DNA of 64,000 bases from Curvibacter sp. PD_MW3 (GTDB taxonomy: Bacteria > Pseudomonadota > Gammaproteobacteria > Burkholderiales > Burkholderiaceae_C). Shown piece after piece: positions 1-64,000 of this stretch. The notes below the pieces were generated by a model, which was not told the origin of the DNA, made no database searches, and saw only the letters and a program-made list of their open reading frames with translations. The stretch lies in NCBI GenBank assembly GCA_002633085.1, contig NSIV01000001.1, positions 868,001 through 932,000 of the forward strand, in the 5' to 3' direction. The position numbers were made by a program, and so were the translations under genes. Every line of letters starts with the position of its first letter. The first letter of the stretch is position 1.

Positions 1-400
1 GCACCTGGGCGATGGAGGCACTGGCCACCGGCTCGCGCTCGAACTCGCTGAAGATCTCGGCCACCGGCTTGCGAAAAGCACGTTCGATGGTGGCCACCGC
101 CACGTCGGAGCTGAACGGCGGCACCCGGTCCTGCAGCTTAGCCAGTTCGTCCGCGATATCGGGCGGCATCAGGTCACGCCGCGTTGACAGCACCTGGCCA
201 AATTTCACGAAGATCGGGCCCAGGCGTTCCAGCGCCTCGCGCAGGCGCTGGCCACGCGGCGCATCTAGGTTGCGGCCAATCGACACGATGCGGGCAAGCA
301 CCCGCAGCCAGGGTTTCTGGAAACTGGTCAGGACCAGTTCATCCAGACCGTAACGCAGGGCAGTCCAGACAATGAAGGCACCTCGAAACAGGCGCCTCAT
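1..400 (-). CDS. ubiB: UbiB, N-terminal part (cut by window edge)
   Basis: Atypical-kinase family protein needed for ubiquinone biosynthesis, membrane-associated. Only the first 133 or so residues lie in the window; the gene runs off the left edge. Reading back from ATG at 400 gives [20 protein letters not shown], then the family's [12 protein letters not shown] motif (about residues 66-77) and the Ala-rich nucleotide loop ASIAQV just at the edge. The start codon overlaps the ubiJ stop as ATGA, so the two are probably translationally coupled. The order ubiE, ubiJ, ubiB is the usual ubiquinone cluster. Confident identification; the C-terminal kinase-like and membrane parts cannot be seen. Confidence 0.93.
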
Positions 401-936
401 GCAGCTCTCCCTGTCCCACTTGCACGGGTCAAGAACTGACGCACCGCCTCGGCCATGCGCCGTGCTGCCTGCCCCAGGGCATGCGCAGGGGCATCACCAA
501 CGATGCGGGCCAAATCCTCTTCGATATCCCAGCGCACATGGTCGACCAGCCAGTTGACCTCGGCGGCCAGTTGCACATCGCCTTCGATGCGCACCGCCGG
601 TTTGACCCCACTGAGAGCCGACTGCACAAGAGCAACCGGAGACTCCTCCGTCACCGACAGCGTCAAGTCGGAGGGTGCCTCGGCATCCGCCAGGTCGAGC
701 AGGCCGGCCGGTGTCAGCAGCAGCTTGAAATGAACATTGCGCCAGTGAAACAGCACCACCCGGCCCTTCTGTCGCACCAGCCGTTCTGTTGCCTCCGGTT
801 CCTGCATCAGCACATGATTGAGCAGCAGCACGATGCGGCGCTGCGCCTCCTGTACCGCCCAAGCGGGCGGCTGCAAAGTGGTGGTGAGCTGCTGGAAAAC
901 ATCTTCCAGAAAAGAAAACGGGGACTGTGTTGCCAT
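397..936 (-). CDS. ubiJ: UbiJ, ubiquinone biosynthesis accessory factor (SCP2 domain)
   Basis: 179-residue cytosolic lipid-binding protein of the SCP2 fold, part of the complex that handles ubiquinone intermediates. The N-terminal two thirds is the SCP2-like domain; the segment [19 protein letters not shown] (about residues 117-135) followed by an acidic helix is characteristic of UbiJ. Length is a little below the 200 of the E. coli protein. It overlaps ubiB by 4 bases and lies downstream of ubiE and a Tim44-domain gene. I chose the ATG at 936 because it opens [17 protein letters not shown] with no better start upstream. Function follows from family and neighbours. Confidence 0.85.
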
Positions 937-984
937 AGTCCCCGATTATTCCCCATCCTTGGGGGATGAAGCCCAGCGCCGTGT

Positions 985-1959
985 TTACTGCAGCGCCTGC
1001 ACGCCTGCCACCAGCCAGCCGCTGACGCCGGTCTTGGACTTGGTCATGTTCCAGACTTCGCGGAAGGGGCTCGGGCCGGCCGAGGGTTCCTCGCGGATCA
1101 TGCCGGAGAACTCGACGCTGGCCATGTAGGTGTCACCCAGGTCTTCGATGCCAAGCAACTGGGCTTCCAGCATCACCACATCGGTCTGGTTGGCCGGGCC
1201 GCCGGTATGGGCCTCGCGCTCGGTCAGCTGCTGGCGGATTTCGGCCAGCATCTCGTCGGTCATCATGGAACGCAGCGTGCCCAGGTCGGAACGATCCCAG
1301 GCAGCCTGCAGGGTGGCGAAATTGGTCTTGGCCGCCTTGAGGAAACCCTCTGCGTCGAAACCAGCCGGAACACCCCAGGCCTGCGAGCCAGCCAAGGCGG
1401 AACCAATCACGATGCCGGGGCTGGCTTGCGCACCAGTGGCATCGAACGAGGCTGTGTTGCGCTCCCATGGACGGGCCGAGGCATCGTTGCCGACATTTTC
1501 CGGGCGGTACGCCGGGCTCGGGGTCACCGCTTCACCGGCACCCGCACCCTGAAAGGCATACGGACCTGTTGAGGAGGCCGCCGAACGGCGGTTACGCATG
1601 AACCAGCCGAAGGCCATCATGGCCAGCAGCACCACCAGACCAATCAGCATGAACTGGCCGAACGCCTCGCCCATGCCAAGCGAATGGGCCAGCCAGGCCA
1701 GACCAAGACCGGCAGCCAAGCCACCGAGCATGGCACCCCACGGCCGCTTCGGGGCCGCAGCCGGTGCGGCAGCAGGTGCCGGTTTGGGCGCTGTCGCGGC
1801 GTTTTGCGTCGGAGCCGCAGGGGCCGCGGGCGCAGCCTGGCGCTGCGTCACGTTGCTCGACTGCTTGCCGACCGAGGTACCGCCACCCAAGCGTTTGGCC
1901 TCGGCATTCACGCCCATCAGGGCCAGCGTCACGGCCAAGGCCAAAGTCCAGAGTTTCAT
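985..1959 (-). CDS. Tim44-like domain membrane protein
   Basis: 324-residue protein with a signal peptide (MKLWTLALAVTLALMGVNAEA), a low-complexity Ala/Pro/Gln region (about residues 35-75), two closely spaced hydrophobic segments (about 75-120) and a C-terminal Tim44-like domain (about 200-324). The start at 1959 is preferred over an in-frame ATG 36 bases upstream because GGAGAC sits 8 bases before it and the signal peptide begins there. Tim44-like domains bind membranes or partner proteins; the bacterial role is not settled. It sits between ubiE and ubiJ in the same direction, a common arrangement in Burkholderiales, but no direct link to ubiquinone synthesis can be read from sequence. Confidence 0.8.
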   Translation of the reverse strand: MKLWTLALAVTLALMGVNAEAKRLGGGTSVGKQSSNVTQRQAAPAAPAAPTQNAATAPKPAPAAAPAAAPKRPWGAMLGGLAAGLGLAWLAHSLGMGEAFGQFMLIGLVVLLAMMAFGWFMRNRRSAASSTGPYAFQGAGAGEAVTPSPAYRPENVGNDASARPWERNTASFDATGAQASPGIVIGSALAGSQAWGVPAGFDAEGFLKAAKTNFATLQAAWDRSDLGTLRSMMTDEMLAEIRQQLTEREAHTGGPANQTDVVMLEAQLLGIEDLGDTYMASVEFSGMIREEPSAGPSPFREVWNMTKSKTGVSGWLVAGVQALQ

Positions 1960-2023
1960 TTTTTCGTCTCCATAAGACCCTACAGATAAGGTCACAACCC
2001 GAAATTACAACAAAACAGGTGTG

Positions 2024-2755
2024 TCAGCACTTGATTCCAACATGCAAGGCCACTACCCCGCCCGACATGTTGTGAAAATCCACATGACCGAATCCGGATT
2101 TGTGCATCAGGGCCTTGAGTTCTTCCTGCCCCGGATGCATGCGAATCGACTCCGCCAGGTACTGGTAGCTGTGGGCATCGCCCGCCACCAGCTGGCCCAG
2201 CTTGGGCAGCACCTTGAAGGAATACCAGTCGTAGAGTTTTTCCAGCGGCGGCGCCACCTTGGAAAACTCCAGCACCAGCAATTTGCCGCCCGGCTTGAGC
2301 ACCCGGCACATCTCGGCCAGTGCCGCGTCCTTGTGCGTCATGTTGCGCAGACCGAAGGCCACGCTCACGACATCGAAATACTGGTCCGGGAAGGGCAGTT
2401 TCTCAGCATCACACACCAGCGTGGGCAGCACCACGCCGGCGTCGAGCAGGCGGTCGCGTCCGACGCGCAGCATGGCCTCGTTAATGTCGGTGTGCACCAC
2501 CTGGCCGGTCTTGCCGACTTTTTTGGAAAAGGCCAAGGCCAGATCGCCGGTGCCGCCGGCAATGTCGAGCACGCAGTCACCCTCTTGGAGGTTGGCGACC
2601 GTGACGGTATAAGCCTTCCAGACGCGGTGCAACCCGACCGACATGAGGTCGTTCATCACGTCGTACTTGGAGGCGACCGAGTCGAACACGCCGCGTACGC
2701 GCTTGGCCTTCTCCGCCTCGTCGACGGTTTCAAATCCGAAATGGGTCTGTGTCAT
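2024..2755 (-). CDS. ubiE: UbiE, demethylmenaquinone/2-methoxy-benzoquinol C-methyltransferase
   Basis: 243-residue class I SAM-dependent methyltransferase that adds the ring C-methyl group in ubiquinone (and menaquinone) synthesis. It opens [20 protein letters not shown], has the SAM motif [15 protein letters not shown] (about residues 63-77) and the family signature around FGLRNMTHK. The longer frame upstream of 2755 encodes unrelated low-complexity sequence, so ATG 2755 is the start. The stop is 64 bases before the Tim44 gene. Length matches the family (about 245-250). Very secure. Confidence 0.95.
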
Positions 2756-2765
2756 GTCGTGCGCC

Positions 2766-3179
2766 TCAGTGGCTTCCGCAGCTGTGACCGGCCTTCTCGG
2801 GCATCGGCGCATCGCGCTCGACGCCGGCCGCCTGCAGGCGGGCCTCGTAGTCGGCCCACAGCTGGTCCTGCTGCGAGCCAAGGAAGTAAAGAAAGTCCCA
2901 GGAAAAAATACCGCTATCGTGGCCATCGGAAAAGGTCGGCTGCACCGCGTAGTTGCCCACCGGCTCCAGCCCCACGAGTTCCACCTCGCGCTTGCCGGTC
3001 TGCAGCACCTCCTGCCCCGGGCCGTGGCCCTGCACCTCGGCCGAAGGCGAGTAAATGCGCATCAACTCGAACGGGATGCGGAAGGTCGCACCATCGGAAA
3101 AGCTCACCTCCAGCACGCGCGACTGGCCGTGTACCGTCAGATCCTGGGGAGTTGGAGCACCGGATTGCAAACCTGCCAT
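2766..3179 (-). CDS. DUF971 domain protein
   Basis: 137-residue protein of the DUF971 (gamma-butyrobetaine hydroxylase N-terminal-like) family. The domain fills most of the protein: [19 protein letters not shown], then [20 protein letters not shown]. In eukaryotic hydroxylases this fold binds zinc, but the stand-alone bacterial proteins have no established function; a role in Fe-S or quinone metabolism has been suggested from neighbours only. It precedes ubiE by 10 bases, so it is almost certainly in the same transcript. The C-terminal HSCGSH is a possible metal-binding tail. ATG 3179 begins the conserved part; the frame upstream is a shadow of the HIT gene. Confidence 0.8.
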
Positions 3180-3210
3180 GGGAATTACCTGCTGCTTAAA
3201 AAATGAATTA

Positions 3211-3654
3211 TCACAAGGCTGCTGGCATGGTTGCCAGCGCGGCCTGGATGTCCCCATCCAGCACTGGCAGTTGGCGGCGCACACGCGCCAGCGCGGCCTC
3301 ATCGTCCGGCCGCAGCGCCGCACCCCAGACCGGTGCCGGGAAATGGCTGTCCCAATCAAAGCGCGCAATCACATGCCAGTGCAGGTGTGGCACCACATTG
3401 CCCAGCGTGGCCAGGTTCACCTTGGTCGGCTGCAGTTGACGGCGCAACACGGTCTCGATCAGCGTGACCGCCTCCATGCACAGGAGGCGGTCGGCCGCAG
3501 AAAGATCCGAAAACTCGGCCACATGGTCGTTCCAGATCAGGCGGTAGAAGGCCGGGAAGCCCGATTCCTCGGCCCGGATGACGCGGAACTTGTCAGCACG
3601 GAAAACGGCCAGGCCACCTTCCGTCTCGCACAGCGCACAGCCGGCCCGCTTCAT
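3211..3654 (-). CDS. HIT family protein (nucleotide hydrolase)
   Basis: 147-residue histidine-triad protein. The triad HLHWHV has its histidines at residues 90, 92 and 94, and a CALC pair sits at residues 6-9, typical of the zinc-containing branch that hydrolyses dinucleoside polyphosphates or AMP conjugates. The start at 3654 lies 4 bases after the stop of the large FAD oxidoreductase, so the two are likely co-transcribed. It is distinct from the HinT-type gene at 51.2-51.6 kb. Substrate cannot be assigned from sequence. Confidence 0.85.
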   Translation of the reverse strand: MKRAGCALCETEGGLAVFRADKFRVIRAEESGFPAFYRLIWNDHVAEFSDLSAADRLLCMEAVTLIETVLRRQLQPTKVNLATLGNVVPHLHWHVIARFDWDSHFPAPVWGAALRPDDEAALARVRRQLPVLDGDIQAALATMPAAL

Positions 3655-3658
3655 GACC

Positions 3659-6600
3659 TCAGACCAGCACGCGTTCGATGCCACCAGCATTGGCCGACTG
3701 CACATACTGCGGCAGCCAGTCCTCGCCGATGATCTGGCGCGCCATCTCGATCACGATGTAGTCGGCTTCCAGCAGACCGTTCTGCAGGTCGTTGCCGTAG
3801 CGGGTCAGGCCCTGCAGGCAGCTCGGACAGCTGGTCAGGATCTTGACGTTGTCCTTCTCGCCCACCTGGCCCGAGGCGCGCAGCGCGGCTTCGCCCTTGC
3901 GGATTTCCTCTTCCTTACGGAAGCGCACCTGGGTCGAGATGTCGGGTCGGGTCACGCCCAGCGTGCCGGACTCGCCGCAACAGCGATCGCTCTTGAGCAC
4001 ATTGCCGCCGGTATCGCCGGCCAGCAGCGCCTTGACCGTCTTCATCGAGTCGCCCAGCTTCATCGGGTTGTGGCAGGGCTCGTGGTACAGGTAGCCGCCT
4101 TGCGCGCCGCTTAGCTTGATGCCCTTCTCCAGCAGGTATTCGTGGATATCGATGATGCGGCAGCCCGGGAAGATGTCCTCGAACTTGTAGCCCTGCAACT
4201 GGTCGTAGCAGGTACCGCAACTCACCACCACGGTCTTGATGTCCAGGTAGTTCAGCGTGTTGGCCACACGGTGGAACAGCACCCGGTTGTCGGTGATCAT
4301 CTTCTCGGCCTTGTCGAACTGGCCACTGCCGCGCTGCGGGTAGCCGCAGCACAGGTAACCCGGCGGCAACACAGTCTGCACACCGGCATGCCAGAGCATG
4401 GCTTGCGTGGCCAGCCCGACCTGGCTGAACAGGCGCTCCGAACCGCAGCCCGGGAAATAGAACACCGCTTCGGTTTCCGGATTGGTAGTCTGCGGATCGC
4501 GGATGATGGGGACGTAGTTCGGGTCCTCGATGTCCAGCAGCGCGCGTGCCGTTTTCTTCGGCAGGCCGCCGGGCATCTTCTTGTTGATGAAGTGGATCAC
4601 CTGTTCCTTCACCGGCGCCGTGCCCACGGTGGCCGGCGGCTTGGCGGTCTGGCGGCGGGCCAGCGTGCGTAGCAACTGGTTGGCCAAGCGCTGCGCCCTG
4701 AAACCGATGCCCACCATGGCCGAGCGCATCAGCTTGATGGTCTCGGGGTTGGTGGCATTGAGGAAGAACATGGCCGCCGCATTGCCGGGGCGGAAGGACT
4801 TCTGCCCCATCTTGCGCAGCAGGTTGCGCATGTTCATCGACACATCGCCAAAGTCGATGTCCACCGGACACGGCGTCAGGCACTTGTGGCAGACCGTGCA
4901 GTGGTCGGCCACGTCCTCGAACTCCTGCCAATGGCGGATCGAGATGCCGCGACGGGTCTGCTCCTCGTACAGGAAGGCCTCCACCAAGAGCGAGGTGGCC
5001 AGGATCTTGTTGCGTGGGCTGTACAGCAGGTTGGCGCGCGGCACGTGGGTCGAGCACACCGGCTTGCACTTGCCACAGCGCAGGCAGTCTTTCACGCTGT
5101 CGGCAATGGCACCGATGTCGCTTTGCTGCATGATCAGCGATTCGTGCCCCATGAGGCCGAAGCTGGGCGTGTAGGCATTGGTCAAATCGGCCATCAGCCC
5201 TTGATTCTCCTGCGCCGACAACTCCTGATTTCGTAGCAGTTTGCCTTTGTTGAAGCGACCCTCGGGGTCGATGCGGCGCTTGTAGTCGGCAAACGGACGC
5301 AGTTCGTCGTCGCTCAGGAATTCGAGCTTGGTGATGCCGATGCCGTGTTCGCCCGAGATCACGCCGTCGAGCGAGCGTGCCAGCGCCATGATGCGCTTGA
5401 CCGCGCCATGCGCGGCCTGCAGCATCTCGTAGTCGTCACTGTTGACCGGGATGTTGGTGTGCACATTTCCGTCGCCGGCATGCATGTGCAGCGCCACCCA
5501 GACCCGGCCCTTGAGCACGCGCTGCTGGATGGCGTTGCATTCGGCCAGCATCGCTTCAAAGGCGCGGCCGGTGAAGATGCCCTCCAGCGGCGCACGGATC
5601 TGCGTCTTCCAACTGGCACGCAGGCTGTGATCCTGCAACTGCGGAAACAGGGCGTCCACGTTCTGCAACCAACCTTGCCACTGCGCGCGCACCTCGCGCA
5701 CCAGGGCCAGGGCCTGTGCCACGCGGTCCTCCAGCAGTTCGGCGAGAGGGGTTTCGTTGGCGTCGTCCTGCTTGAGATCGGCCAGCAGATGGGGCAGATT
5801 GCCCGCGCTGAAGAAAGCCTCCATCTCGTCGCACAGCTTGATCTTGTTGCGCAGGCTCAGCTCGATGTTGATGCGCTCGATGCCGTCGGTGTACTCGGCC
5901 ATGCGCGGCAGCGGAATCACCACATCTTCATTGATCTTGAAGGCGTTGGTGTGCTTGGAAATCGCCGCCGTACGCTTGCGGTCCAGCCAGAACTTCTTGC
6001 GCGCCTCCGGGCTGATGGCAATGAAGCCTTCGCCGCTGCGCGAGTTGGCGATGCGCACCACTTCCGAGGTGGCACGCGCCACGGCATCCGGGTCGTCGCC
6101 GACGATGTCGCCGAACAGCGCCATCTTGGGCAGGCCGCCGCGCTTGGACTTGGTGGCGTAGCCGACCGCCTTCAGGTAGCGGTCGTCCAGGTGCTCCAGC
6201 CCCGCCAGCAAGACGCCGCTGCGCTTTTGCTCGGCGAACATGAAGTCCTTGATCTCGACGATGCTGGGCACCGCGTCCTTGGCATTGCCGAAGAATTCCA
6301 GGCAGACGGTGCGGGTGTGCGCCGGCATGCGGTGCACCACCCAGCGGCCGCTGGTGATCAGGCCGTCGCAGCCTTCCTTCTGGATGCCGGGCAGGCCGCT
6401 CAAGAACTTGTCGGTCACGTCCTTGCCCAGGCCTTCCTTGCGGAAGCTCGGGCCCGGGATGTCCAGGCGCTCGGTCTTCACCAGCGTCTTGCCGTCGGCC
6501 TCAAAGTATTTCAGCTCGAAGCTGGCCAGCTCGGCGTCGTGGATCTTGCCCAGGTTGTGGTTCAGGCGCGTGACTTCCAGCCAGCCGGCATCGGGCGTCA

Positions 6601-7576
6601 CCATGCGCCATGAGGCCAGGTTGTCCAGTGCCGTGCCCCAGAGCACGGCCTTCTTGCCACCGGCGTTCATGGCGATGTTGCCACCCACGCAGGAGGCCTC
6701 GGCCGAGGTCGGGTCGACGGCGAAAACAAAACCGGCACGTTCGGCCGCATCGGCCACGCGCTGCGTCACCACGCCGGCCTCGGTCCAGATGGTCGGTACC
6801 GGCCGGTCCAGGCCCGGCAACTGCACCATCTCGACCTCGGTCATGGCTTCGAGCTTTTCGGTGTTGATCACCGCGCTCTTCCAGGTCAGCGGCACGGCGC
6901 CGCCGGTGTAGCCGGTGCCGCCGCCACGCGGGATGATGGTCAGGCCGAGCTCAATACAGCCTTTGACCAGATGGGCCATCTCGGCTTCGGTGTCGGGCGT
7001 CAGCACGACAAAGGGGTACTCGACACGCCAGTCGGTGGCATCGGTCACGTGCGAGACGCGGCTCAGGCCGTCGAACTTGACGTTGTCTTTCGCGGTCAGC
7101 CGGCTTAGAGTGCGCTGGGCCTTGCGGCGCAGGGCCGCGATCTCCTGGAACGCGGCGTCAAAAGAGGTGACCGCCTGGCTGGCGGCTACCAGCAACTCCC
7201 CCACCAGGGCATCGCGCTGCGGGTCGTCCTGCGGGGTGCGGCGTTTCTGCACCTCACCCAGGCGATGGTGCAAGGCGTCCACCAGCTGGGCGCGGCGCTT
7301 CGGGTTGTCCAGCAGGTCGTCCTGCAGGTAGGGGTTGCGCTGCACCACCCAGATGTCACCCAGCACCTCGTACAGCATGCGGGCCGAGCGGCCGGTACGG
7401 CGCTCCTCGCGCAGCTGGTTGAGCACCTCCCAGGCACGCATGCCGAGCAGACGGATCACGATCTCACGGTCGGAGAACGAGGTGTAGTTATAAGGAATTT
7501 CGCGGATGCGTTCGTGGCCGTGCGGCGCAACGCCGGGCGCATTCACAAGATGGTCAAGCGGAGTCGGTGCGTTCAT
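3659..7576 (-). CDS. FAD-linked oxidase / Fe-S heterodisulfide-reductase-like fusion (DUF3683)
   Basis: 1305-residue oxidoreductase. Domains in order: DUF3683 (about 1-170), FAD-binding type 4 with [13 protein letters not shown] (216-228), FAD-oxidase C-terminal domain with [13 protein letters not shown] (near 695), two 4Fe-4S motifs CLRCGKC (near 829) and CTVCHKC (near 891), and two CCG cysteine-rich modules ([23 protein letters not shown] near 1045-1120; [15 protein letters not shown] near 1198-1250). This layout joins, in one chain, what GlcD/GlcF or DLD plus a Fe-S subunit do separately: oxidation of a 2-hydroxy acid with transfer of electrons to the quinone pool. The substrate (lactate, glycolate or 2-hydroxyglutarate type) cannot be decided. 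It is the first gene of its strand before the divergent ugp operon. Confidence 0.88.
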
Positions 7577-7695
7577 GGGAAACCTGGAATTTCAGCCAGA
7601 ACGGTAGAACCCGGCTGAGGGGTGATGTTACCGCAGCGCAGCATTCACCTGTTCGCCTCATGGTAACCCCCGATCCCCAGGGACCGACGCCCGCA

Positions 7696-7724
7696 GTTTA
7701 ATCAAACCGTAATCAGACTGACAT
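7696..7724 (+). promoter_or_regulatory. Candidate Pho box (PhoB operator) upstream of ugpB
   Basis: Three 7-base units at exact 11-base spacing: GTTTAAT (7696), CCGTAAT (7707) and CTGACAT (7718). Against the known PhoB consensus unit CTGTCAT they match 4, 5 and 6 of 7. A TAGGCT that could serve as a weak -10 begins about 10 bases after the last unit, as in PhoB promoters where the box replaces the -35. The rest of the 192-bp divergent intergenic region (7577-7768) holds no gene. PhoB control of ugp is established in E. coli; here it is inference from the sequence. Confidence 0.45.
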
Positions 7725-7768
7725 ATCAGCCAATTAGGCTCGGCGTCTTGTCTTCAAGGAGCTCACTG

Positions 7769-9079
7769 ATGCGTTCGAAAGCAAAACTGGCCATTGCCGC
7801 CCTCTCCGCCCTGATGCTGGTCCCCGCCCAGGCCCAGACCGAAATCCAGTGGTGGCACTCCATGGGTGGCGCCCTGGGCGAGTGGGTCAACGACCTGGCC
7901 CGCGACTTCAACGCCAGCCAGAAGGATTACAAGGTCACGCCGACCTTCAAGGGCAGCTACGACGAATCGATGACGGCGGCCATCGCTGCCTTCCGCGCCG
8001 GCAATGCCCCGCACATCCTGCAGGTGTTCGAAGTCGGCACCGCCACCATGATGGCCTCCAAAGGCGCCATCAAGCCGGTGGCCGAGGTCATGAAGGAAGG
8101 CGGCCAGAAATTCGACCAGAACGCCTATGTACCGGCTGTCGCCGGCTACTACACCGCCCCCAACGGCCAGATGCTGAGCTTCCCCTTCAACAGCTCGACC
8201 CCGGTGTTCCACTACAACAAGGACGCCTTCAAGGCCGCCGGCCTCGACCCCGAAAAGCCGCCGACCACCTGGCCCGAAGTCGCCCTGGCCGCCGCCAAGC
8301 TCAAGGCCAGCGGCCATAAGTGCCCCTTCACCACCAGTTGGATCAGCTGGACCCAGCTGGAGAGCTTCTCGGCCTGGCACAACGTGCTGTTCGCCAGCAA
8401 GAACAATGGCTTCGACGGTCTGGACACGCGCCTGGTGTTCAACTCGCCGCTGCATGTGCGCCACATCGAGAACCTGGCCAACATGGCCAAGTCCGGCCTG
8501 TTCGTCTACAAGGGCCGCGGCAATGCGGCTGATGCGACCTTTGTCTCGGGCGAATGCGCCATGGCCACCGGCTCCTCGGCGCTGTACGGCAACGTCGTGC
8601 GCAACGGCAAGTTCGGCTACGGCATCGGCACCCTGCCCTACTACCCTGATGTGCAGGGCGCGCCGCAGAACACGGTGATCGGCGGCGCCAGCCTGTGGGT
8701 GATGAACGGCAAAAAAGCCACGGACTACAAGGGTGTGGCCGCCTTCTTCAGCTACCTGTCGCAACCTGAGGTGGCCGCCAAGAGCCACCAGCGCACCGGT
8801 TACCTGCCGGTCACCAAGGCCTCCTTCGAGCTGACCGACAAGTCCGGTTTCTACAAGAAGAACCCTGGCACCGATGTGTCGGTGACGCAGATGATCCGCA
8901 AGACCACCGACAAGTCGCGCGGCGTGCGCCTGGGCAACTTCGTGCAGATCCGCACCATCATCGACGAGGAACTCGAAGGCGTGTGGGCCGGCAAGAAGGC
9001 GCCCAAGGAAGCGCTGGACCTGGCGGTCAAGCGTGGCAACGAGCAGTTGGAGCGTTTCCAGAAGGCTAACAAGTCCTGA
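7769..9079 (+). CDS. ugpB: UgpB, sn-glycerol-3-phosphate-binding periplasmic protein
   Basis: 436-residue periplasmic substrate-binding protein for glycerol-3-phosphate and glycerophosphodiesters. A signal peptide with an AQA cleavage site ends near residue 22; the mature protein begins QTEIQWWHSMGGALGEWVN, typical of UgpB. ATG 7769 is chosen because AAGGAG lies 7 bases upstream; a TTG 21 bases earlier has no such site. It heads the ugpBAECQ operon, and a hairpin follows its stop, which would let the binding protein be made in excess over the membrane parts. Expected to be induced by phosphate shortage (see the candidate Pho box). Confidence 0.95.
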   Translation: MRSKAKLAIAALSALMLVPAQAQTEIQWWHSMGGALGEWVNDLARDFNASQKDYKVTPTFKGSYDESMTAAIAAFRAGNAPHILQVFEVGTATMMASKGAIKPVAEVMKEGGQKFDQNAYVPAVAGYYTAPNGQMLSFPFNSSTPVFHYNKDAFKAAGLDPEKPPTTWPEVALAAAKLKASGHKCPFTTSWISWTQLESFSAWHNVLFASKNNGFDGLDTRLVFNSPLHVRHIENLANMAKSGLFVYKGRGNAADATFVSGECAMATGSSALYGNVVRNGKFGYGIGTLPYYPDVQGAPQNTVIGGASLWVMNGKKATDYKGVAAFFSYLSQPEVAAKSHQRTGYLPVTKASFELTDKSGFYKKNPGTDVSVTQMIRKTTDKSRGVRLGNFVQIRTIIDEELEGVWAGKKAPKEALDLAVKRGNEQLERFQKANKS

Positions 9080-9109
9080 CCAGAACGCACTAGACTGATC
9101 AAACCCAGT

Positions 9110-9134
9110 ACAAAAGGCCCGTCGGGCCTTTTGT
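9110..9134 (+). terminator. Intra-operon hairpin between ugpB and ugpA
   Basis: Perfect 11-base inverted repeat ACAAAAGGCCC / GGGCCTTTTGT with a 3-base loop, the downstream arm containing four T. It lies 30 bases after the ugpB stop and 25 before the ugpA start. It resembles a partial rho-independent terminator or a 3'-end stabiliser, as commonly found after binding-protein genes. Confidence 0.7.
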
Positions 9135-9159
9135 CCATTGACAGAACCAGTCCCCATCC

Positions 9160-10041
9160 ATGGAAAAGCGCGTCCTCTTCAAATCAGCCTGGTTGCCCTG
9201 GGTCCTGGTGGCACCCCAGATGGTCATCGTCCTGGTGTTCTTCTTCTGGCCGGCAGGCCAGGCGCTGTACCAGAGCGTGCTGCAGGAGGACGCGTTTGGC
9301 ACCAGCCGGGAATTTGTCGGCTGGGAAAATTTCCAGCGTCTGTTCGACGACGCGAGCTACTTGGCCTCGTTCAAGACCACGGCCGTTTTTTCGCTGTGGG
9401 TGGCCGCATCCTCCATGTCGCTGGCGTTGCTGCTGGCGGTCATGGCCAACCGCGTTGCCCGGCTGGCCGGCTTCTACAAGACCCTGCTGATCTGGCCTTA
9501 TGCGGTGGCACCGGTGGTGGCCGGCGTCCTGTGGCTGATGCTGTTTGCCTCGCCCTACGGCGTGATTGCCTACGCGCTGCAGGCAATGGGCTTGCCCTGG
9601 AACCACCTGCTCGACGCCGACCACGCCATGGCCCTGATCGTGATGGCCGCGGCCTGGAAGCAGGTGTCCTACAACTTCCTGTTCTTCCTGGCCGGGCTGC
9701 AGTCGATCCCGCAGTCCCTGATCGAGGCTGCCGCCATTGACGGCGCCTCGCCCTGGCGGCGCTTCTGGACCATTGTGTTCCCGCTGCTGGCGCCGACCAC
9801 CTTCTTCCTGCTGGTCATGAACGTGATCTATGCCTGTTTCGACACCTTCGGCACGGTGGACGCGGCAACCCACGGTGGCCCGGGCAAGGACACCTCCATC
9901 CTGGTCTACAAGGTCTATTACGACGGTTTCAAGGCACTGGACATGGGCGGTTCGGCCGCGCAGTCGGTGGTGCTGATGCTCATCGTGATTGCGCTCACCG
10001 TGGTCCAGTTCCGCTTTGTCGAACGCAAGATCGAGTACTGA
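9160..10041 (+). CDS. ugpA: UgpA, glycerol-3-phosphate ABC transporter permease
   Basis: 293-residue inner-membrane permease with six predicted membrane segments, the first at about residues 13-32. The cytoplasmic coupling loop [20 protein letters not shown] is the EAA motif that docks on UgpC. It pairs with UgpE to form the channel. Start ATG 9160 gives the normal N-terminus; there is no strong ribosome site. Stop is 7 bases before ugpE. Confidence 0.94.
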
Positions 10042-10048
10042 TGCAGCC

Positions 10049-10905
10049 ATGATGATCGAACGTCGCCCCATCCTCGATTTCTTCACCCACGTCATCCTGC
10101 TGGCAGGCGTGGTGGTGATCGCTTTTCCGGTCTACCTGGCCTTCATTGCTTCCACGCAATCGGCCGAGCAAATTGCCTCCAGCCATCCGCTGTCGCTGCT
10201 GCCCGGCAACCACGTGCTGGACACCTACCGGCTCGCCCTGTTCGGCGGCAAGACGTATGGCGGCGCCACCATTGCGGCGGGCTGGCCGATGATGTGGGTC
10301 AGCCTGGTGGTGGCGCTGACCATCACCATCGGCAAGATCGCCATCTCGCTCTTGTCGGCCTTTGCCATCGTCTACTTCCGCTTCCCCTTCAAGGGCGCCG
10401 TGTTCTGGATGATCTTCATCACGCTGATGCTGCCGGTGGAGGTGCGCATCGGACCGACCTATGAGGTCATTTCCAACCTGGGCATGCTCAACAGCTACGC
10501 CGGCCTGACCGTGCCACTGATCGCCTCCGCCACCGCCACCTTCCTGTTCCGCCAGTTCTTCCTGACCGTGCCCGACGAGCTGGTGGAGGCTGCGCGCATC
10601 GATGGCGCCGGCCCCATGCGCTTTTTCTTCGACGTGCTGTTGCCGCTGTCGAAAACGTCGATGGCCGCACTGTTCGTGATCCAGTTCATCTACGGCTGGA
10701 ACCAGTACCTGTGGCCGCTGATGGTCACCACCAGCGAAGACATGTACCCGATCGTGCTGGGCATCAAGCGCGCCATCTTCGGCGAGGTTTACATCGAATG
10801 GAACGTGGTCATGGCCACGGCCATCCTGGCCATGCTGCCGCCGGCACTGGTCGTGATCCTGATGCAGAAGTGGTTTGTCAAAGGTCTGGTTGACACGGAA
10901 AAATA

Positions 10906-10906
<1 letters not shown>
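10049..10906 (+). CDS. ugpE: UgpE, glycerol-3-phosphate ABC transporter permease
   Basis: 285-residue second permease subunit, six predicted membrane segments, with the EAA loop [20 protein letters not shown]. The start is one of two adjacent ATG codons (10049 or 10052); the longer open frame upstream is the end of ugpA read out of frame. Its stop TAA shares one base with the ugpC ATG, so ugpE and ugpC are coupled. Confidence 0.93.
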
Positions 10907-11921
<1,015 letters not shown>

Positions 11922-11925
<4 letters not shown>

Positions 11926-12677
11926 ACACGTCTGGCAGCACCGGCGCCTGGCCCTATCCGCGCTGGGTCGCCCACCGTGGCGCCGGCAAACTGGCGCCCG
12001 AAAACACGCTGGCGGCCTTTCGCACCGGTGCCGCGCACGGCTACCGCATGTTCGAATGCGATGTGAAACTCTCCAGCGACGGCGTGCCCTTCCTGCTGCA
12101 CGACAGCCTGCTTGAGCGCACCACCAGCGGCCAGGGTACGGCGGGCGCGCAAAGCTGGCAGGCCCTGTCGCAACTCGACGCCGGCAGCTGGCACTCCCGC
12201 GCTTTCGCTGGCGAACCGCTGCCCACGCTGGAGGCGGTGGCCCGCTTCTGCCAGCACAACGGCTACCTGCTCAATATCGAGATCAAACCCACACCCGGCA
12301 CCGAGCGCCCCACCGGCGAGGTGGTGGCCGCCACGGCGGCGCGCCTGTGGCAGGGCCAGGCTGTGCCACCGCTGCTGACCTCCTTCCAGCCCGAGGCACT
12401 GCAGGGCGCCCTGACCGCCGCGCCGCAATTGCCGCGCGGCCTGCTGCTCGACACGCTGTGGACCGGCTGGCTGGAAACTGCCCGCACGCTCGGTTGTGTG
12501 GCCGTGGTCTGCAACCAGGCCTTGTGGGACACAGCGAGTCTGACCCAGGCGAAAAGCGCGGGCCTGCGCTGTCTGAGCTACACGGTGAACGATGAATGGG
12601 CGGCGCAACGCCTGCTCGACCTGGGCGTGGACGGCATCATCACCGACCGGGTCGACCTATTTACGCCAGCCGCGTGA
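11922..12677 (+). CDS. ugpQ: UgpQ, glycerophosphodiester phosphodiesterase
   Basis: 251-residue GDPD-family enzyme that hydrolyses imported glycerophosphodiesters to glycerol-3-phosphate plus alcohol. The catalytic signature is clear: [16 protein letters not shown] near residues 15-30, [17 protein letters not shown] after it, and NIEIKPTP near 115. The GTG start at 11922 overlaps the ugpC stop as GTGA; no ATG is available before the catalytic motif. Its end overlaps a convergent small membrane-protein gene by 21 bases. Cytoplasmic, no signal peptide, as for E. coli UgpQ. Confidence 0.94.
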
Positions 12678-12935
12678 CAACAGCCACTGGCTGGTGGCCA
12701 GCGCCAACACCAGCAGGGCATAAGCAGCCATCTTGCCGTCACGGCTCCACAGCCACAGGCTGACGAGCAGCACGGCGATGCCCACTACAAAATTAATAGC
12801 TGCCTGCACCCACCAGGCAAGCGCTGACGCTTGTTTTTTGATGAGAAAATGAGAAAGCAGAGGCAACAGCAAGGCCAACACCAGCGCTGGCGCCGCAAAG
12901 TTGAACAGGTGCAGCAGGGCATCCAGCAGGCTCAT
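12657..12935 (-). CDS. Small membrane protein of unknown function
   Basis: 92 residues with three hydrophobic segments (about 4-30, 41-62 and 70-86) separated by short charged stretches; no family recognised. It is convergent with ugpQ, overlapping its last 21 bases, and divergent from hemA. About one fifth of the protein (residues 33-51) is encoded by a copy of the dispersed AT-core repeat, in a region that would otherwise join two membrane segments. The even hydrophobic pattern and lack of stops favour a real gene, but expression is unproven. Confidence 0.6.
   Translation of the reverse strand: MSLLDALLHLFNFAAPALVLALLLPLLSHFLIKKQASALAWWVQAAINFVVGIAVLLVSLWLWSRDGKMAAYALLVLALATSQWLLSRGWRK
12784..12840 (+). 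repeat. Dispersed AT-core repeat, copy 1 (inside small membrane protein gene)
   Basis: Begins ACTACAAAATTAATAGCTGC and continues through AAGCGCTGACGCTTG to a T-run. It shares the core CTA-N3/4-AATT-N-ATAGCT with the other copies listed here. It lies wholly within the coding sequence of the minus-strand gene. Confidence 0.65.
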
Positions 12936-12992
12936 GACAGCCGGCCCGGCAGGGCAAAAAGGGGAGCAAAAGCTTGAGGCATCAGCAAATTT

Positions 12993-12998
12993 TATAAT
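12993..12998 (+). promoter_or_regulatory. hemA -10 box (TATAAT) placed for a leaderless transcript
   Basis: A perfect TATAAT ends 6 bases before the hemA ATG, so transcription would start at or within a base or two of the A of ATG. No good -35 at 17 bases (a TTGAGG lies too close, 13 bases away) and no ribosome site are visible. Confidence 0.5.
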
Positions 12999-13004
12999 CG
13001 GACC

Positions 13005-14264
13005 ATGGCAGTCTGGGCATTAGGCATCAATCACACGACCGCGCCGCTCGATCTGCGCGGCCGTTTTGCGTTCGCCCTCGACCAGATCGCCCCCACTTTG
13101 CACGGCCTTCGCGGTGCTTTACCGCGTCCGCCCGAGGCCGCCATCATCTCCACCTGCAACCGCACCGAGATCTATTGTGCCGGCGACCAGCTGGAAATTG
13201 TTCCCACCCTGGACTGGCTGGCCCACAGCGGCGGTGTCTCGCCCGCGCTCCTGCGCTCGCACACCTATGCGCTGGAAGAAGGCCAGGTGGCGCGCCATGC
13301 CTTCCGCGTGGCCAGCGGGCTCGACTCCATGGTGCTGGGCGAACCGCAGATCCTGGGTCAGATGAAGGACGCGGTGCGCGCCGCCGAAGAAGCCGGCGCC
13401 CTGGGCACCACGCTCAACCAGTTGTTCCAGCGCTCCTTTGCCGTGGCCAAGGAAGTGCGCACCTCGACCGAAATCGGCGCCCACTCCATCAGCATGGCGG
13501 CCGCCAGCGTGCGCCTGGCCGGCCAGCTGTTTGAAGATCTGGGCGACATCCGGGTGCTGTTTGTCGGTGCCGGCGAGATGATCGAGCTGGCCGCGACCCA
13601 CTTTGCCGCCCGCAACCCGAAGGCGATGGTGATTGCCAATCGCTCGCTCGACCGCGGCGAAAAACTCGCCTCGCGCTTCGGCGCCGAGGTCATGCGCCTG
13701 GCCGACCTGCCCAGCCGCCTGCACGAATTCGACGCCGTGGTGAGCTGCACCGCCAGCACGCTGCCGCTGATCGGCCTGGGTGCGGTGGAACGGGCACTCA
13801 AACTGCGCCGCCACCGCCCCATGTTCATGGTCGACTTGGCCGTGCCGCGCGACATCGAACCCGAAGTCAAAGCGCTGTCCGACGTCTACCTCTACACCGT
13901 GGACGATCTGGCCGCCGTGGTGCAGACCGCGCAGGCCAACCGCCAGGCCGCAGTGGCCGAGGCCGAAGTCATCATCGACGCCGGCGTGCAGAGTTTCCTG
14001 CACTGGATGGACCAGCGCCGCAGCGTGCCGCTGATCCAGCAGCTCAACGCCCAGGCCGACGAGTGGCGCCAGGCCGAGATCGCGCGCGCGCGCCGGCAAC
14101 TGGCCAAGGGCGAGGACGTGGATGCCGTACTCGAAGCCCTGTCCAAAGGCCTGACGCAAAAGCTGCTGCACGGCGCCTTGGCCGAGTTGCATGCCGGCGA
14201 CGCCGCCGCGCGTGAGCGCGCCAGCGACGCCATCCAGCACTTCTTCCTGCGTAAAGAGAAGTAA
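13005..14264 (+). CDS. hemA: HemA, glutamyl-tRNA reductase
   Basis: 419-residue enzyme that reduces Glu-tRNA to glutamate-1-semialdehyde, first committed step of tetrapyrrole synthesis by the C5 route. Catalytic cysteine C51 in [30 protein letters not shown] near residues 104-123; NADPH-binding domain in the middle (VLFVGAGEM) and a C-terminal dimerisation helix. The start follows a TATAAT by 6 bases with no ribosome site. It leads the hemA-prfA-prmC cluster, but a GC-rich repeat of about 80 bp separates it from prfA. Confidence 0.96.
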
Positions 14265-14266
14265 TG

Positions 14267-14350
14267 GTGCCCCCACGCTCGCTCACTGCGTGTAGCTCGC
14301 TGCCCCCCGAGGGGGCCGAACTTGCTCGGGGCGGCCCTTCGCGGCGTTAG
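14267..14350 (+). repeat. GC-rich intergenic repeat, copy A (downstream of hemA)
   Basis: Begins 3 bases after the hemA stop: GTGCCCCCACGCTCGCTCAC, then TGCGTGTAGCTCGCT, then the hairpin CCCCCCGAGGGGG. The reverse complement of 36240-36335 aligns with it throughout (shared blocks CACTGCGTGT, GCTC, CCCCCC, GGGGG). The rest of the hemA-prfA gap (14351-14455) has no further recognisable element. Possible role as transcript 3' end or terminator. Confidence 0.7.
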
Positions 14351-14455
14351 CGACGCTCTCCCCTGTGCGCCCCGCATGGCGCGCGTTGTCGCTCAGCGGA
14401 CCAGCTCCTTGTCCGGGCGGTCCGATCAGTCGCCCTTCTTTTTTACCGTGTTCTC

Positions 14456-15541
14456 ATGAAACCCTTTCTCCGCCAACAACTCGCACGCTACGCCGACCGT
14501 CTGGCCGAGCTGGAATTCCTGCTGTCGCGCGAAGACATCATGAAGGACATGAGCCAGTTCCTGACGCTCTCGCGCGAGCACACCGAGGTGGCCGCCGTGG
14601 CCAGCCGCTGGGCCCGCTACCAGCAGCGCGAAGCCGACCTGGCCAGCGCCCGCGACATGCTGGCCGACCCGGACATGGCCGAGATGGCCCAGGAGGAAGT
14701 GGACAGCGCCAGCGCCGAGATCGCCCAACTGGAAGCCGAACTGCAGCGCATGCTGCTGCCCAAGGACCCGGACGATGCACGCAATGCCTTCGTGGAAATC
14801 CGTGCCGGCACCGGCGGCGACGAATCGGCCCTGTTTGCCGGCGACCTGCTGCGCATGTACACGCGCTATTGCGAGCGCCGTGGCTGGAAGACCGAGATCA
14901 TCAGCGAGTCACCCAGCGAACTGGGCGGCTACAAGGAAGTGGTGCTACGTGTGGAGGGCGACAACGTTTACGGCGCGCTCAAGTTCGAATCCGGCGGCCA
15001 CCGCGTGCAGCGTGTGCCTGCTACCGAGACGCAGGGCCGCATCCACACCAGCGCCTGCACCGTGGCCGTGCTGCCCGAGCCGGACGAGGCGCAAGCGATC
15101 CAGATCAACCCGGCCGACCTGCGTATCGACACCTATCGTGCCAGCGGCGCCGGCGGCCAGCACATCAACAAGACTGACTCGGCGGTGCGCATCACGCACA
15201 TCCCGACCGGCATCGTGGCCGAGTGCCAGGACGGCCGCAGCCAGCACAGCAACAAGGCCCAGGCGCTGAAGGTGCTCACCGCCCGCATCCAGGAAAAAGA
15301 CCGCTCCGAGCGCGCCGCCAAGGACGCCGCCCAGCGCAAGAGCCTGATCGGCAGCGGCGACCGCAGCGACCGCATCCGGACCTACAACTTCCCGCAAGGC
15401 CGCCTGACCGACCACCGCATCAACCTCACGCTGTACAAGCTGCTCTATGTCATGGAAGGCGAGCTCGACGACGTGGTGGAAGCGCTGCAAGCCTATGAAG
15501 CCGCGCAGCAGTTGGCCGAGCTGGAAGTAGGCGTGACCTGA
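14456..15541 (+). CDS. prfA: PrfA, peptide chain release factor 1
   Basis: 361-residue class I release factor that ends translation at UAA and UAG. The catalytic GGQ is at 233-235 within [19 protein letters not shown]; the glutamine is the target of the methyltransferase encoded by the next gene, prmC. Length is normal. ATG 14456 is the family start. Confidence 0.97.
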
Positions 15542-15545
15542 TTCA

Positions 15546-15608
15546 CAAAGAATCAGCACCAAGCCCTTGCCCCCTATGCGCCAGACGCTCTCTTTTTTAT
15601 AGCAAAAC
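15546..15608 (-). repeat. Dispersed AT-core repeat, copy 2 (prfA-prmC gap)
   Basis: On the minus strand it reads GCTATAAAAAAGAGAGCGTC, TGGCGCATAG, then CAAGGGCTTGGTGCTGATTC. The GCGC and CAAGGGCTTG-TGC blocks match copy 5 in hisC. It fills nearly all of the 70-base gap between prfA and prmC. Confidence 0.55.
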
Positions 15609-15611
15609 CAC

Positions 15612-16430
15612 ATGCAACTCAGCCAAGCCCTCGCCGCTGCCAGCGCCCTCGGCCTACCCCGGCTCGATGCCCAGCTCTTGCTGCTGCATGTCTTGGGCCG
15701 CGCCCCGAATGACCGCGCCTGGCTGCTGGCACATGACAACGACGTCTTGAGCGCCGAGGCCCAGGAGCGCTTCCTGGCACTGGCGCAGCGGCGTGCCGGT
15801 GGCGAGCCGCTCGCCTACCTGACCGGCGTCAAGGAGTTCTACGGCCTGACGCTGCAGGTGGATGCGCGCGTGCTCGACCCGCGCCCCGACACCGAAACGC
15901 TGGTCGAATGGGCGCTGGAATGCCTGACCGGACAACCGACGCCACGCGTGATCGATCTGGGCACCGGCAGCGGCGCCATCGCCCTGGCGCTCAAGCATGC
16001 CCGCCCCGATGCGCAGGTGAGTGCCGTCGATGCCAGTGCCGATGCGCTGGCGGTGGCGCGTGCCAATGCGCAACGTCTTGGACTGGACGTGACATTCCTG
16101 CTGGACAACTGGCTGGCCGGGCTGGAAGGCCGCTTTGACCTGATCGTCTCCAACCCGCCCTACATCGCCGAGGGCGACCCGCACCTCGCGGCACTCGGCC
16201 ATGAGCCGCGCCAGGCGCTGACCGCCGGTCGTGACGGCCTGGATGACATCCGCACCATCGTTGCCCAAGCGCCGGCCCATCTGCAGCCCGGCGGCTGGCT
16301 GCTGCTGGAGCACGGCTGGGACCAGGCAGACGCCGTGCGCGGTTTGCTGACAAGCGCCGGGCTGCACAGCGTGCAATCGCGCGCCGATCTGGCGGGGATT
16401 GAGCGCTGCAGCGGCGCTTGCCGGCCTTGA
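15612..16430 (+). CDS. prmC: PrmC, release factor glutamine methyltransferase
   Basis: 272-residue SAM-dependent enzyme that methylates the GGQ glutamine of RF1 and RF2. N-terminal helical substrate domain, SAM loop DLGTGSGAIALAL (about 115-127) and catalytic NPPY at 181-184. It directly follows prfA, whose product it modifies. No unusual feature. Confidence 0.95.
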   Translation: MQLSQALAAASALGLPRLDAQLLLLHVLGRAPNDRAWLLAHDNDVLSAEAQERFLALAQRRAGGEPLAYLTGVKEFYGLTLQVDARVLDPRPDTETLVEWALECLTGQPTPRVIDLGTGSGAIALALKHARPDAQVSAVDASADALAVARANAQRLGLDVTFLLDNWLAGLEGRFDLIVSNPPYIAEGDPHLAALGHEPRQALTAGRDGLDDIRTIVAQAPAHLQPGGWLLLEHGWDQADAVRGLLTSAGLHSVQSRADLAGIERCSGACRP

Positions 16431-16444
16431 GCCTGTTCGCACGA

Positions 16445-16464
16445 GTCTTGACGTAACTCAAGAC
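16445..16464 (+). other. Small hairpin after prmC
   Basis: Perfect 7-base inverted repeat GTCTTGA / TCAAGAC with a 6-base loop, 15 bases after the prmC stop. No T-run follows, so it is at best a weak terminator or a regulatory hairpin ahead of the GGDEF gene. Confidence 0.35.
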
Positions 16465-16517
16465 ATGGCCGCCGCGCGGCGATATGGTGGTGACCAAATA
16501 ATTTATTCAGGAGCACC

Positions 16518-18260
16518 ATGACGGCCGACGTCTCCATCGAGCGCATTGTCCATCCCGACATTCTGAGCTGTGCCCCGGACACGCCTTTGTCTGTGGCCGC
16601 GCAACGCATGGTGGCAGCACGTTGCAGCTCCATCCTGGTGGAGGACAAGGGCACCATCATCGGCATCTGGACCGAGCACGACGTGCTGGCGCTGGACGCC
16701 TCCGACCCGAAAACCTTCCTGGCGCCGATCTCGGAACACATGACCTCGCCGGTGAAGACCATCCCTATCACGGCCGGCCTGGGTGAAGCAGCCCTGCGTT
16801 TTCGCGAGGAAAAAGTACGCCATTTCCTGGCGGTGGACGATGCCGGCGCCTGCAAGGGCATCGTGACCCAGACCGATATCGTGCTCAACCAAGGCATCGA
16901 ATACTACCTGTCCCTGCGGGAGGTCCATGCGGTGCTGAACCGTCGCGTGCCGCTGGTTGCCAGCCACCTGTCACTGGGTGAAGCCGTCCACACCATGCGC
17001 GACGCCCGTACCGATGCCATCGTCGTGGTCTACCCGGACGGCAGTCACGGCATCCTCACCGAACGTGATGTGATGCGCCTGGTCGGAGCCAGCCAGCCCG
17101 GCGCCAATGTCGGCGAACTGGCAAGCCGGCCGCTCATCACCGTGGCCGTCAATGCCAGCCTGTACCACGCACGCACGGAGTTCACCGAGCGGCACATCCG
17201 CCATCTCGGCGTGACCGGCGCCGACGGCGAGTTGCTGGGCCTGGTCACGTTTTCCGACATCCTGGCCAGCATCGAGCATGACTATGTTCATCAGCTGCGT
17301 GAAACACTGAAGGAACGTGAGCACAGCCTGGCGCTGTCAATGCAGCACCAGCGCCTGGCCACCAAGGTGTTTGAGAGCACGCTGGAAGGCATTATCGTGA
17401 CCAATGCGCAGCGCATCATCGAATCGGTCAACCCGGCCTTCACCCAGATCACCGGCTACAAGGCCCACGAGGTGATCGGCCAGACGCCGGCCATGCTGTC
17501 GTCCGGCCGGCACGACGCCACCTTCTACCAGAAGATGTTCGACGAACTGGCTGCCAACGGCCACTGGCAAGGCGAGATCTGGAACCGGCGACGCAACGGG
17601 GAGGTTTATCCGGAGTGGCTCACCATCAACACCGTCAGGAATGACGAGGGCCAGATCGTCAATTACGTCGGCGTGTTCGCGGACATCACCAAACGCAAGG
17701 CGGCGGAAGAACAGATGCAGTTCCTCGCCTACCACGACGGCCTCACCGGCCTGCCCAACCGCGGCCTGTTCCTCGATCGCCTGCACCATGCGGTATCCCA
17801 TGCCCATCGCAACCACACCATCGTGGCGGTGATGTTCATTGATGTCGACAACTTCAAACCGATCAACGACACCCTGGGGCATCACATCGGCGATCAGCTG
17901 CTGCAAACCGTGGCCCAGCGTCTGGTGGCCAGCGTGCGCGAGGCCGATACCGTGGCGCGGCTGGGCGGCGACGAGTTCACGATCATCCTGGAGTCAATCG
18001 CCGACCCTGGCGATGTGCCACTGGTCGCACAAAAGATCGTCGACACCGTCTCGCAGCCGATGCGGATCGACGGGCACGACATCACCACCACCGTCAGTGT
18101 CGGCCTCAGCCTCTACCCCATTGACAGCGAACACGCGGAAGATCTGATCCGGCACGCCGACATGGCGATGTACATGAGCAAAAAAGGCGGCCGCAACCAC
18201 TACCGGTTTTTCACGGCGGACATGAAGCAACTGGTCGCAGAACGACCAGTTGCCACCTGA
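16518..18260 (+). CDS. CBS(x4)-PAS-GGDEF diguanylate cyclase
   Basis: 580-residue signalling protein without membrane segments. Four CBS motifs form two Bateman modules (about 10-125 and 135-255), a short coil (255-280), a PAS domain (about 283-395) and a GGDEF domain (405-570). The active-site loop is intact, GGDEF at 483-487, and the inhibitory I-site RxxD is present as READ at 474-477 with the correct five-residue spacing. There is no EAL domain, so it should make c-di-GMP with product feedback. CBS modules usually bind adenine nucleotides, so cyclase activity may be tied to energy state. Start ATG 16518 follows AGGAG. Convergent with the next gene; it lies in the block between prmC and grxD. 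Confidence 0.9.
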   Translation: MTADVSIERIVHPDILSCAPDTPLSVAAQRMVAARCSSILVEDKGTIIGIWTEHDVLALDASDPKTFLAPISEHMTSPVKTIPITAGLGEAALRFREEKVRHFLAVDDAGACKGIVTQTDIVLNQGIEYYLSLREVHAVLNRRVPLVASHLSLGEAVHTMRDARTDAIVVVYPDGSHGILTERDVMRLVGASQPGANVGELASRPLITVAVNASLYHARTEFTERHIRHLGVTGADGELLGLVTFSDILASIEHDYVHQLRETLKEREHSLALSMQHQRLATKVFESTLEGIIVTNAQRIIESVNPAFTQITGYKAHEVIGQTPAMLSSGRHDATFYQKMFDELAANGHWQGEIWNRRRNGEVYPEWLTINTVRNDEGQIVNYVGVFADITKRKAAEEQMQFLAYHDGLTGLPNRGLFLDRLHHAVSHAHRNHTIVAVMFIDVDNFKPINDTLGHHIGDQLLQTVAQRLVASVREADTVARLGGDEFTIILESIADPGDVPLVAQKIVDTVSQPMRIDGHDITTTVSVGLSLYPIDSEHAEDLIRHADMAMYMSKKGGRNHYRFFTADMKQLVAERPVAT

Positions 18261-18307
18261 CGGCCAGCTCCCCGCCAGCCATCTCGCGTGAAGCCGTCAA
18301 ACGACCG

Positions 18308-19411
18308 TTATTTCAGCTGGACGTAGCGCCCATCCCTGATCTCGGTGAAGAAGACCTTGCGCTGGGTATCGCCGTTGACGTCAAACACGATCTGTTGCTG
18401 CAGGCCCTGGTAGGGGCCGTTCTTCAGCGCCGAGCTCTTCAGGCTCTCGCCGCGGCCGCGCTTTTTCAGCGCCGTCAACACCACGGTCGCGGCGTCATAA
18501 GCGGAAACCGAGCTGTAGCCTGGATTGCGCTGGAAACGTTTGAAGTACGCCTCGCTGAACTCCTTGAAGCGTTGCGTTTCGTCGTCGCGATTGAAGTTCT
18601 GCACAATCATCAACCCCTGCACCACATCGCCGCCGAGTTCAATCAACTGCTCCGTGGCGGCCCACTCCGAGGCACCAATTGGCAGCTTGGGGGCCTGTTT
18701 GCGGGACTGCTGGGCTAGACGTGCCACGTCGAGCGCGCCGGCAATGTAGAACAGGCTGTCCGGCTTGCTGCGCAGCATCTGGTGCACCACCGCCTCGAAA
18801 TCGACATCCGGACTCGATTCGTAGGGTACTTCGCCAACGACGGAACCGCCACCAGCGCTCACCGCCTCACGGAACTCCTTGAGCCAAGATTCGGTGAAAT
18901 TGCGATTGCGGGTGTCGTAGGCCACGGCGATCTGCCGCTGTCCGCGGCCAAGCATGACCCTGGCATAGTCCCGCGCATTGTCACGCGTGGTCCGGTTGAT
19001 GCGGAACAGGTTGTCATCCTTGCCGTAAAAGGCCATCGACGTGATGGTCGGGCTGATCTGGAAGATGCCAGCTTCGCCGGTGATGGGCACAATCACCTCG
19101 GCCATGGCGCTGGTGAACGGACCGATCACCGCCTCCACCTTGGCGCCCACCAGTTCGGAGGCGGACTTGGCGGCGGTTTCCTTGTTCTGGGCATCATCAC
19201 GCGCAATCAGCTCGACCATGCGACCATTCAGCCCGCCAGCCCGGTTGAATTGCTCTACGGCCAGAATCACGCCATTGAGCCCTGACTGCCCGTTGTCGGA
19301 ATTGCGGTCACTCAAACCACCGATGAACCCGATCTGGACCGGTTGCTGAGGACCACAAGCCGTCAGCAACAGGCTGATGAGGCTGACAAACAGGAAATGA
19401 CGGTTTCTCAT
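18308..19411 (-). CDS. Branched-chain amino-acid-type substrate-binding lipoprotein
   Basis: 367-residue periplasmic-binding protein of the leucine/isoleucine/valine (Peripla_BP_6) type. The N-terminus MRNRHFLFVSLISLLLTACG has a lipobox LTAC with the lipidated cysteine at 19 and glycine at +2, so it should be membrane-anchored. Mature part begins with IGFIGGLSDRNSDNGQSGL, typical of the fold. GGAG lies upstream of ATG 19411; the longer open frame above it runs into the divergent kinase gene and is a shadow. No permease or ATPase genes are nearby; the neighbour, divergent across a 76-base gap, is a histidine kinase, which suggests a sensing rather than a transport role. That link is inference. 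Confidence 0.88.
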   Translation of the reverse strand: MRNRHFLFVSLISLLLTACGPQQPVQIGFIGGLSDRNSDNGQSGLNGVILAVEQFNRAGGLNGRMVELIARDDAQNKETAAKSASELVGAKVEAVIGPFTSAMAEVIVPITGEAGIFQISPTITSMAFYGKDDNLFRINRTTRDNARDYARVMLGRGQRQIAVAYDTRNRNFTESWLKEFREAVSAGGGSVVGEVPYESSPDVDFEAVVHQMLRSKPDSLFYIAGALDVARLAQQSRKQAPKLPIGASEWAATEQLIELGGDVVQGLMIVQNFNRDDETQRFKEFSEAYFKRFQRNPGYSSVSAYDAATVVLTALKKRGRGESLKSSALKNGPYQGLQQQIVFDVNGDTQRKVFFTEIRDGRYVQLK

Positions 19412-19431
19412 GGGGCTCCTTGCAATCCCGG

Positions 19432-19473
19432 CAAATATGCAGATGTTACATATTTTATCATATTTGATATAAT
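19432..19473 (+). promoter_or_regulatory. Divergent AT-rich promoter/operator between lipoprotein and kinase genes
   Basis: An 8-base inverted repeat CAAATATG (19432-19439) / CATATTTG (19459-19466) flanks a GTTACA (19445) that serves as a plausible -35, 17 bases before a perfect TATAAT (19468-19473) for the kinase gene. The tract is strikingly AT-rich against its surroundings. The repeat overlaps the promoter, so a repressor or autoregulator could act here. Confidence 0.5.
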
Positions 19474-19487
19474 TGCCAATACCATCT

Positions 19488-22304
19488 ATGCAAAACCTCA
19501 CCCCTCCACCGGCCAGCCCGGATGACGTGCCGGCCGAACACGCTGTGCCGCTGCTGACGCGCTGGCGCCGGGCATGGGATGGTTCGCTGCGTTTTCGCCT
19601 GTTGGCATTGGGCTTGATGCCCTTGCTGGTGGCCTTCCCCATCGTCATTGCCGTGCTGATGGTGGTCGGCGGAGAACGTACCAACAGTCTGTTGCAGTCC
19701 AACTTGCGCGGCAATCTGGCCAGCAGCAACAACTACCTTGATCAGCTCAAGGCAGATGCACGGTTGCGGGTGACGCAACTGGCCAAGTCGGAACGGCTGA
19801 CCCATCTGCTCAACACGAAGTCGGACCACCGGGAACTCAATCAACTGCTAGGGACGGCCGCCGAGGGCAGTGGACTGGATTTTCTGGTCATTGCCCTGGC
19901 GGATGGCACCGTGATCGGTTCCAGCACCGGTGTTGCCCCCGGCAGCCGGCTGCCGGATTCCTATGTGATTCGCCAGGCCCAGATCGGGGTCGCCAACGCG
20001 GCCTACGAGCGTTTCGAGGCCGACCAGCTGCGTGCGTTTTCGCCGCAATTCCCCCACCAGGCCCTTATCGCCTCAGCCTCACCGTCACCCTCAGGCCCCG
20101 CAGTTGAAACGCGCGGCCTGCTGATCAATGCGGCGGCACACTTTCCCTTGGCAGTCAACAATCCGGATGCGATTCTGGTGGGCGGCATTCTGCTCAACAA
20201 GAATGCCCCGCTGATCGAGCACATGCGGGAAATCATCTTCCCCATCGGCATGCTGCCGGGCGACGCGGAGGGGGTCACCTCCCTCTTCATTGACGGTGTG
20301 CGTATCGCCATCAGCCGGCAGCGCCACCAAGGACTGCGCGCTGTGGGAGGCCGTGCCGAAGCCGACGTCGTGGAGGCCGTGATCGGACAAGGGCATCCCT
20401 GGTTCGGCCAGCTCCAGTTTGCTGACCAGCAGCACATGGCCGGCTTTGAGGCCCTTGTGGATGGCGATGGCCGGCGCGTCGGCATGATCGGCGTGGCTTT
20501 CCCGCATGCGCCCTACCAGCGGGCCTTGCTGTTGCTGCTGAGCATGGTGGCCGGGCTGCTTGCGCTGGCCATGCTGGTTTTGTCCTTCGTGTTCCTGCGT
20601 GCCGGTCGGGAGCTCACCCAGCAGTTGCGCCTCATTGGCACCACGATGTCAGCCGTGGGACAGGGTGACCGCGCCGCCCGTGTTTGCACGCCGTCACGCA
20701 ATGACGAGCTCGGTCGTCTGGCTCACCATTTCAATGGTTTGCTGGACACGATTGCCCGCCAGGACGAACGCCAACGGGCATCCCAGCAAATCATTGCAGA
20801 CGAGGCCTCGCGCCGCCGCGCACTGTTCGAGCACGAGCGCGACGGCGTCGTGATCCTGAACCTGGACGGCACTGTCTTTGAGGCCAATCCGAAGTGTGCC
20901 GCCATGCTGGGCTACACCCCGTCCGAACTGCAGCAACTGCGCGTGTGTGACTGGGACAGCCGTGTCGACTCAAGTCAGGTCGGCGACCTGCTCGCCTCGG
21001 TGGGGCCGGAAGGCCAGTTCTTTGAAACCACACTGCGCCACAAGGATGGCAGCACCTTCGATGCCGAAGTGTCGCTAAGCCGTGCCCAATGGGGCGACAA
21101 GACCTTTGTCGTCGGCTTGCTGCGCGACATCACCGAGCGCAAGGCGGTCGCGGCCGAACTGGAAACCTATCGGCTGAATCTGGAAAAACTGGTGGATCAG
21201 CGCACCAAGGAATTGCATGACCGATCGGAACAGCTCGACACCCTCTTCGCCCTGAGCCCGGACGGCTTTGTGTCGTTCGACCGCAAGCACAAAGTGGTGT
21301 TTGCCAACCTGGCGTTCCTGAAAATGACCGGCCTGGACGCCGCCGAGATCATCGGGCTGGAGGAGAACGACTTCTCCGATCTGCTGGCCCGCAAATGCCT
21401 GGTCAGCAACAGTTTTCCCGGCCTGGCCGCCCTGCGTGCGGCCAGAAAAAAAGTTAGCAAATCCGGCACGGAGGCGGATCCGGGAAGCAAGCGACGGCAA
21501 CTGTTCGAACTGGCAGCCCCCGCCAGCCGCGTGCTCGAAGTCGGCATCCGCATGTCGGAAACCGCCAGCGTCTCGCAAATTCTCTATTTCCGCGACGTGA
21601 CCCATGAGACGGAAGTGGACCGCATGAAAAGCGAGTTCCTCTCAACTGCTGCGCATGAACTACGCACCCCGATGGCCAGCATCTACGGTTATTCCGAATT
21701 GCTTCGCATGAAGGAATTCGATACCGCGAAACGGCAGGAAATCCTGGCCACCATCTCGCGCCAGTCCGGGCTGATGTCATCCATCATCAATGAGCTGCTG
21801 GATCTGGCGCGCATCGAGTCACGGCGTGGCAAGGACTTCGTGCTCGAACAGATTGCCTTGCAGGACCTGGTGGCCGATGCCGTGTCCGGCTTCAAGCCGC
21901 CGTCCGAGCGTCCTGCCCCCCTGCTACCCCCGACGGGCGAGGCGCTTTTCGTCAATGTCGATCGCAAGAAAATGCAGCAGGCCTTGCTGAACATCCTGTC
22001 CAATGCCTACAAATACTCGCCTCAAGGTGGCGAAGTGAGCGTACGCTACTGCCTATCCGAGGGGGAAGGACGGCTGTGCCGGGTCGGTATCGAAGTGCAG
22101 GACCAAGGCATTGGCATGACTGTCGAGCAGCTCAGCCGTGTCTGTGAGCGCTTCTACCGGGCAGACGCTTCCGGCAAGATTCCAGGCACCGGACTGGGCA
22201 TGAGCATCGTCAAGGAAATTGTCGAACTCCACGGTGGCGAAATCGAACTGAGCAGCGTGGTGGGTCGCGGCACCACGGTGACCTTGTGGCTGCCCCGGGC
22301 CTGA
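19488..22304 (+). CDS. Membrane histidine kinase with periplasmic sensor, HAMP and two PAS domains
   Basis: 938-residue sensor kinase. TM1 about 37-60, a periplasmic region of some 285 residues (Cache-like length), TM2 about 347-370, HAMP about 371-425, PAS1 about 443-553, PAS2 about 583-705, HisKA with the phospho-acceptor H723 in AAHELRTP, and HATPase with NILSNAYKYSP, QDQGIGM and GTGLGMS boxes. No receiver domain and no response-regulator gene nearby, so it is an orphan. ATG 19488 is chosen over an in-frame TTG at 19473 because that TTG overlaps the -10 box; the leader would be only about 8 bases. Divergent from the binding lipoprotein, which may present its ligand to the periplasmic domain. 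Confidence 0.9.
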   Translation: MQNLTPPPASPDDVPAEHAVPLLTRWRRAWDGSLRFRLLALGLMPLLVAFPIVIAVLMVVGGERTNSLLQSNLRGNLASSNNYLDQLKADARLRVTQLAKSERLTHLLNTKSDHRELNQLLGTAAEGSGLDFLVIALADGTVIGSSTGVAPGSRLPDSYVIRQAQIGVANAAYERFEADQLRAFSPQFPHQALIASASPSPSGPAVETRGLLINAAAHFPLAVNNPDAILVGGILLNKNAPLIEHMREIIFPIGMLPGDAEGVTSLFIDGVRIAISRQRHQGLRAVGGRAEADVVEAVIGQGHPWFGQLQFADQQHMAGFEALVDGDGRRVGMIGVAFPHAPYQRALLLLLSMVAGLLALAMLVLSFVFLRAGRELTQQLRLIGTTMSAVGQGDRAARVCTPSRNDELGRLAHHFNGLLDTIARQDERQRASQQIIADEASRRRALFEHERDGVVILNLDGTVFEANPKCAAMLGYTPSELQQLRVCDWDSRVDSSQVGDLLASVGPEGQFFETTLRHKDGSTFDAEVSLSRAQWGDKTFVVGLLRDITERKAVAAELETYRLNLEKLVDQRTKELHDRSEQLDTLFALSPDGFVSFDRKHKVVFANLAFLKMTGLDAAEIIGLEENDFSDLLARKCLVSNSFPGLAALRAARKKVSKSGTEADPGSKRRQLFELAAPASRVLEVGIRMSETASVSQILYFRDVTHETEVDRMKSEFLSTAAHELRTPMASIYGYSELLRMKEFDTAKRQEILATISRQSGLMSSIINELLDLARIESRRGKDFVLEQIALQDLVADAVSGFKPPSERPAPLLPPTGEALFVNVDRKKMQQALLNILSNAYKYSPQGGEVSVRYCLSEGEGRLCRVGIEVQDQGIGMTVEQLSRVCERFYRADASGKIPGTGLGMSIVKEIVELHGGEIELSSVVGRGTTVTLWLPRA

Positions 22305-22435
22305 ACACCCTTCGGGCAGCCTTTTCCCCCCGGAAACCCCACCGCCCGCATGCCCCGGACTGACGCCGCCGGCAGCACCCCAGCGGAAATGAAATAATCG
22401 CGTATTCGTTATCAGATTCCTACAGGACCCACGCC

Positions 22436-22759
22436 ATGAGTGACGCACAACAACGCATTGACGACCTCGTCAAATCCAACGACATCCTGCTGTTCATGAA
22501 AGGCAGTGCCAGTTTCCCGATGTGCGGCTTCTCCGGTCGTGCCATCCAGGTTCTGAAGGCCTGCGGTGTCGATCCGAAAAGCGTGAAGACCGTCAATGTG
22601 CTGGAGGATGACGGCATCCGCCAGGGCATCAAGGAATACAGCAACTGGCCCACCATTCCCCAGCTCTACATCAAGGGCGAGTTCATCGGCGGCTCCGACA
22701 TCATGATGGAGATGTACGAGTCCGGCGAGCTGCAGAAGGTGCTTGGCGCCCAGGCCTGA
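22436..22759 (+). CDS. grxD: Monothiol glutaredoxin Grx4 (GrxD)
   Basis: 107-residue CGFS-type glutaredoxin that binds and transfers 2Fe-2S clusters with BolA partners. Active site CGFS at about residues 28-31 in FPMCGFSGRAIQVL; TIPQLYIKGEFIGGSDI forms the glutathione site. A bolA homologue is encoded at 60.2 kb. An AATAAT at 22393 may be its -10; the 131-bp gap before it otherwise shows nothing. A strong terminator follows. Confidence 0.95.
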   Translation: MSDAQQRIDDLVKSNDILLFMKGSASFPMCGFSGRAIQVLKACGVDPKSVKTVNVLEDDGIRQGIKEYSNWPTIPQLYIKGEFIGGSDIMMEMYESGELQKVLGAQA

Positions 22760-22781
22760 CACTCCAGCCCCCTCGCGACAA

Positions 22782-22814
22782 CCATTGGCCACACGCGTGG
22801 CCAGTGGTTTTTTT
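22782..22814 (+). terminator. Rho-independent terminator of grxD
   Basis: Stem CCATTGGCCAC / GTGGCCAGTGG (11 pairs with one G-T), 4-base loop, then seven T. Located 23 bases after the grxD stop and convergent with the transglycosylase gene. Confidence 0.88.
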
Positions 22815-22835
22815 ATGGCTGGCATCCCACGGGCC

Positions 22836-23471
22836 CTAGCCCGCAAACTCCCATTGGCGTCGTGCCGCCAGCACGGCATCGGGATACGGCGCCTTGCCGC
22901 GCGAACCGTTGTAGCGACCCAATGCCATGAACAGGTCACCGCGTTCACGTTCCAGGTAGTGGCGCAAGATGACGCAGCCAAAGCGCAGGTTGGTCTGCAT
23001 GTGAAACAGTTTGCCGGCATCACCGTCGCCGATCACCCGGGTCCAGAACGGCATGACCTGCATGTAGCCACGTGCCCCGACACTGGAAACCGCGAACTTG
23101 CGGAAATTGCTCTCGACCTGGATCAGGCCCAGCACCAGCGAGACATCCAGGCCGGCACGCTTGCTCTCGTACCAGACCGTCTGCAGGAACTCCCGGCGTA
23201 CCTGCCACTCGTGTTTTTTCTTCTTGAGCCGCTCGCTCATGGCGCCGAGCCAGCGCAAATAGTGCAACCGCGCTTCGGTGTTGGCAAACTCCGGCACCGG
23301 CGGCGCATTGTTGGCAATGGCCGCGCTCAAGGCGGTGCGCACGGCATCGGCCAGCGGCTCCTCGATCTGGGCACCGGCCTGCGCCGGCCCGTGCATCCAC
23401 AGCAGACCAGCCCCGGTCAGAAGCGTGAAAAGCCGTCTGTTCACGCCCGACTGGCCGGCCGGTGTGGCCAT
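22836..23471 (-). CDS. Lytic transglycosylase (SLT domain)
   Basis: 211-residue periplasmic muramidase of the Slt/MltE type. Tat- or Sec-type signal peptide with an RR pair (VNRRLFTLLTGAGLLW) ending about residue 33. SLT domain near 105-205: catalytic glutamate in LIQVESNFRKFAVSSVGARG, then YMQVMPFW, and the late motif ALGRYNGSRG. A GTG 6 bases upstream (23477) overlaps the proS stop as GTGA and is an equally possible start. Probably co-transcribed with proS. Confidence 0.88.
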   Translation of the reverse strand: MATPAGQSGVNRRLFTLLTGAGLLWMHGPAQAGAQIEEPLADAVRTALSAAIANNAPPVPEFANTEARLHYLRWLGAMSERLKKKKHEWQVRREFLQTVWYESKRAGLDVSLVLGLIQVESNFRKFAVSSVGARGYMQVMPFWTRVIGDGDAGKLFHMQTNLRFGCVILRHYLERERGDLFMALGRYNGSRGKAPYPDAVLAARRQWEFAG

Positions 23472-23473
23472 GC

Positions 23474-25219
23474 TCACACGCCCAGCTTGGACGTCACGAA
23501 CGCCAGGGCTTCGCTCACGGGCACCTTGGTAGCTGCCGCATCACGCCGATGCTGGTACTCCACCACACCGTCCTTGAGCGCCTTGTCGCCGATGGTGATG
23601 CGGTGCGGTACGCCGATCAGCTCCCAGTCGGCAAACATGGCGCCGGGGCGTTCGCCGCGGTCGTCCAGCAGCACGTCAACGCCAGCTGCCAGCAGCTCGG
23701 CATACAGCTGCTCGGCCGTCGTCTTCACTTCGGGGCTGCGATCCGGGTTGATCGGGCACAGCACCACGGTGAACGGGGCAATGGCATCCGGCCAGATGAT
23801 GCCGCGCTCATCGTGGTTCTGCTCAATGGCCGCCGCCGGCAGGCGCGTGATGCCGATACCGTAGCAGCCCATTTCCATGAACTGCGGCTTGCCGTTCTCG
23901 TCGAGGAAAGTGGCATTCATGGCGCGGCTGTACTTGGTGCCGAGGTAGAACACATGGCCGACCTCGATGCCGCGCTCAATCGCCAGTTCGCCCTTGCCGT
24001 CCGGCGACAGATCACCGGCCACCACGTTGCGGATGTCCACTACCAGGTCGGGTTCGGGCAGATCGCGGCCCCAGTTGACACCCGTGATGTGAGCATCGAC
24101 TTCGTTCGCACCACAGACCCAGTCTGCCAAGACTGCCACTTCGCGGTCGACCACGATATTCAATGGCTTTTTCAGTCCGACCGGCCCCAGGTAACCGGGC
24201 TTGCAGCCGAAGTGCGCCAGGATCTCAGCCTCGGTGGCGAAACGGAAACCGCCTTCCATGCCCGGCAGCTTGCCGACCTTGACTTCGTTCATGTCATGGT
24301 CACCACGCAGCAGCAGCAGCCAGACCGTGGTCTTGGTCACCTGCTCGTAGTCGTTGAGTTCGTCGGTCGCCAGCGCGATGGACTTGACGGTTCGTGACAG
24401 TGACAGGCCCAGCAGCTCAGCCACTTCGGGGCAACTGGTCTTGCCCGGCGTGGCAACCTTGGCCATGGCTTGGGACGCGGCCGGACGCGGGGCTTGCGGC
24501 GCCAGCGCCTCGGCCTTCTCGATGTTGGCGGCGTACTCGCTGCCCGGGCAGTAGACGATGGCGTCCTCGCCGGTAGCGGCAATCACCTGGAACTCCTCGC
24601 TCAGGTCGCCGCCGATGGCGCCGCTGTCTGCCGCCACGGCGCGGTAGGTCAGGCCGAAACGGTCAAAAATCTTGCGGTAGGCCTGCGCCATCACCTGGTA
24701 GCTGGCCTTGGCTGCGACCTGATCGCGATCGAAGCTGTAGGCGTCCTTCATGATGAACTCGCGCCCGCGCATCAGGCCGAAACGCGGACGGCGTTCGTCA
24801 CGGAACTTGGTCTGGATCTGGTAGAAGTTTTTCGGCAGCTGTTTGTAGCTGCGGATTTCCTGCCGTGCGATGTCAGTGATGACTTCCTCACTGGTCGGCT
24901 GCACCACGAAGTCGCGGTCATGCCGATCCTTGATACGCAGCAACTCGGGGCCCATCTTCTCGAAACGCCCGGTCTCCTGCCATAGCTCGGCCGGCTGCAC
25001 CACCGGCATGGCCAGTTCCACCGCGCCGGCGCGGTTCATCTCTTCGCGCACGATGGCCTCCACCTTGCGGATGACACGCAGCCCCATGGGCATGTAGTTG
25101 TAGATGCCAGCACCCAGCTTCTTGATCATGCCGGCGCGCATCATGAGCTTGTGGCTCACCACCTCGGCGTCGGCCGGTGCTTCCTTGAGGGTGGAGACGA
25201 GAAATTGGGAGGCTTTCAT
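23474..25219 (-). CDS. proS: Prolyl-tRNA synthetase, bacterial type with editing domain
   Basis: 581-residue class II synthetase. Motif 2 region [21 protein letters not shown] near 150, YbaK-like editing insertion about 225-390 that hydrolyses Ala-tRNA(Pro), motif 3 [14 protein letters not shown] near 445, anticodon-binding domain from about 475. Length matches the family. The start [20 protein letters not shown] is standard. Confidence 0.97.
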
Positions 25220-25254
25220 GAGCTAACTTTTCGAGGGGAAACGGGCTGCAGACC

Positions 25255-25282
25255 TTGATGCACGACGTCGGCCGTGCATAAT
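25255..25282 (+). promoter_or_regulatory. Candidate sigma70 promoter of rppH
   Basis: TTGATG (25255-25260), 16-base spacer, CATAAT (25277-25282); 4/6 and 5/6 matches. The rppH start is 31 bases downstream. It lies in the 93-bp divergent gap between proS and rppH. Confidence 0.5.
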
Positions 25283-25312
25283 GGACTCAGTTTAAAAATT
25301 TGGGGTTTGATT

Positions 25313-25939
25313 ATGCTTGACCGGGACGGTTTTCGGCCCAACGTCGGCATCATTCTGCTCAACCAGAAAAACCAGGTTTTCTGGGGCAAACGCATACGCA
25401 CCCATTCGTGGCAGTTCCCGCAGGGTGGCATTGACCGAGGCGAGACCCCGGAGCAAGCCATGTACCGCGAGTTGGGCGAGGAGGTTGGGCTCCTGCCCGA
25501 CCACGTGCGCATCGTGGCCCGGACCCGGGACTGGTTGCGCTATGAGGTGCCGGACCGCTACATCCGCCGCGAGGCACGCGGCCATTACAAAGGTCAGAAA
25601 CAGATCTGGTTCCTGCTCCAGTTGCTTGGGCAGGACTGGCACCTGAATCTGCGCGCCACCGACCACCCCGAGTTCGACGCTTGGCGTTGGAACGACTACT
25701 GGGTCCCGCTGGACATGGTGGTCGAGTTCAAGCGCGGCGTCTATGAGATGGCGCTGACCGAGTTGTCGCGCTTTCTGCCCCGTCACGATCATCGCAGCGG
25801 TTTCCTGCGCCAAGGCAACCGTGGGCGCGACCTGGAGCAGGTCGCTCCATCTGCCAACCCCAAAAACATGATTGAATTGCCACCCGGTGCAACCTTTGAA
25901 CCCGATCCGCAAACCAGCCGAGGATCGCATGCTGGCTAA
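25313..25939 (+). CDS. rppH: RppH, RNA pyrophosphohydrolase
   Basis: 208-residue Nudix hydrolase that removes pyrophosphate from the 5' end of mRNA, starting decay. The Nudix box [20 protein letters not shown] begins near residue 36, preceded by the typical [18 protein letters not shown]. The last 50 residues extend beyond the catalytic fold and look disordered, as in many betaproteobacterial homologues. ATG 25313 is the family start. Its end overlaps the next gene by 11 bases. Confidence 0.94.
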
Positions 25940-26435
25940 ATTCAAGTATGCATTCACATTGATGGCACTGCTGACTGCAAGTGCCATCACCATGCCGGTA
26001 CAGGCTGCCGACGAAGACTGGCAGGAGGCCGAGGCACCGCCCCCCCCCGCTTGGCGCAAAGAAGGCTTGATCGTGATCGAATTGCCGATCCGTAGCAGCC
26101 TGATTTTCGGGGTCGACCCCAGCACCTTGACCATTGGTCCCGACTGGGTGGTGCGCTATGTGATGGTCGCCTACAACCCGGCGGGCAGTGTTAACGCCAT
26201 GTATGAAGGCTTGCGTTGCGACACCGGGGAGTTCAAGACCTATGCCCGTGCCAGTGAGCCTGGACATTGGAAGAAAGTGGAAACCCCGGTCTGGCGTGAA
26301 TTGGACAACACCCAGAGCGCCACCCGGCACGCCCTCGCCCTCGCGCGGCAAGGCGCTTGTAAGAGTCACACCGTTGGCGGCCGAACGGCGGCAGAGCTGA
26401 TTCAGCGACTGAAGAACCCGCGCCAGGACCCGTGA
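25929..26435 (+). CDS. CNP1-like family exported protein
   Basis: 168 residues with a signal peptide ([26 protein letters not shown], cleavage near 26). The mature part, with [15 protein letters not shown] and then [20 protein letters not shown], matches the CNP1-like family (named after a Neisseria protein), whose role is unknown. It overlaps rppH by 11 bases, so it is translated from the same message. Convergent with proB, 4 bases apart. Confidence 0.75.
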
Positions 26436-26439
26436 CGCC

Positions 26440-27576
26440 TCAGCGTGCGAGCACCAGGTTGTCCCGGTGCAGCATCTCCGGCTCGGCCGTGTAACCCAGC
26501 AGTTTTTCGAATTCACCCGAAGGCTTGCGGCACAACAGCCGCGCCTCGGAGCTGGCGTAATTTGCCAGGCCGCGCGCGATCTCGGCACCGCTCTCGTCCC
26601 GCACCGCAATCACATCACCGCGCGAGAACTCGCCTTCCACCGCCGTCATGCCAATCGGCAGCAGGCTTTTGCCTTCCTCCAACAGCTTGGCCGCGGCCCC
26701 GGCATCGACCACCACGGCGCCACGCAGTTGCAGGTGATCGGCCATCCATTGCTTGCGTGCCTGGTTCTTCTGCGTTTGCGCCACCAGCAGGGTCCCAATG
26801 GCCTCGCCGCGGGCCAGCCGTAGCAGGGCATCGGGCTCACGCCCCCAGGCAATTACGGTGGAGGCACCAGAACCGGCCGCACGCTTGGCAGCCAGAATTT
26901 TGGTGATCATGCCGCCACGGCCAAGGCTGGAGCCGGCGCCCCCCGCCATGCGCTCCAACGTCGGATCGCCCGCCTGGGCCTCGTGCACGAACCGCGCCGC
27001 CGGGTCCTTGCGCGGGTCGGCCGTGTACAGGCCTTTCTGGTCGGTCAGGATGATCAGGGCATCGGCTTCGACCAGATTGGCCACCAGGGCCCCCAGCGTG
27101 TCGTTGTCACCGAACTTGATCTCGTCGGTCACCACCGTGTCGTTCTCGTTGATCACCGGCACCACGCCAAGCTTGAGCAGCGTCAGCAAGGTGGAGCGCG
27201 CATTGAGGTAGCGCTCGCGGTCGGCCAGGTCAGCATGGGTCAGCAGCACCTGAGCGCTGCCCAGCCCGTGCTCGCGCAGCCGCGTCTCGTACATCTGCGC
27301 CAGGCCCATCTGGCCCACCGCGGCGGCGGCCTGCAGTTCGTGGATTTCGTGCGGGCGGCTGCTCCAGCCCAGGCGCTTCATGCCTTCGGCAATGGCCCCA
27401 CTGGAGACCATGATGACTTCGCGCCCCTCACGCACCAGCGTCGACAACTGGCGGCACCACTCACCAATGGCCACCTGGTCCAGGCCGCGACCTTCGTTGG
27501 TCACCAGACTGGAGCCGACCTTGACGACAATGCGCCGCGCATCGCGCATGACGCCTGAAGCTGTTTGATGGGTCAT
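26440..27576 (-). CDS. proB: ProB, glutamate 5-kinase
   Basis: 378-residue enzyme of proline synthesis: amino-acid-kinase domain (about 12-260, opening [19 protein letters not shown], with VINENDTV and [10 protein letters not shown]) plus a C-terminal PUA domain (about 285-370). Downstream of obgE, an order common in Burkholderiales. An internal ATG at residue 10 is an alternative start. proA is not in the window. Confidence 0.95.
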
Positions 27577-27600
27577 TTTGGCTTGCCGCCCTTGTCATCC

Positions 27601-27628
27601 GGGCGGGAATAGCTATGAATTAAATAGC
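27601..27628 (-). repeat. Dispersed AT-core repeat, copy 8 (proB-obgE gap)
   Basis: Minus strand GCTATTTAATTCATAGC followed by TATTCCCGCCC. It matches the copy at the hisD start in 21 of 28 positions and shares GCTA-AATTCATAGCT with the hisH copy. It occupies half of the 57-base gap, close after obgE. Confidence 0.6.
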
Positions 27629-27633
27629 GGATT

Positions 27634-28785
<1,152 letters not shown>

Positions 28786-29046
28786 TTAAGCTGCGGCGGT
28801 CACATTCACCGTGTGCTTGTTGAGCGCGCCTTTGACGGCAAACGACACTTGGCCATCCACTAGGGCAAACAGGGTGTGGTCCTTGCCCACGCCGACATTG
28901 GTGCCGGGGTGGAACTTGGTACCGCGCTGGCGCACGATGATGGAGCCGGCACTGATCTGCTGACCGCCGAAAGCCTTCACACCGAGCATCTTGGGCTTGG
29001 AATCGCGCCCGTTTCGCGTAGAGCCGCCGCCTTTTTTCTGTGCCAT
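28786..29046 (-). CDS. rpmA: Ribosomal protein bL27
   Basis: 86 residues, [19 protein letters not shown] then [20 protein letters not shown] and the conserved [16 protein letters not shown]. Large-subunit protein near the peptidyl-transferase centre. 12 bases downstream of rplU. Confidence 0.98.
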
Positions 29047-29058
29047 GACTGATGCCCC

Positions 29059-29370
29059 TTAAGCAGAAATTGCGCCGATTTGCAGCTCAGTGAACTGCTG
29101 ACGGTGACCTTGACGTTTCTGATAGTGCTTACGACGGCGCATCTTGAAGATGCGAACCTTGTCGTGTTTGCCGTGAGCCACCACCGTGGCTTTGACAGTC
29201 GCGCCGGACACCAAGGGCGTACCGACCTTCAGTTCAGCGCCGTTGCCGACTGCCAGAACCTGGTCGATGACGATCTCTTGGCCTACGTCCGCAGCAATCT
29301 GTTCTACTTTAATTTTTTCGCCAGCAGCAACACGATATTGTTTGCCGCCGGTTTTTATGACCGCGTACAT
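29059..29370 (-). CDS. rplU: Ribosomal protein bL21
   Basis: 103 residues, [20 protein letters not shown] opening and the [21 protein letters not shown]-terminal signature. First gene of rplU-rpmA, driven by an extended -10 promoter just upstream. Confidence 0.98.
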
Positions 29371-29421
29371 GTTGACCTCATCTTTGAATGATCTCTACGG
29401 ACGGATTCCGCAGAGCCCGAA

Positions 29422-29430
29422 AGTATAGCA
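29422..29430 (-). promoter_or_regulatory. Extended -10 promoter of rplU
   Basis: On the minus strand TGCTATACT, an extended -10 (TGnTATACT), 51 bases before the rplU start. No convincing -35 at 17 bases, as expected for this promoter type. Confidence 0.55.
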
Positions 29431-29483
29431 TAGTTTGGGATTACTAACATATCCACCCATCCATCCACCCCGGCAGTGCTTCC

Positions 29484-29489
29484 TATAAT
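29484..29489 (+). promoter_or_regulatory. -10 box of ispB
   Basis: Perfect TATAAT in the divergent rplU-ispB gap, 35 bases before the ispB GTG. No recognisable -35. Confidence 0.4.
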
Positions 29490-29524
29490 CGGCCACCTCC
29501 TACCGGCTTTGAAGCCCTGCCACA

Positions 29525-30502
29525 GTGAACTCAACTCGTCCAGCCAACCCGCTCGCGCTCATCGCCGATGACATGCGCGCAGTGGATCAAGTGATCTCCC
29601 AGCGCCTGAACTCAGGCGTCCCCCTGGTCGGCCAAGTCTCACAGTACATCATCGCGGCCGGCGGCAAACGCCTGCGCCCGGCCTTGTTGCTGATGACCTG
29701 CGGCGCCCTCGGTTATCAGAGCACGCAACGCTTCAATCTGGCGGCGGTCGTGGAATTCATCCATACCGCCACCTTGCTGCACGACGATGTGGTGGACGAG
29801 TCGATTCTGCGTCGCGGCAACCCCACCGCCAACGAGACCTTCGGCAACCCCGCCAGCGTGCTGGTGGGCGATTTTCTCTATTCCCGCGCCTTCCAGATGA
29901 TGGTGGAAGCACAGAACATGCGCATCATGCAGGTGCTGGCCGATGCCACCAACGTGATTGCCGAAGGCGAAGTGATGCAATTGATGAACATGCACAACGC
30001 CGGCCTTGACGAAGCGGGCTACCTGCAAGTGATCCGCTCCAAGACCGCCAAGCTGTTCGAAGCCAGCGCCCGTGTCGGCGCCATCCTGGCCGGCGCCGAG
30101 CCCGCTCTGGAGGAGGCCTGCGCCGAATACGGCCAGGCGCTGGGTACGGCCTTCCAGGTCATTGACGATGTGCTGGATTACACTGGCGATGCGGCCGTCA
30201 TGGGCAAGAGCCTGGGCGATGACCTACGCGAGGGCAAAGCCACCCTGCCACTGATCGCCGCCATGCAACGCGGCAGCGACAGCCAACGCGAGCTGATTCG
30301 CCATGCCATCGAAAACGGGGCAACGGAACAACTCGAAGCGGTGATCGCCATCGTCCGGGAAACCGGCGCACTGGAGGTTTCGCGCCAGGCCGCGGCACGG
30401 GAAGCCGGACGCGCCGTGGCAGCAGCGCAACGCCTGCCCGTCGGAGCCCATGCCGACAGTCTGCTACAATTGGCGGCTCAGTTGCTGGAGCGTCAGTCTT
30501 AA
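29525..30502 (+). CDS. ispB: IspB, octaprenyl diphosphate synthase
   Basis: 325-residue trans-prenyltransferase making the ubiquinone side chain. Both aspartate-rich motifs are present: LLHDDVVDES (near 83-92) and VIDDVLDYTGD (near 213-223); GGKRLRPALLLM is the isopentenyl-diphosphate site. GTG start at 29525; there is no ATG before the conserved N-terminus. Chain length eight is the usual product in this group but is inferred. Confidence 0.93.
   Translation: MNSTRPANPLALIADDMRAVDQVISQRLNSGVPLVGQVSQYIIAAGGKRLRPALLLMTCGALGYQSTQRFNLAAVVEFIHTATLLHDDVVDESILRRGNPTANETFGNPASVLVGDFLYSRAFQMMVEAQNMRIMQVLADATNVIAEGEVMQLMNMHNAGLDEAGYLQVIRSKTAKLFEASARVGAILAGAEPALEEACAEYGQALGTAFQVIDDVLDYTGDAAVMGKSLGDDLREGKATLPLIAAMQRGSDSQRELIRHAIENGATEQLEAVIAIVRETGALEVSRQAAAREAGRAVAAAQRLPVGAHADSLLQLAAQLLERQS
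30462..30470 (+). promoter_or_regulatory. Candidate extended -10 promoter of tRNA-Pro
   Basis: TGCTACAAT within the end of ispB, 58 bases before the mature tRNA. An extended -10 form; the tRNA could also be read through from ispB. Confidence 0.35.
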
Positions 30503-30528
30503 CAGGCCGCCGCGGCAACGATCAACAT

Positions 30529-30605
<77 letters not shown>

Positions 30606-31112
30606 TTTTTCCTTCTACGGCTCAACGTAGAACATCGCCAAGCGGGGTCGAATCTCATCGCCCCGCGCCATCTCTCTCCACTTGCACCCAAGCCTGTTGC
30701 TTTGCAACGTCTGCTTGCAATTTGCCCGCACGCCTCAGATTTACATCAGGCAGGCAATCGGCGATGATCCACGGGTCTCCTTTGGCCCCTGTACATTCCC
30801 GCCTCATGGCTGCCGTCGACTTCGTCACTCAACATCAACTCTCCACCAATGCCCTTCTTGGGCTGAGCCCCGTGCCATTTCTGGCCGGCCAGCCGAGGCA
30901 GCTGATGGCCAACGATACGCACGGCAGAACAGGCATTCGGCCCCAGCAGCACAACGGAGCCATCCGCTCCATCGTGCGGCACCCCCCCAGAAATTTGTGC
31001 GCCGCATCATTCGGTTGGCACCCGATCTCTACGACAACGGCAACTGGCTAACTTCGTTTCAATGAAGTCCTGACCGTCAACAAAATAACAGACAAGAAAC
31101 CCGGGGAACCGC
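30606..31112 (+). other. 507-bp region without a supported gene (expected position of pilB)
   Basis: Short open frames on both strands (longest 127 codons, plus strand, 30682-31065) have no recognisable motif and unconvincing composition. Near the left end, 30645-30670 resembles the 3' half of the preceding tRNA (GGTCGAATC then TCAT and a terminal GCCA). I see no Walker A or other PilB sequence, although pilC and pilD follow directly. Possibly the scar of a deletion or of a lost insertion. Confidence 0.5.
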
Positions 31113-32330
31113 ATGGCAACAGCAAAACCCAAAGCCATTAAAGAATTTGTCTTTGAATGGGAGGGCAAGGACCGCAATGGCAAGATGATGCGCGGCGAGA
31201 TGCGCGCAGGCGGAGAGAATCAGGTGCAAGCGGCCTTGCGGCGCCAAGGCGTTCTGCCGGCCAAGATCAAAAAGCGGCGCATGCGCGCGGGCAAATCCAT
31301 CAAGGCCAAGGATCTTGCCATTTTCACGCGCCAGCTCGCCACCATGATGAAGGCTGGCGTCCCGCTGCTCCAGGCCTTCGACATTGTCGGGCGCGGCAAT
31401 TCCAACCCCAGCGTCACCCGACTGCTCAACGATATCCGCACCGATGTGGAGACCGGCACCTCGTTGAGTACGGCTTTTCGCAAGTACCCGATGCACTTCG
31501 ACAATCTCTACTGCAACCTGGTCGAAGCGGGGGAACAGGCCGGTATTCTGGACCAGCTGCTCGACCGGCTGGCGGTCTACATGGAAAAGACCGAGGCCAT
31601 CAAGTCCAAGATCAAATCGGCGCTGATGTACCCGATTTCCGTCGTTGTCGTCGCTTTCGTTGTTGTCGCAGTGATCATGATCTTCGTGATTCCAGCCTTC
31701 AAGGAAGTGTTCTCGTCTTTCGGTGCGGATCTGCCGGCGCCGACCCTATTTGTGATCGGCATGAGCGAATTCTTCGTCGCTTACTGGTGGTTGATCTTCG
31801 GCAGCATTGGCGGCGGTCTCTACTTCTTCTTCCAGGCTTGGAAGCGGAACGAAAAAGTGCAAAAATTTATGGATCGTCTGCTGCTCAAAGTACCGGTCTT
31901 CGGCACCCTGATTGAAAAATCCATCATTGCACGCTGGACCCGTACCTTGTCCACCATGTTCGCCGCTGGTGTGCCGCTGGTCGAGGCCCTTGATTCGGTT
32001 GGCGGCGCCGCCGGCAACTCGATCTACCTGGAGGCCACCGAAAGAATCCAGCACGAGGTCTCCACCGGTACCAGCCTGACAGCCGCCATGACCAATGCCA
32101 ACCTGTTCCCGACCATGGTGTTGCAGATGTGCTCGATCGGCGAGGAATCGGGCTCGGTTGACCACATGCTGGGCAAGGCCGCTGATTTCTACGAAGCCGA
32201 AGTCGACGACATGGTGGCCGGCCTGTCCAGCCTGATGGAGCCCATCATCATCGTGTTTCTTGGCAGCCTGATCGGCGGCATCGTGGTGTCGATGTACCTG
32301 CCCATCTTCAAGCTGGGTCAGGTGGTCTGA
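31113..32330 (+). CDS. pilC: PilC, type IV pilus inner-membrane platform protein
   Basis: 405-residue GspF/PilC protein with two repeats of the T2SSF domain (about 75-198 and 278-400) and three membrane segments (about 178-200, 225-248, 375-398). MKAGVPLLQAFDIVGRG and FAAGVPLVEALDSVGGAAGN are the two repeat signatures. Platform of the pilus assembly motor. It shares one base with pilD. The matching ATPase gene pilB is not upstream as expected. Confidence 0.94.
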   Translation: MATAKPKAIKEFVFEWEGKDRNGKMMRGEMRAGGENQVQAALRRQGVLPAKIKKRRMRAGKSIKAKDLAIFTRQLATMMKAGVPLLQAFDIVGRGNSNPSVTRLLNDIRTDVETGTSLSTAFRKYPMHFDNLYCNLVEAGEQAGILDQLLDRLAVYMEKTEAIKSKIKSALMYPISVVVVAFVVVAVIMIFVIPAFKEVFSSFGADLPAPTLFVIGMSEFFVAYWWLIFGSIGGGLYFFFQAWKRNEKVQKFMDRLLLKVPVFGTLIEKSIIARWTRTLSTMFAAGVPLVEALDSVGGAAGNSIYLEATERIQHEVSTGTSLTAAMTNANLFPTMVLQMCSIGEESGSVDHMLGKAADFYEAEVDDMVAGLSSLMEPIIIVFLGSLIGGIVVSMYLPIFKLGQVV

Positions 32331-33172
32331 TGCTGGTCTCTCCCATCTTCGATGTCGCCTTGGCCGGCATTCTGGGCCTGTTGATCGGCAGCTTTCTCAA
32401 CGTCGTGATCTACCGTCTGCCCAAGATGATGGAGCGACAGTGGGCAGCCGAATGTGCCGAATTGAACAACCGTGAAATGCCGGAGGCAGAGCCCTTCAAT
32501 CTCATGGTGCCGCGTTCGCGTTGCCAGAAGTGCGGCCACCCCATCAGCTGGTACGAAAACATCCCTGTCCTGAGCTATCTGGGACTACGCGGCAAATGCT
32601 CGGTGTGTGGCACGCCCATCAGCCTGCGTTATCCGCTGGTGGAACTCGCAACGGCCGCCCTGTTTGCCTTCAGCGTCTGGCGCTGGGGCGCCACGCCTGC
32701 CGCCTCGGCCTGGAGCGCCTTTGCGGCCGCCATCCTGGCACTCGGCCTGATCGACTGGGATACGACGCTGTTGCCCGATGACATCACCCTGCCGCTGCTC
32801 TGGGGCGGCCTGATCGCATCCGCCCTGCAATGGACCACCATACCGCTGACCACGGCACTGTGGGGGGCCGTGGCGGGCTACCTCTCTCTCTGGCTGATCT
32901 ACTGGGCCTTCAAGCTGCTGACCGGCAAGGAAGGCATGGGCTACGGCGATTTCAAACTGTTCGCTGCGCTGGGCGCCTGGTTCGGCTGGCCTGCTCTGGT
33001 CCCCATCATTCTGATGGCCTCCGTCATTGGTGCCATCATCGGCATTGCCATGAAGTTCAGCAACGGACTGCGTGAGGGCGGCTACGTTCCCTTCGGCCCC
33101 TTTCTGGCCATGGCCGGCCTCACGGCCATGATTTTCGGCCCGCAAAGCATCCTGCGCTTCATCGGGCTGTAA
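32330..33172 (+). CDS. pilD: PilD, prepilin peptidase / N-methyltransferase
   Basis: 280-residue inner-membrane aspartyl protease that cleaves and methylates type IV pilins. The zinc-type cysteine pairs CQKC and CSVC lie near 64-92; the catalytic GxGD is in GMGYGDFKLF near 203-212. About eight hydrophobic segments. ATG overlaps the pilC stop by one base. Confidence 0.95.
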   Translation: MLVSPIFDVALAGILGLLIGSFLNVVIYRLPKMMERQWAAECAELNNREMPEAEPFNLMVPRSRCQKCGHPISWYENIPVLSYLGLRGKCSVCGTPISLRYPLVELATAALFAFSVWRWGATPAASAWSAFAAAILALGLIDWDTTLLPDDITLPLLWGGLIASALQWTTIPLTTALWGAVAGYLSLWLIYWAFKLLTGKEGMGYGDFKLFAALGAWFGWPALVPIILMASVIGAIIGIAMKFSNGLREGGYVPFGPFLAMAGLTAMIFGPQSILRFIGL

Positions 33173-33175
33173 ACC

Positions 33176-33784
33176 ATGCAGGCTGTCCTCCGTCTCGGAC
33201 TTACCGGTGGCATCGGCAGCGGCAAAAGCACGGTGGCGGGCATGCTGGCACGGCATGGCGCGGCCGTGATCGATGCCGATGCCATCTCACGCCAGACCAC
33301 GGCAACAGGCGGCGCGGCCATTGAAGCGATCCGTCAGACTTTCGGTCCCGAATTCATCACCACGGACGGGGCGCTGGACCGTGAGCGCATGCGTGAGCGC
33401 GTTTTCCGCGACCCGAATGCGCGCCGCCAACTGGAGCATATCGTTCACCCGCTGGTGGGCCTGGAAACAGCGCGCCAGACCGAAGCTGCGCTAGCAGAGG
33501 GTCGACGCTGCATTGTGTTTGACGTGCCGCTGCTGGTGGAATCCAGCCACTGGCGGGCCCGGCTGGACCAGGTGCTGGTGGTGGACTGCCACCCCGAACG
33601 CCAAATCGAACGCGTCATGCAACGCAACGACCTTCCCCGTGAAACCGTCATGGCCATCATGGCCAGCCAGGCCAGCCGGCAGATGCGGCTGCACGCGGCT
33701 GACCTGGTGCTCTGCAATGACGGCCTCACGCTCAATGAACTGGCCATGGAAGTCGAACAAATCGCTGTACGCTTCGGGCTATGA
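33176..33784 (+). CDS. coaE: CoaE, dephospho-CoA kinase
   Basis: 202-residue kinase catalysing the last step of coenzyme A synthesis. P-loop GLTGGIGSGKST (about 8-19), DADAISRQ, and FDVPLLVES. Follows pilD by 3 bases. Order pilD-coaE-zapD-yacG is conserved among beta- and gammaproteobacteria. Confidence 0.96.
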   Translation: MQAVLRLGLTGGIGSGKSTVAGMLARHGAAVIDADAISRQTTATGGAAIEAIRQTFGPEFITTDGALDRERMRERVFRDPNARRQLEHIVHPLVGLETARQTEAALAEGRRCIVFDVPLLVESSHWRARLDQVLVVDCHPERQIERVMQRNDLPRETVMAIMASQASRQMRLHAADLVLCNDGLTLNELAMEVEQIAVRFGL

Positions 33785-33806
33785 TTCAGGGTCCGGAAAT
33801 ATCAGC

Positions 33807-34562
33807 GTGATCATCTACGAATACCCCTTCAACGAACGCATCCGCACCTACCTGCGGTTGGAGCATCTGTTCCACCGGCTGGCAGAATTGGTTTCCCGCG
33901 AAGAACCGCTGGATCACCACTACGCCTTGGCCACCATCTTTGAAGTCATGGATGTTGGCGCCCGCGCCGATCTGAAATCGGATGTACTCAAGGATCTGGA
34001 CAAACAGAAACAGGCGCTGCTGGCCTACCGCGGCAACCCGGCCATCGATCAGACCGTGTTGGATGGCGTGCTGCAACAGATCGAGCGCGGGTTCACCGAC
34101 CTCAACAACCTGTCCGGCAAGGCCGGTCATGCGTTGACCGAAAACGACTGGCTCATGAGCATCCGCAGCCGCATCGGCATCCCCGGTGGCACCTGCGAAT
34201 TCGATCTGCCGGCCTACTATGCTTGGCAACACGAGTCTGGTGCCCATCGCCGGGCCGACTTGGAGCGTTGGTCGGCCACGCTGGCGCCGCTGGCTGACTC
34301 GATCCATCTGCTGCTCAAGTTGTTGCGCGATTCGGGCTCGCCCCAGAAAGTCATGGCCACCGGTGGCCAATACCAGCAGAATCTGCCGCAAGGTCGCACC
34401 TTCCAGCTGCTGCGCCTCGCGCTTGATCCGGCACTCGGCCTGATCCCCGAAATCAGTGGCAACCGGCTGATGGTGTCCATCCGGCTGATGCGACTCGAAA
34501 CCGACGACCGGCTGCACGCCAGCAATGAAGATGCGGCCTTCGAATTGACCCTGTGTTCCTGA
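33807..34562 (+). CDS. zapD: ZapD, cell division protein (FtsZ bundling)
   Basis: 251-residue DUF1342 protein that cross-links FtsZ filaments. The GTG at 33807 opens the family N-terminus (M)[20 protein letters not shown]; the longer frame upstream is the end of coaE read out of frame. Conserved [11 protein letters not shown] near residue 130. Confidence 0.93.
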
Positions 34563-34597
34563 GCCGGAAGCATCCGGCCTTTTCTTTTCGGAACAGC

Positions 34598-34816
34598 ATG
34601 AGCGATCCTGTCAACAACGCCCCCCGTCAGCCCAAGATCGTTGTCTGTCCGACCTGTGGCGGCGACAGCATCTACGCGCCCAGCAACCCCTACCGCCCCT
34701 TCTGCAGCGAGCGCTGCAAGCAGATCGATTTCGGCGCCTGGGCCAGCGAAGACTTCCGCATGCCGGCCGAAGCACCACCGGACGACCAGGAGTTCGGCGA
34801 TCCCAAGCTCCAGTGA
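34598..34816 (+). CDS. yacG: YacG, DNA gyrase inhibitor (zinc protein)
   Basis: 72 residues with the four-cysteine zinc knuckle CPTC (near 17-20) and CSERC (near 36-40), followed by [16 protein letters not shown], all typical of YacG, which in E. coli binds gyrase. Starts 35 bases after zapD; ATG 34598 chosen as the family start. Confidence 0.92.
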
Positions 34817-34838
34817 TTCGAAGCCAAATTCGAATCCA

Positions 34839-34879
34839 GGCCTTTATTTATCTGCGCTAGCTGCTACCGAATGTGTAGC
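34839..34879 (-). repeat. Dispersed AT-core repeat, copy 6 (end of mutT)
   Basis: Minus strand GCTACACATTCGGTAGCAGC, then TAGCGCAGATAAATAAAGGCC. Shares GCTAC, ATTC, TAGC, GCGCAG and AGGCC in order with the hisH copy. It encodes the last 11 residues and the stop codon of the mutT-like gene. Confidence 0.6.
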
Positions 34880-35335
34880 ACCCAGAAACCCTCGTTCTTC
34901 GGCCAACCATTGCAACAGCGGCACCGTCCCGGGTAGTACGGGCACCACCTGCACCGGCAACTGCTGCCATGCGAACGACTGGTTCTCGCGCATCTGCAAT
35001 TCGCCTTGCCAGTCGAACACCTTGCAGAAGTTCAACCGCACCAGGGCATGAGGGTAGTCAACGATTTCCGCCTTCCAAGGGTGCACTGCACCGATGTGAA
35101 TGCCAAGCTCTTCCTCCAGCTCGCGCCGCAAGGCCTGGTCCACCGTTTCACCGGCTTCCAGTTTGCCGCCCGGGAACTCCCAGTAGCCCTCATAGACCTT
35201 ACCCTGGGGGCGCGACGTCAGAAGAAAACTGCCATCGGGTTGGATCAGCACGCCAACAGCGACTTCTGTCACAGGCCGGTCTGCGCCGCCCTCGCGGGGG
35301 CGGTCGGCATCAGCCATCAACGGACGTTGCGTCAT
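34844..35335 (-). CDS. mutT: Nudix hydrolase, MutT-like (8-oxo-dGTP diphosphatase type)
   Basis: 163-residue Nudix protein; box GGKLEAGETVDQALRRELEE near 58-77 and EVAVGVLIQPDGSFLLTSRP before it, as in MutT. It removes oxidised GTP from the nucleotide pool. The ATG at 35335 overlaps the ATPase stop as ATGA; ATG 35317 is an alternative. The C-terminal ATHSVAASADK plus stop comes from the dispersed repeat, so the native end of the protein was probably different. Convergent with yacG, 27 bases apart. Confidence 0.85.
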   Translation of the reverse strand: MTQRPLMADADRPREGGADRPVTEVAVGVLIQPDGSFLLTSRPQGKVYEGYWEFPGGKLEAGETVDQALRRELEEELGIHIGAVHPWKAEIVDYPHALVRLNFCKVFDWQGELQMRENQSFAWQQLPVQVVPVLPGTVPLLQWLAEERGFLGATHSVAASADK

Positions 35336-36207
35336 GCCTGTGCGTGCTTGCCCGCGTAGTCGCGGGCGAACTGGAAGGCCACCCGGCCACTGCGCGAGCC
35401 GCGCTCCAGCGCCCACACCAGGGCCTCGGGTTTGGCGGCTTCGATGGCGGCGGCGTCAACATTGAAAGACGAGAGCCACTGCGCCACGATGGTCAGGTAC
35501 TCGTCCTGGCTGAACGGGTAGAAGCTCACCCACAGGCCAAAGCGCTCGGAGAGGGAGATCTTTTCTTCCACCACCTCACCCGGATGAATTTCGCCATCGT
35601 CACTGGGCGCATAGCTGAGGTTGTCCTTCATGTACTCCGGCAACAGATGACGTCGGTTGCTGGTGACGTAGATCAGCACATTAGGCGTGGTGGCAGCCAC
35701 CGATCCGTCGAGGATGGACTTGAGCGCCTTGTAGCCCGGCTCGCCCTCCTCGAAGCTCAGGTCATCACAGAACACGATGAACTTCTCGGGCCGTTGCGAC
35801 ACCACCTCCACGAGGTCAGGCAGATCGACCATGTCGGCCTTGTCGACCTCGATCAGACGCAGCCCCTGATCGGCATAGGTGTGCAGGCAAGCACGGATCA
35901 GGGATGACTTGCCGGTACCGCGCGCGCCGGTCAGCAGCACGTTATTGGCCGGCAAGCCGCGCACGAACTGCTCGGTGTTACGCTGGATCTTCTCTTTCTG
36001 CTGCTCAATTTCCTTGAGCTGATCCAGGTGCATCGCACCCACATGGCGCACCGGCTCGATGACGCCATGGCCGGAGCTGCGCTTGCGGTAGCGAAAAGCA
36101 ATGGAGGCCGTCCAGTCGGGCTGGGCCAAGGGCTGCGGCAAGATCGATTCGATGCGCGCCATCAGTTGTTCGGCGCGGTCGATCAGACGTTGAAACTGCT
36201 CATTCAT
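35332..36207 (-). CDS. DUF815 family AAA-type ATPase
   Basis: 291-residue P-loop ATPase, DUF815. Walker A GARGTGKSSL near 96-105, Walker B IVFCDDLSFEEGE near 145-157, and sensor VLIYVTSNRRHLLPEY. Function unknown in bacteria. ATG 36207 begins MNEQFQRLIDRAEQ; the frame above it is low complexity. In this group it is usually found next to mutT and argJ, as here, giving mutual operon context but no role. Confidence 0.85.
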   Translation of the reverse strand: MNEQFQRLIDRAEQLMARIESILPQPLAQPDWTASIAFRYRKRSSGHGVIEPVRHVGAMHLDQLKEIEQQKEKIQRNTEQFVRGLPANNVLLTGARGTGKSSLIRACLHTYADQGLRLIEVDKADMVDLPDLVEVVSQRPEKFIVFCDDLSFEEGEPGYKALKSILDGSVAATTPNVLIYVTSNRRHLLPEYMKDNLSYAPSDDGEIHPGEVVEEKISLSERFGLWVSFYPFSQDEYLTIVAQWLSSFNVDAAAIEAAKPEALVWALERGSRSGRVAFQFARDYAGKHAQA

Positions 36208-36239
36208 ACGAAAAGAAAAGCGAAAGGAGAAGTTAGCGG

Positions 36240-36335
36240 GAAACACCGCGGAACCGGCTCCGCCGGGCCGCAGGTGTTGCCCCCTTGAGGGGGGTGGCGG
36301 AGCGACACGCAGTGCGCGCAGCCTGGGGGTGTTTC
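36240..36335 (-). repeat. GC-rich intergenic repeat, copy B (between argJ and the ATPase gene)
   Basis: Bounded by the inverted ends GAAACACC (36240) and GGTGTTTC (36328), the latter overlapping the argJ stop codon. On the minus strand it contains CACTGCGTGTCGCTCCGCCA and the hairpin CCCCCCTCAAGGGGG. The same blocks are in copy A after hemA. In both cases it follows the stop codon of the upstream gene in transcription order. Confidence 0.7.
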
Positions 36336-37572
36336 ACGATCTGTAATCGGCGTTGATGGACACGTAGTCGTGGCTGAGGTCGCAGGTCCAGACCGTATCC
36401 TCGGCCTGGCCGCGGCCCAGCACCACGCGCACCGTGATCTCGCTTTGTTTCATCACGCGCTGGCCATCCTCCTCGCGGTAAGACGGGTTACGCCCACCCT
36501 GCACGGCCACGTGTACATCGTCCAGGAACAGGTCAATACGGTTCTGGTCCAGGTCAGCGATGCCGGCATAACCTACCGCCGCCAGAATGCGGCCGAGATT
36601 CGGGTCGCTGGCATAAAACGCCGTCTTCACCAGCGGTGAGTGTGCAATGGCATAGGCGACTTGGCGGCATTCGTCGGCGGTCTTGCCACCCTGCACCTGG
36701 ATGGCAATGAATTTGGTGGCGCCCTCGCCATCGCGCACGATGGCTTGCGCCAGTTGACGCGCCACCCCCAGCATGGCCGCCTTGAGGGCCTGGCCTTCGG
36801 GGCTGGCCAGCGACTCGATCGGCGCGTGTGCAGCCTTGTTGCTGGCAATGACGACGAAGGAATCGTTGGTGGAGGTGTCGCCGTCGACCGTGACGCGGTT
36901 GAACGAACCCTCGGCCAATTCGCGCGCCAGCTGCTGCATGACTGCCTGGCTGACACGCGCATCAGTGGCCATGAAGCCGAGCATGGTCGCCATATTGGGC
37001 CGGATCATGCCGGCCCCCTTGCTGATGCCGGTCACGCTCACCGTGACACCGCCGATCACGACCTGGGCGCCAAAGGCCTTGGGCACGGTGTCGGTGGTCA
37101 TGATGCCTTCGGCAGCACGCAACCAGTTGTCTTCCCGGGCATCGGCCAGCGCCGCCGGCAGACCGGCCTCGATGCGCTCATGCGGCAGCGGCTCCATGAT
37201 CACGCCGGTGGAAAACGGCAGCACCTGTTCGGCGTGCAAATTCAAATGCCGGGCCAATGCGGCGCAGGTGCTGCGCGCCCGCGCCAGACCGTCTTGTCCG
37301 GTACCGGCATTCGCATTGCCGGTGTTGATGGCCATGGCCCGGATGCCACGCCCGACGGTCTGCTGCGCCAGGTGCTCGCGGCAGATCTGCACCGGTGCGG
37401 CGCAGAAGCGGTTCTGCGTGAAAACGCCGGCCACCGAGCTGCCTTCGTCCAGCACCACCACCGTCAGATCCTTGCGGTTGGCTTTGCGTACACCGGCCTC
37501 GGTCACGCCGATGCGCACGCCGGCAATGGGCAGAAGTTCAGAAGCGTTGGGAGCAGACAGGTTGACGGGCAT
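36334..37572 (-). CDS. argJ: ArgJ, bifunctional ornithine acetyltransferase / N-acetylglutamate synthase
   Basis: 412-residue self-cleaving enzyme of the arginine acetyl cycle. The autocatalytic site is [20 protein letters not shown] with the nucleophile T196, splitting the chain into alpha and beta subunits. Whether it has both activities or only the ornithine transferase cannot be told. 24 bases downstream of secA in the same direction. Confidence 0.95.
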
Positions 37573-37596
37573 GGTGCAACTCGGAATTCAAAAGGT

Positions 37597-40341
37597 TCAA
37601 TTCAGCTTGCCGTGGCAATGCTTGTATTTCTTGCCGCTGCCACAAGGGCAGGGATCGTTGCGACCAACGCGAGGCACGGCAGCCGCCTGCGTTGCAGCAT
37701 CGACCGTGGTCTCCACATCGCCCGTTTCGGTCGGCGCGGTATAGGTCACGTTGGCAATATGCTCGGCGCGGCTTTCCAGCTCATCCGCGGCTTCTTCGAG
37801 CTGCTCGCCCGACTGCACTCGCACCGTCATCAGGACTCGGGTGACTTCGTTCTTCACCGAATCCAGCAACTGGCCAAACAACTCGAACGCCTCGCGCTTG
37901 TATTCCTGTTTGGGCTGCTTCTGCGCATAACCGCGCAGATGGATACCCTGACGCAGGTAATCCAAAGCGCTCAGGTGCTCGCGCCAATGGGTATCGATGC
38001 TTTGCAGCAGCACGACGCGCTCGAACTGAGTGAAGTTCTCGGCACCGACCTGGGCCAGTTTGGCGTCGAACGCAGCATTGGCGGCCGCCAGCACCTTTTC
38101 GAGAACGTCCTCGTCGGTGATGGCATTGGCGTCCTGCACCTGCTGGCGCAACGGCAGTTCAATCTGCCACTCGTCATGCAGCACCTTCTCCAGTCCGGCG
38201 AGATCCCATTGCTCTTCCACCGATTCCGGCGGTACATGCTGGTGCACGAGATCGGTGAAACAGCCCTCACGCAGTGAGGCAATCTGGGCCGACAGATCGG
38301 TGGCATCCAGAATGGCATTACGCTGTTGGTAGATCACCTTGCGCTGGTCATTGGAGACATCGTCGTATTCAAGCAGTTGCTTGCGGATGTCAAAGTTGCG
38401 CGCCTCGACCTTGCGCTGCGCGCTTTCAATGCTGCGTGTCACGATGCCGGCTTCGATGGCCTCGCCATCGGGCATCTTGAGCCGGTCCATGATGGCACGC
38501 ACCCGATCGCCAGCGAAGATACGCATCAGCGCATCGTCCAGGCTCAGGTAGAAGCGTGACGAACCCGGATCACCCTGACGGCCGGAACGACCACGTAGCT
38601 GGTTGTCGATACGGCGCGACTCATGGCGTTCGGTGGCGATGATGCGCAAACCGCCCAGGGCTTTGACCTTCTCATGGTCCTGGTTCCACTGCGCACGCAG
38701 TGCCGCCACCTGCTTCGCCTTGGCCGCATCATCCAGTGCGGCGTCGGCTTCAATTGCCTCGATCGACTTCTCGATGTTGCCGCCGAGCACGATATCGGTG
38801 CCGCGACCCGCCATGTTGGTGGCAATCGTGATCACACCGGGACGGCCGGCCTGCGCAATGATGTCGGCCTCGCGTGCGTGCTGTTTGGCATTGAGCACCT
38901 GGTGCGGCAGCTTTTCCTTCTGCAGCAGTTCGGCGATGTACTCTGAATTCTCGATCGAAGTCGTGCCGACCAGCACCGGCTGGCCACGCTCGTGGCATTC
39001 ACGGATGTCCTGGATGGCCGCCTGGTACTTCTCGCGTGTCGTCTTGTAGACACGGTCCAGCTGGTCGTCACGTCGGCTCGGGCGGTTCGGCGGGATGATC
39101 ACGGTTTCCAGACCGTAGATCTCCTGGAACTCATAGGCTTCGGTATCGGCCGTGCCCGTCATGCCAGCCAGCTTGTTGTAAAGACGGAAGTAGTTCTGGA
39201 AAGTGATGGAAGCGAGGGTCTGGTTCTCGGCCTGAATGGCCACGCCTTCCTTGGCTTCCACCGCCTGGTGCAAGCCGTCGCTCCAGCGTCGACCCGTCAT
39301 CAGGCGGCCGGTGAATTCATCAACGATGACAATCTCGCCGTTCTGCACCACGTAATGCTGGTCGCGGTGGTACAGATTGTTGGCTCGCAAGGCGGCATAC
39401 AGGTGATGCATCAGCGAGATATTGGCCGGATCGTAGAGGCTGGCACCCTCAGGCAGCAAACCCGCCTGGCTGAGAATGCGCTCGGCATTTTCATGGCCTT
39501 GCTCGGTCAGGAAAACCTGATGGCTTTTCTCATCCAGCGTGAAATCACCCGGTTTGGTCACGCCCTCGCCGGTACGCGGGTCCGCTTCGCCTTCCTGGCG
39601 TGTAAGCGTGGGCACCACCTTGTTGATGGCGACGTAGAGCGCGGTGTGATCCTCGGCCTGGCCGCTGATGATGAGCGGCGTGCGCGCTTCATCGATCAGG
39701 ATGGAGTCGACCTCATCGACGATGGCGTAGTTCAGGCCGCGCTGCACCCGGTCGGCTACTTCGTACACCATGTTGTCGCGCAGGTAGTCGAAGCCGTATT
39801 CGTTATTGGTACCGTACGTGATATCGGCCAGGTAGGCGGCCTGCTTGTCTTCACGCGGCATCTGCGGCAGATTGATGCCGACAGACAAGCCCAGGAAGTT
39901 GTAGAGCTTGCCCATCCACTGCGCATCGCGGTTGGCCAGGTAATCGTTGACCGTCACCACATGCACGCCCTGCCCGCCCAGCGCATTGAGATACACCGGC
40001 AGCGTGGCCGTCAGCGTCTTGCCTTCACCCGTTCGCATTTCCGCGATCTTGCCCTGGTGCAGGGCAATGCCGCCGATCAACTGGGCATCGAAATGCCGCA
40101 TCTTCATGACGCGCTTGGAACCCTCGCGCACCACGGCAAAGGCTTCCGGCAGCAAGGCATCGAGCGTTTCCCCCTTGGCAACCCGGTCGCGGAACTCTTG
40201 GGTCTTGCCGCGCAGTTCGTCATCGTTCAGTTTCTCGAACTGCGGCTCCAGCGCATTGATGCGGGCCACGATGGTGCGGTACTGCTTGAGCAGCCGGTCA
40301 TTGCGGCTGCCGAAAATTTTGGTGAGGATGTTGGTGACCAT
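37597..40341 (-). CDS. secA: SecA, preprotein translocase ATPase
   Basis: 914-residue motor of Sec export. Walker A MRTGEGKT at 102-109, [14 protein letters not shown] near 210, and the C-terminal zinc/SecB-binding tail [17 protein letters not shown] 40341 opens [20 protein letters not shown], the family start; the longer frame has 20 extra residues of no similarity. The 140-bp gap to the M23 gene contains a perfect GGCCGC/GCGGCC hairpin (40434-40449) without a T-run, nothing else. Confidence 0.97.
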
Positions 40342-40481
40342 GAATGCCCTACCGACCCGCCAGCCCGAATAGGCCCGCAGGGCAGCGCAATCCTTTTTCA
40401 ATCAAGATGGAACGAGTCCCCCCAAGGTCAGACGGCCGCTAACGCGGCCCACCAGACGGCAGGAAGACCAAGTGTCTGATT

Positions 40482-41570
40482 CTACCTTTGCACCGCCGCC
40501 GGCTGGGGAGCTGGCGCCACGGGTGCGGCGGCAACCGGCGCCGGTGCAGGTCGTGCCACCGGCTGTTGTGCCGGCGCAGGCGTCGGCGTCACGGCTGCAG
40601 GCTGCGCAGCCGCCCCCGCCCCCGCCGCCACGCCAGCCGGCGCCATGGCCACCTGCTGAACCGGCAGGTTGCGACCGGCCGTCAGGAATTTCTGCGGGTC
40701 CTGCGGCACACCACGCACCAGCACCTCGAAATGCAGATGTGGCCCGGTCGAACGGCCGGTATTGCCGACATCGGCAATCCGCTGCCCGCGCTTGATGAGA
40801 TCGCCCTTCTTGACATAAGCCCGGGAGGTATGGGCATAACGGGTCATCAGGTCCTTGCCATGATCGACTTCGATCATGTTGCCGTATTCAGGGTGAAACT
40901 CCTGAGTCACCACCACGCCGCCAGCGGCCGCCAGGATGGGCGTGCCTGTATTGGCCTGAAAGTCCAGGCCGGTATGCAACGCAGAACGTCCTGTGAAAGG
41001 ATCAATGCGCCAGCCGAAACTGGAGCCGAGGTTGCCGACCACCGGCTGCTGGGTGGGCACCATCATGGTCCGGACTTTTTGCTCGAACAGGCGCGACTCC
41101 ATGACCGCCATCAGATCCGAACGCTGATCCGTCAGCCGGTCCAGATCAGCCAGCGTCGCGTTCAGCTCTTCCATGGTGAGCGGACGGCCCGACACCAACG
41201 CACCGCCTTGGCCCGGCTTGATCTTGATGTCATTCGGATTGATACCCGCCAGGCCCGAGACGCGCTCGCCCAGCGATTCGAGCTGCATCATCTTGGCCTG
41301 CATTTCGCCCAACCGCTTGGCCATCACATCCAGGTTTTCGCGCATGAATCGGTCGCGCTGCGCAAATTCGTCCTTGATCACCAGCCGGACGAGCGTCCCG
41401 ACCACCGGCCAGCCTTCGCGCGCGCCCTTGAGAAAAACCCAGTGGTACAGGCCGGCGGCGACCAGCATCAAGGTGAACGACAGGGCTAGAACGGCCACCA
41501 GCAGCTTGGTTCCGCTCAGATAGATGGCTCGGCTCTTTGCCAGCCAAGCATCCGTGATAATCAAATGCAT
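40482..41570 (-). CDS. M23 family metallopeptidase (LytM domain, membrane anchored)
   Basis: 362-residue envelope protein: one membrane segment (about 22-44), a coiled region (about 68-105) and a LytM domain (about 175-290). Zinc motifs are intact: HTGLDF near 197 and HLHFEV near 277, so it should be an active endopeptidase rather than a degenerate EnvC-type activator. The last 50 residues are Ala/Pro/Val low complexity. Divergent from dciA by 25 bases and upstream of secA. Confidence 0.9.
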   Translation of the reverse strand: MHLIITDAWLAKSRAIYLSGTKLLVAVLALSFTLMLVAAGLYHWVFLKGAREGWPVVGTLVRLVIKDEFAQRDRFMRENLDVMAKRLGEMQAKMMQLESLGERVSGLAGINPNDIKIKPGQGGALVSGRPLTMEELNATLADLDRLTDQRSDLMAVMESRLFEQKVRTMMVPTQQPVVGNLGSSFGWRIDPFTGRSALHTGLDFQANTGTPILAAAGGVVVTQEFHPEYGNMIEVDHGKDLMTRYAHTSRAYVKKGDLIKRGQRIADVGNTGRSTGPHLHFEVLVRGVPQDPQKFLTAGRNLPVQQVAMAPAGVAAGAGAAAQPAAVTPTPAPAQQPVARPAPAPVAAAPVAPAPQPAAVQR

Positions 41571-41595
41571 TCGTCTCTCCGCTCAACCCAACGCC

Positions 41596-41907
41596 ATGAA
41601 CCGACGCCACCATCCTGTGACCCTGCTGCAGGCCACACAGGATTCTCCCACCTTGGCCAGACTGACCGAGTTGACCCGGGATTCGTCGGCACGGCTCAAG
41701 GCCATCGAACCATTGATCCCCGGCCCTTTGCGATCAGCCATCCAGGCAGGCCCCATCGACGGCTCGGTCTGGTGCCTGCTCGTCAGCAACAACGCGGTTG
41801 CCGCCAAACTCCGGCAGTTCCTGCCCGCACTGGAAGCCCAGTTGCGTACCAAGGGTTGGGAGATTACCTCAATTCGGCTCAAGGTCCAAATTTCCCGCGA
41901 TCGCTGA
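41596..41907 (+). CDS. dciA: DUF721 / DciA-like protein
   Basis: 103-residue DUF721 protein. In many bacteria DciA recruits the replicative helicase DnaB to the origin. The domain covers most of the chain (LKAIEPLIPGPLRSAIQAG, then WCLLVSNNAVAAKLRQFLPA). ATG 41596 opens MNRRHHPVTLLQATQ; upstream in-frame codons belong to the divergent M23 gene region. A position next to secA and a M23 gene is usual for betaproteobacteria. Function inferred from family. Confidence 0.78.
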   Translation: MNRRHHPVTLLQATQDSPTLARLTELTRDSSARLKAIEPLIPGPLRSAIQAGPIDGSVWCLLVSNNAVAAKLRQFLPALEAQLRTKGWEITSIRLKVQISRDR

Positions 41908-41941
41908 GTGCGGGCGAGTCAGGGTGCGTGCACAGAAAAGA

Positions 41942-42017
41942 TGGTGCCGATTGTCGGATTCGAACTGACGACCTACCGCTTACAAGGCGGGTGCTCTACC
42001 AACTGAGCTAAATCGGC
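41942..42017 (-). tRNA. tRNA-Thr (anticodon TGT)
   Basis: 76 bases with encoded CCA. Acceptor GCCGATT / AATCGGC, D-arm GCTC-AGTTGGTA-GAGC, anticodon loop CTTGTAA (TGT, decodes ACA), T-loop TTCGAAT. The T-stem has an A-C mismatch also present in E. coli tRNA-Thr(TGT); the first anticodon-stem pair is C-T. Confidence 0.93.
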
Positions 42018-42026
42018 ACGGGTTTT

Positions 42027-42032
42027 ATTCTA
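42027..42032 (-). promoter_or_regulatory. Candidate -10 box of tRNA-Thr
   Basis: Minus strand TAGAAT, 9 bases before the mature tRNA 5' end. No clear -35. Confidence 0.35.
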
Positions 42033-42065
42033 CCGTGGTCTCGTGGCGTGATGACGCAACAAACG

Positions 42066-42563
42066 CTACTTGACCCGCTTGAGTGCCGGTCGATTGCCGC
42101 CCGGCGGCCGGGGGGGCTCGGGCTCATCGCTGCTGCGCGCGGAGTCGACCCGGGTCAACTGGACCGTCTTCACCTCAGGTTCACGCTCGGTTGGCAATTC
42201 TGGCGCCACCTCGCTGGCCTGCGCCGCAGGGGTACCGGCCTCTTCCAGCGGGAACGCCATGCCTTGTCCATTCTCACGGGCATAAATGGCGATGACCCGG
42301 CTGACCGGCACCATGATGTCACGCGCCGTGCCTGCGAATCGGGCCTTGAACTCGATGAACTCATTGCCCAGCTTGAGCGAGCTGGTCGCATCCATGCTGA
42401 CATTGAGCACAATCTCGCCGTTCTTCACATACTCACGCGGCACCTGCACGGTCTCGTCGACCCGCACCGCCACATACGGCGTGAAGCCGTTGTCGGTGCA
42501 CCATTCGTAGAGGGCACGGATCAGGTAAGGACGGGTCGACGTTGCGCTCGGAGCATTCATCAT
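42066..42563 (-). CDS. sspB: SspB, ClpXP protease specificity factor
   Basis: 165-residue adaptor that delivers ssrA-tagged proteins to ClpXP. N-terminal substrate-binding domain (about 10-115: RPYLIRALYEWCTDNGFTPY, then GEIVLNVSMDAT), flexible acidic linker, and the C-terminal ClpX-binding tail RPALKRVK, close to RPALRVVK of E. coli. A second ATG follows directly (42560). Downstream of sspA by 19 bases, the usual sspA-sspB operon. Confidence 0.95.
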   Translation of the reverse strand: MMNAPSATSTRPYLIRALYEWCTDNGFTPYVAVRVDETVQVPREYVKNGEIVLNVSMDATSSLKLGNEFIEFKARFAGTARDIMVPVSRVIAIYARENGQGMAFPLEEAGTPAAQASEVAPELPTEREPEVKTVQLTRVDSARSSDEPEPPRPPGGNRPALKRVK

Positions 42564-42582
42564 GGAACAGCGACCAGGTGTC

Positions 42583-43194
42583 TTACTTGCGCATCACTTT
42601 TTCAGACGGCGTCAGCGCTTCAATATAGGCCGGACGCGAGAAGATGCGCTCGGCGTACTTCAGCAGCGGCGCGGCATTCTTGCTCAGCTCGATGCCGTAG
42701 TAGTCGAGACGCCACAGCAGCGGCGCGATCGCCACGTCGAGCATGGAGAAGTTCTCGCCCAGCATGTACTTGTTCTTCAGGAACACCGGGGCCAGCTGCG
42801 TCAGACGGTCACGGATGTGGGAACGCGCTTTTTCCAAGGCCTTTTCATTGCCTTTGGAAGCACGGGACTCCAGTGTCGAGACGTGGACGAACAGCTCCTT
42901 CTCGAAATTGAGCAGGAACAGACGCACACGTGCGCGGTCCACCGGGTCACCGGGCATCAGCTGCGGATGCGGGAAGCGCTCATCGATGTACTCGTTGATG
43001 ATGTTCGACTCGTACAGAATCAGGTCACGCTCCACCAGAATCGGCACCTGGCCGTAGGGGTTCATGACGTTGATGTCTTCCGGCTTGTTGTAGAGGTCCA
43101 CATCGCGGATCTCGAAATCCATCCCTTTTTCGAACAGGACAAAACGGCAGCGATGGGAAAAGGGGCAGGTCGTTCCCGAATACAGCACCATCAT
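42583..43194 (-). CDS. sspA: SspA, stringent starvation protein A (GST fold)
   Basis: 203-residue RNA-polymerase-associated protein with a thioredoxin-like N-terminal domain (LYSGTTCPFSHRCRFVLFEK) and GST C-terminal helices (DVAIAPLLWRLDYYGIEL). It follows the petABC genes as in most proteobacteria. Confidence 0.95.
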   Translation of the reverse strand: MMVLYSGTTCPFSHRCRFVLFEKGMDFEIRDVDLYNKPEDINVMNPYGQVPILVERDLILYESNIINEYIDERFPHPQLMPGDPVDRARVRLFLLNFEKELFVHVSTLESRASKGNEKALEKARSHIRDRLTQLAPVFLKNKYMLGENFSMLDVAIAPLLWRLDYYGIELSKNAAPLLKYAERIFSRPAYIEALTPSEKVMRK

Positions 43195-43260
43195 GGTGGA
43201 GACTCCTAAAAATCAAAAAGAGTGGGATGCATTTTTGCAAACCCACTCCGCAAAACGCAA

Positions 43261-43281
43261 GCCACATCCGGGGGATGTGGC
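43261..43281 (-). terminator. Hairpin between petC and sspA
   Basis: Perfect 9-base stem GCCACATCC / GGATGTGGC with a 3-base loop, 20 bases after the petC stop, followed by TTGCGTTTTG. A second inverted repeat AGTGGG/CCCACT lies at 43221-43247. Probably a weak terminator that sets sspA expression apart from the bc1 genes. Confidence 0.6.
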
Positions 43282-43300
43282 CCGTTGAGGCTGTTAGACG

Positions 43301-44059
43301 TTACTTGACGTCTTTCCAGTACGCGGCATTGAGGCGCCAGGTGATCACGGTAAACATCAACAGGAACAGCAATACCCAGACGCCTACGCGAACACGGGTG
43401 TTCTGGGCCGGCTCACCCATCCATTGCAGGAAGTTCACCAGATCGCCAATGGCCTGATCATACTGGAGCGGCGTCATGGTGCCCGGCGTGAGCTGTTCCC
43501 AGCCCTTGAAGACATGCACCTCATGGCCGTGTTCTTCCTTGGTCTCGTAGACCGGGCGACGCTTGCCCTGCAGCTCCCACAGCGCATGCGGCATGCCAAC
43601 GCTCGGGAAAACCAGATTATTCCAGCCAGTGGCCTTGGCCTCATCCACGTAGAAAGTACGCAGGAAGGTGTAGAGGTAGTCGGCACCGGTGCCGCCATGG
43701 CCGGCACGCGAACGTGCAATCAGGGTCAGGTCGGGCGGATTGGCGCCGAACCACTCCTTGGCCTGCTTCGGATCAATGGCCGACTTCATGGTCTCGCCGA
43801 CCTTGTCGGTCGCGAACAGCAGGTTGTCCTTGATCTGTTCATTGGTGAAACCAAGGTCCTGCAGGCGGTTGTAGCGCATGAAAGCGGCCGAATGGCAGCT
43901 CAGGCAGTAGTTGACGAACAGCTTGGCACCGTTCTGCAGCGAGGCCACGTCGCTGGTGTTGACAGGCGCCTTGTCCCAGGAAATGCCACCGCCAGTGGCC
44001 GCATGGGCACCGCTGAGCAGACCAAATGCCGTGATCAGGCTGAGAATGAGTTTCTTCAT
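43301..44059 (-). CDS. petC: Cytochrome c1 of the bc1 complex
   Basis: 252-residue membrane-anchored cytochrome. Signal peptide to residue 20, haem-binding CLSCH at 52-56, axial methionine region NLVFPSVGMPHALWE, C-terminal anchor about 225-243. Third gene of petABC, 17 bases after petB. Confidence 0.95.
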   Translation of the reverse strand: MKKLILSLITAFGLLSGAHAATGGGISWDKAPVNTSDVASLQNGAKLFVNYCLSCHSAAFMRYNRLQDLGFTNEQIKDNLLFATDKVGETMKSAIDPKQAKEWFGANPPDLTLIARSRAGHGGTGADYLYTFLRTFYVDEAKATGWNNLVFPSVGMPHALWELQGKRRPVYETKEEHGHEVHVFKGWEQLTPGTMTPLQYDQAIGDLVNFLQWMGEPAQNTRVRVGVWVLLFLLMFTVITWRLNAAYWKDVK

Positions 44060-44076
44060 TTTTTGTTATCTCCAGC

Positions 44077-45489
44077 TCAGTGGGCAGCAAAGGTAACGCG
44101 GTCAGGCACAGGCTTGGTCTGACCAATACGACTCCACCACGGCATCAACAGGAAGAAGCCAAAGTAGAACAGCGTGCCGACTTGGGACACCCGCTCGCCA
44201 ATCGGCGACGGCGGTTGCACGCCCAGGTAAGCCAGCACGACGAAGTTGATCACGAAGATGCCGTACAGGTACTTGTGCCAGTCCGGACGGTAGCGGATCG
44301 ACTTGACCGCGCTGTTATCCAGCCAGGGCAGGAAGAACAGGATGACAACGGCACCGCCCATCACCACCACGCCCCAGAACTTGGCATCGATCGCCAGCAT
44401 CAGGGCTGCCACCACCACGGCACCGCCCAGCACCACCGCCTTGAACAGCGCGGGCAGCTTGAGCTTGGTCGCGGCCAGCACGCCAGCGAGCAGCACGCAG
44501 GCAATCAGCGCATACATCATCTCGCTGGTGATGGCACGCAGCATGGAATAGAACGGCGTGAAGTACCAGACCGGGGCAATGTGCGCAGGCGTCTGCAGCG
44601 GATCAGCCGGAATGAAGTTGTTGTATTCGAGGAAGTAACCACCGAACTCGGGTGCGAAGAAGATGATGGCGGTAAACACCATCAGGAACACGCTGACACC
44701 GAAGATGTCATGCACCGTGTAGTAGGGGTGGAACGGCACGCCGTCGAGCGGGTGACCTTGGGCATCCTTCGGAGCGTTCGGGCCCTTGATTTCAATGCCG
44801 TCCGGGTTGTTGGAGCCGACATCATGCAGCGCCAGCAAGTGCGCCACGACCAGACCCAGCAGCACCAGCGGCACGGCAATCACGTGGAAGCTGAAGAAGC
44901 GGTTCAGGGTCGCGTCGCCCACCACATAGTCACCACGGATCAGCAGCGCCAGATCGGGACCGACGAAGGGAATGGCGGCAAACAGGTTCACGATCACCTG
45001 GGCGCCCCAGTAGCTCATCTGGCCCCAGGGCAGCAGGTAGCCCATGAAGGCCTCGGCCATCAGGCACAGGAAGATGGCACAGCCGAAGATCCAGACCAGC
45101 TCACGCGGCTTGCGGTAGCTGCCGTAGATCAGGCCACGGAACATGTGCAGATAGACCACCACAAAGAAGGCGGAAGCACCGGTGGAGTGCATGTAGCGGA
45201 TCAGCCAGCCCCAGGGCACATCGCGCATGATGTACTCAACCGAGCCGAAGGCCAGGGCGGCATCCGGCTTGTAGTGCATGACCAGGAAAATGCCGGTCAC
45301 GATCTGGATCACCAGCACCAGCATGGCCAGCGAGCCGAAGATGTACCAGAAGTTGAAGTTCTTCGGTGCGTAGTACTCCGCCATGTGAACCCGGTAAGCC
45401 GAGAACATCGTCGGGAACCGGTTCTCGAACCAGTTCGTGAGCTTGGCGCCTGCGGAGGCGTTGGGCGAGATTTCCTTGAATTCAGCCAT
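44077..45489 (-). CDS. petB: Cytochrome b of the bc1 complex
   Basis: 470-residue quinol-oxidising subunit with about eight membrane helices; four haem histidines lie in helices B and D (YMHSTGASAFFVVVYLHMFR; FFSFHVIAVPLVLLGLVVAH), and the PEWY-equivalent is APVWYFTPFYSMLRA. ATG 45489 has GGAAG 8 bases before. 11 bases after petA. Confidence 0.96.
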   Translation of the reverse strand: MAEFKEISPNASAGAKLTNWFENRFPTMFSAYRVHMAEYYAPKNFNFWYIFGSLAMLVLVIQIVTGIFLVMHYKPDAALAFGSVEYIMRDVPWGWLIRYMHSTGASAFFVVVYLHMFRGLIYGSYRKPRELVWIFGCAIFLCLMAEAFMGYLLPWGQMSYWGAQVIVNLFAAIPFVGPDLALLIRGDYVVGDATLNRFFSFHVIAVPLVLLGLVVAHLLALHDVGSNNPDGIEIKGPNAPKDAQGHPLDGVPFHPYYTVHDIFGVSVFLMVFTAIIFFAPEFGGYFLEYNNFIPADPLQTPAHIAPVWYFTPFYSMLRAITSEMMYALIACVLLAGVLAATKLKLPALFKAVVLGGAVVVAALMLAIDAKFWGVVVMGGAVVILFFLPWLDNSAVKSIRYRPDWHKYLYGIFVINFVVLAYLGVQPPSPIGERVSQVGTLFYFGFFLLMPWWSRIGQTKPVPDRVTFAAH

Positions 45490-45500
45490 GTTCGTCTTCC

Positions 45501-46115
45501 TCAAGCCTTCTTGTCTTCACCGATCAGCAGCTTGCTGTCGGACAGGTACATGTGCGGCGGCACTTCGAGGTTGTCCGGTGCCGGCTTGTTCTTGAACACG
45601 CGGCCCGCCATGTCGAAGGTGGAACCGTGGCAGGGGCAGAGGAAGCCGCCTTGCCAGTCGTCCGGCAGCGAGGGTTGGGCGCCGGTCTGGAACTTTTCGC
45701 TCGGCGAGCAGCCCAGGTGCGAGCAGATGCCAACCGCCACCAGCAACTCCGGCTTGATCGAACGGTATTGGTTGCGCGCGTATTCGGGCGTGAGTTCGGC
45801 GGGCTTGCGCTCGGACTTCGGATCCGCCAGCTGGCCTTCGGTCTTTTTCAGGCTTTCGAGCTGTTCGGGCGTGCGCTTGACGATCCACACCGGCTTGCCG
45901 CGCCACTCCACCGTGACTTTTTCGCCCGGCTTGAGTGCCGAAATGTCCACCTCGACGGCCGCGCCGGCCGCCTTGGCCTTTTCCGACGGCTGAAAGGTGC
46001 TGACGAAAGGAATGGCGGCTGCAACGCCACCCACAGTACCAGCACAACCGGTGGCAATCAGCCATGTCCGTTTGCTGGGGTCCATCTGACTTTTATCGGC
46101 AAGCGTGTCGCTCAT
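45501..46115 (-). CDS. petA: Rieske iron-sulfur protein of the bc1 complex
   Basis: 204-residue protein with an N-terminal membrane anchor (about 16-40, lacking a strict twin-arginine but with SKRTW) and a Rieske domain: CSHLGC (C131, H133, C136) and CPCHGS (C160, C162, H163), giving cluster ligands C131, H133, C160, H163 and a disulfide C136-C162. Lead gene of petABC. Confidence 0.96.
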   Translation of the reverse strand: MSDTLADKSQMDPSKRTWLIATGCAGTVGGVAAAIPFVSTFQPSEKAKAAGAAVEVDISALKPGEKVTVEWRGKPVWIVKRTPEQLESLKKTEGQLADPKSERKPAELTPEYARNQYRSIKPELLVAVGICSHLGCSPSEKFQTGAQPSLPDDWQGGFLCPCHGSTFDMAGRVFKNKPAPDNLEVPPHMYLSDSKLLIGEDKKA

Positions 46116-46174
46116 GGGAATCCTCAATGAAACAACGGGTTTTGTTTATATGACCGTTCTGAGATCAACTGCCA

Positions 46175-46180
46175 ATTGTA
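46175..46180 (-). promoter_or_regulatory. Candidate -10 box of the petABC operon
   Basis: Minus strand TACAAT, 59 bases before petA in the 100-bp gap to pdxA. A TTGGCG lies upstream at a spacing of 13, too short for a standard -35. Tentative. Confidence 0.35.
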
Positions 46181-46215
46181 GCCGAGCCTCCAGCGCCAAT
46201 TTACGTGCCACCGGC

Positions 46216-47259
46216 TCATCCGGCCAGCAGGTGGCGCGCCATGCGGATGGCCTCGATCAGGCTGGCGGCATCGGCCCGGCCCGTGCCGGCAATGTCAAAC
46301 GCCGTGCCGTGATCGGGACTGGTACGCACCAACGGCAGCCCCAGCGTCACATTGACGCCCTTGTCCACCCCCAGGTACTTGACCGGAATCAGACCCTGGT
46401 CGTGGTACATGGCCACCACCACATCGAACTCGCCGGGCCGCCCACCTTGGGCCCGGGCACGCATGAACACCGTATCCGGCGCCAGCGGACCATGCACATC
46501 CAGCCCCTCGGCACGTGCCTGCGCCAGGGCCGGCACGATGATCTCGATCTCCTCGCGGCCAAACAGCCCCCCCTCGCCGGCATGCGGGTTCAGGCCCGCC
46601 ACGCCAATGCGCGGCGCACGCCCCAACACCGGCCGCAGCGCGGCATGCGTGATGCGCAAGGTCTGCAGCACGTTGTCGTGCGTGACCGCGTCAATCGCCT
46701 GGCGCAGAGACACATGGATGCTGACCAGCACCGTGCGCAACTCGTCATTGGCCAACATCATGCGCACCGGCAGCTCGGCCACGGTCTTGCCCTGGTACGC
46801 CGCGGCTTCTGCCTGCAACAGCTCGGTATGGCCCGGGAAAACATCAAAAGGCGCCCCGGCGGCCGACAGCGCCTCCTTGTGCAAGGGCGCCGTCACCAGG
46901 CCGGCAATCTCACCACGCAACGCCGCTTGCGCCGCCCAGACGACGCAACGGCCGGCCAGCCGCCCGGCTTCGGCACTGATGCGCCCAAAGGGCACCGGTG
47001 TCGCCAGCGTCTCGACTTGCAACACCGGCACACAGTTCGGCGGTACCGCCAGCGCCTCGGCGGCACGGTCCAGCAACACCAATGGCTGGGCAAGCTCACC
47101 CTCGCGTCGGACCAGTTGAGTGGCACGACGCAACGTAGCAACATCGCCCACCACAAAGCAGCCGCACGTCACCTCCGGCGCGTCGCGGAAGGCCTTGGCG
47201 ATGATTTCCGGGCCGATGCCGGCGGCATCGCCCATGGTGATGGCTAGGGGCTTGCGCAT
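46216..47259 (-). CDS. pdxA: PdxA, 4-hydroxythreonine-4-phosphate dehydrogenase
   Basis: 347-residue enzyme of pyridoxal phosphate synthesis. Opens MRKPLAITMGDAAGIGPEII; metal and substrate motifs HKEALSAAG and GLNPHAGEGGLFG, then AMYHDQGLIPVKYLG. ATG 47259 is the family start; the longer frame is a shadow of the Nif3 gene, whose stop is 4 bases upstream. Confidence 0.95.
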   Translation of the reverse strand: MRKPLAITMGDAAGIGPEIIAKAFRDAPEVTCGCFVVGDVATLRRATQLVRREGELAQPLVLLDRAAEALAVPPNCVPVLQVETLATPVPFGRISAEAGRLAGRCVVWAAQAALRGEIAGLVTAPLHKEALSAAGAPFDVFPGHTELLQAEAAAYQGKTVAELPVRMMLANDELRTVLVSIHVSLRQAIDAVTHDNVLQTLRITHAALRPVLGRAPRIGVAGLNPHAGEGGLFGREEIEIIVPALAQARAEGLDVHGPLAPDTVFMRARAQGGRPGEFDVVVAMYHDQGLIPVKYLGVDKGVNVTLGLPLVRTSPDHGTAFDIAGTGRADAASLIEAIRMARHLLAG

Positions 47260-47263
47260 GAAA

Positions 47264-48022
47264 TCAGGCGGGGTTGTCGATCTCGATGAACTCGTGCGCC
47301 AGTCCGAGCTGACCCGCCACGTGCGCGGCCACCGCCGGCGCACCATAACGCTCACTCGCATGGTGGCCGCAGGCGATGTATGCGACGCCGCACTCGCGCG
47401 CATAGTGCGCCTGCGGCTCGGAAATCTCGCCGGTGATGAAGGCGTCAGCGCCGGCGGCAATTGCCGCCTCGAAATAGCCCTGTGCCCCACCCGTACACCA
47501 CGCTATATTTTTGATAGCTTTCTGCGCAGTATTGACAAGGGTCACTGGCCGATTTAATGCCCGTTCCACATGCGCAGCCAGATCACCTGCCGTCGCAAAG
47601 TCGCCACCCTGCGCACGCGCGCCCAGAAAGCCCAGGTCCTGCTCGCCAAAGCGTCCCTCCGACCGCAAGCCCAATTGCAAGCCCAATTGGGCGTTGTTGC
47701 CCAAGTCAGGGTGTGCATCAAGCGGCAGATGGTAGGCAAACAGATTGATGTCGTGCGCCAGCAGCAGGGCCAAACGTTGCTTCATCCAACCGGTCACCCG
47801 ACCATCCTGGCCGCGCCAGAAGAGGCCATGGTGCACAAAGATGGCATCGGCCTGCGCTGTGATGGCCGCCTCGATCAGGGCGCGGCTGGCGGTGACCCCG
47901 GAAACGATTTTGCGGATCTCGGAGCGTCCTTCGACTTGCAAGCCGTTGGGGCCGTAATCGCGAAAACGCTCGGGCTGCAGCAAGGCATCGAAGGCCTGGA
48001 GGAGCTGATGGCGGTCTGTCAT
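47264..48022 (-). CDS. Nif3-like dinuclear metal center protein (YbgI type)
   Basis: 252-residue member of the Nif3/GTP cyclohydrolase-I-type family; metal ligands in FVHHGLFWRG, YHLPLDAHPDLGNN and HHASERYG near the end. Function unsettled. Residues of the segment LVNTAQKAIKNIA, just before the conserved WCTGGAQGYFE, are encoded by a copy of the dispersed repeat. Its ATG overlaps the upstream YkgJ-type stop as ATGA. Confidence 0.9.
   Translation of the reverse strand: MTDRHQLLQAFDALLQPERFRDYGPNGLQVEGRSEIRKIVSGVTASRALIEAAITAQADAIFVHHGLFWRGQDGRVTGWMKQRLALLLAHDINLFAYHLPLDAHPDLGNNAQLGLQLGLRSEGRFGEQDLGFLGARAQGGDFATAGDLAAHVERALNRPVTLVNTAQKAIKNIAWCTGGAQGYFEAAIAAGADAFITGEISEPQAHYARECGVAYIACGHHASERYGAPAVAAHVAGQLGLAHEFIEIDNPA
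47502..47550 (+). repeat. Dispersed AT-core repeat, copy 3 (inside the Nif3 gene)
   Basis: 49 bases from GCTATATTTTTGATAGC through TGCGCAGTATTGAC to GGCC. Ungapped alignment with copy 4 (55076-55124) gives 34 identities of 49. Read on the gene strand it encodes LVNTAQKAIKNIA. Confidence 0.72.
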
Positions 48023-48408
48023 GGCGATGATTGTCGGTCAGATTGACGGCTGGCCGGGCTCTGCACCTCCAGCTCGCTGTCGCAGCCCTGGCCGGCGGCA
48101 ATCCAGCGGCGTGCCAGCCGGCTCAGCAGCGGCGCCATGGCCGGTGTCAGCCAGCGCAGGCCCGGCGGCAGCGCCTGGCGCAACACGGCTGTCACATCCA
48201 CCACGGCGCCACAACGGTATTGGTTCGCCGCCGCATCCCAGCGCACGGCGGCACAGGAGCCAACCCGCCGGTGCGACAGCAGCATCCCCAGCGGACAGGG
48301 CTCGCTCAGGCAGCAAACACCACAGCCATTGCAGGGGGTGCCGCTGGCCGGTTTGGGTGCCGCCTGGGGCTGAATATGAATGACGAACGACGGCTTCACA
48401 GCCAGCAC
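48019..48408 (-). CDS. YkgJ-type cysteine cluster protein
   Basis: 129-residue small protein with the cysteine cluster CNGCGVCCLSEPCPLG near 26-41 and further cysteines, as in the zinc/iron-chelating YkgJ-like family (Fe-S flavoprotein-like, role unknown). Start is a GTG at 48408 or a second GTG at 48399; no ATG is available. The -10 of the divergent protease gene lies just beyond. Confidence 0.72.
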   Translation of the reverse strand: MLAVKPSFVIHIQPQAAPKPASGTPCNGCGVCCLSEPCPLGMLLSHRRVGSCAAVRWDAAANQYRCGAVVDVTAVLRQALPPGLRWLTPAMAPLLSRLARRWIAAGQGCDSELEVQSPASRQSDRQSSP

Positions 48409-48410
48409 TC

Positions 48411-48416
48411 TACAAT
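48411..48416 (+). promoter_or_regulatory. -10 box of the protease gene placed for a leaderless transcript
   Basis: TACAAT ends 6 bases before the ATG at 48423, the same spacing as TATAAT before hemA. No ribosome site and no good -35. Confidence 0.4.
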
Positions 48417-48422
48417 TTCCCC

Positions 48423-49565
48423 ATGAAACGATTCTGGTTGCTGTTTTCCCAGGTGGTCACGGTCCTGCTGGCCGTCTACTTCGTGGTGCTGACCCTCAAG
48501 CCGGATTGGCTGGGTAAAGCGGTCTCTCTTTCGGCTGGCGTTGCCCTGCTTGAGGCGCCCGCCAGCCCGCCGGGTGCGGTGCCGGCCGGCAGCTTCCGGG
48601 GTGCGGCGCAAAAGGCCTCGGCCGCGGTGGTGAGTATCAGCACCAGCAAGGCCCCCAAGAACAACCCGAACAGCAACGACCCCTGGTTCCGCTTCTTCTT
48701 TGGCGACCAGGACAACGAGCCGCAGGTCGGCCTGGGCAGCGGTGTCATCGTCAGCCCCAACGGTTATGTGCTGACCAACAACCATGTGATCGATGGTGCC
48801 GACGAGATCGAGGTCATCCTCAACGACAACCGCCAGGCGCGCGCCAAGGTGATCGGCACTGACCCGGACAGCGACCTGGCCGTGCTCAAGATCGAACTCG
48901 AGCGGCTACCCGTGATCGTGCTCGGCAACGCCGACAACATCCAGGTGGGCGACCAGGTGCTGGCCATCGGCAACCCCTTCGGCGTGGGCCAGACCGTGAC
49001 CAGCGGCATCGTCAGCGCCCTGGGACGCAACCAGCTTGGCATCAACACCTTCGAGAACTTCATCCAGACCGATGCCGCCATCAACCCCGGCAACTCCGGC
49101 GGCGCACTGGTCGACACCAACGGCAATCTGTTGGGCATCAACACCGCCATCTACTCGCGTTCCGGCGGCAACATGGGCATCGGTTTCGCCATTCCGGTCT
49201 CGACCGCCAAGCAGGTGCTGGAAAGCATCGTCAAGGAAGGCCAGGTGACGCGCGGCTGGATCGGGGTCGAGCCGAGCGAGCTCTCGCCCGAGCTGGCCGA
49301 GACCTTCGGCATCAAGGCCAGTCAGGGCGTGATCATCACCGGTGTGTTGCAGAACGGCCCGGCAGCGCAGTCCGGCATCCGCCCCGGCGATGTGATCACC
49401 GGCGTAGCCGGCAAGCCGGTGCACAACGTTTCAGAGTTGTTGTCGAGTGTGGCCGCCCTCAAGCCGGGCACGCCTTCGAAATTCAGCTTGCTGCGCCAGA
49501 ACAACCCGGTGGAACTGGATGTGGTTCCGGGGGTGCGGCCGAAACCGCGTCGCGTGCAACAGTAA
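48423..49565 (+). CDS. DegS/DegQ-like serine protease with one PDZ domain
   Basis: 380-residue HtrA-family protease with an uncleaved N-terminal membrane segment (about 5-25), trypsin-like domain with the triad H (NNHVIDGA, near 121), D (SDLAVLKI, near 151) and S (NPGNSGGALV, near 225), and a single PDZ domain (about 275-370). One PDZ and an anchor resemble DegS more than DegP. In periplasmic stress sensing DegS cuts RseA; that role is only possible here. Convergent with tatC, 22 bases apart. Confidence 0.9.
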   Translation: MKRFWLLFSQVVTVLLAVYFVVLTLKPDWLGKAVSLSAGVALLEAPASPPGAVPAGSFRGAAQKASAAVVSISTSKAPKNNPNSNDPWFRFFFGDQDNEPQVGLGSGVIVSPNGYVLTNNHVIDGADEIEVILNDNRQARAKVIGTDPDSDLAVLKIELERLPVIVLGNADNIQVGDQVLAIGNPFGVGQTVTSGIVSALGRNQLGINTFENFIQTDAAINPGNSGGALVDTNGNLLGINTAIYSRSGGNMGIGFAIPVSTAKQVLESIVKEGQVTRGWIGVEPSELSPELAETFGIKASQGVIITGVLQNGPAAQSGIRPGDVITGVAGKPVHNVSELLSSVAALKPGTPSKFSLLRQNNPVELDVVPGVRPKPRRVQQ

Positions 49566-49587
49566 GCAAAAGTCAGCCCGCAGCCGC

Positions 49588-50379
49588 TCAGGGCTGCGGC
49601 GCCTCAGCGTCTTCGGCAGGCGCCTGGGTGTGCTTGATGAAGATCTGTGCCGCCCACAGGCCCAACTCATACAGCAGGACCATCGGGATGGCCAGTGCCA
49701 GCTGCGACACCACGTCCGGCGGCGTCACGATGGCGGCAATGATGAAAGCCAGCACCACAAAGTAGCCGCGGAATTCCTTGAGTTTCTGCACGCTGACGAT
49801 ACCCATGCGCGCCAGCACGATCACCACAATCGGCACCTCGAACGCCAGGCCGAAGGCCAGGAACATGGTCATCACGAAGCTCAGATAAGCCTCGATATCC
49901 GGCGCGGCGGTGATGCTCTTGGGTGCGAAGCCCTGGATAAAAGCGAAGACCTGGCCGAACACGAAGAAGTAGCAAAAGGCCACGCCGATGAAGAACAGGA
50001 TGGAGCTGGAGATCACCAGCGGCAACACCAGTTTTTTCTCATGGGTGTACAGGCCCGGCGCCACAAAGGCCCAGGCTTGGTACAGGATGACCGGCAACGC
50101 CACCAGGAAGGCCGCCATCAGCATGATCTTGAGCGGCACCATGAAGGGCGAGATCACAGACGTGGCGATCAGCGTGGCGCCCTTGGGCAGGTGCGCCACC
50201 AGCGGCGCAGCCAGAATGTCGTACAGCGCTGCCGGGCCCGGGTAGAGTGCCAGCACCGCGGTGACCACCGCCATCGCGATCATGGACTTGACCAGACGGT
50301 CGCGCAGCTCCATCAGGTGCTGCACGAACGGCTGCTCGGTCCCCGCCAACTCGTCTTCTTTGGATTGATCGTCTGCCAT
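49588..50379 (-). CDS. tatC: TatC, twin-arginine translocase subunit
   Basis: 263-residue six-helix membrane protein, the receptor for twin-arginine signals. Conserved FVQHLMELRDRLVKS N-terminus (about 18-32) and SPFMVPLKIM. A hairpin CCGCAGCC/GGCTGCGG overlaps its end without a T-run. tatA, tatB and tatC run together after hinT. Confidence 0.95.
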   Translation of the reverse strand: MADDQSKEDELAGTEQPFVQHLMELRDRLVKSMIAMAVVTAVLALYPGPAALYDILAAPLVAHLPKGATLIATSVISPFMVPLKIMLMAAFLVALPVILYQAWAFVAPGLYTHEKKLVLPLVISSSILFFIGVAFCYFFVFGQVFAFIQGFAPKSITAAPDIEAYLSFVMTMFLAFGLAFEVPIVVIVLARMGIVSVQKLKEFRGYFVVLAFIIAAIVTPPDVVSQLALAIPMVLLYELGLWAAQIFIKHTQAPAEDAEAPQP

Positions 50380-50455
50380 GCGTTGTTTGCTCGGTACTCG
50401 AACCGCCTGCCGCGATCAGCGGCTGCAGCCCGATGAATAGGGGGTCAGAGGATCG

Positions 50456-50917
50456 TCAGCTCAGTCTTTGTGGCCGGTAACGGGCAACCCGGGCTGCGCC
50501 GGACTGTGCCCGGGTGCGCACACCCTGCCGGGCCTTGTACCAGACCGGTGTGGCACCACGTTTCAGGCGCCAGTTCTTGCCGGGGTGCTTGTACTCGGGA
50601 TAACCGATCGGCACGTCCAGGCCGCTCGATTCCAGCCCCGAAGTTGCCTCGGACCAGCTCTTTTCAAAATCGCTGCTGGTGGTCTGGATCGAGTTCTCGA
50701 CATCGCGTGCCGCACCTTCGACCGTGTCCTTCATCTTCTTGAGCTCGTCGAGCTCCATCGACCGGTTGACCTCGGCCTTGACATCGGCCACATAACGTTG
50801 CGCCTTGCCCAGCAAGGTGCCAACGGTACGGGCCACGCGCGGCAGCTTCTCCGGCCCGATGACAATGAGTGCCACCGCGCCGATCAGCGCCATTTTGGAA
50901 ATGCCGAGATCGATCAT
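50456..50917 (-). CDS. tatB: TatB, twin-arginine translocase subunit
   Basis: 153 residues: one N-terminal membrane helix with the family start [33 protein letters not shown], an amphipathic helix (about 25-70), then a disordered, proline-poor basic tail. 76 bases before tatC. Confidence 0.94.
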
Positions 50918-50934
50918 GTCTGCCTAAGCGGCAA

Positions 50935-51171
50935 TCAGGATTTGGTCTTGGCTTCGACGTCGATGGTGGTCTTGTCCGCAGCCGGAGCAGACACTTGGGC
51001 GGCGGGCGCAGCCGGCTTTTCCTCAGCGGAAGTGCCGTCCTTCATGCCGTCCTTGAAACCCTTGACGGCGCCACCGAGGTCGCTACCCAGATTCTTGAGC
51101 TTCTTGGTGCCGAACACCATCACCACGATCAGCAGCACGATCAGCCAGTGCCAGATAGAAAACGAACCCAT
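50935..51171 (-). CDS. tatA: TatA, twin-arginine translocase pore subunit
   Basis: 78 residues: membrane helix ([20 protein letters not shown]), [14 protein letters not shown] amphipathic helix, and an Ala/Lys-rich tail. A GAGGAG site precedes the start. 17 bases upstream of tatB. Confidence 0.95.
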
Positions 51172-51237
51172 ATATCACTCCTCAGGAATTTGACAATTCT
51201 AATCTTCACAGTAGGTGGCCGCACGGCCTGACCCAAA

Positions 51238-51609
51238 TTAGCCCTTGAGCCAGGGGCGCGGTCCACCGATCACATGCACATGCAGGTGATGAACCTCCTG
51301 CCCGCCGTCCTCACCGGTGTTGCAGACGATGCGAAAGCCGCCTTCCGGGTAAGGGCGGCAGCCCTCCTGCAAGGCCAGCTTCGGTGCCAGCGCCATCATG
51401 CGCCCGAGCAATGCAGCATGTTCCGTGCCTACTTGAGCCATGGACGGAATATGCAGCTTGGGCACCATCAGGAAATGCACCGGTGCCCAGGGATGGATGT
51501 CATGGAAGGCGAAGATTTCTTCGTCCTCGTAAACCTTTTTCGAGGGAATCTGACCGGAGATGATCTTGCAGAAAATGCAGTTCGGATCGCTGTGGTGCAC
51601 GGCTGTCAT
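51238..51609 (-). CDS. hinT: HinT-type histidine triad purine nucleotide phosphoramidase
   Basis: 123-residue HIT protein; FCKIISGQIPSKKVYEDE near 13-30 and the triad HLHVHV with histidines 108, 110 and 112. The ATG overlaps the upstream stop as ATGA. Conserved his-hinT-tat order. Physiological substrate unknown. Confidence 0.94.
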   Translation of the reverse strand: MTAVHHSDPNCIFCKIISGQIPSKKVYEDEEIFAFHDIHPWAPVHFLMVPKLHIPSMAQVGTEHAALLGRMMALAPKLALQEGCRPYPEGGFRIVCNTGEDGGQEVHHLHVHVIGGPRPWLKG

Positions 51610-51995
51610 GCAGAAAACTCCATGGGAAGACCTTTGTTCATGTTCACCATGCCGCTGATGATGCGGTAGAGGAACCAGACCGAGATGGCGAGCCAGGCGA
51701 TCCAGCCCGGCACGAAAAAGAAAAACCACAGCGGCGCCGTCAGCACATACAGTGCGGCCGCAATCAGCACGGTGCGGATGCGCCAGCGGAAATGAGAGGC
51801 ATGCCAGGTGCCTTCGGCATCCGGGCGCTTGACCAGGTCGAGCACCAGCGCCACGATCAGCAGCACCGGGCTGATCTGCGCGCCCGGCACCAGGGCACCG
51901 ACGGCCACGATCAGATGCAGCACGTAACTGACCGTCCCCAGCGTGGTGAGGGACTGCAGCCGTTCGGCGTCACTCCGATCCGGGTTCTGGCTCAC
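51606..51995 (-). CDS. DUF4870-like small membrane protein
   Basis: 129 residues with three hydrophobic segments (about 18-40, 42-55, 75-110), like the DUF4870/YtaF-type membrane family; function unknown. The start is GTG at 51995, overlapping the hisE stop as GTGA, and its own stop overlaps hinT. Commonly found in this position between hisE and hinT. Confidence 0.8.
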
Positions 51996-52375
51996 TGCTC
52001 ACCGCCCTCGCGCGCCAGCGCCTTGCGCAGCGCCTTTTCCTCGATGCCGCTGGTGCCCTCGCGGCGCTCCAGTTCGGCGATCACGTCCGCCGGCTTCAGG
52101 CCGTAATGCGCCAGGGCAATCATGGAATGGAACCAGAGATCGGCCACTTCATAGATGATTTTGTTGCGATCGCCGCCATGGTCGGCGTCCTTGGCAGCCA
52201 TCACCACTTCGGTGGCTTCCTCGCCGATCTTCTTCAGGAAGGCATCCGGCCCTTTGTGCAGCAAACGAGCGACATAACTTTTGTCGGGATCACCACCGTT
52301 GGCAGGCAGGCGGCTCTCGACCACAGCCGCCAAGCGGGCCAGGGCATCGGCGGAATTCGTACGCGTATCGGACAT
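51992..52375 (-). CDS. hisE: HisE, phosphoribosyl-ATP pyrophosphatase
   Basis: 127-residue all-helical enzyme for the second histidine step. Signature [12 protein letters not shown] with metal glutamates and [14 protein letters not shown]. Separate from HisI, as in most betaproteobacteria. Five bases after hisI. Confidence 0.95.
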
Positions 52376-52380
52376 GGTCG

Positions 52381-52770
52381 TTATTTGTAGATGGTTTCGG
52401 GGTCTTTCAAGACCGGGTCAACGGCCTGCCAGGCGCCATTTTTGTAAACACTGAAAAAGCAGCTGTGACGCCCGGTGTGACAAGCAATGCCGGGTTCATG
52501 GCCGAGCTGGGTCACCTTGAGCAGTACCACGTCGTTGTCGCAGTCCAGGCGGATCTCATGCACGGTCTGTACGTGCCCGGATTCTTCGCCCTTGAACCAC
52601 AACTTAGCCCTAGAGCGGCTGAAATAGACGGCGCGGCCGAGCTCGGCCGTCTTCTGCAGCGCCTCGCGGTTCATCCAGGCAAACATCAGGACATCGTTGC
52701 TGCCCTGCTCCTGCGCGATCACCGGCACCAAGCCCTGCGCGTCCCATTTCACTTCGTCCAACCAGTTCAT
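52381..52770 (-). CDS. hisI: HisI, phosphoribosyl-AMP cyclohydrolase
   Basis: 129-residue zinc enzyme for the third step. Ligands in [10 protein letters not shown] and [13 protein letters not shown] 52770 opens [20 protein letters not shown]; the upstream frame is a shadow of hisF. Confidence 0.95.
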
Positions 52771-52801
52771 GGCGCTATTGTCGCCCGATTTGGCAGGGGA
52801 A

Positions 52802-53593
52802 TCAGGCGGCGGGTTCGATGCGCACCGGAATGCCGGCCTCAGCCATGCGCGCCTTGGCTTGGGCGATGGTGTACTCGCCGTAGTGGAAGATGCTGGCGGC
52901 GAGCACGGCGTCGGCGCCACCGATCTTGATGCCGTCGACCAGGTGGTCGAGGTTGCCGACGCCACCGGAGGCGATCACCGGCACGCTCACTGCATCGCTG
53001 ACAGCCCGCGTGAGTTCCAGGTCAAAGCCAGACTTGGTGCCATCGCGGTCCATGCTGGTCAGCAGGATCTCGCCGGCGCCATGCTCAGCCATCTGGCGCG
53101 CCCAGGCCACGGCGTCCAAGCCGGTGTTCTTGCGGCCGCCGTGGCTGTAGACGTCCCAGCCTTCGCCGCGTGCCAGCAGGTCGTCACCAAAACGGCGTTT
53201 GGCATCGATCGCCACCACGATGCACTGGGCACCGTATTTGTGCGAGGCGTCGCGGATCACTTGTGGGTTGGCAATCGCTGCCGAGTTGAAGCTGGTCTTG
53301 TCGGCGCCGGCATTGAGCAGACGGCGCACATCTTCGACCGTGCGCACGCCGCCGCCCACCGTCAGCGGAATGAAAACCTTGGAGGCCACCGCCTCGATGA
53401 TGTGCAGGATCAGGTCGCGTCCGTCACTGGTGGCGGTGATGTCGAGGAAGGTCAGTTCGTCGGCACCCTGGTCGTTGTAGCGCGCTGCGATCTCCACAGG
53501 ATCGCCGGCATCACGCAGTTCAACGAAGTTGACGCCCTTCACGACGCGACCACCGGTCACGTCCAAGCACGGGATGATTCTCTTGGCCAGCAC
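52802..53593 (-). CDS. hisF: HisF, imidazole glycerol phosphate synthase cyclase subunit
   Basis: 263-residue TIM barrel, [20 protein letters not shown], with catalytic aspartates (D11 in CLDV and D in [12 protein letters not shown]). Start is GTG at 53593. Works with HisH, which supplies ammonia. 11 bases after hisA. Confidence 0.96.
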
Positions 53594-53604
53594 GCGGTAC
53601 GACC

Positions 53605-54351
53605 TCAGCCCGCGGCAGACAGTTCGTCGGCCCGGATCTGGGCCGCCTGGAAGTCAAGATCACCGGTGTAGACGGCGCGGCCGCAGATCACCCCCTCAAT
53701 GCCCTCGTCTTCCACCGCGCACAGCGCTTCGATGTCGGCCATGTTGCTCAGGCCGCCGGAGGCGATGACGGGAATGGTCAGCGCCTGCGCCAGGCGGACC
53801 GTGGCCTCGATGTTGATGCCCGAGAGCATGCCGTCGCGGCCAATGTCGGTGTAGATGATGGATTCGACGCCGTAGTCCTCGAACTTCTTGCCCAGGTCCA
53901 CCACTTCGTGGCGCGTCAGCTTGCTCCAGCCGTCGGTGGCGACCTTGCCATCCTTGGCATCCAGGCCGACGATGATGTGGCCGCCGAAGGCGGTGCAGGC
54001 GTCCTGCAGAAAGCCCGGGTTCTTGACCGCGGCGGTGCCGATGATGACGTAGCGCAGGCCGGCGTCGAGGTAGCGCTCGATGGTGTCGAGGTCGCGGATG
54101 CCACCGCCGAGCTGCACGTCGATTTCGCTGCCGACTTCCTTCAGGATGCTGCGGATCGCCTGCTCATTCTTGGGCTGCCCGGCAAAGGCGCCGTTCAGGT
54201 CCACCAGGTGCAGGCGGCGTGCACCCTTGTCCACCCAACTGCGCGCCATGAGCGCCGGATTTTCACCAAAGGTGGTGGATTGATCCATGTCGCCCTGCTT
54301 GAGGCGCACGCAATGACCGTCTTTCAAATCGATGGCAGGAATTAAAAGCAT
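53605..54351 (-). CDS. hisA: HisA, ProFAR isomerase
   Basis: 248-residue TIM barrel; [20 protein letters not shown] with catalytic D8, and [13 protein letters not shown] with the second aspartate. 54 bases after hisH. Confidence 0.96.
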
Positions 54352-54405
54352 GGTGCTTCGAAAAAGAATAGGGCTAGGGATTCAGCCGGGACAAAGGGAA
54401 ATGGA

Positions 54406-55119
54406 TCAGGGCTTCCAGTGAAGGAAGTTGCGGTAAAGGGCGAGGCCGTGGGCTGCACTTTTCTCGGGGTGGAATTGGGTCGCAAAAATATTATCGCGCG
54501 CAATCGCCGCCGCGAAGCGGCTACCGTAGTCGGCTTCGCCTGCGCTGTGGCGTGCATCCGACGGTCGGGCGTAGAAACTGTGCACGAAGTAGAAGTAGCT
54601 GCCGTCCGGCACGTCGCCCCAGACCGGGTGACGCCCCTGGCCGTGGTCCATCTGGTAGACCTGATTCCAGCCCATCTGCGGCACCTTGTAGCGACTGCCG
54701 TCAGGCTGGCGCTGGTTCGCCAAGTCGAACTTGACCACCTCGCCGTGGATCAGCCCCAGGCCGGGCGTATCGCCTTCGGCGCTGTGGTCCAGCATCATCT
54801 GCATGCCGACGCAGACGCCGAACAGCGGCTTGTTCGCGGCCGCTTCCAGCACCGCGTCGCGCAGGCCGGAGTCGCGCAGCTCGCGCATGCAGTCGGGCAT
54901 GGCGCCCTGGCCGGGCAGCACCACGCGCTCGGCGGCGCGCACATCGTCGGGCCGGGAGGTGATGAGCACGTGCCAGCCGCTGTCTTGCGCTGCCGCCTGC
55001 ACCGCCTGCGACACCGAGCGCAGGTTGCCCATGCCGTAGTCAACCACCGCCACAGTCTTGGCAGTCGCCTGATTTGCTACTGAATTCATAGCTGATTGCG
55101 CAGAATTGACGAGGCCCAT
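54406..55119 (-). CDS. hisH: HisH, imidazole glycerol phosphate synthase glutaminase subunit
   Basis: 237-residue class I glutamine amidotransferase; [14 protein letters not shown], nucleophile cysteine in GVCVGMQMM, and FHPEKS with the His-Glu of the triad. The N-terminus is about 20 residues longer than usual: [15 protein letters not shown] is encoded by a copy of the dispersed repeat that also supplies the likely start ATG 55119 (AAAAGG precedes it). ATG 55089 and GTG 55135 are alternatives. Confidence 0.92.
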
Positions 55120-55124
55120 AGGCC
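55076..55124 (+). repeat. Dispersed AT-core repeat, copy 4 (start of hisH)
   Basis: 49 bases from GCTACTGAATTCATAGC through TGCGCAGAATTGAC to GGCC. 34 of 49 identities with the Nif3 copy, no gaps. On the hisH strand it reads (M)[14 protein letters not shown], in the same frame as in Nif3. Confidence 0.72.
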
Positions 55125-55138
55125 TTTTTTGCACATGA

Positions 55139-55735
55139 CTAGAGGGAACCTTTGGTCGACGGGATGGTGCCGGCGGCGCGCGGGTCAAGCTCCAGCGCGG
55201 CGCGCAAGGCGCGGGCGAAGGCCTTGAACACGGTCTCGGCCTGGTGGTGGGCGTTCTCGCCGCGCAGGTTGTCGATGTGCAGCGTGACGAAGGCGTGGTT
55301 GACGAAGCCCTGGAAGAACTCGTAGGCCAGCTGGCTGTCGAAGGTGCCGATCATGCCGCTCTTGAACGGCACGTGCATGACCAACCCCGGACGGCCGGAG
55401 AAGTCGACCACCACACGCGACAGCGCCTCGTCCAGCGGCACATAGGCGTGGCCGTAACGGCGGATGCCTTTCTTGTCACCCACCGCTTTGGCCACGGCCT
55501 GGCCCAGGGTGATGCCGACGTCTTCCACCGTGTGGTGGCCGTCAATGTGCAGGTCACCCTTGGCCTGGATGTCGAGATCGATCAGGCCGTGGCGCGCGAT
55601 CTGGTCCAGCATGTGGTCAAAGAAGCCGATGCCGGTGGCCAGGCGCGCCTGGCCGGTGCCGTCGAGGTTGACGCGGACGGTGATCTGGGTCTCCGCGGTG
55701 TTGCGGGAAACTTCGGCAATACGTGGTGTGCTCAT
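55139..55735 (-). CDS. hisB: HisB, imidazoleglycerol-phosphate dehydratase (monofunctional)
   Basis: 198-residue manganese enzyme. Two HHxxED-type metal motifs: [14 protein letters not shown] and [11 protein letters not shown]. Monofunctional, without the phosphatase domain of the enterobacterial fusion. ATG 55735 overlaps the hisC stop as ATGA. Confidence 0.96.
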
Positions 55736-56829
55736 AGTGATTCTTTCAGCGCCGCCAGCATCTGCCGGTTCTCGTCCGGCGTACCGACCGTCAGACGCAG
55801 GCAGTTGACCAGCAGAGGGTGCAGCTTGGAGACATTCTTCACCAGCACCTTGCGCGCCCTCATGCCCTCGAAGGCCTTGGCCGCATCCGGCACGCGCACC
55901 AGGATCATGTTGGCATCGCTGTTCCAGGCCCGCACCTGCGGCCACGCCGACAACGCTTCCAAAATCATAGCACGCTGCGCTTTGATCTCAAGGGCTTGTG
56001 CCGCAAATACATCAGCATGTTCGAGCGCGAACAAGGCGCACTCGCAGTTCAGCACGCTGATGTTGTAGGGCGGCCGCACCTTGTCGATCTCGGCCACCAG
56101 GGCCTGCGGGCCGATCATGTAACCCAGCCGCACGCCGGCCAGGCCGAACTTGGAGAGCGTGCGCATCAACAGCACATGGCCGTGAGCGACCGGGTTGGCG
56201 CGGATGCGCTCCAGCCAGCTGCGTGAGGAGAAAGGCTGGTAGGCCTCGTCCATCACCACCAGACCGCCCTGCTCGCCCACGGCGGCGATGATCTTCGCGA
56301 TCACCGCCTCGTCCCACAGGTTGGCGGTCGGGTTGTTCGGGTAGGCAATGTAGGTGATGGTTGGCTTGTGCTCGCGGATGGCGGCCAGCATGGCGACCTC
56401 GTCGAGCTCGAAGTCGGCGGTCAGCGGCACGCCGTGGAAGGCCAGGCCCTGCAGTTGCGCGCTCATGGCGTACATCACGAAACCGGGCAACGGTGCCAGG
56501 ATGGAAGCGCCCGGCACGTCGCAGGCCAGGGCCAGCAGCGAGATCAACTCATCCGAGCCGTTGCCCAGCATCAGGTCGTAGCCGGCCGGCATGTCGGCGT
56601 AGCGCGCCAGGGCGGCACGCAGGTCGTTGACGCGGCCGTCCGGGTAGCGGTTGAGCGCCAGCCGGCCCAAGCGCTGCCCCAGTTTGGCCTGCAGCGCCGG
56701 CGGCAGGCTGTACGGGTTCTCCATGGCGTCGAGCTTGACCATGCCCACCGAATCCTGGATGGCATAGGCGTGCATGGACTGGATGTCCTGGCGGATCAAA
56801 CGTTGCAGTTTGGGATCGAGTGCTGTCAT
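55732..56829 (-). CDS. hisC: HisC, histidinol-phosphate aminotransferase
   Basis: 365-residue PLP enzyme. VMDEAYQPF and the PLP lysine in [16 protein letters not shown] near 223-238. Residues about 276-291 ([16 protein letters not shown]) lie under a copy of the dispersed repeat, in a helix where length variation is tolerable. Overlaps hisD by four bases. Confidence 0.95.
55957..56002 (+). repeat. Dispersed AT-core repeat, copy 5 (inside hisC)
   Basis: TTCCAAAATCATAGC, then TGCGC and CAAGGGCTTGTGCC. Matches copy 2 over GCGC and CAAGGGCTTG and the shared ATAGC core. More diverged than copies 3 and 4. Confidence 0.5.
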
Positions 56830-58205
56830 TTCTTGGCGTCTTTCAAACGCATCTCGGCCGCGCGCGCGTGCGCCTGCAGCCCCTCACCATGCGCCAGCAC
56901 GGAAGCGATCTGCCCCAGGGTCTGGGCCCCGGCTTCGCTGACCTCGATCAGGCTGCTGCGCTTCTGGAAGTCATACACCCCCAGCGGCGAGGAAAAGCGT
57001 GCCGTGCCGCTGGTGGGCAGCACGTGGTTCGGACCGGCACAGTAGTCGCCCAGCGACTCGCTGGTGTAGGCACCGAGGAAGATGGCGCCGGCGTGTTTCA
57101 GCAGCGGCTCCCACTTGTGCGGCTCGCGGCTCGACACTTCCAGGTGCTCCGGTGCAATGCGGTTGGAGATGGCGCAGGCCTCTTCCATGCTGCGGGTGTG
57201 GATCAGCGCGCCGCGGCCCGTGAGCGACTTGGCGATGATTTCGGCACGCGGCATGGTCGGCAACAGGCGGTCGATCTCGCGCTGCACGGCCTCGATGTAA
57301 GCGGCATCCGGGCACAGCAGGATGCTTTGCGCCAGCTCGTCGTGCTCGGCCTGGCTGAACAGATCCATGGCCACCCAGTCGGCCGGCGTCGTGCCGTCGG
57401 CCAGCACCAGAATCTCGCTCGGGCCGGCAATCATGTCGATGCCGACTGTGCCGAAGACATGCTTCTTGGCGCTGGCGACATAGGCGTTGCCGGGGCCGGT
57501 GATCTTGTCCACCTTGGGCACTGTTTGCGTGCCATACGCCAGGGCCGCTACGGCTTGGGCACCGCCGATGGTGAAGGCGCGCGTGACGCCAGCCACGTAG
57601 GCAGCCGCCAGCACCAGCTCGTTGCGCTCACCCTTGCTTGACGCGGCCTGCCCGCCCGAGCCACCGGTGGCCACGCTGCCACGCACGGGCGTGGGCACGA
57701 CCATGATGATTTCCTGCACCCCCGCCACGTGGGCAGGAATGGCGTTCATCAGCAGGCTCGACGGGTACGCGGCCTTGCCGCCGGGCACATAGATGCCGAC
57801 GCGATCCAGCGGCGTGACCTTCTGGCCCAACAACGTACCGTCTTCATCACGGTAGCTCCAACTCTCGCCCGAGGCCTTTTTCTGTGCTTCATGGTACTTG
57901 CGCACACGGGCTGCAGCCGATTGCAGGGCCTCACGTTGAGCCAGCGGAATGGCGTCGAACGCCGCCTTGAAGTCGGCCTGGGTCAACTCCAGCGCCGCCA
58001 TGTTGGGCGCAGAGAGGCCATCGAAACGGGCGGTGTACTCGAGCACGGCGGCATCGCCGCGCTGGCGCACATCGGCCAGGATCTCGGCCACGCGCTGCTC
58101 AATCGCCGCATCGGTCTCGCCCGACCAGTGCAGACGCGCCTGGAATTTGGCCTCAAAATCGGCCTTGGACGTCGACAGACGGGCGGGAGCAGCTATCAAA
58201 TTCAT
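56826..58205 (-). CDS. hisD: HisD, histidinol dehydrogenase
   Basis: 459-residue zinc enzyme for the last two steps. [34 protein letters not shown] zinc site, and [11 protein letters not shown] Gly/Ser-rich insertion ([17 protein letters not shown], about 171-187) interrupts the usual PTPKGE turn. The first residues [10 protein letters not shown] are encoded by a repeat copy. Overlaps hisC by four bases. Confidence 0.95.
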
Positions 58206-58208
58206 AGT
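58180..58208 (-). repeat. Dispersed AT-core repeat, copy 7 (start of hisD)
   Basis: Minus strand ACTATGAATTTGATAGCTGC followed by TCCCGCCCG. It carries the hisD ATG. 21 of 28 positions match copy 8 in the proB-obgE gap. Confidence 0.55.
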
Positions 58209-58210
58209 GA

Positions 58211-58876
58211 TTACTTCTGACCGACGACGCCGGCAAAGGCGTCGATGATGCGGCGGATCGGTTCGCGCTTGAGCTTGAGCGCGGCCTGGTTCACCACCAG
58301 GCGCGAGCTGATGTCCATGATGTGCTCGACCTCGACCAAGTGGTTGGCCTTGAGGGTGTTGCCGGTCGACACGAGGTCGACGATGGCATCAGCCAGGCCG
58401 GTCAGCGGCGCCAGCTCCATGCTGCCGTAGAGCTTGATCAGGTCCACGTGCACGCCCTTGGCGGCGAAGAACTCGCGCGCGATCGCCACGTACTTGGTGG
58501 CCACGGTCAGGCGCGAGCCCTGGCGCACGGCGGCGGCATAGTCGAAGCCCTCGCGCACTGCCACGCTGATGCGGCATTTGGCGATTTGCAGGTCCAGCGG
58601 CTGGTACAGGCCCGTGCTGCTTGCAGCGCCGCCCCATTCCATGCCGTGCTCCAGCAGCGTGTCCAGACCGGTGATGCCGAGGTCGGCCCCACCGTACTGC
58701 ACATAGGTCGGCACATCGGTGGCGCGCACCAGCACCACCCGCACATCCGGTTGATTCGTGGCCAGAATGAGTTTGCGGGTCTTGTCCGGATCGTCCAGCA
58801 CCTCGATGCCGGCCGCCTTGAGCAGCGGCAGGGTCTCGTCGAAGATGCGGCCTTTGGAGAGTGCGAGCGTGATCAT
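58211..58876 (-). CDS. hisG: HisG, ATP phosphoribosyltransferase (short form)
   Basis: 221-residue catalytic subunit, first step of histidine synthesis. Family motif [20 protein letters not shown] near 161-180. It lacks the C-terminal regulatory domain, so it should need HisZ, whose gene is not in this window. Compared with relatives I recall, an extra loop of about eight residues (MEWGGAAS) sits after GLDTLLEHG. Confidence 0.94.
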
Positions 58877-58942
58877 GGGGTCATTTTCTCATGCGTGAGT
58901 GCACCGGGCCTGCCCAAGGCGCGAAGGCCGCTTGAAAAACCA

Positions 58943-60208
58943 TTATTTGATGCGCTCGATGTCGGCACCGAGACCGGCCAGCTTGGCCTCCATGCGGTCA
59001 TAACCACGGTCGAGGTGGTAGATGCGGTCGACCACGGTCTCACCCTCGGCCACCAGACCGGCAATCACCAGGCTGGCCGAGGCACGCAGGTCGGTGGCCA
59101 TGACGGTGGCGCCCGACAGGCGCTCGACACCCTCGATCACCGCCACCTTGCCGTCGATCTGGATCTTGGCACCCAGGCGCACCAGCTCATTGACGTGCAT
59201 GAAGCGGTTCTCGAAGATGGTTTCGGTCACCTTGGCCGCGCCTTGCGCAATGCAGTTGAGTGTCATGAACTGGGCCTGCATGTCGGTGGGAAAGCCCGGG
59301 TACTCGGTGGTGCGGAAACTCTGCGCCTGCATCCGCCCGTTCGCCTGCACGCGGATGCCATCGGCCAAGGCGGTCACGGTGGCGCCGGCCGCCTGCAGCT
59401 TCTCGATCACAGCATCCAGGTGGTCGGCGCGGCCATGCTTCAGCACCACATCGCCACCAGCAGCCGCCACGGCACAGAGGAAGGTGCCGGCTTCGATGCG
59501 GTCCGCCACCACTTGGTGGTCGCAGCCATGCAGCGCCTCCACACCCTGGATGCGGATGCGGCTGGTGCCGTGGCCTTCGATCTGGGCGCCCATCTTGATC
59601 AGCATCTCGGCCAGATCGGGAATTTCGGGCTCCTGCGCCGCGTTCTCCAGAATGGTTTCGCCTTCCGCCAAACTGGCGGCCATCAGGAAATTTTCGGTCC
59701 CGGTCACGGTGACCATGTCGGTGGTGATGCGCGCGCCCTTCAGCCGCGTGCGTCCCTTGGCCAAGGAGGCAATCATGTAGCCATGCTCCACCGCGATCTC
59801 AGCGCCCATGGCCTCCAGCCCCTTGATGTGCTGGTCCACCGGACGCGAGCCGATGGCACAGCCGCCTGGCAGCGACACCCGGGCCCGCCCGAAGCGCGCC
59901 AGCAGCGGCCCCAGCGCCAGCACCGAGGCGCGCATGGTCTTCACCAGTTCATAGGGTGCTTCCGGTGCATGGAGCGGGCCGGCATTGATGCGCACCGTAC
60001 CGTCATCGCCCACCTCGGCACTCACCCCCATGTTGCGGATGAGTTTGAGCATGGTGGCCACGTCCTGCAGACGCGGCACGTTGCGCAGGGTCACGGGCTG
60101 CGCCGTCAGCAGGGCGGCACACAGTTCGGGCAGGGCGGCGTTCTTGGCGCCGGAAATCAGCACCTCGCCGCGCAGCTCGCGCCCGCCACGAATTAACAAT
60201 TTATCCAT
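58943..60208 (-). CDS. murA: MurA, UDP-N-acetylglucosamine enolpyruvyl transferase
   Basis: 421-residue enzyme of the first peptidoglycan step. Fosfomycin-target cysteine C117 in [33 protein letters not shown] and KNAALP at the start. 66 bases upstream of hisG. Confidence 0.97.
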
Positions 60209-60220
60209 GGTTCAGTTCAC

Positions 60221-60463
60221 TCAGTGGGCCAGCGCGGCCCATTCGGCCGGCGTGTAGGTTTTCATGGACAGGGCGTGCACCTCGTCGGTGTGCATCTTCT
60301 GCCCCAGCGTGGCATAAACGCGCTGATGGCGCTGGATCGGGCGCTTGCCCTCGAATTCGCTGGACACGATGGTGGCGTACCAGTGGCGGCCATCGCCTGT
60401 GAGCTCGATGTGCTCGCACGGCAGGCCGGCGGCGATGAAGGATTGGAGTTCGTCTGCAGTCAT
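60221..60463 (-). CDS. BolA/IbaG family protein
   Basis: 80-residue BolA-like protein, with the conserved HWYATIVSSEFEGKRPIQRHQ and HTDEVHALSMKTYT. BolA proteins pair with CGFS glutaredoxins (grxD here at 22.4 kb) in Fe-S handling. Position before murA matches ibaG (yrbA) of E. coli. ATG 60463 opens MTADELQSFI. Confidence 0.9.
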   Translation of the reverse strand: MTADELQSFIAAGLPCEHIELTGDGRHWYATIVSSEFEGKRPIQRHQRVYATLGQKMHTDEVHALSMKTYTPAEWAALAH

Positions 60464-60482
60464 GCTCGTTCGCTTGGTTGCT

Positions 60483-61238
60483 TCAGCCACGGATCTTGTA
60501 CCCGGTGCGCAGCAGGTGCACAGCCAGGCCACCCACTACCAACAGCGCCACACCCACAATGCTCAAGCTCAGCCAGGGCGAGACATCGCTTTGCCCGAAG
60601 AAGCCGTAGCGAAAGCCGTCGATCATGTAGAAAAACGGGTTGAGGTGGCTCACGCCCTGCCAGAAGCTGGGCAGCGAGTGGATGGAATAGAACACGCCGC
60701 TGAGGAAGGTCATGGGCATGATGATGAAGTTCTGGAAGGCGGCCAGTTGGTCGAACTTTTCGGCCCACAGACCGGCAATCAGCCCGAGCGCGCCGAGCAG
60801 GGCAGCCCCCATGACGGCAAATGCGATGACCCAGAGCGGCGCCACCACACTCAAGTCGGTGAACCAAAACGTCACCAGAAACACGCCTGCCCCCACCACC
60901 AGACCGCGCACCACCGAGGAGCCGACATAGGCAAAAAACCAGCTCCAGTGCGATAGGGGGGTGAGCAAGAGAAAGACAAGATTGCCCATGATCTTGCTCT
61001 GGATCAGCGAGGATGAGCTGTTGGCAAAGGCGTTCTGCAGCAGACTCATCATCACCAGACCGGGAATCAGAAAGGCGGTGTAGCTGATCTGGTCATAGAC
61101 CTTGACATGGTTCTCCAGCACATGGCCGAAGATCAGCAGGTAGAGCACGGCCGTCAGCACGGGCGCGGCCACGGTCTGGAAGCTGACCTTCCAGAAGCGC
61201 AGCACCTCCTTGTAGAACAGGGTTTGCCAGCCGTTCAT
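60483..61238 (-). CDS. ABC-2 type transporter permease (YadH-like)
   Basis: 251-residue membrane protein with six hydrophobic segments, ABC-2 family. QNFIIMPMTFLSGVFYSI and LNPFFYMIDGFRYGFFG are typical of YadH. Overlaps its ATPase gene by four bases. Substrate unknown; neighbours (mla, murA) suggest an envelope role. Confidence 0.88.
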   Translation of the reverse strand: MNGWQTLFYKEVLRFWKVSFQTVAAPVLTAVLYLLIFGHVLENHVKVYDQISYTAFLIPGLVMMSLLQNAFANSSSSLIQSKIMGNLVFLLLTPLSHWSWFFAYVGSSVVRGLVVGAGVFLVTFWFTDLSVVAPLWVIAFAVMGAALLGALGLIAGLWAEKFDQLAAFQNFIIMPMTFLSGVFYSIHSLPSFWQGVSHLNPFFYMIDGFRYGFFGQSDVSPWLSLSIVGVALLVVGGLAVHLLRTGYKIRG

Positions 61239-62152
61239 TTCTGAGCCCCCATCACCGCAAGGAACACATCCTCCAGATCAGCCTTGCTGATCTCGACATC
61301 ATCGACGATGACGCCAGCTTCGCGCACGGCGGCCAGATAGCCTTCGATCTCACGCGCATCGTGTGCCGGGAACTGCACGATACGTCCCGTCACGCGTGCC
61401 TGCGCGGCCAGATCGGCCGGCAACTCGCCGTCGATCTTCAGCCGCAGCACATGGCTGGAAGCGGCTTTCAGCAGTTCACTGGTGCGCTCCAGCGCCACCA
61501 CCTTGCCGGTTTTCAGCATGGCAATGCGGCCGCACAGGGCTTCGGCCTCTTCCAGGTAATGGGTCGTCAACAGCACAGTGTGGCCTTCGCGGTTGAGGCG
61601 CGCGATGAACTGCCACAGCGTCTGGCGCAATTCGACATCCACACCGGCGGTCGGCTCGTCCAGCACGATCACAGGCGGCTTGTGCACCAAAGCCTGCGCC
61701 ACCAGCACACGCCGCTTCATGCCGCCGGACAGCTGGCGCATATTGGCATTAGCCTTGTCGGCCAAACCCAGGCTTTCAAGCAGTTCATCAATCCAGGCGT
61801 CGTTGTTCTTCACCCCGAAATAGCCGGACTGGATGCGCAGCGCCTCGCGGACATTGAAAAACGGATCAAACACCAGTTCCTGCGGCACCACGCCGAGCAG
61901 GCGTCGGGCTTGGGTGTAATCGGCCTGCACGTCATGGCCCAGCACGGAGACGTGGCCCTGGCTGGCGCGCGTCAGACCCGCAAGGATGCTGATGAGCGTC
62001 GTCTTGCCGGCGCCATTGGGGCCGAGCAGGCCAAAAAACTCGCCCTCTTCGATATTGAAGCTGACGTCATCAAGCGCCAGGAAGGTGGCGCCCTTGGGTC
62101 CCCGTGATGCCGTATAGGCCTTGGAGACGGACTGGAAGGAAATGGCTGGCAT
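61235..62152 (-). CDS. ABC transporter ATP-binding protein (YadG-like)
   Basis: 305-residue ATPase: Walker A GPNGAGKTT near 42-50, signature LSGGMKRRVLVAQALV near 140, Walker B VIVLDEPTAGVD near 163. Pairs with the ABC-2 permease. 49 bases after mlaB. Confidence 0.92.
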   Translation of the reverse strand: MPAISFQSVSKAYTASRGPKGATFLALDDVSFNIEEGEFFGLLGPNGAGKTTLISILAGLTRASQGHVSVLGHDVQADYTQARRLLGVVPQELVFDPFFNVREALRIQSGYFGVKNNDAWIDELLESLGLADKANANMRQLSGGMKRRVLVAQALVHKPPVIVLDEPTAGVDVELRQTLWQFIARLNREGHTVLLTTHYLEEAEALCGRIAMLKTGKVVALERTSELLKAASSHVLRLKIDGELPADLAAQARVTGRIVQFPAHDAREIEGYLAAVREAGVIVDDVEISKADLEDVFLAVMGAQK

Positions 62153-62201
62153 GGGAGTCCACTATTTTAAGCGGACGGCCCGAAGGCCTGCTCACGCAGG
62201 G

Positions 62202-62471
62202 TCAAGCCGCAGGCAGCAGCTCGTCAATGCCGTACAGGGCGGCCAGATCGGCCAGCCGCGCTGACAGGCCGCGGATCGAGAAATGCTTGCCGACCGTCAG
62301 GCATTCACGGCGGAATTCCAACAACACCGCCAAGGCGGCAGAGTCGAAATGCTGCAGGGCACCAGCGTCCACCACCACGGACGCCCCGCTGTGGGTGCGC
62401 AAACCCTGCACCAGCATCTGCAGGCAAGCCTGGGCCTGGGCGTGGGTCAGTTCCGAAGGCAGCACCAGCAC
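62202..62471 (-). CDS. mlaB: MlaB, STAS-domain subunit of the Mla phospholipid transporter
   Basis: 89-residue STAS protein, cytoplasmic partner of the MlaFE ABC complex. VVVDAGALQHFDSAALAVLL has the STAS serine. GTG start at 62471, 2 bases after the mlaC stop. Confidence 0.88.
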   Translation of the reverse strand: MLVLPSELTHAQAQACLQMLVQGLRTHSGASVVVDAGALQHFDSAALAVLLEFRRECLTVGKHFSIRGLSARLADLAALYGIDELLPAA

Positions 62472-62473
62472 GT

Positions 62474-63112
62474 TCAGACCTTCTTGGCGTTGGCCTTGTT
62501 GCGCTCAGTCAGTGTGGCAATCAGGCCATCCAGGCCTTTGGCACTGATCTCCTGGGCGAACTGGCTGCGGTAGGTCTCTACCAGCCAGACGCCGAGCACA
62601 TTGAGGTTGTAGATCTTCCAACCCAAGCCGTCTCCGGGTGTCTTCTCCAGACGATAGTCGAGCTGAATCGGATCACCGCGACCATGCACCTCCGTACGCA
62701 CCACCACCTCCTTGTCCTCCGGCGCGGCGCGCATGGGCTTGAGGGCAATGGTCTGGTCCGTCACCTGCGACAGCGCACCGGCATAGGTACGGACCAGCAA
62801 GGTCTTGAACTCTTCCTGCAGACGTTTCTTCTGCTCTGGCGTGGCTTGGCGCCAACCGGGGCCAATGGCTGAGGCCGTCATCCGCTGGAAGTTCACGTTG
62901 GGCATGATCTTGGCATCCACCAGCGTGATGATGCGATTCATGTCGCCGGCCTGAATGGCCTTGTCGGCGCGGATGCTATCGAGCACTTCAGTCGACAAGC
63001 GCTTGATCATGAGATCGGGGGCTTCGTCGGCGGCATGCGCCTGCATGTGCCCCACGAGCCCGAAGCTGCAGGCCAAAACTGCCAGACAACGATTCAAAGA
63101 ACGACGCTTCAT
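62474..63112 (-). CDS. mlaC: MlaC, periplasmic phospholipid-binding protein
   Basis: 212-residue lipid shuttle between MlaA and the MlaFEDB complex. Signal peptide ending AHA near 28; family sequence MPNVNFQRMTASAIGPGWRQ and TPEQKKRLQEEFKTLLVRTY. ATG 63112 is the family start. Confidence 0.94.
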   Translation of the reverse strand: MKRRSLNRCLAVLACSFGLVGHMQAHAADEAPDLMIKRLSTEVLDSIRADKAIQAGDMNRIITLVDAKIMPNVNFQRMTASAIGPGWRQATPEQKKRLQEEFKTLLVRTYAGALSQVTDQTIALKPMRAAPEDKEVVVRTEVHGRGDPIQLDYRLEKTPGDGLGWKIYNLNVLGVWLVETYRSQFAQEISAKGLDGLIATLTERNKANAKKV

Positions 63113-63202
63113 GCTTGCTTTTCCATTCATTCGTGATGATCCTGATGCCTTCAACGCGCCAGTCGCACTGATGGCCGACCCGAAGCCCAGTCCGGACTCC
63201 GG

Positions 63203-63964
63203 TTATTGCTCGGGCTCAGCTTCCGGCTCTTCTTCCGGAGGATTGCCATCAAACACCGCATTACGTCGCCGCTGCAGATGGGAATCCCGGAAGAAAGTGT
63301 ACTTATCGAGCGCCACTTCCTCCAGCAAGTCCCCGGCCTTGAGCAGCTGGGCCCGGTTATCCACCAAGCGCAAGGTCCAGAGCGTGTTGCGCACCGGGAT
63401 GTCGTCAATCTTGGTGACCGGATCGCCTACAGTCTTGTCCACCGGCAAGGCCACGGTATCACGCAAGGTCGAGGGCCCGAAGAAAGGCAACACCACATAA
63501 GGGCCCGCACCAACACCCCAGCGCCCCAGCGTCTGACCGAAGTCTTCCGGGTGGCGCTCAATCTGCATCTCGCTGGCCACATCCAGAATGCCACCCAAAC
63601 CGAAGAAGGTATTGACGCTGACACGCATGATGCTGTTAGCCGCGCCCTCGCCCTTGAGCTGCAGCACGTTGTTGACAAAGGACCAGATGTCCTCGATGTT
63701 GTTGAAGAAGTTGCCGACACCGCGGCGCAGCAGATCCGGCGTTACCTCCTTGTAGGCGGTCGCCACTGGCTTGAGCACGGCGTGGTCAAGCGCATCGTTG
63801 AACTCGAACATGCTGCGATTGAACGGCTCAAGCGGATCCTTCGGGTTGGCATTCGGCCCTGTGGCACAACCGGCCAGCACCGCGCACAGCACAAGCGCTG
63901 CCAGCAGCGGCAGACGGCTCCAGCCTCCGGCAACCGGCCGGCTTACCTTGCTGTGAAACATCAT
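63203..63964 (-). CDS. mlaA: MlaA (VacJ), outer-membrane lipoprotein
   Basis: 253-residue lipoprotein that removes misplaced phospholipids from the outer leaflet. Lipobox LAGC with C33; DPLEPFNRSMFEFND, FNNIEDIWSFVNNVLQ and GPYVVLPFFGPSTLRD are family signatures. Acidic Glu-rich tail. Two adjacent ATG (63964, 63961). The 90-base gap to mlaC holds nothing notable. Confidence 0.95.
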   Translation of the reverse strand: MMFHSKVSRPVAGGWSRLPLLAALVLCAVLAGCATGPNANPKDPLEPFNRSMFEFNDALDHAVLKPVATAYKEVTPDLLRRGVGNFFNNIEDIWSFVNNVLQLKGEGAANSIMRVSVNTFFGLGGILDVASEMQIERHPEDFGQTLGRWGVGAGPYVVLPFFGPSTLRDTVALPVDKTVGDPVTKIDDIPVRNTLWTLRLVDNRAQLLKAGDLLEEVALDKYTFFRDSHLQRRRNAVFDGNPPEEEPEAEPEQ

Positions 63965-64000
63965 TTCTTGCCCGTGCTCGATGTATTGCCTTCAGCGGTC
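63961..64000 (-). CDS. mlaD: Probable end of mlaD (cut by window edge)
   Basis: The last 40 bases read in one frame TAEGNTSSTGKK then TGA, the stop overlapping the mlaA start. MlaD, the hexameric lipid-channel protein, normally lies just upstream of mlaA in this group. The identification rests on position and the open frame only. Confidence 0.45.
   Translation of the reverse strand, partial: TAEGNTSSTGKK

Follow-up and report, generated by a model that had tools for sequence, protein, structure and literature searches.

The dispersed repeats of this DNA are copies of a single motif of about 66 bp, whose spaced blocks keep a constant spacing, whose copies within genes overlie conserved coding sequence without insertion, and whose consensus positions are held between orthologues while the spacer positions vary freely. 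We propose that it is a genome-wide DNA recognition motif of the Comamonadaceae, for which the most likely role, with a chance that we put at about even, would be that of a self-recognition sequence in transformation. Whatever the function, it is unusual for a motif of this length to lie over essential-type genes without insertion and to be constrained at hundreds of sites.

The motif and its copies in the source genome

A sequence-only reading of the stretch analysed here (64 kb, hereafter the window) had listed eight places that share a short AT-rich core. The window was scanned at a cut-off of 6 bits with a position matrix whose training copies all came from other genomes, a few being orthologues of the window loci; in the null set, 40 Markov-1 sequences of equal length, the maximum was 1.1 bits. 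All eight places were recovered among nine copies scoring 26.5 to 64.9 bits, so that the family is real and larger than first stated. The nine copies are the following.

5174..5241, minus strand: copy in a long gene (3659-7546, minus strand; DUF3683, FAD-oxidase and Fe-S domains by Pfam), 34.7 bits; the ninth copy, absent from the earlier list
12780..12847, plus strand: copy in a small hydrophobic gene (12657-12935, minus strand; no Pfam match), 39.8 bits; also in genome G313
15540..15607, minus strand: intergenic copy, 37.7 bits; also in G313
27565..27632, minus strand: copy in the gap before an Obg-type GTPase gene (27634-28704, minus strand), which is upstream of the copy on the minus strand, 48.9 bits
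34816..34883, minus strand: copy over the 3' end of a NUDIX gene (34844-35416, minus strand), 41.8 bits
47498..47565, plus strand: copy in the NIF3 gene (47264-48022, minus strand), 45.3 bits
55072..55139, plus strand: strongest copy of the window, between the upstream gene and a HisH-type gene, 64.9 bits
55951..56018, plus strand: weakest copy of the window, in a HisC-type aminotransferase gene (55732-56829, minus strand), 26.5 bits
58145..58212, minus strand: copy over the start of the histidinol dehydrogenase gene (56826-58205, minus strand), 42.2 bits

The unit runs without gaps through GCTAY-NN-AATT-N-ATAGCTG, a second dyad block, AGAGGCC and TTT...AAA. The core as literally written in the sequence-only reading is exact at 27612 and 55076 and inexact at the other six of its eight places: the copy at 12784 has A instead of G as its first base, and the remaining inexact copies have a degenerate core, with the downstream blocks present. 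Its placements also broadly held, for the small hydrophobic gene, the NIF3 and HisC-type genes, the HisD start, the NUDIX 3' end and two intergenic sites; the copy assigned to HisH is at the beginning of the HisH-type gene or immediately before it. On the minus strand the palindrome of this copy provides an in-frame ATG for the HisH-type gene, and the start codon of histidinol dehydrogenase falls within the palindrome of the last copy.

Beyond the window, 40 copies above 15 bits were found across 412 kb of the source genome (window included); two Markov sequences and the reversed sequence had no copy above 5 bits. The copies of the source genome lie in both orientations at a density close to one per 10 kb, which extrapolates to about 330 genome-wide. 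The genome-wide excess that the earlier reading had named as its check is likewise seen with GCTAYNNAATTNATAGCTG at up to one mismatch, which gave 36 matches in the whole genome at 34 distinct sites (two palindromes being counted on both strands) and none when the pattern was reversed. The over-representation in the genome is strong.

Insertion and constraint at orthologous sites

The same reading had likened the repeats to the Rickettsia palindromic elements, as elements that invade genes, and this part of it is not supported. An element-free orthologue was available for 10 of the 15 in-gene copies, and all ten comparisons showed a difference of 0 to 5 codons and no insertion of about 66 bp; one of the copies, at 1052590, was first classed as gene-edge and is counted as in-gene because its reading frame runs on upstream with conserved protein sequence. 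The motif lies over corresponding codons of ileS in 19 of 31 genomes, with no indel, and of nif3 in 15 of 33, and for both genes the codons under it also exist in element-free proteins. Insertion into genes is ruled out by these comparisons for the ten genes tested and for ileS, and the empty orthologous site of a MITE or Rickettsia-type element was not found at the ten in-gene copies or in ileS. At the window loci, the NIF3 site has the same length in the element-free genomes G594 and G599; the HisC-type site has a constant length across the genus and scores 10.8-12.6 bits even in these two; and at histidinol dehydrogenase the difference is 9 bp before the start and 0 in the coding part. In-gene copies with an element-free orthologue evolve in place, with no insertion into genes, and dispersed in-gene repeats should not be read as insertions without an orthologue test.

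At gene-edge and intergenic copies the G594 spacer is shorter in 13 of 15 cases, so that insertion may have occurred there. The presence/absence variation at orthologous sites that the sequence-only reading had proposed as a test does exist: the HisH-type copy is found in G000, G313, G595 and G608, and the spacer of G594 and G599, which have no copy, is 54 bp shorter. In the same two genomes the NUDIX site is 27 bp shorter and the site before the Obg-type gene holds an unrelated spacer, 76 bp longer. In G313 the copy of the long gene at 5174..5241 is present together with an adjoining 90-bp insertion.

At 19 loci compared between G000 and G313, changes were found at 11 of 304 of the 16 core positions and at 176 of 985 elsewhere. 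When positions were grouped by information content (IC), 38 of 437 had changed at IC>1 as against 99 of 587 at IC<0.5 (0/2000 permutations), and 51 pairs from four genomes gave a like pattern. Third codon positions of the in-gene copies alone (3/38 vs 195/1054, p 0.13) are suggestive only. The protein segments under the element are permissive, with 56% amino acid identity as against 80% in the flanks in ten in-gene orthologue comparisons; within them the motif is conserved beyond its surroundings. Because of this position-wise conservation we reject the idea that the copies are remains of a dead mobile repeat in neutral decay.

Distribution and dialects in the Comamonadaceae

The earlier belief that similar repeats occur in other Comamonadaceae is borne out by the exact core, which was found in 65 of 299 genomes of the family, and the motif was present at at least 120 loci of the family. 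In a sample of the order, 3 of 300 genomes had the exact core, all three from the Comamonadaceae; one genome outside the family gave one match in the order sample. Up to 150 matches per genome were scored in one scan and up to 42 in the order-sample scan. Two congeners had no copy above 15 bits in 865 kb.

The second block differs by genus, even at one identical in-gene site: it reads GCGC/GGGC in G000, GCCCA/TGGGC in G393, GCCG/CGGC in G171 and GCGCTT/AAGCGC in G093. Dialects go by lineage in the five genomes compared; the stretches of G093, G553, G171 and G393 were picked around known matches, and copy densities in them are biased. For G594 and G599, neither k-mers nor TAGCTGCC contexts gave any hint of an alternative dialect, k-mer counts being uninformative even for G000. 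Conserved DNA held 21 of 23 copies where 96% was expected, which makes the comparison of core and accessory DNA uninformative. Among mobile DNA, 12 of the 65 exact-core stretches in IMG/VR score above 25 bits; a BLAST search of plasmids with one window copy, run without a sensitivity control, gave no match at 1e-5, and another copy gave partial matches, with E up to 1, to two family plasmid records and one phage record.

Possible functions and known systems

To our knowledge, uptake sequences are known only in the Neisseriaceae and the Pasteurellaceae. We regard the present motif as a candidate DNA uptake or self-recognition signal, with the chances for and against it evenly balanced. One trans-acting factor would read the motif and would shift its specificity between genera; copies would arise through point substitution plus recombination and persist because uptake and recombination would favour motif-bearing DNA, a molecular drive of the kind suggested for the uptake sequences of the two families (DUS and USS). 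Lineages that lose the preference would lose their copies by ordinary substitution. Acidovorax and Verminephrobacter, both members of this family, are described as showing natural transformation; their uptake is reported to bear marks of sequence specificity, and no uptake sequence is known for them. The species Acidovorax temperans, A. facilis and V. eiseniae are given as naturally competent, and transformation with DNA from another Acidovorax species is reported as not detected (PMC4212676). A contig of A. temperans (L111) has the motif. A copy in A. delafieldii (L134), for which the same source reports transformation as not detected (PMC4212676), counts against the uptake reading, as do the shorter G594 spacers at gene-edge and intergenic copies, the high-scoring IMG/VR stretches and the partial matches to two family plasmids. 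ComEC is found in 28 of 28 genomes tested and equally in element-free ones, so that its presence does not discriminate; neither it nor the Y1_Tnp gene, also in all 28, tracks the motif.

Several other functions could be considered. (i) The motif could be bound by a protein that organises the chromosome or nucleoid, an architectural factor particular to the lineage, with selection on chromosome structure keeping the copies. Its three consecutive blocks, two of them dyads, resemble a multi-protein binding site; the spacing in G000, about 10 kb on average, is slightly even (CV 0.73, p 0.02), and the best 150 matches in the complete genome G393 number 10 to 19 per tenth with no regional concentration. 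Even spacing was nevertheless not seen in G393 (CV 0.94, p 0.30), where the orientation bias of the best 150 matches is weak (71 on the plus and 79 on the minus strand; p 0.068 for the best two-way split), congeners manage without the motif, and site-by-site selection could hardly shift the dialect of many sites in concert, so we consider this function rather unlikely. Strict chromosome polarity of the KOPS or Chi type was not seen, the halves of G393 (26 plus and 44 minus vs 45 plus and 35 minus, Fisher p 0.022) showing only a weak bias, as does the best split.

(ii) A REP/REPIN- or MITE-like element that is moved in trans, with the one RAYT-like Y1 transposase of these genomes as a possible agent, would fit the Y1_Tnp gene, of which 25 of the 28 family genomes have exactly one, the RTAG-like tag that precedes the second dyad, the covariation of the dyad arms across the family (0/500 shuffles reach the score) and the shorter spacers of the element-free congener at most gene-edge and intergenic copies. 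Against these stand the lack of insertion at in-gene copies, the constraint, rather than decay, of orthologous copies, a transposase equally present in element-free genomes, and Y1_Tnp loci of which 9 of 10 scanned were without any copy above -5 bits. Moreover, the stem is broken in G000, pair 24-38 being standard in 10% of copies, and an obligatory hairpin was rejected on this ground even though the pairing covaries over the family. A REP-type element is disfavoured for the in-gene copies, and we judge this explanation improbable overall. (iii) An RNA-level element, i.e. a terminator or a processing or stability hairpin, is very improbable: its blocks are hairpin-capable and followed by a T run, and in Acidovorax ebreus a motif fragment is reported in 44 convergent and 4 divergent contexts (Tong et al., PMC5217627), but copies take both orientations relative to the gene (4 same and 10 opposite for those in genes), lie in the middle of essential-type genes and have this broken stem in G000, and Rfam at gathering thresholds gave two tRNAs and nothing else in the window.

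If the uptake reading is true, natural transformation guided by marker sequences would extend to a third lineage, the Comamonadaceae, the species-specific DNA exchange reported in this family would become directly testable, and the many in-place dialect changes would allow the evolution of a genome-wide recognition code to be studied. The fuller claim, that this is the first uptake-type self-recognition sequence outside the Neisseriaceae and Pasteurellaceae, with hundreds of sites, some at fixed codons across many genera with in-place dialect change, and that it explains species-specific transformation in Acidovorax and Verminephrobacter, we put forward tentatively, at a little under even chances.

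Among known systems, the Rickettsia palindromic elements also lie in genes without breaking them, but they are in-frame inserted segments, unlike the motif, which is without insertion in genes. REP/REPIN sequences with their RAYT (TnpA_REP) are similar in their many copies, in the dyad after an RTAG-like tag and in the single RAYT-like gene of most genomes. They are defined as a palindrome of 20-50 nt after GTAG, whereas here the RTAG-like tag stands before a second dyad that is broken in G000, within a fixed unit of about 66 bp at conserved orthologous sites and with no in-gene insertion. The beta-proteobacterial repeat element BRE, compared by description only, is likewise a repeat of Betaproteobacteria reported in Comamonadaceae and partly in genes, but it is about 90 bp long, with 69% GC in Bordetella and tandem copies, as against about 66 bp and an AT-rich core (PMC3110155). 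Parts of the motif appear in Table 7 of Tong, Schliekelman and Mrazek 2017 as GCTTAT(N)5AAGCG, with 114 copies in Acidovorax ebreus, and ATAGCT(N)22CAAAAG, with 125 in Polaromonas naphthalenivorans; as presented in that survey they stand apart as two entries whose function is given as unknown, with no link drawn between them and without a conservation or insertion test (PMC5217627). By spacing and sequence we assign the former to motif positions 24-29/35-39 and the latter to positions 12-17/40-45.

DUS and USS are roughly 10-30 bp long. By comparison, the present motif, with several blocks over about 66 bp, is longer and about 10 times sparser, which counts against the uptake reading. DUS are described as lying in permissive regions of core genomes and as better conserved than the sequence around them (PMC2397512), and as having dialects (PMC3630211). 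The motif resembles DUS and USS in its many dispersed copies, in both orientations, in and between genes and in permissive segments, in being conserved beyond its surroundings, and in dialects that follow the phylogeny.

A gap-free motif of Comamonadaceae

The repeats form an ungapped unit of about 66 bp (core palindrome, second dyad block, AGAGGCC and TTT...AAA). An alignment of 168 exact-core sequences from other genomes, all pairwise less than 80% identical, spans 80 columns, none of them a gap column. In 176 copies, whose core positions were fixed by the search pattern, columns before about -4 and beyond about +64 have a random composition. The consensus of 267 copies is ..tTGCTATt.AATT.ATAGCTGCTtGCGCa.gt...aCg.GcGCTagAGGCc.aTTTgactc.aAAa. 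With their matrix, built without copies from Curvibacter sp. PD_MW3 (G000) but including a few orthologues of its loci, nine matches of 26.5-64.9 bits were found in the window (G000:C5:868001-932000, in a 3.37-Mb genome), where the sequence-only reading had counted eight, and nothing else exceeded 6 bits; the top score in 40 Markov sequences was 1.1 bits.

Forty copies exceed 15 bits in the 412 kb including the window (G000:C5:700001-1112000), and nothing exceeded 5 bits in two Markov sequences and the reversed sequence of this region; linear extrapolation gives about 330 copies in G000. Two congeners were compared over syntenic stretches, 445 kb in G594 and 420 kb in G599; each contains no copy above 15 bits and one weak match above 10 bits, in the hisC-type gene. 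Among 26 genomes of the genus, a profile model found at least 150 matches each in G000, G313, G595 and G608, 41, 19 and 17 in G597, G600 and G610, respectively, and at most 12 in the other 19. A sample of 300 genomes from the order yielded the exact core in 3, each of them from Comamonadaceae; within that family it was found in 65 of 299 genomes (38 of 141 genera), where a control pattern had zero matches among those listed. These counts are a lower bound on motif carriers: G093 had no exact core in the order sample, yet at least 42 profile matches (42/42 scored candidates). Among the 80 matches listed for a 26-base pattern in GTDB contigs were Polaromonas, Acidovorax, Rhodoferax, Curvibacter, Paracidovorax, Brachymonas and unresolved bacteria, and no recognised genus outside Comamonadaceae. 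Twelve of 65 IMG/VR stretches with the exact core (L412, L397 and L414 included) exceed 25 bits for the whole motif and may be provirus or host pieces.

Placement and orthologous sites

Our own codon-usage gene caller, a non-standard tool, placed 14 of the 40 copies in genes (4 on the strand of the host gene and 10 on the other) and divided the rest equally between gene edges (13) and intergenic gaps (13), in a region with a coding fraction of 89%. The hosts include methionyl- and isoleucyl-tRNA synthetase, a MurG-type glycosyltransferase, diaminopimelate epimerase, an RNB-domain ribonuclease and NIF3. The palindrome supplies an in-frame ATG to the HisH-type gene and contains the start codon of histidinol dehydrogenase. 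In L205, L206 and L207 (loci of G598, G607 and G520), the position of the G000 motif before the HisH-type gene is taken by a GC-rich spacer that is similar in length but unrelated in sequence. Apparent signal peptides (MNAIKFIAACA..., MKAKMIAIKNIAAVLG...) are overlapped by the motif or by its core at L030 and L088 and in joined stretches of G599.

The repeats had been likened to Rickettsia palindromic elements. Ten of 15 in-gene copies (the 14 plus one reclassified) have an element-free orthologue in the fetched G594/G599 stretches; the net length difference within the motif is 0 residues in five genes and 1, 2, 4, 5 and 5 in the others, with identity of 108/193 residues within the motif versus 613/766 in the 40 flanking residues on each side. 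Of 31 genomes, 19 have the motif above 15 bits in ileS; it covers the same codons in all of them, flanked by LKFVFITS and KCERCWHY, with no indel among these 19, and ten of the 12 genomes without it (-29.9 to -59.0 bits) are equal in length. These two comparisons rule out insertion for the ten genes and for ileS. In nif3, where 15 of 33 genomes exceed 15 bits, length is mostly equal, with a few extra residues in G329 and G597. For gene-edge and intergenic copies with a G594 orthologue (15, omitting the reclassified copy), the G594 interval is shorter in 13, by 9 to 145 bp, and longer in 2; the shorter intervals would fit insertion or simply a longer spacer alike. Directly beside its orthologue of the copy at window 5174-5241 (L228), G313 has a 90-bp insertion, in frame with the long FAD-oxidase-type gene.

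Constraint and dialects

G313 retains more than 15 bits at 20 of the 21 G000 copies located there. In 51 orthologue pairs from four genomes, non-independent since they share genomes, no mismatch (0/51) occurs at T2, A3, A8, T9, A14 and G15, and mismatch reaches 49% at low-information positions (Spearman -0.47). At 19 independent G000-G313 loci, changes amount to 11/304 at 16 core positions versus 176/985 elsewhere; between these genomes, they are 38/437 above 1 bit versus 99/587 below 0.5 bit (0/2000 permutations), 5/138 versus 22/186 in in-gene copies alone (p 0.007) and, in a small sample of third codon positions alone, 3/38 versus 195/1054 in the flanks (p 0.13). This conservation pattern is selection or biased recombination, and decay of the copies is ruled out by position-wise conservation between orthologues.

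Within each of five genomes compared, the copies have a common version of the second block.

Second-block version by genome
G000: GCGCA/AAGGGC
G393: GCCCA/TGGGC
G171: GGCCGG/CCGGC
G093: AGCGCTT/AAGCGCT
G553: GCGCAT or AGGCAT/CTAGCGCT

The arms are complementary in four genomes, the exception being G000, where pair 24-38 is standard in just 10% of copies. The proposed stems covary beyond 500 shuffles (80 copies; 87 versus 63.7 cells), a value inflated by kinship of copies. By eye, the nif3 and ileS copies resemble their own genome's version.

A putative trans-acting reader and known systems

Concerted change at many unlinked sites, together with constraint and no in-gene insertion, points to one trans-acting reader. 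A single factor would read the motif, cells would take up DNA bearing it, and a drive would spread or maintain its copies. Our analysis favours such an uptake signal, at about even odds; a site of a chromosome-organising factor is unlikely, and a REP-type element more doubtful still. A RAYT-like Y1_Tnp gene lies outside the window (G000:C5:940875-941201, minus strand, L446); such genes are present in 28 of 28 Comamonadaceae genomes tested, exactly one in 25, and share a contig with the his region in several genus members.

Searches of open-licence literature turned up no earlier account of the complete motif for Comamonadaceae, and we read two motif pairs in PMC5217627 as parts of it. As described in PMC3110155, BRE differ from the motif in length and GC content. 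Natural competence is reported for the Comamonadaceae V. eiseniae, A. temperans and A. facilis; when the DNA came from a different Acidovorax species, transformation was not detected, foreign-DNA competition suggested sequence specificity, and the accessible text names no uptake sequence (PMC4212676). DUS are described as conserved above their surroundings, in permissive regions (PMC2397512), and as coming in dialects (PMC3630211). The uptake signal is favoured because of this reported competence and suggested specificity and because DUS/USS are a known precedent for a concerted, constrained and non-inserted in-gene motif.
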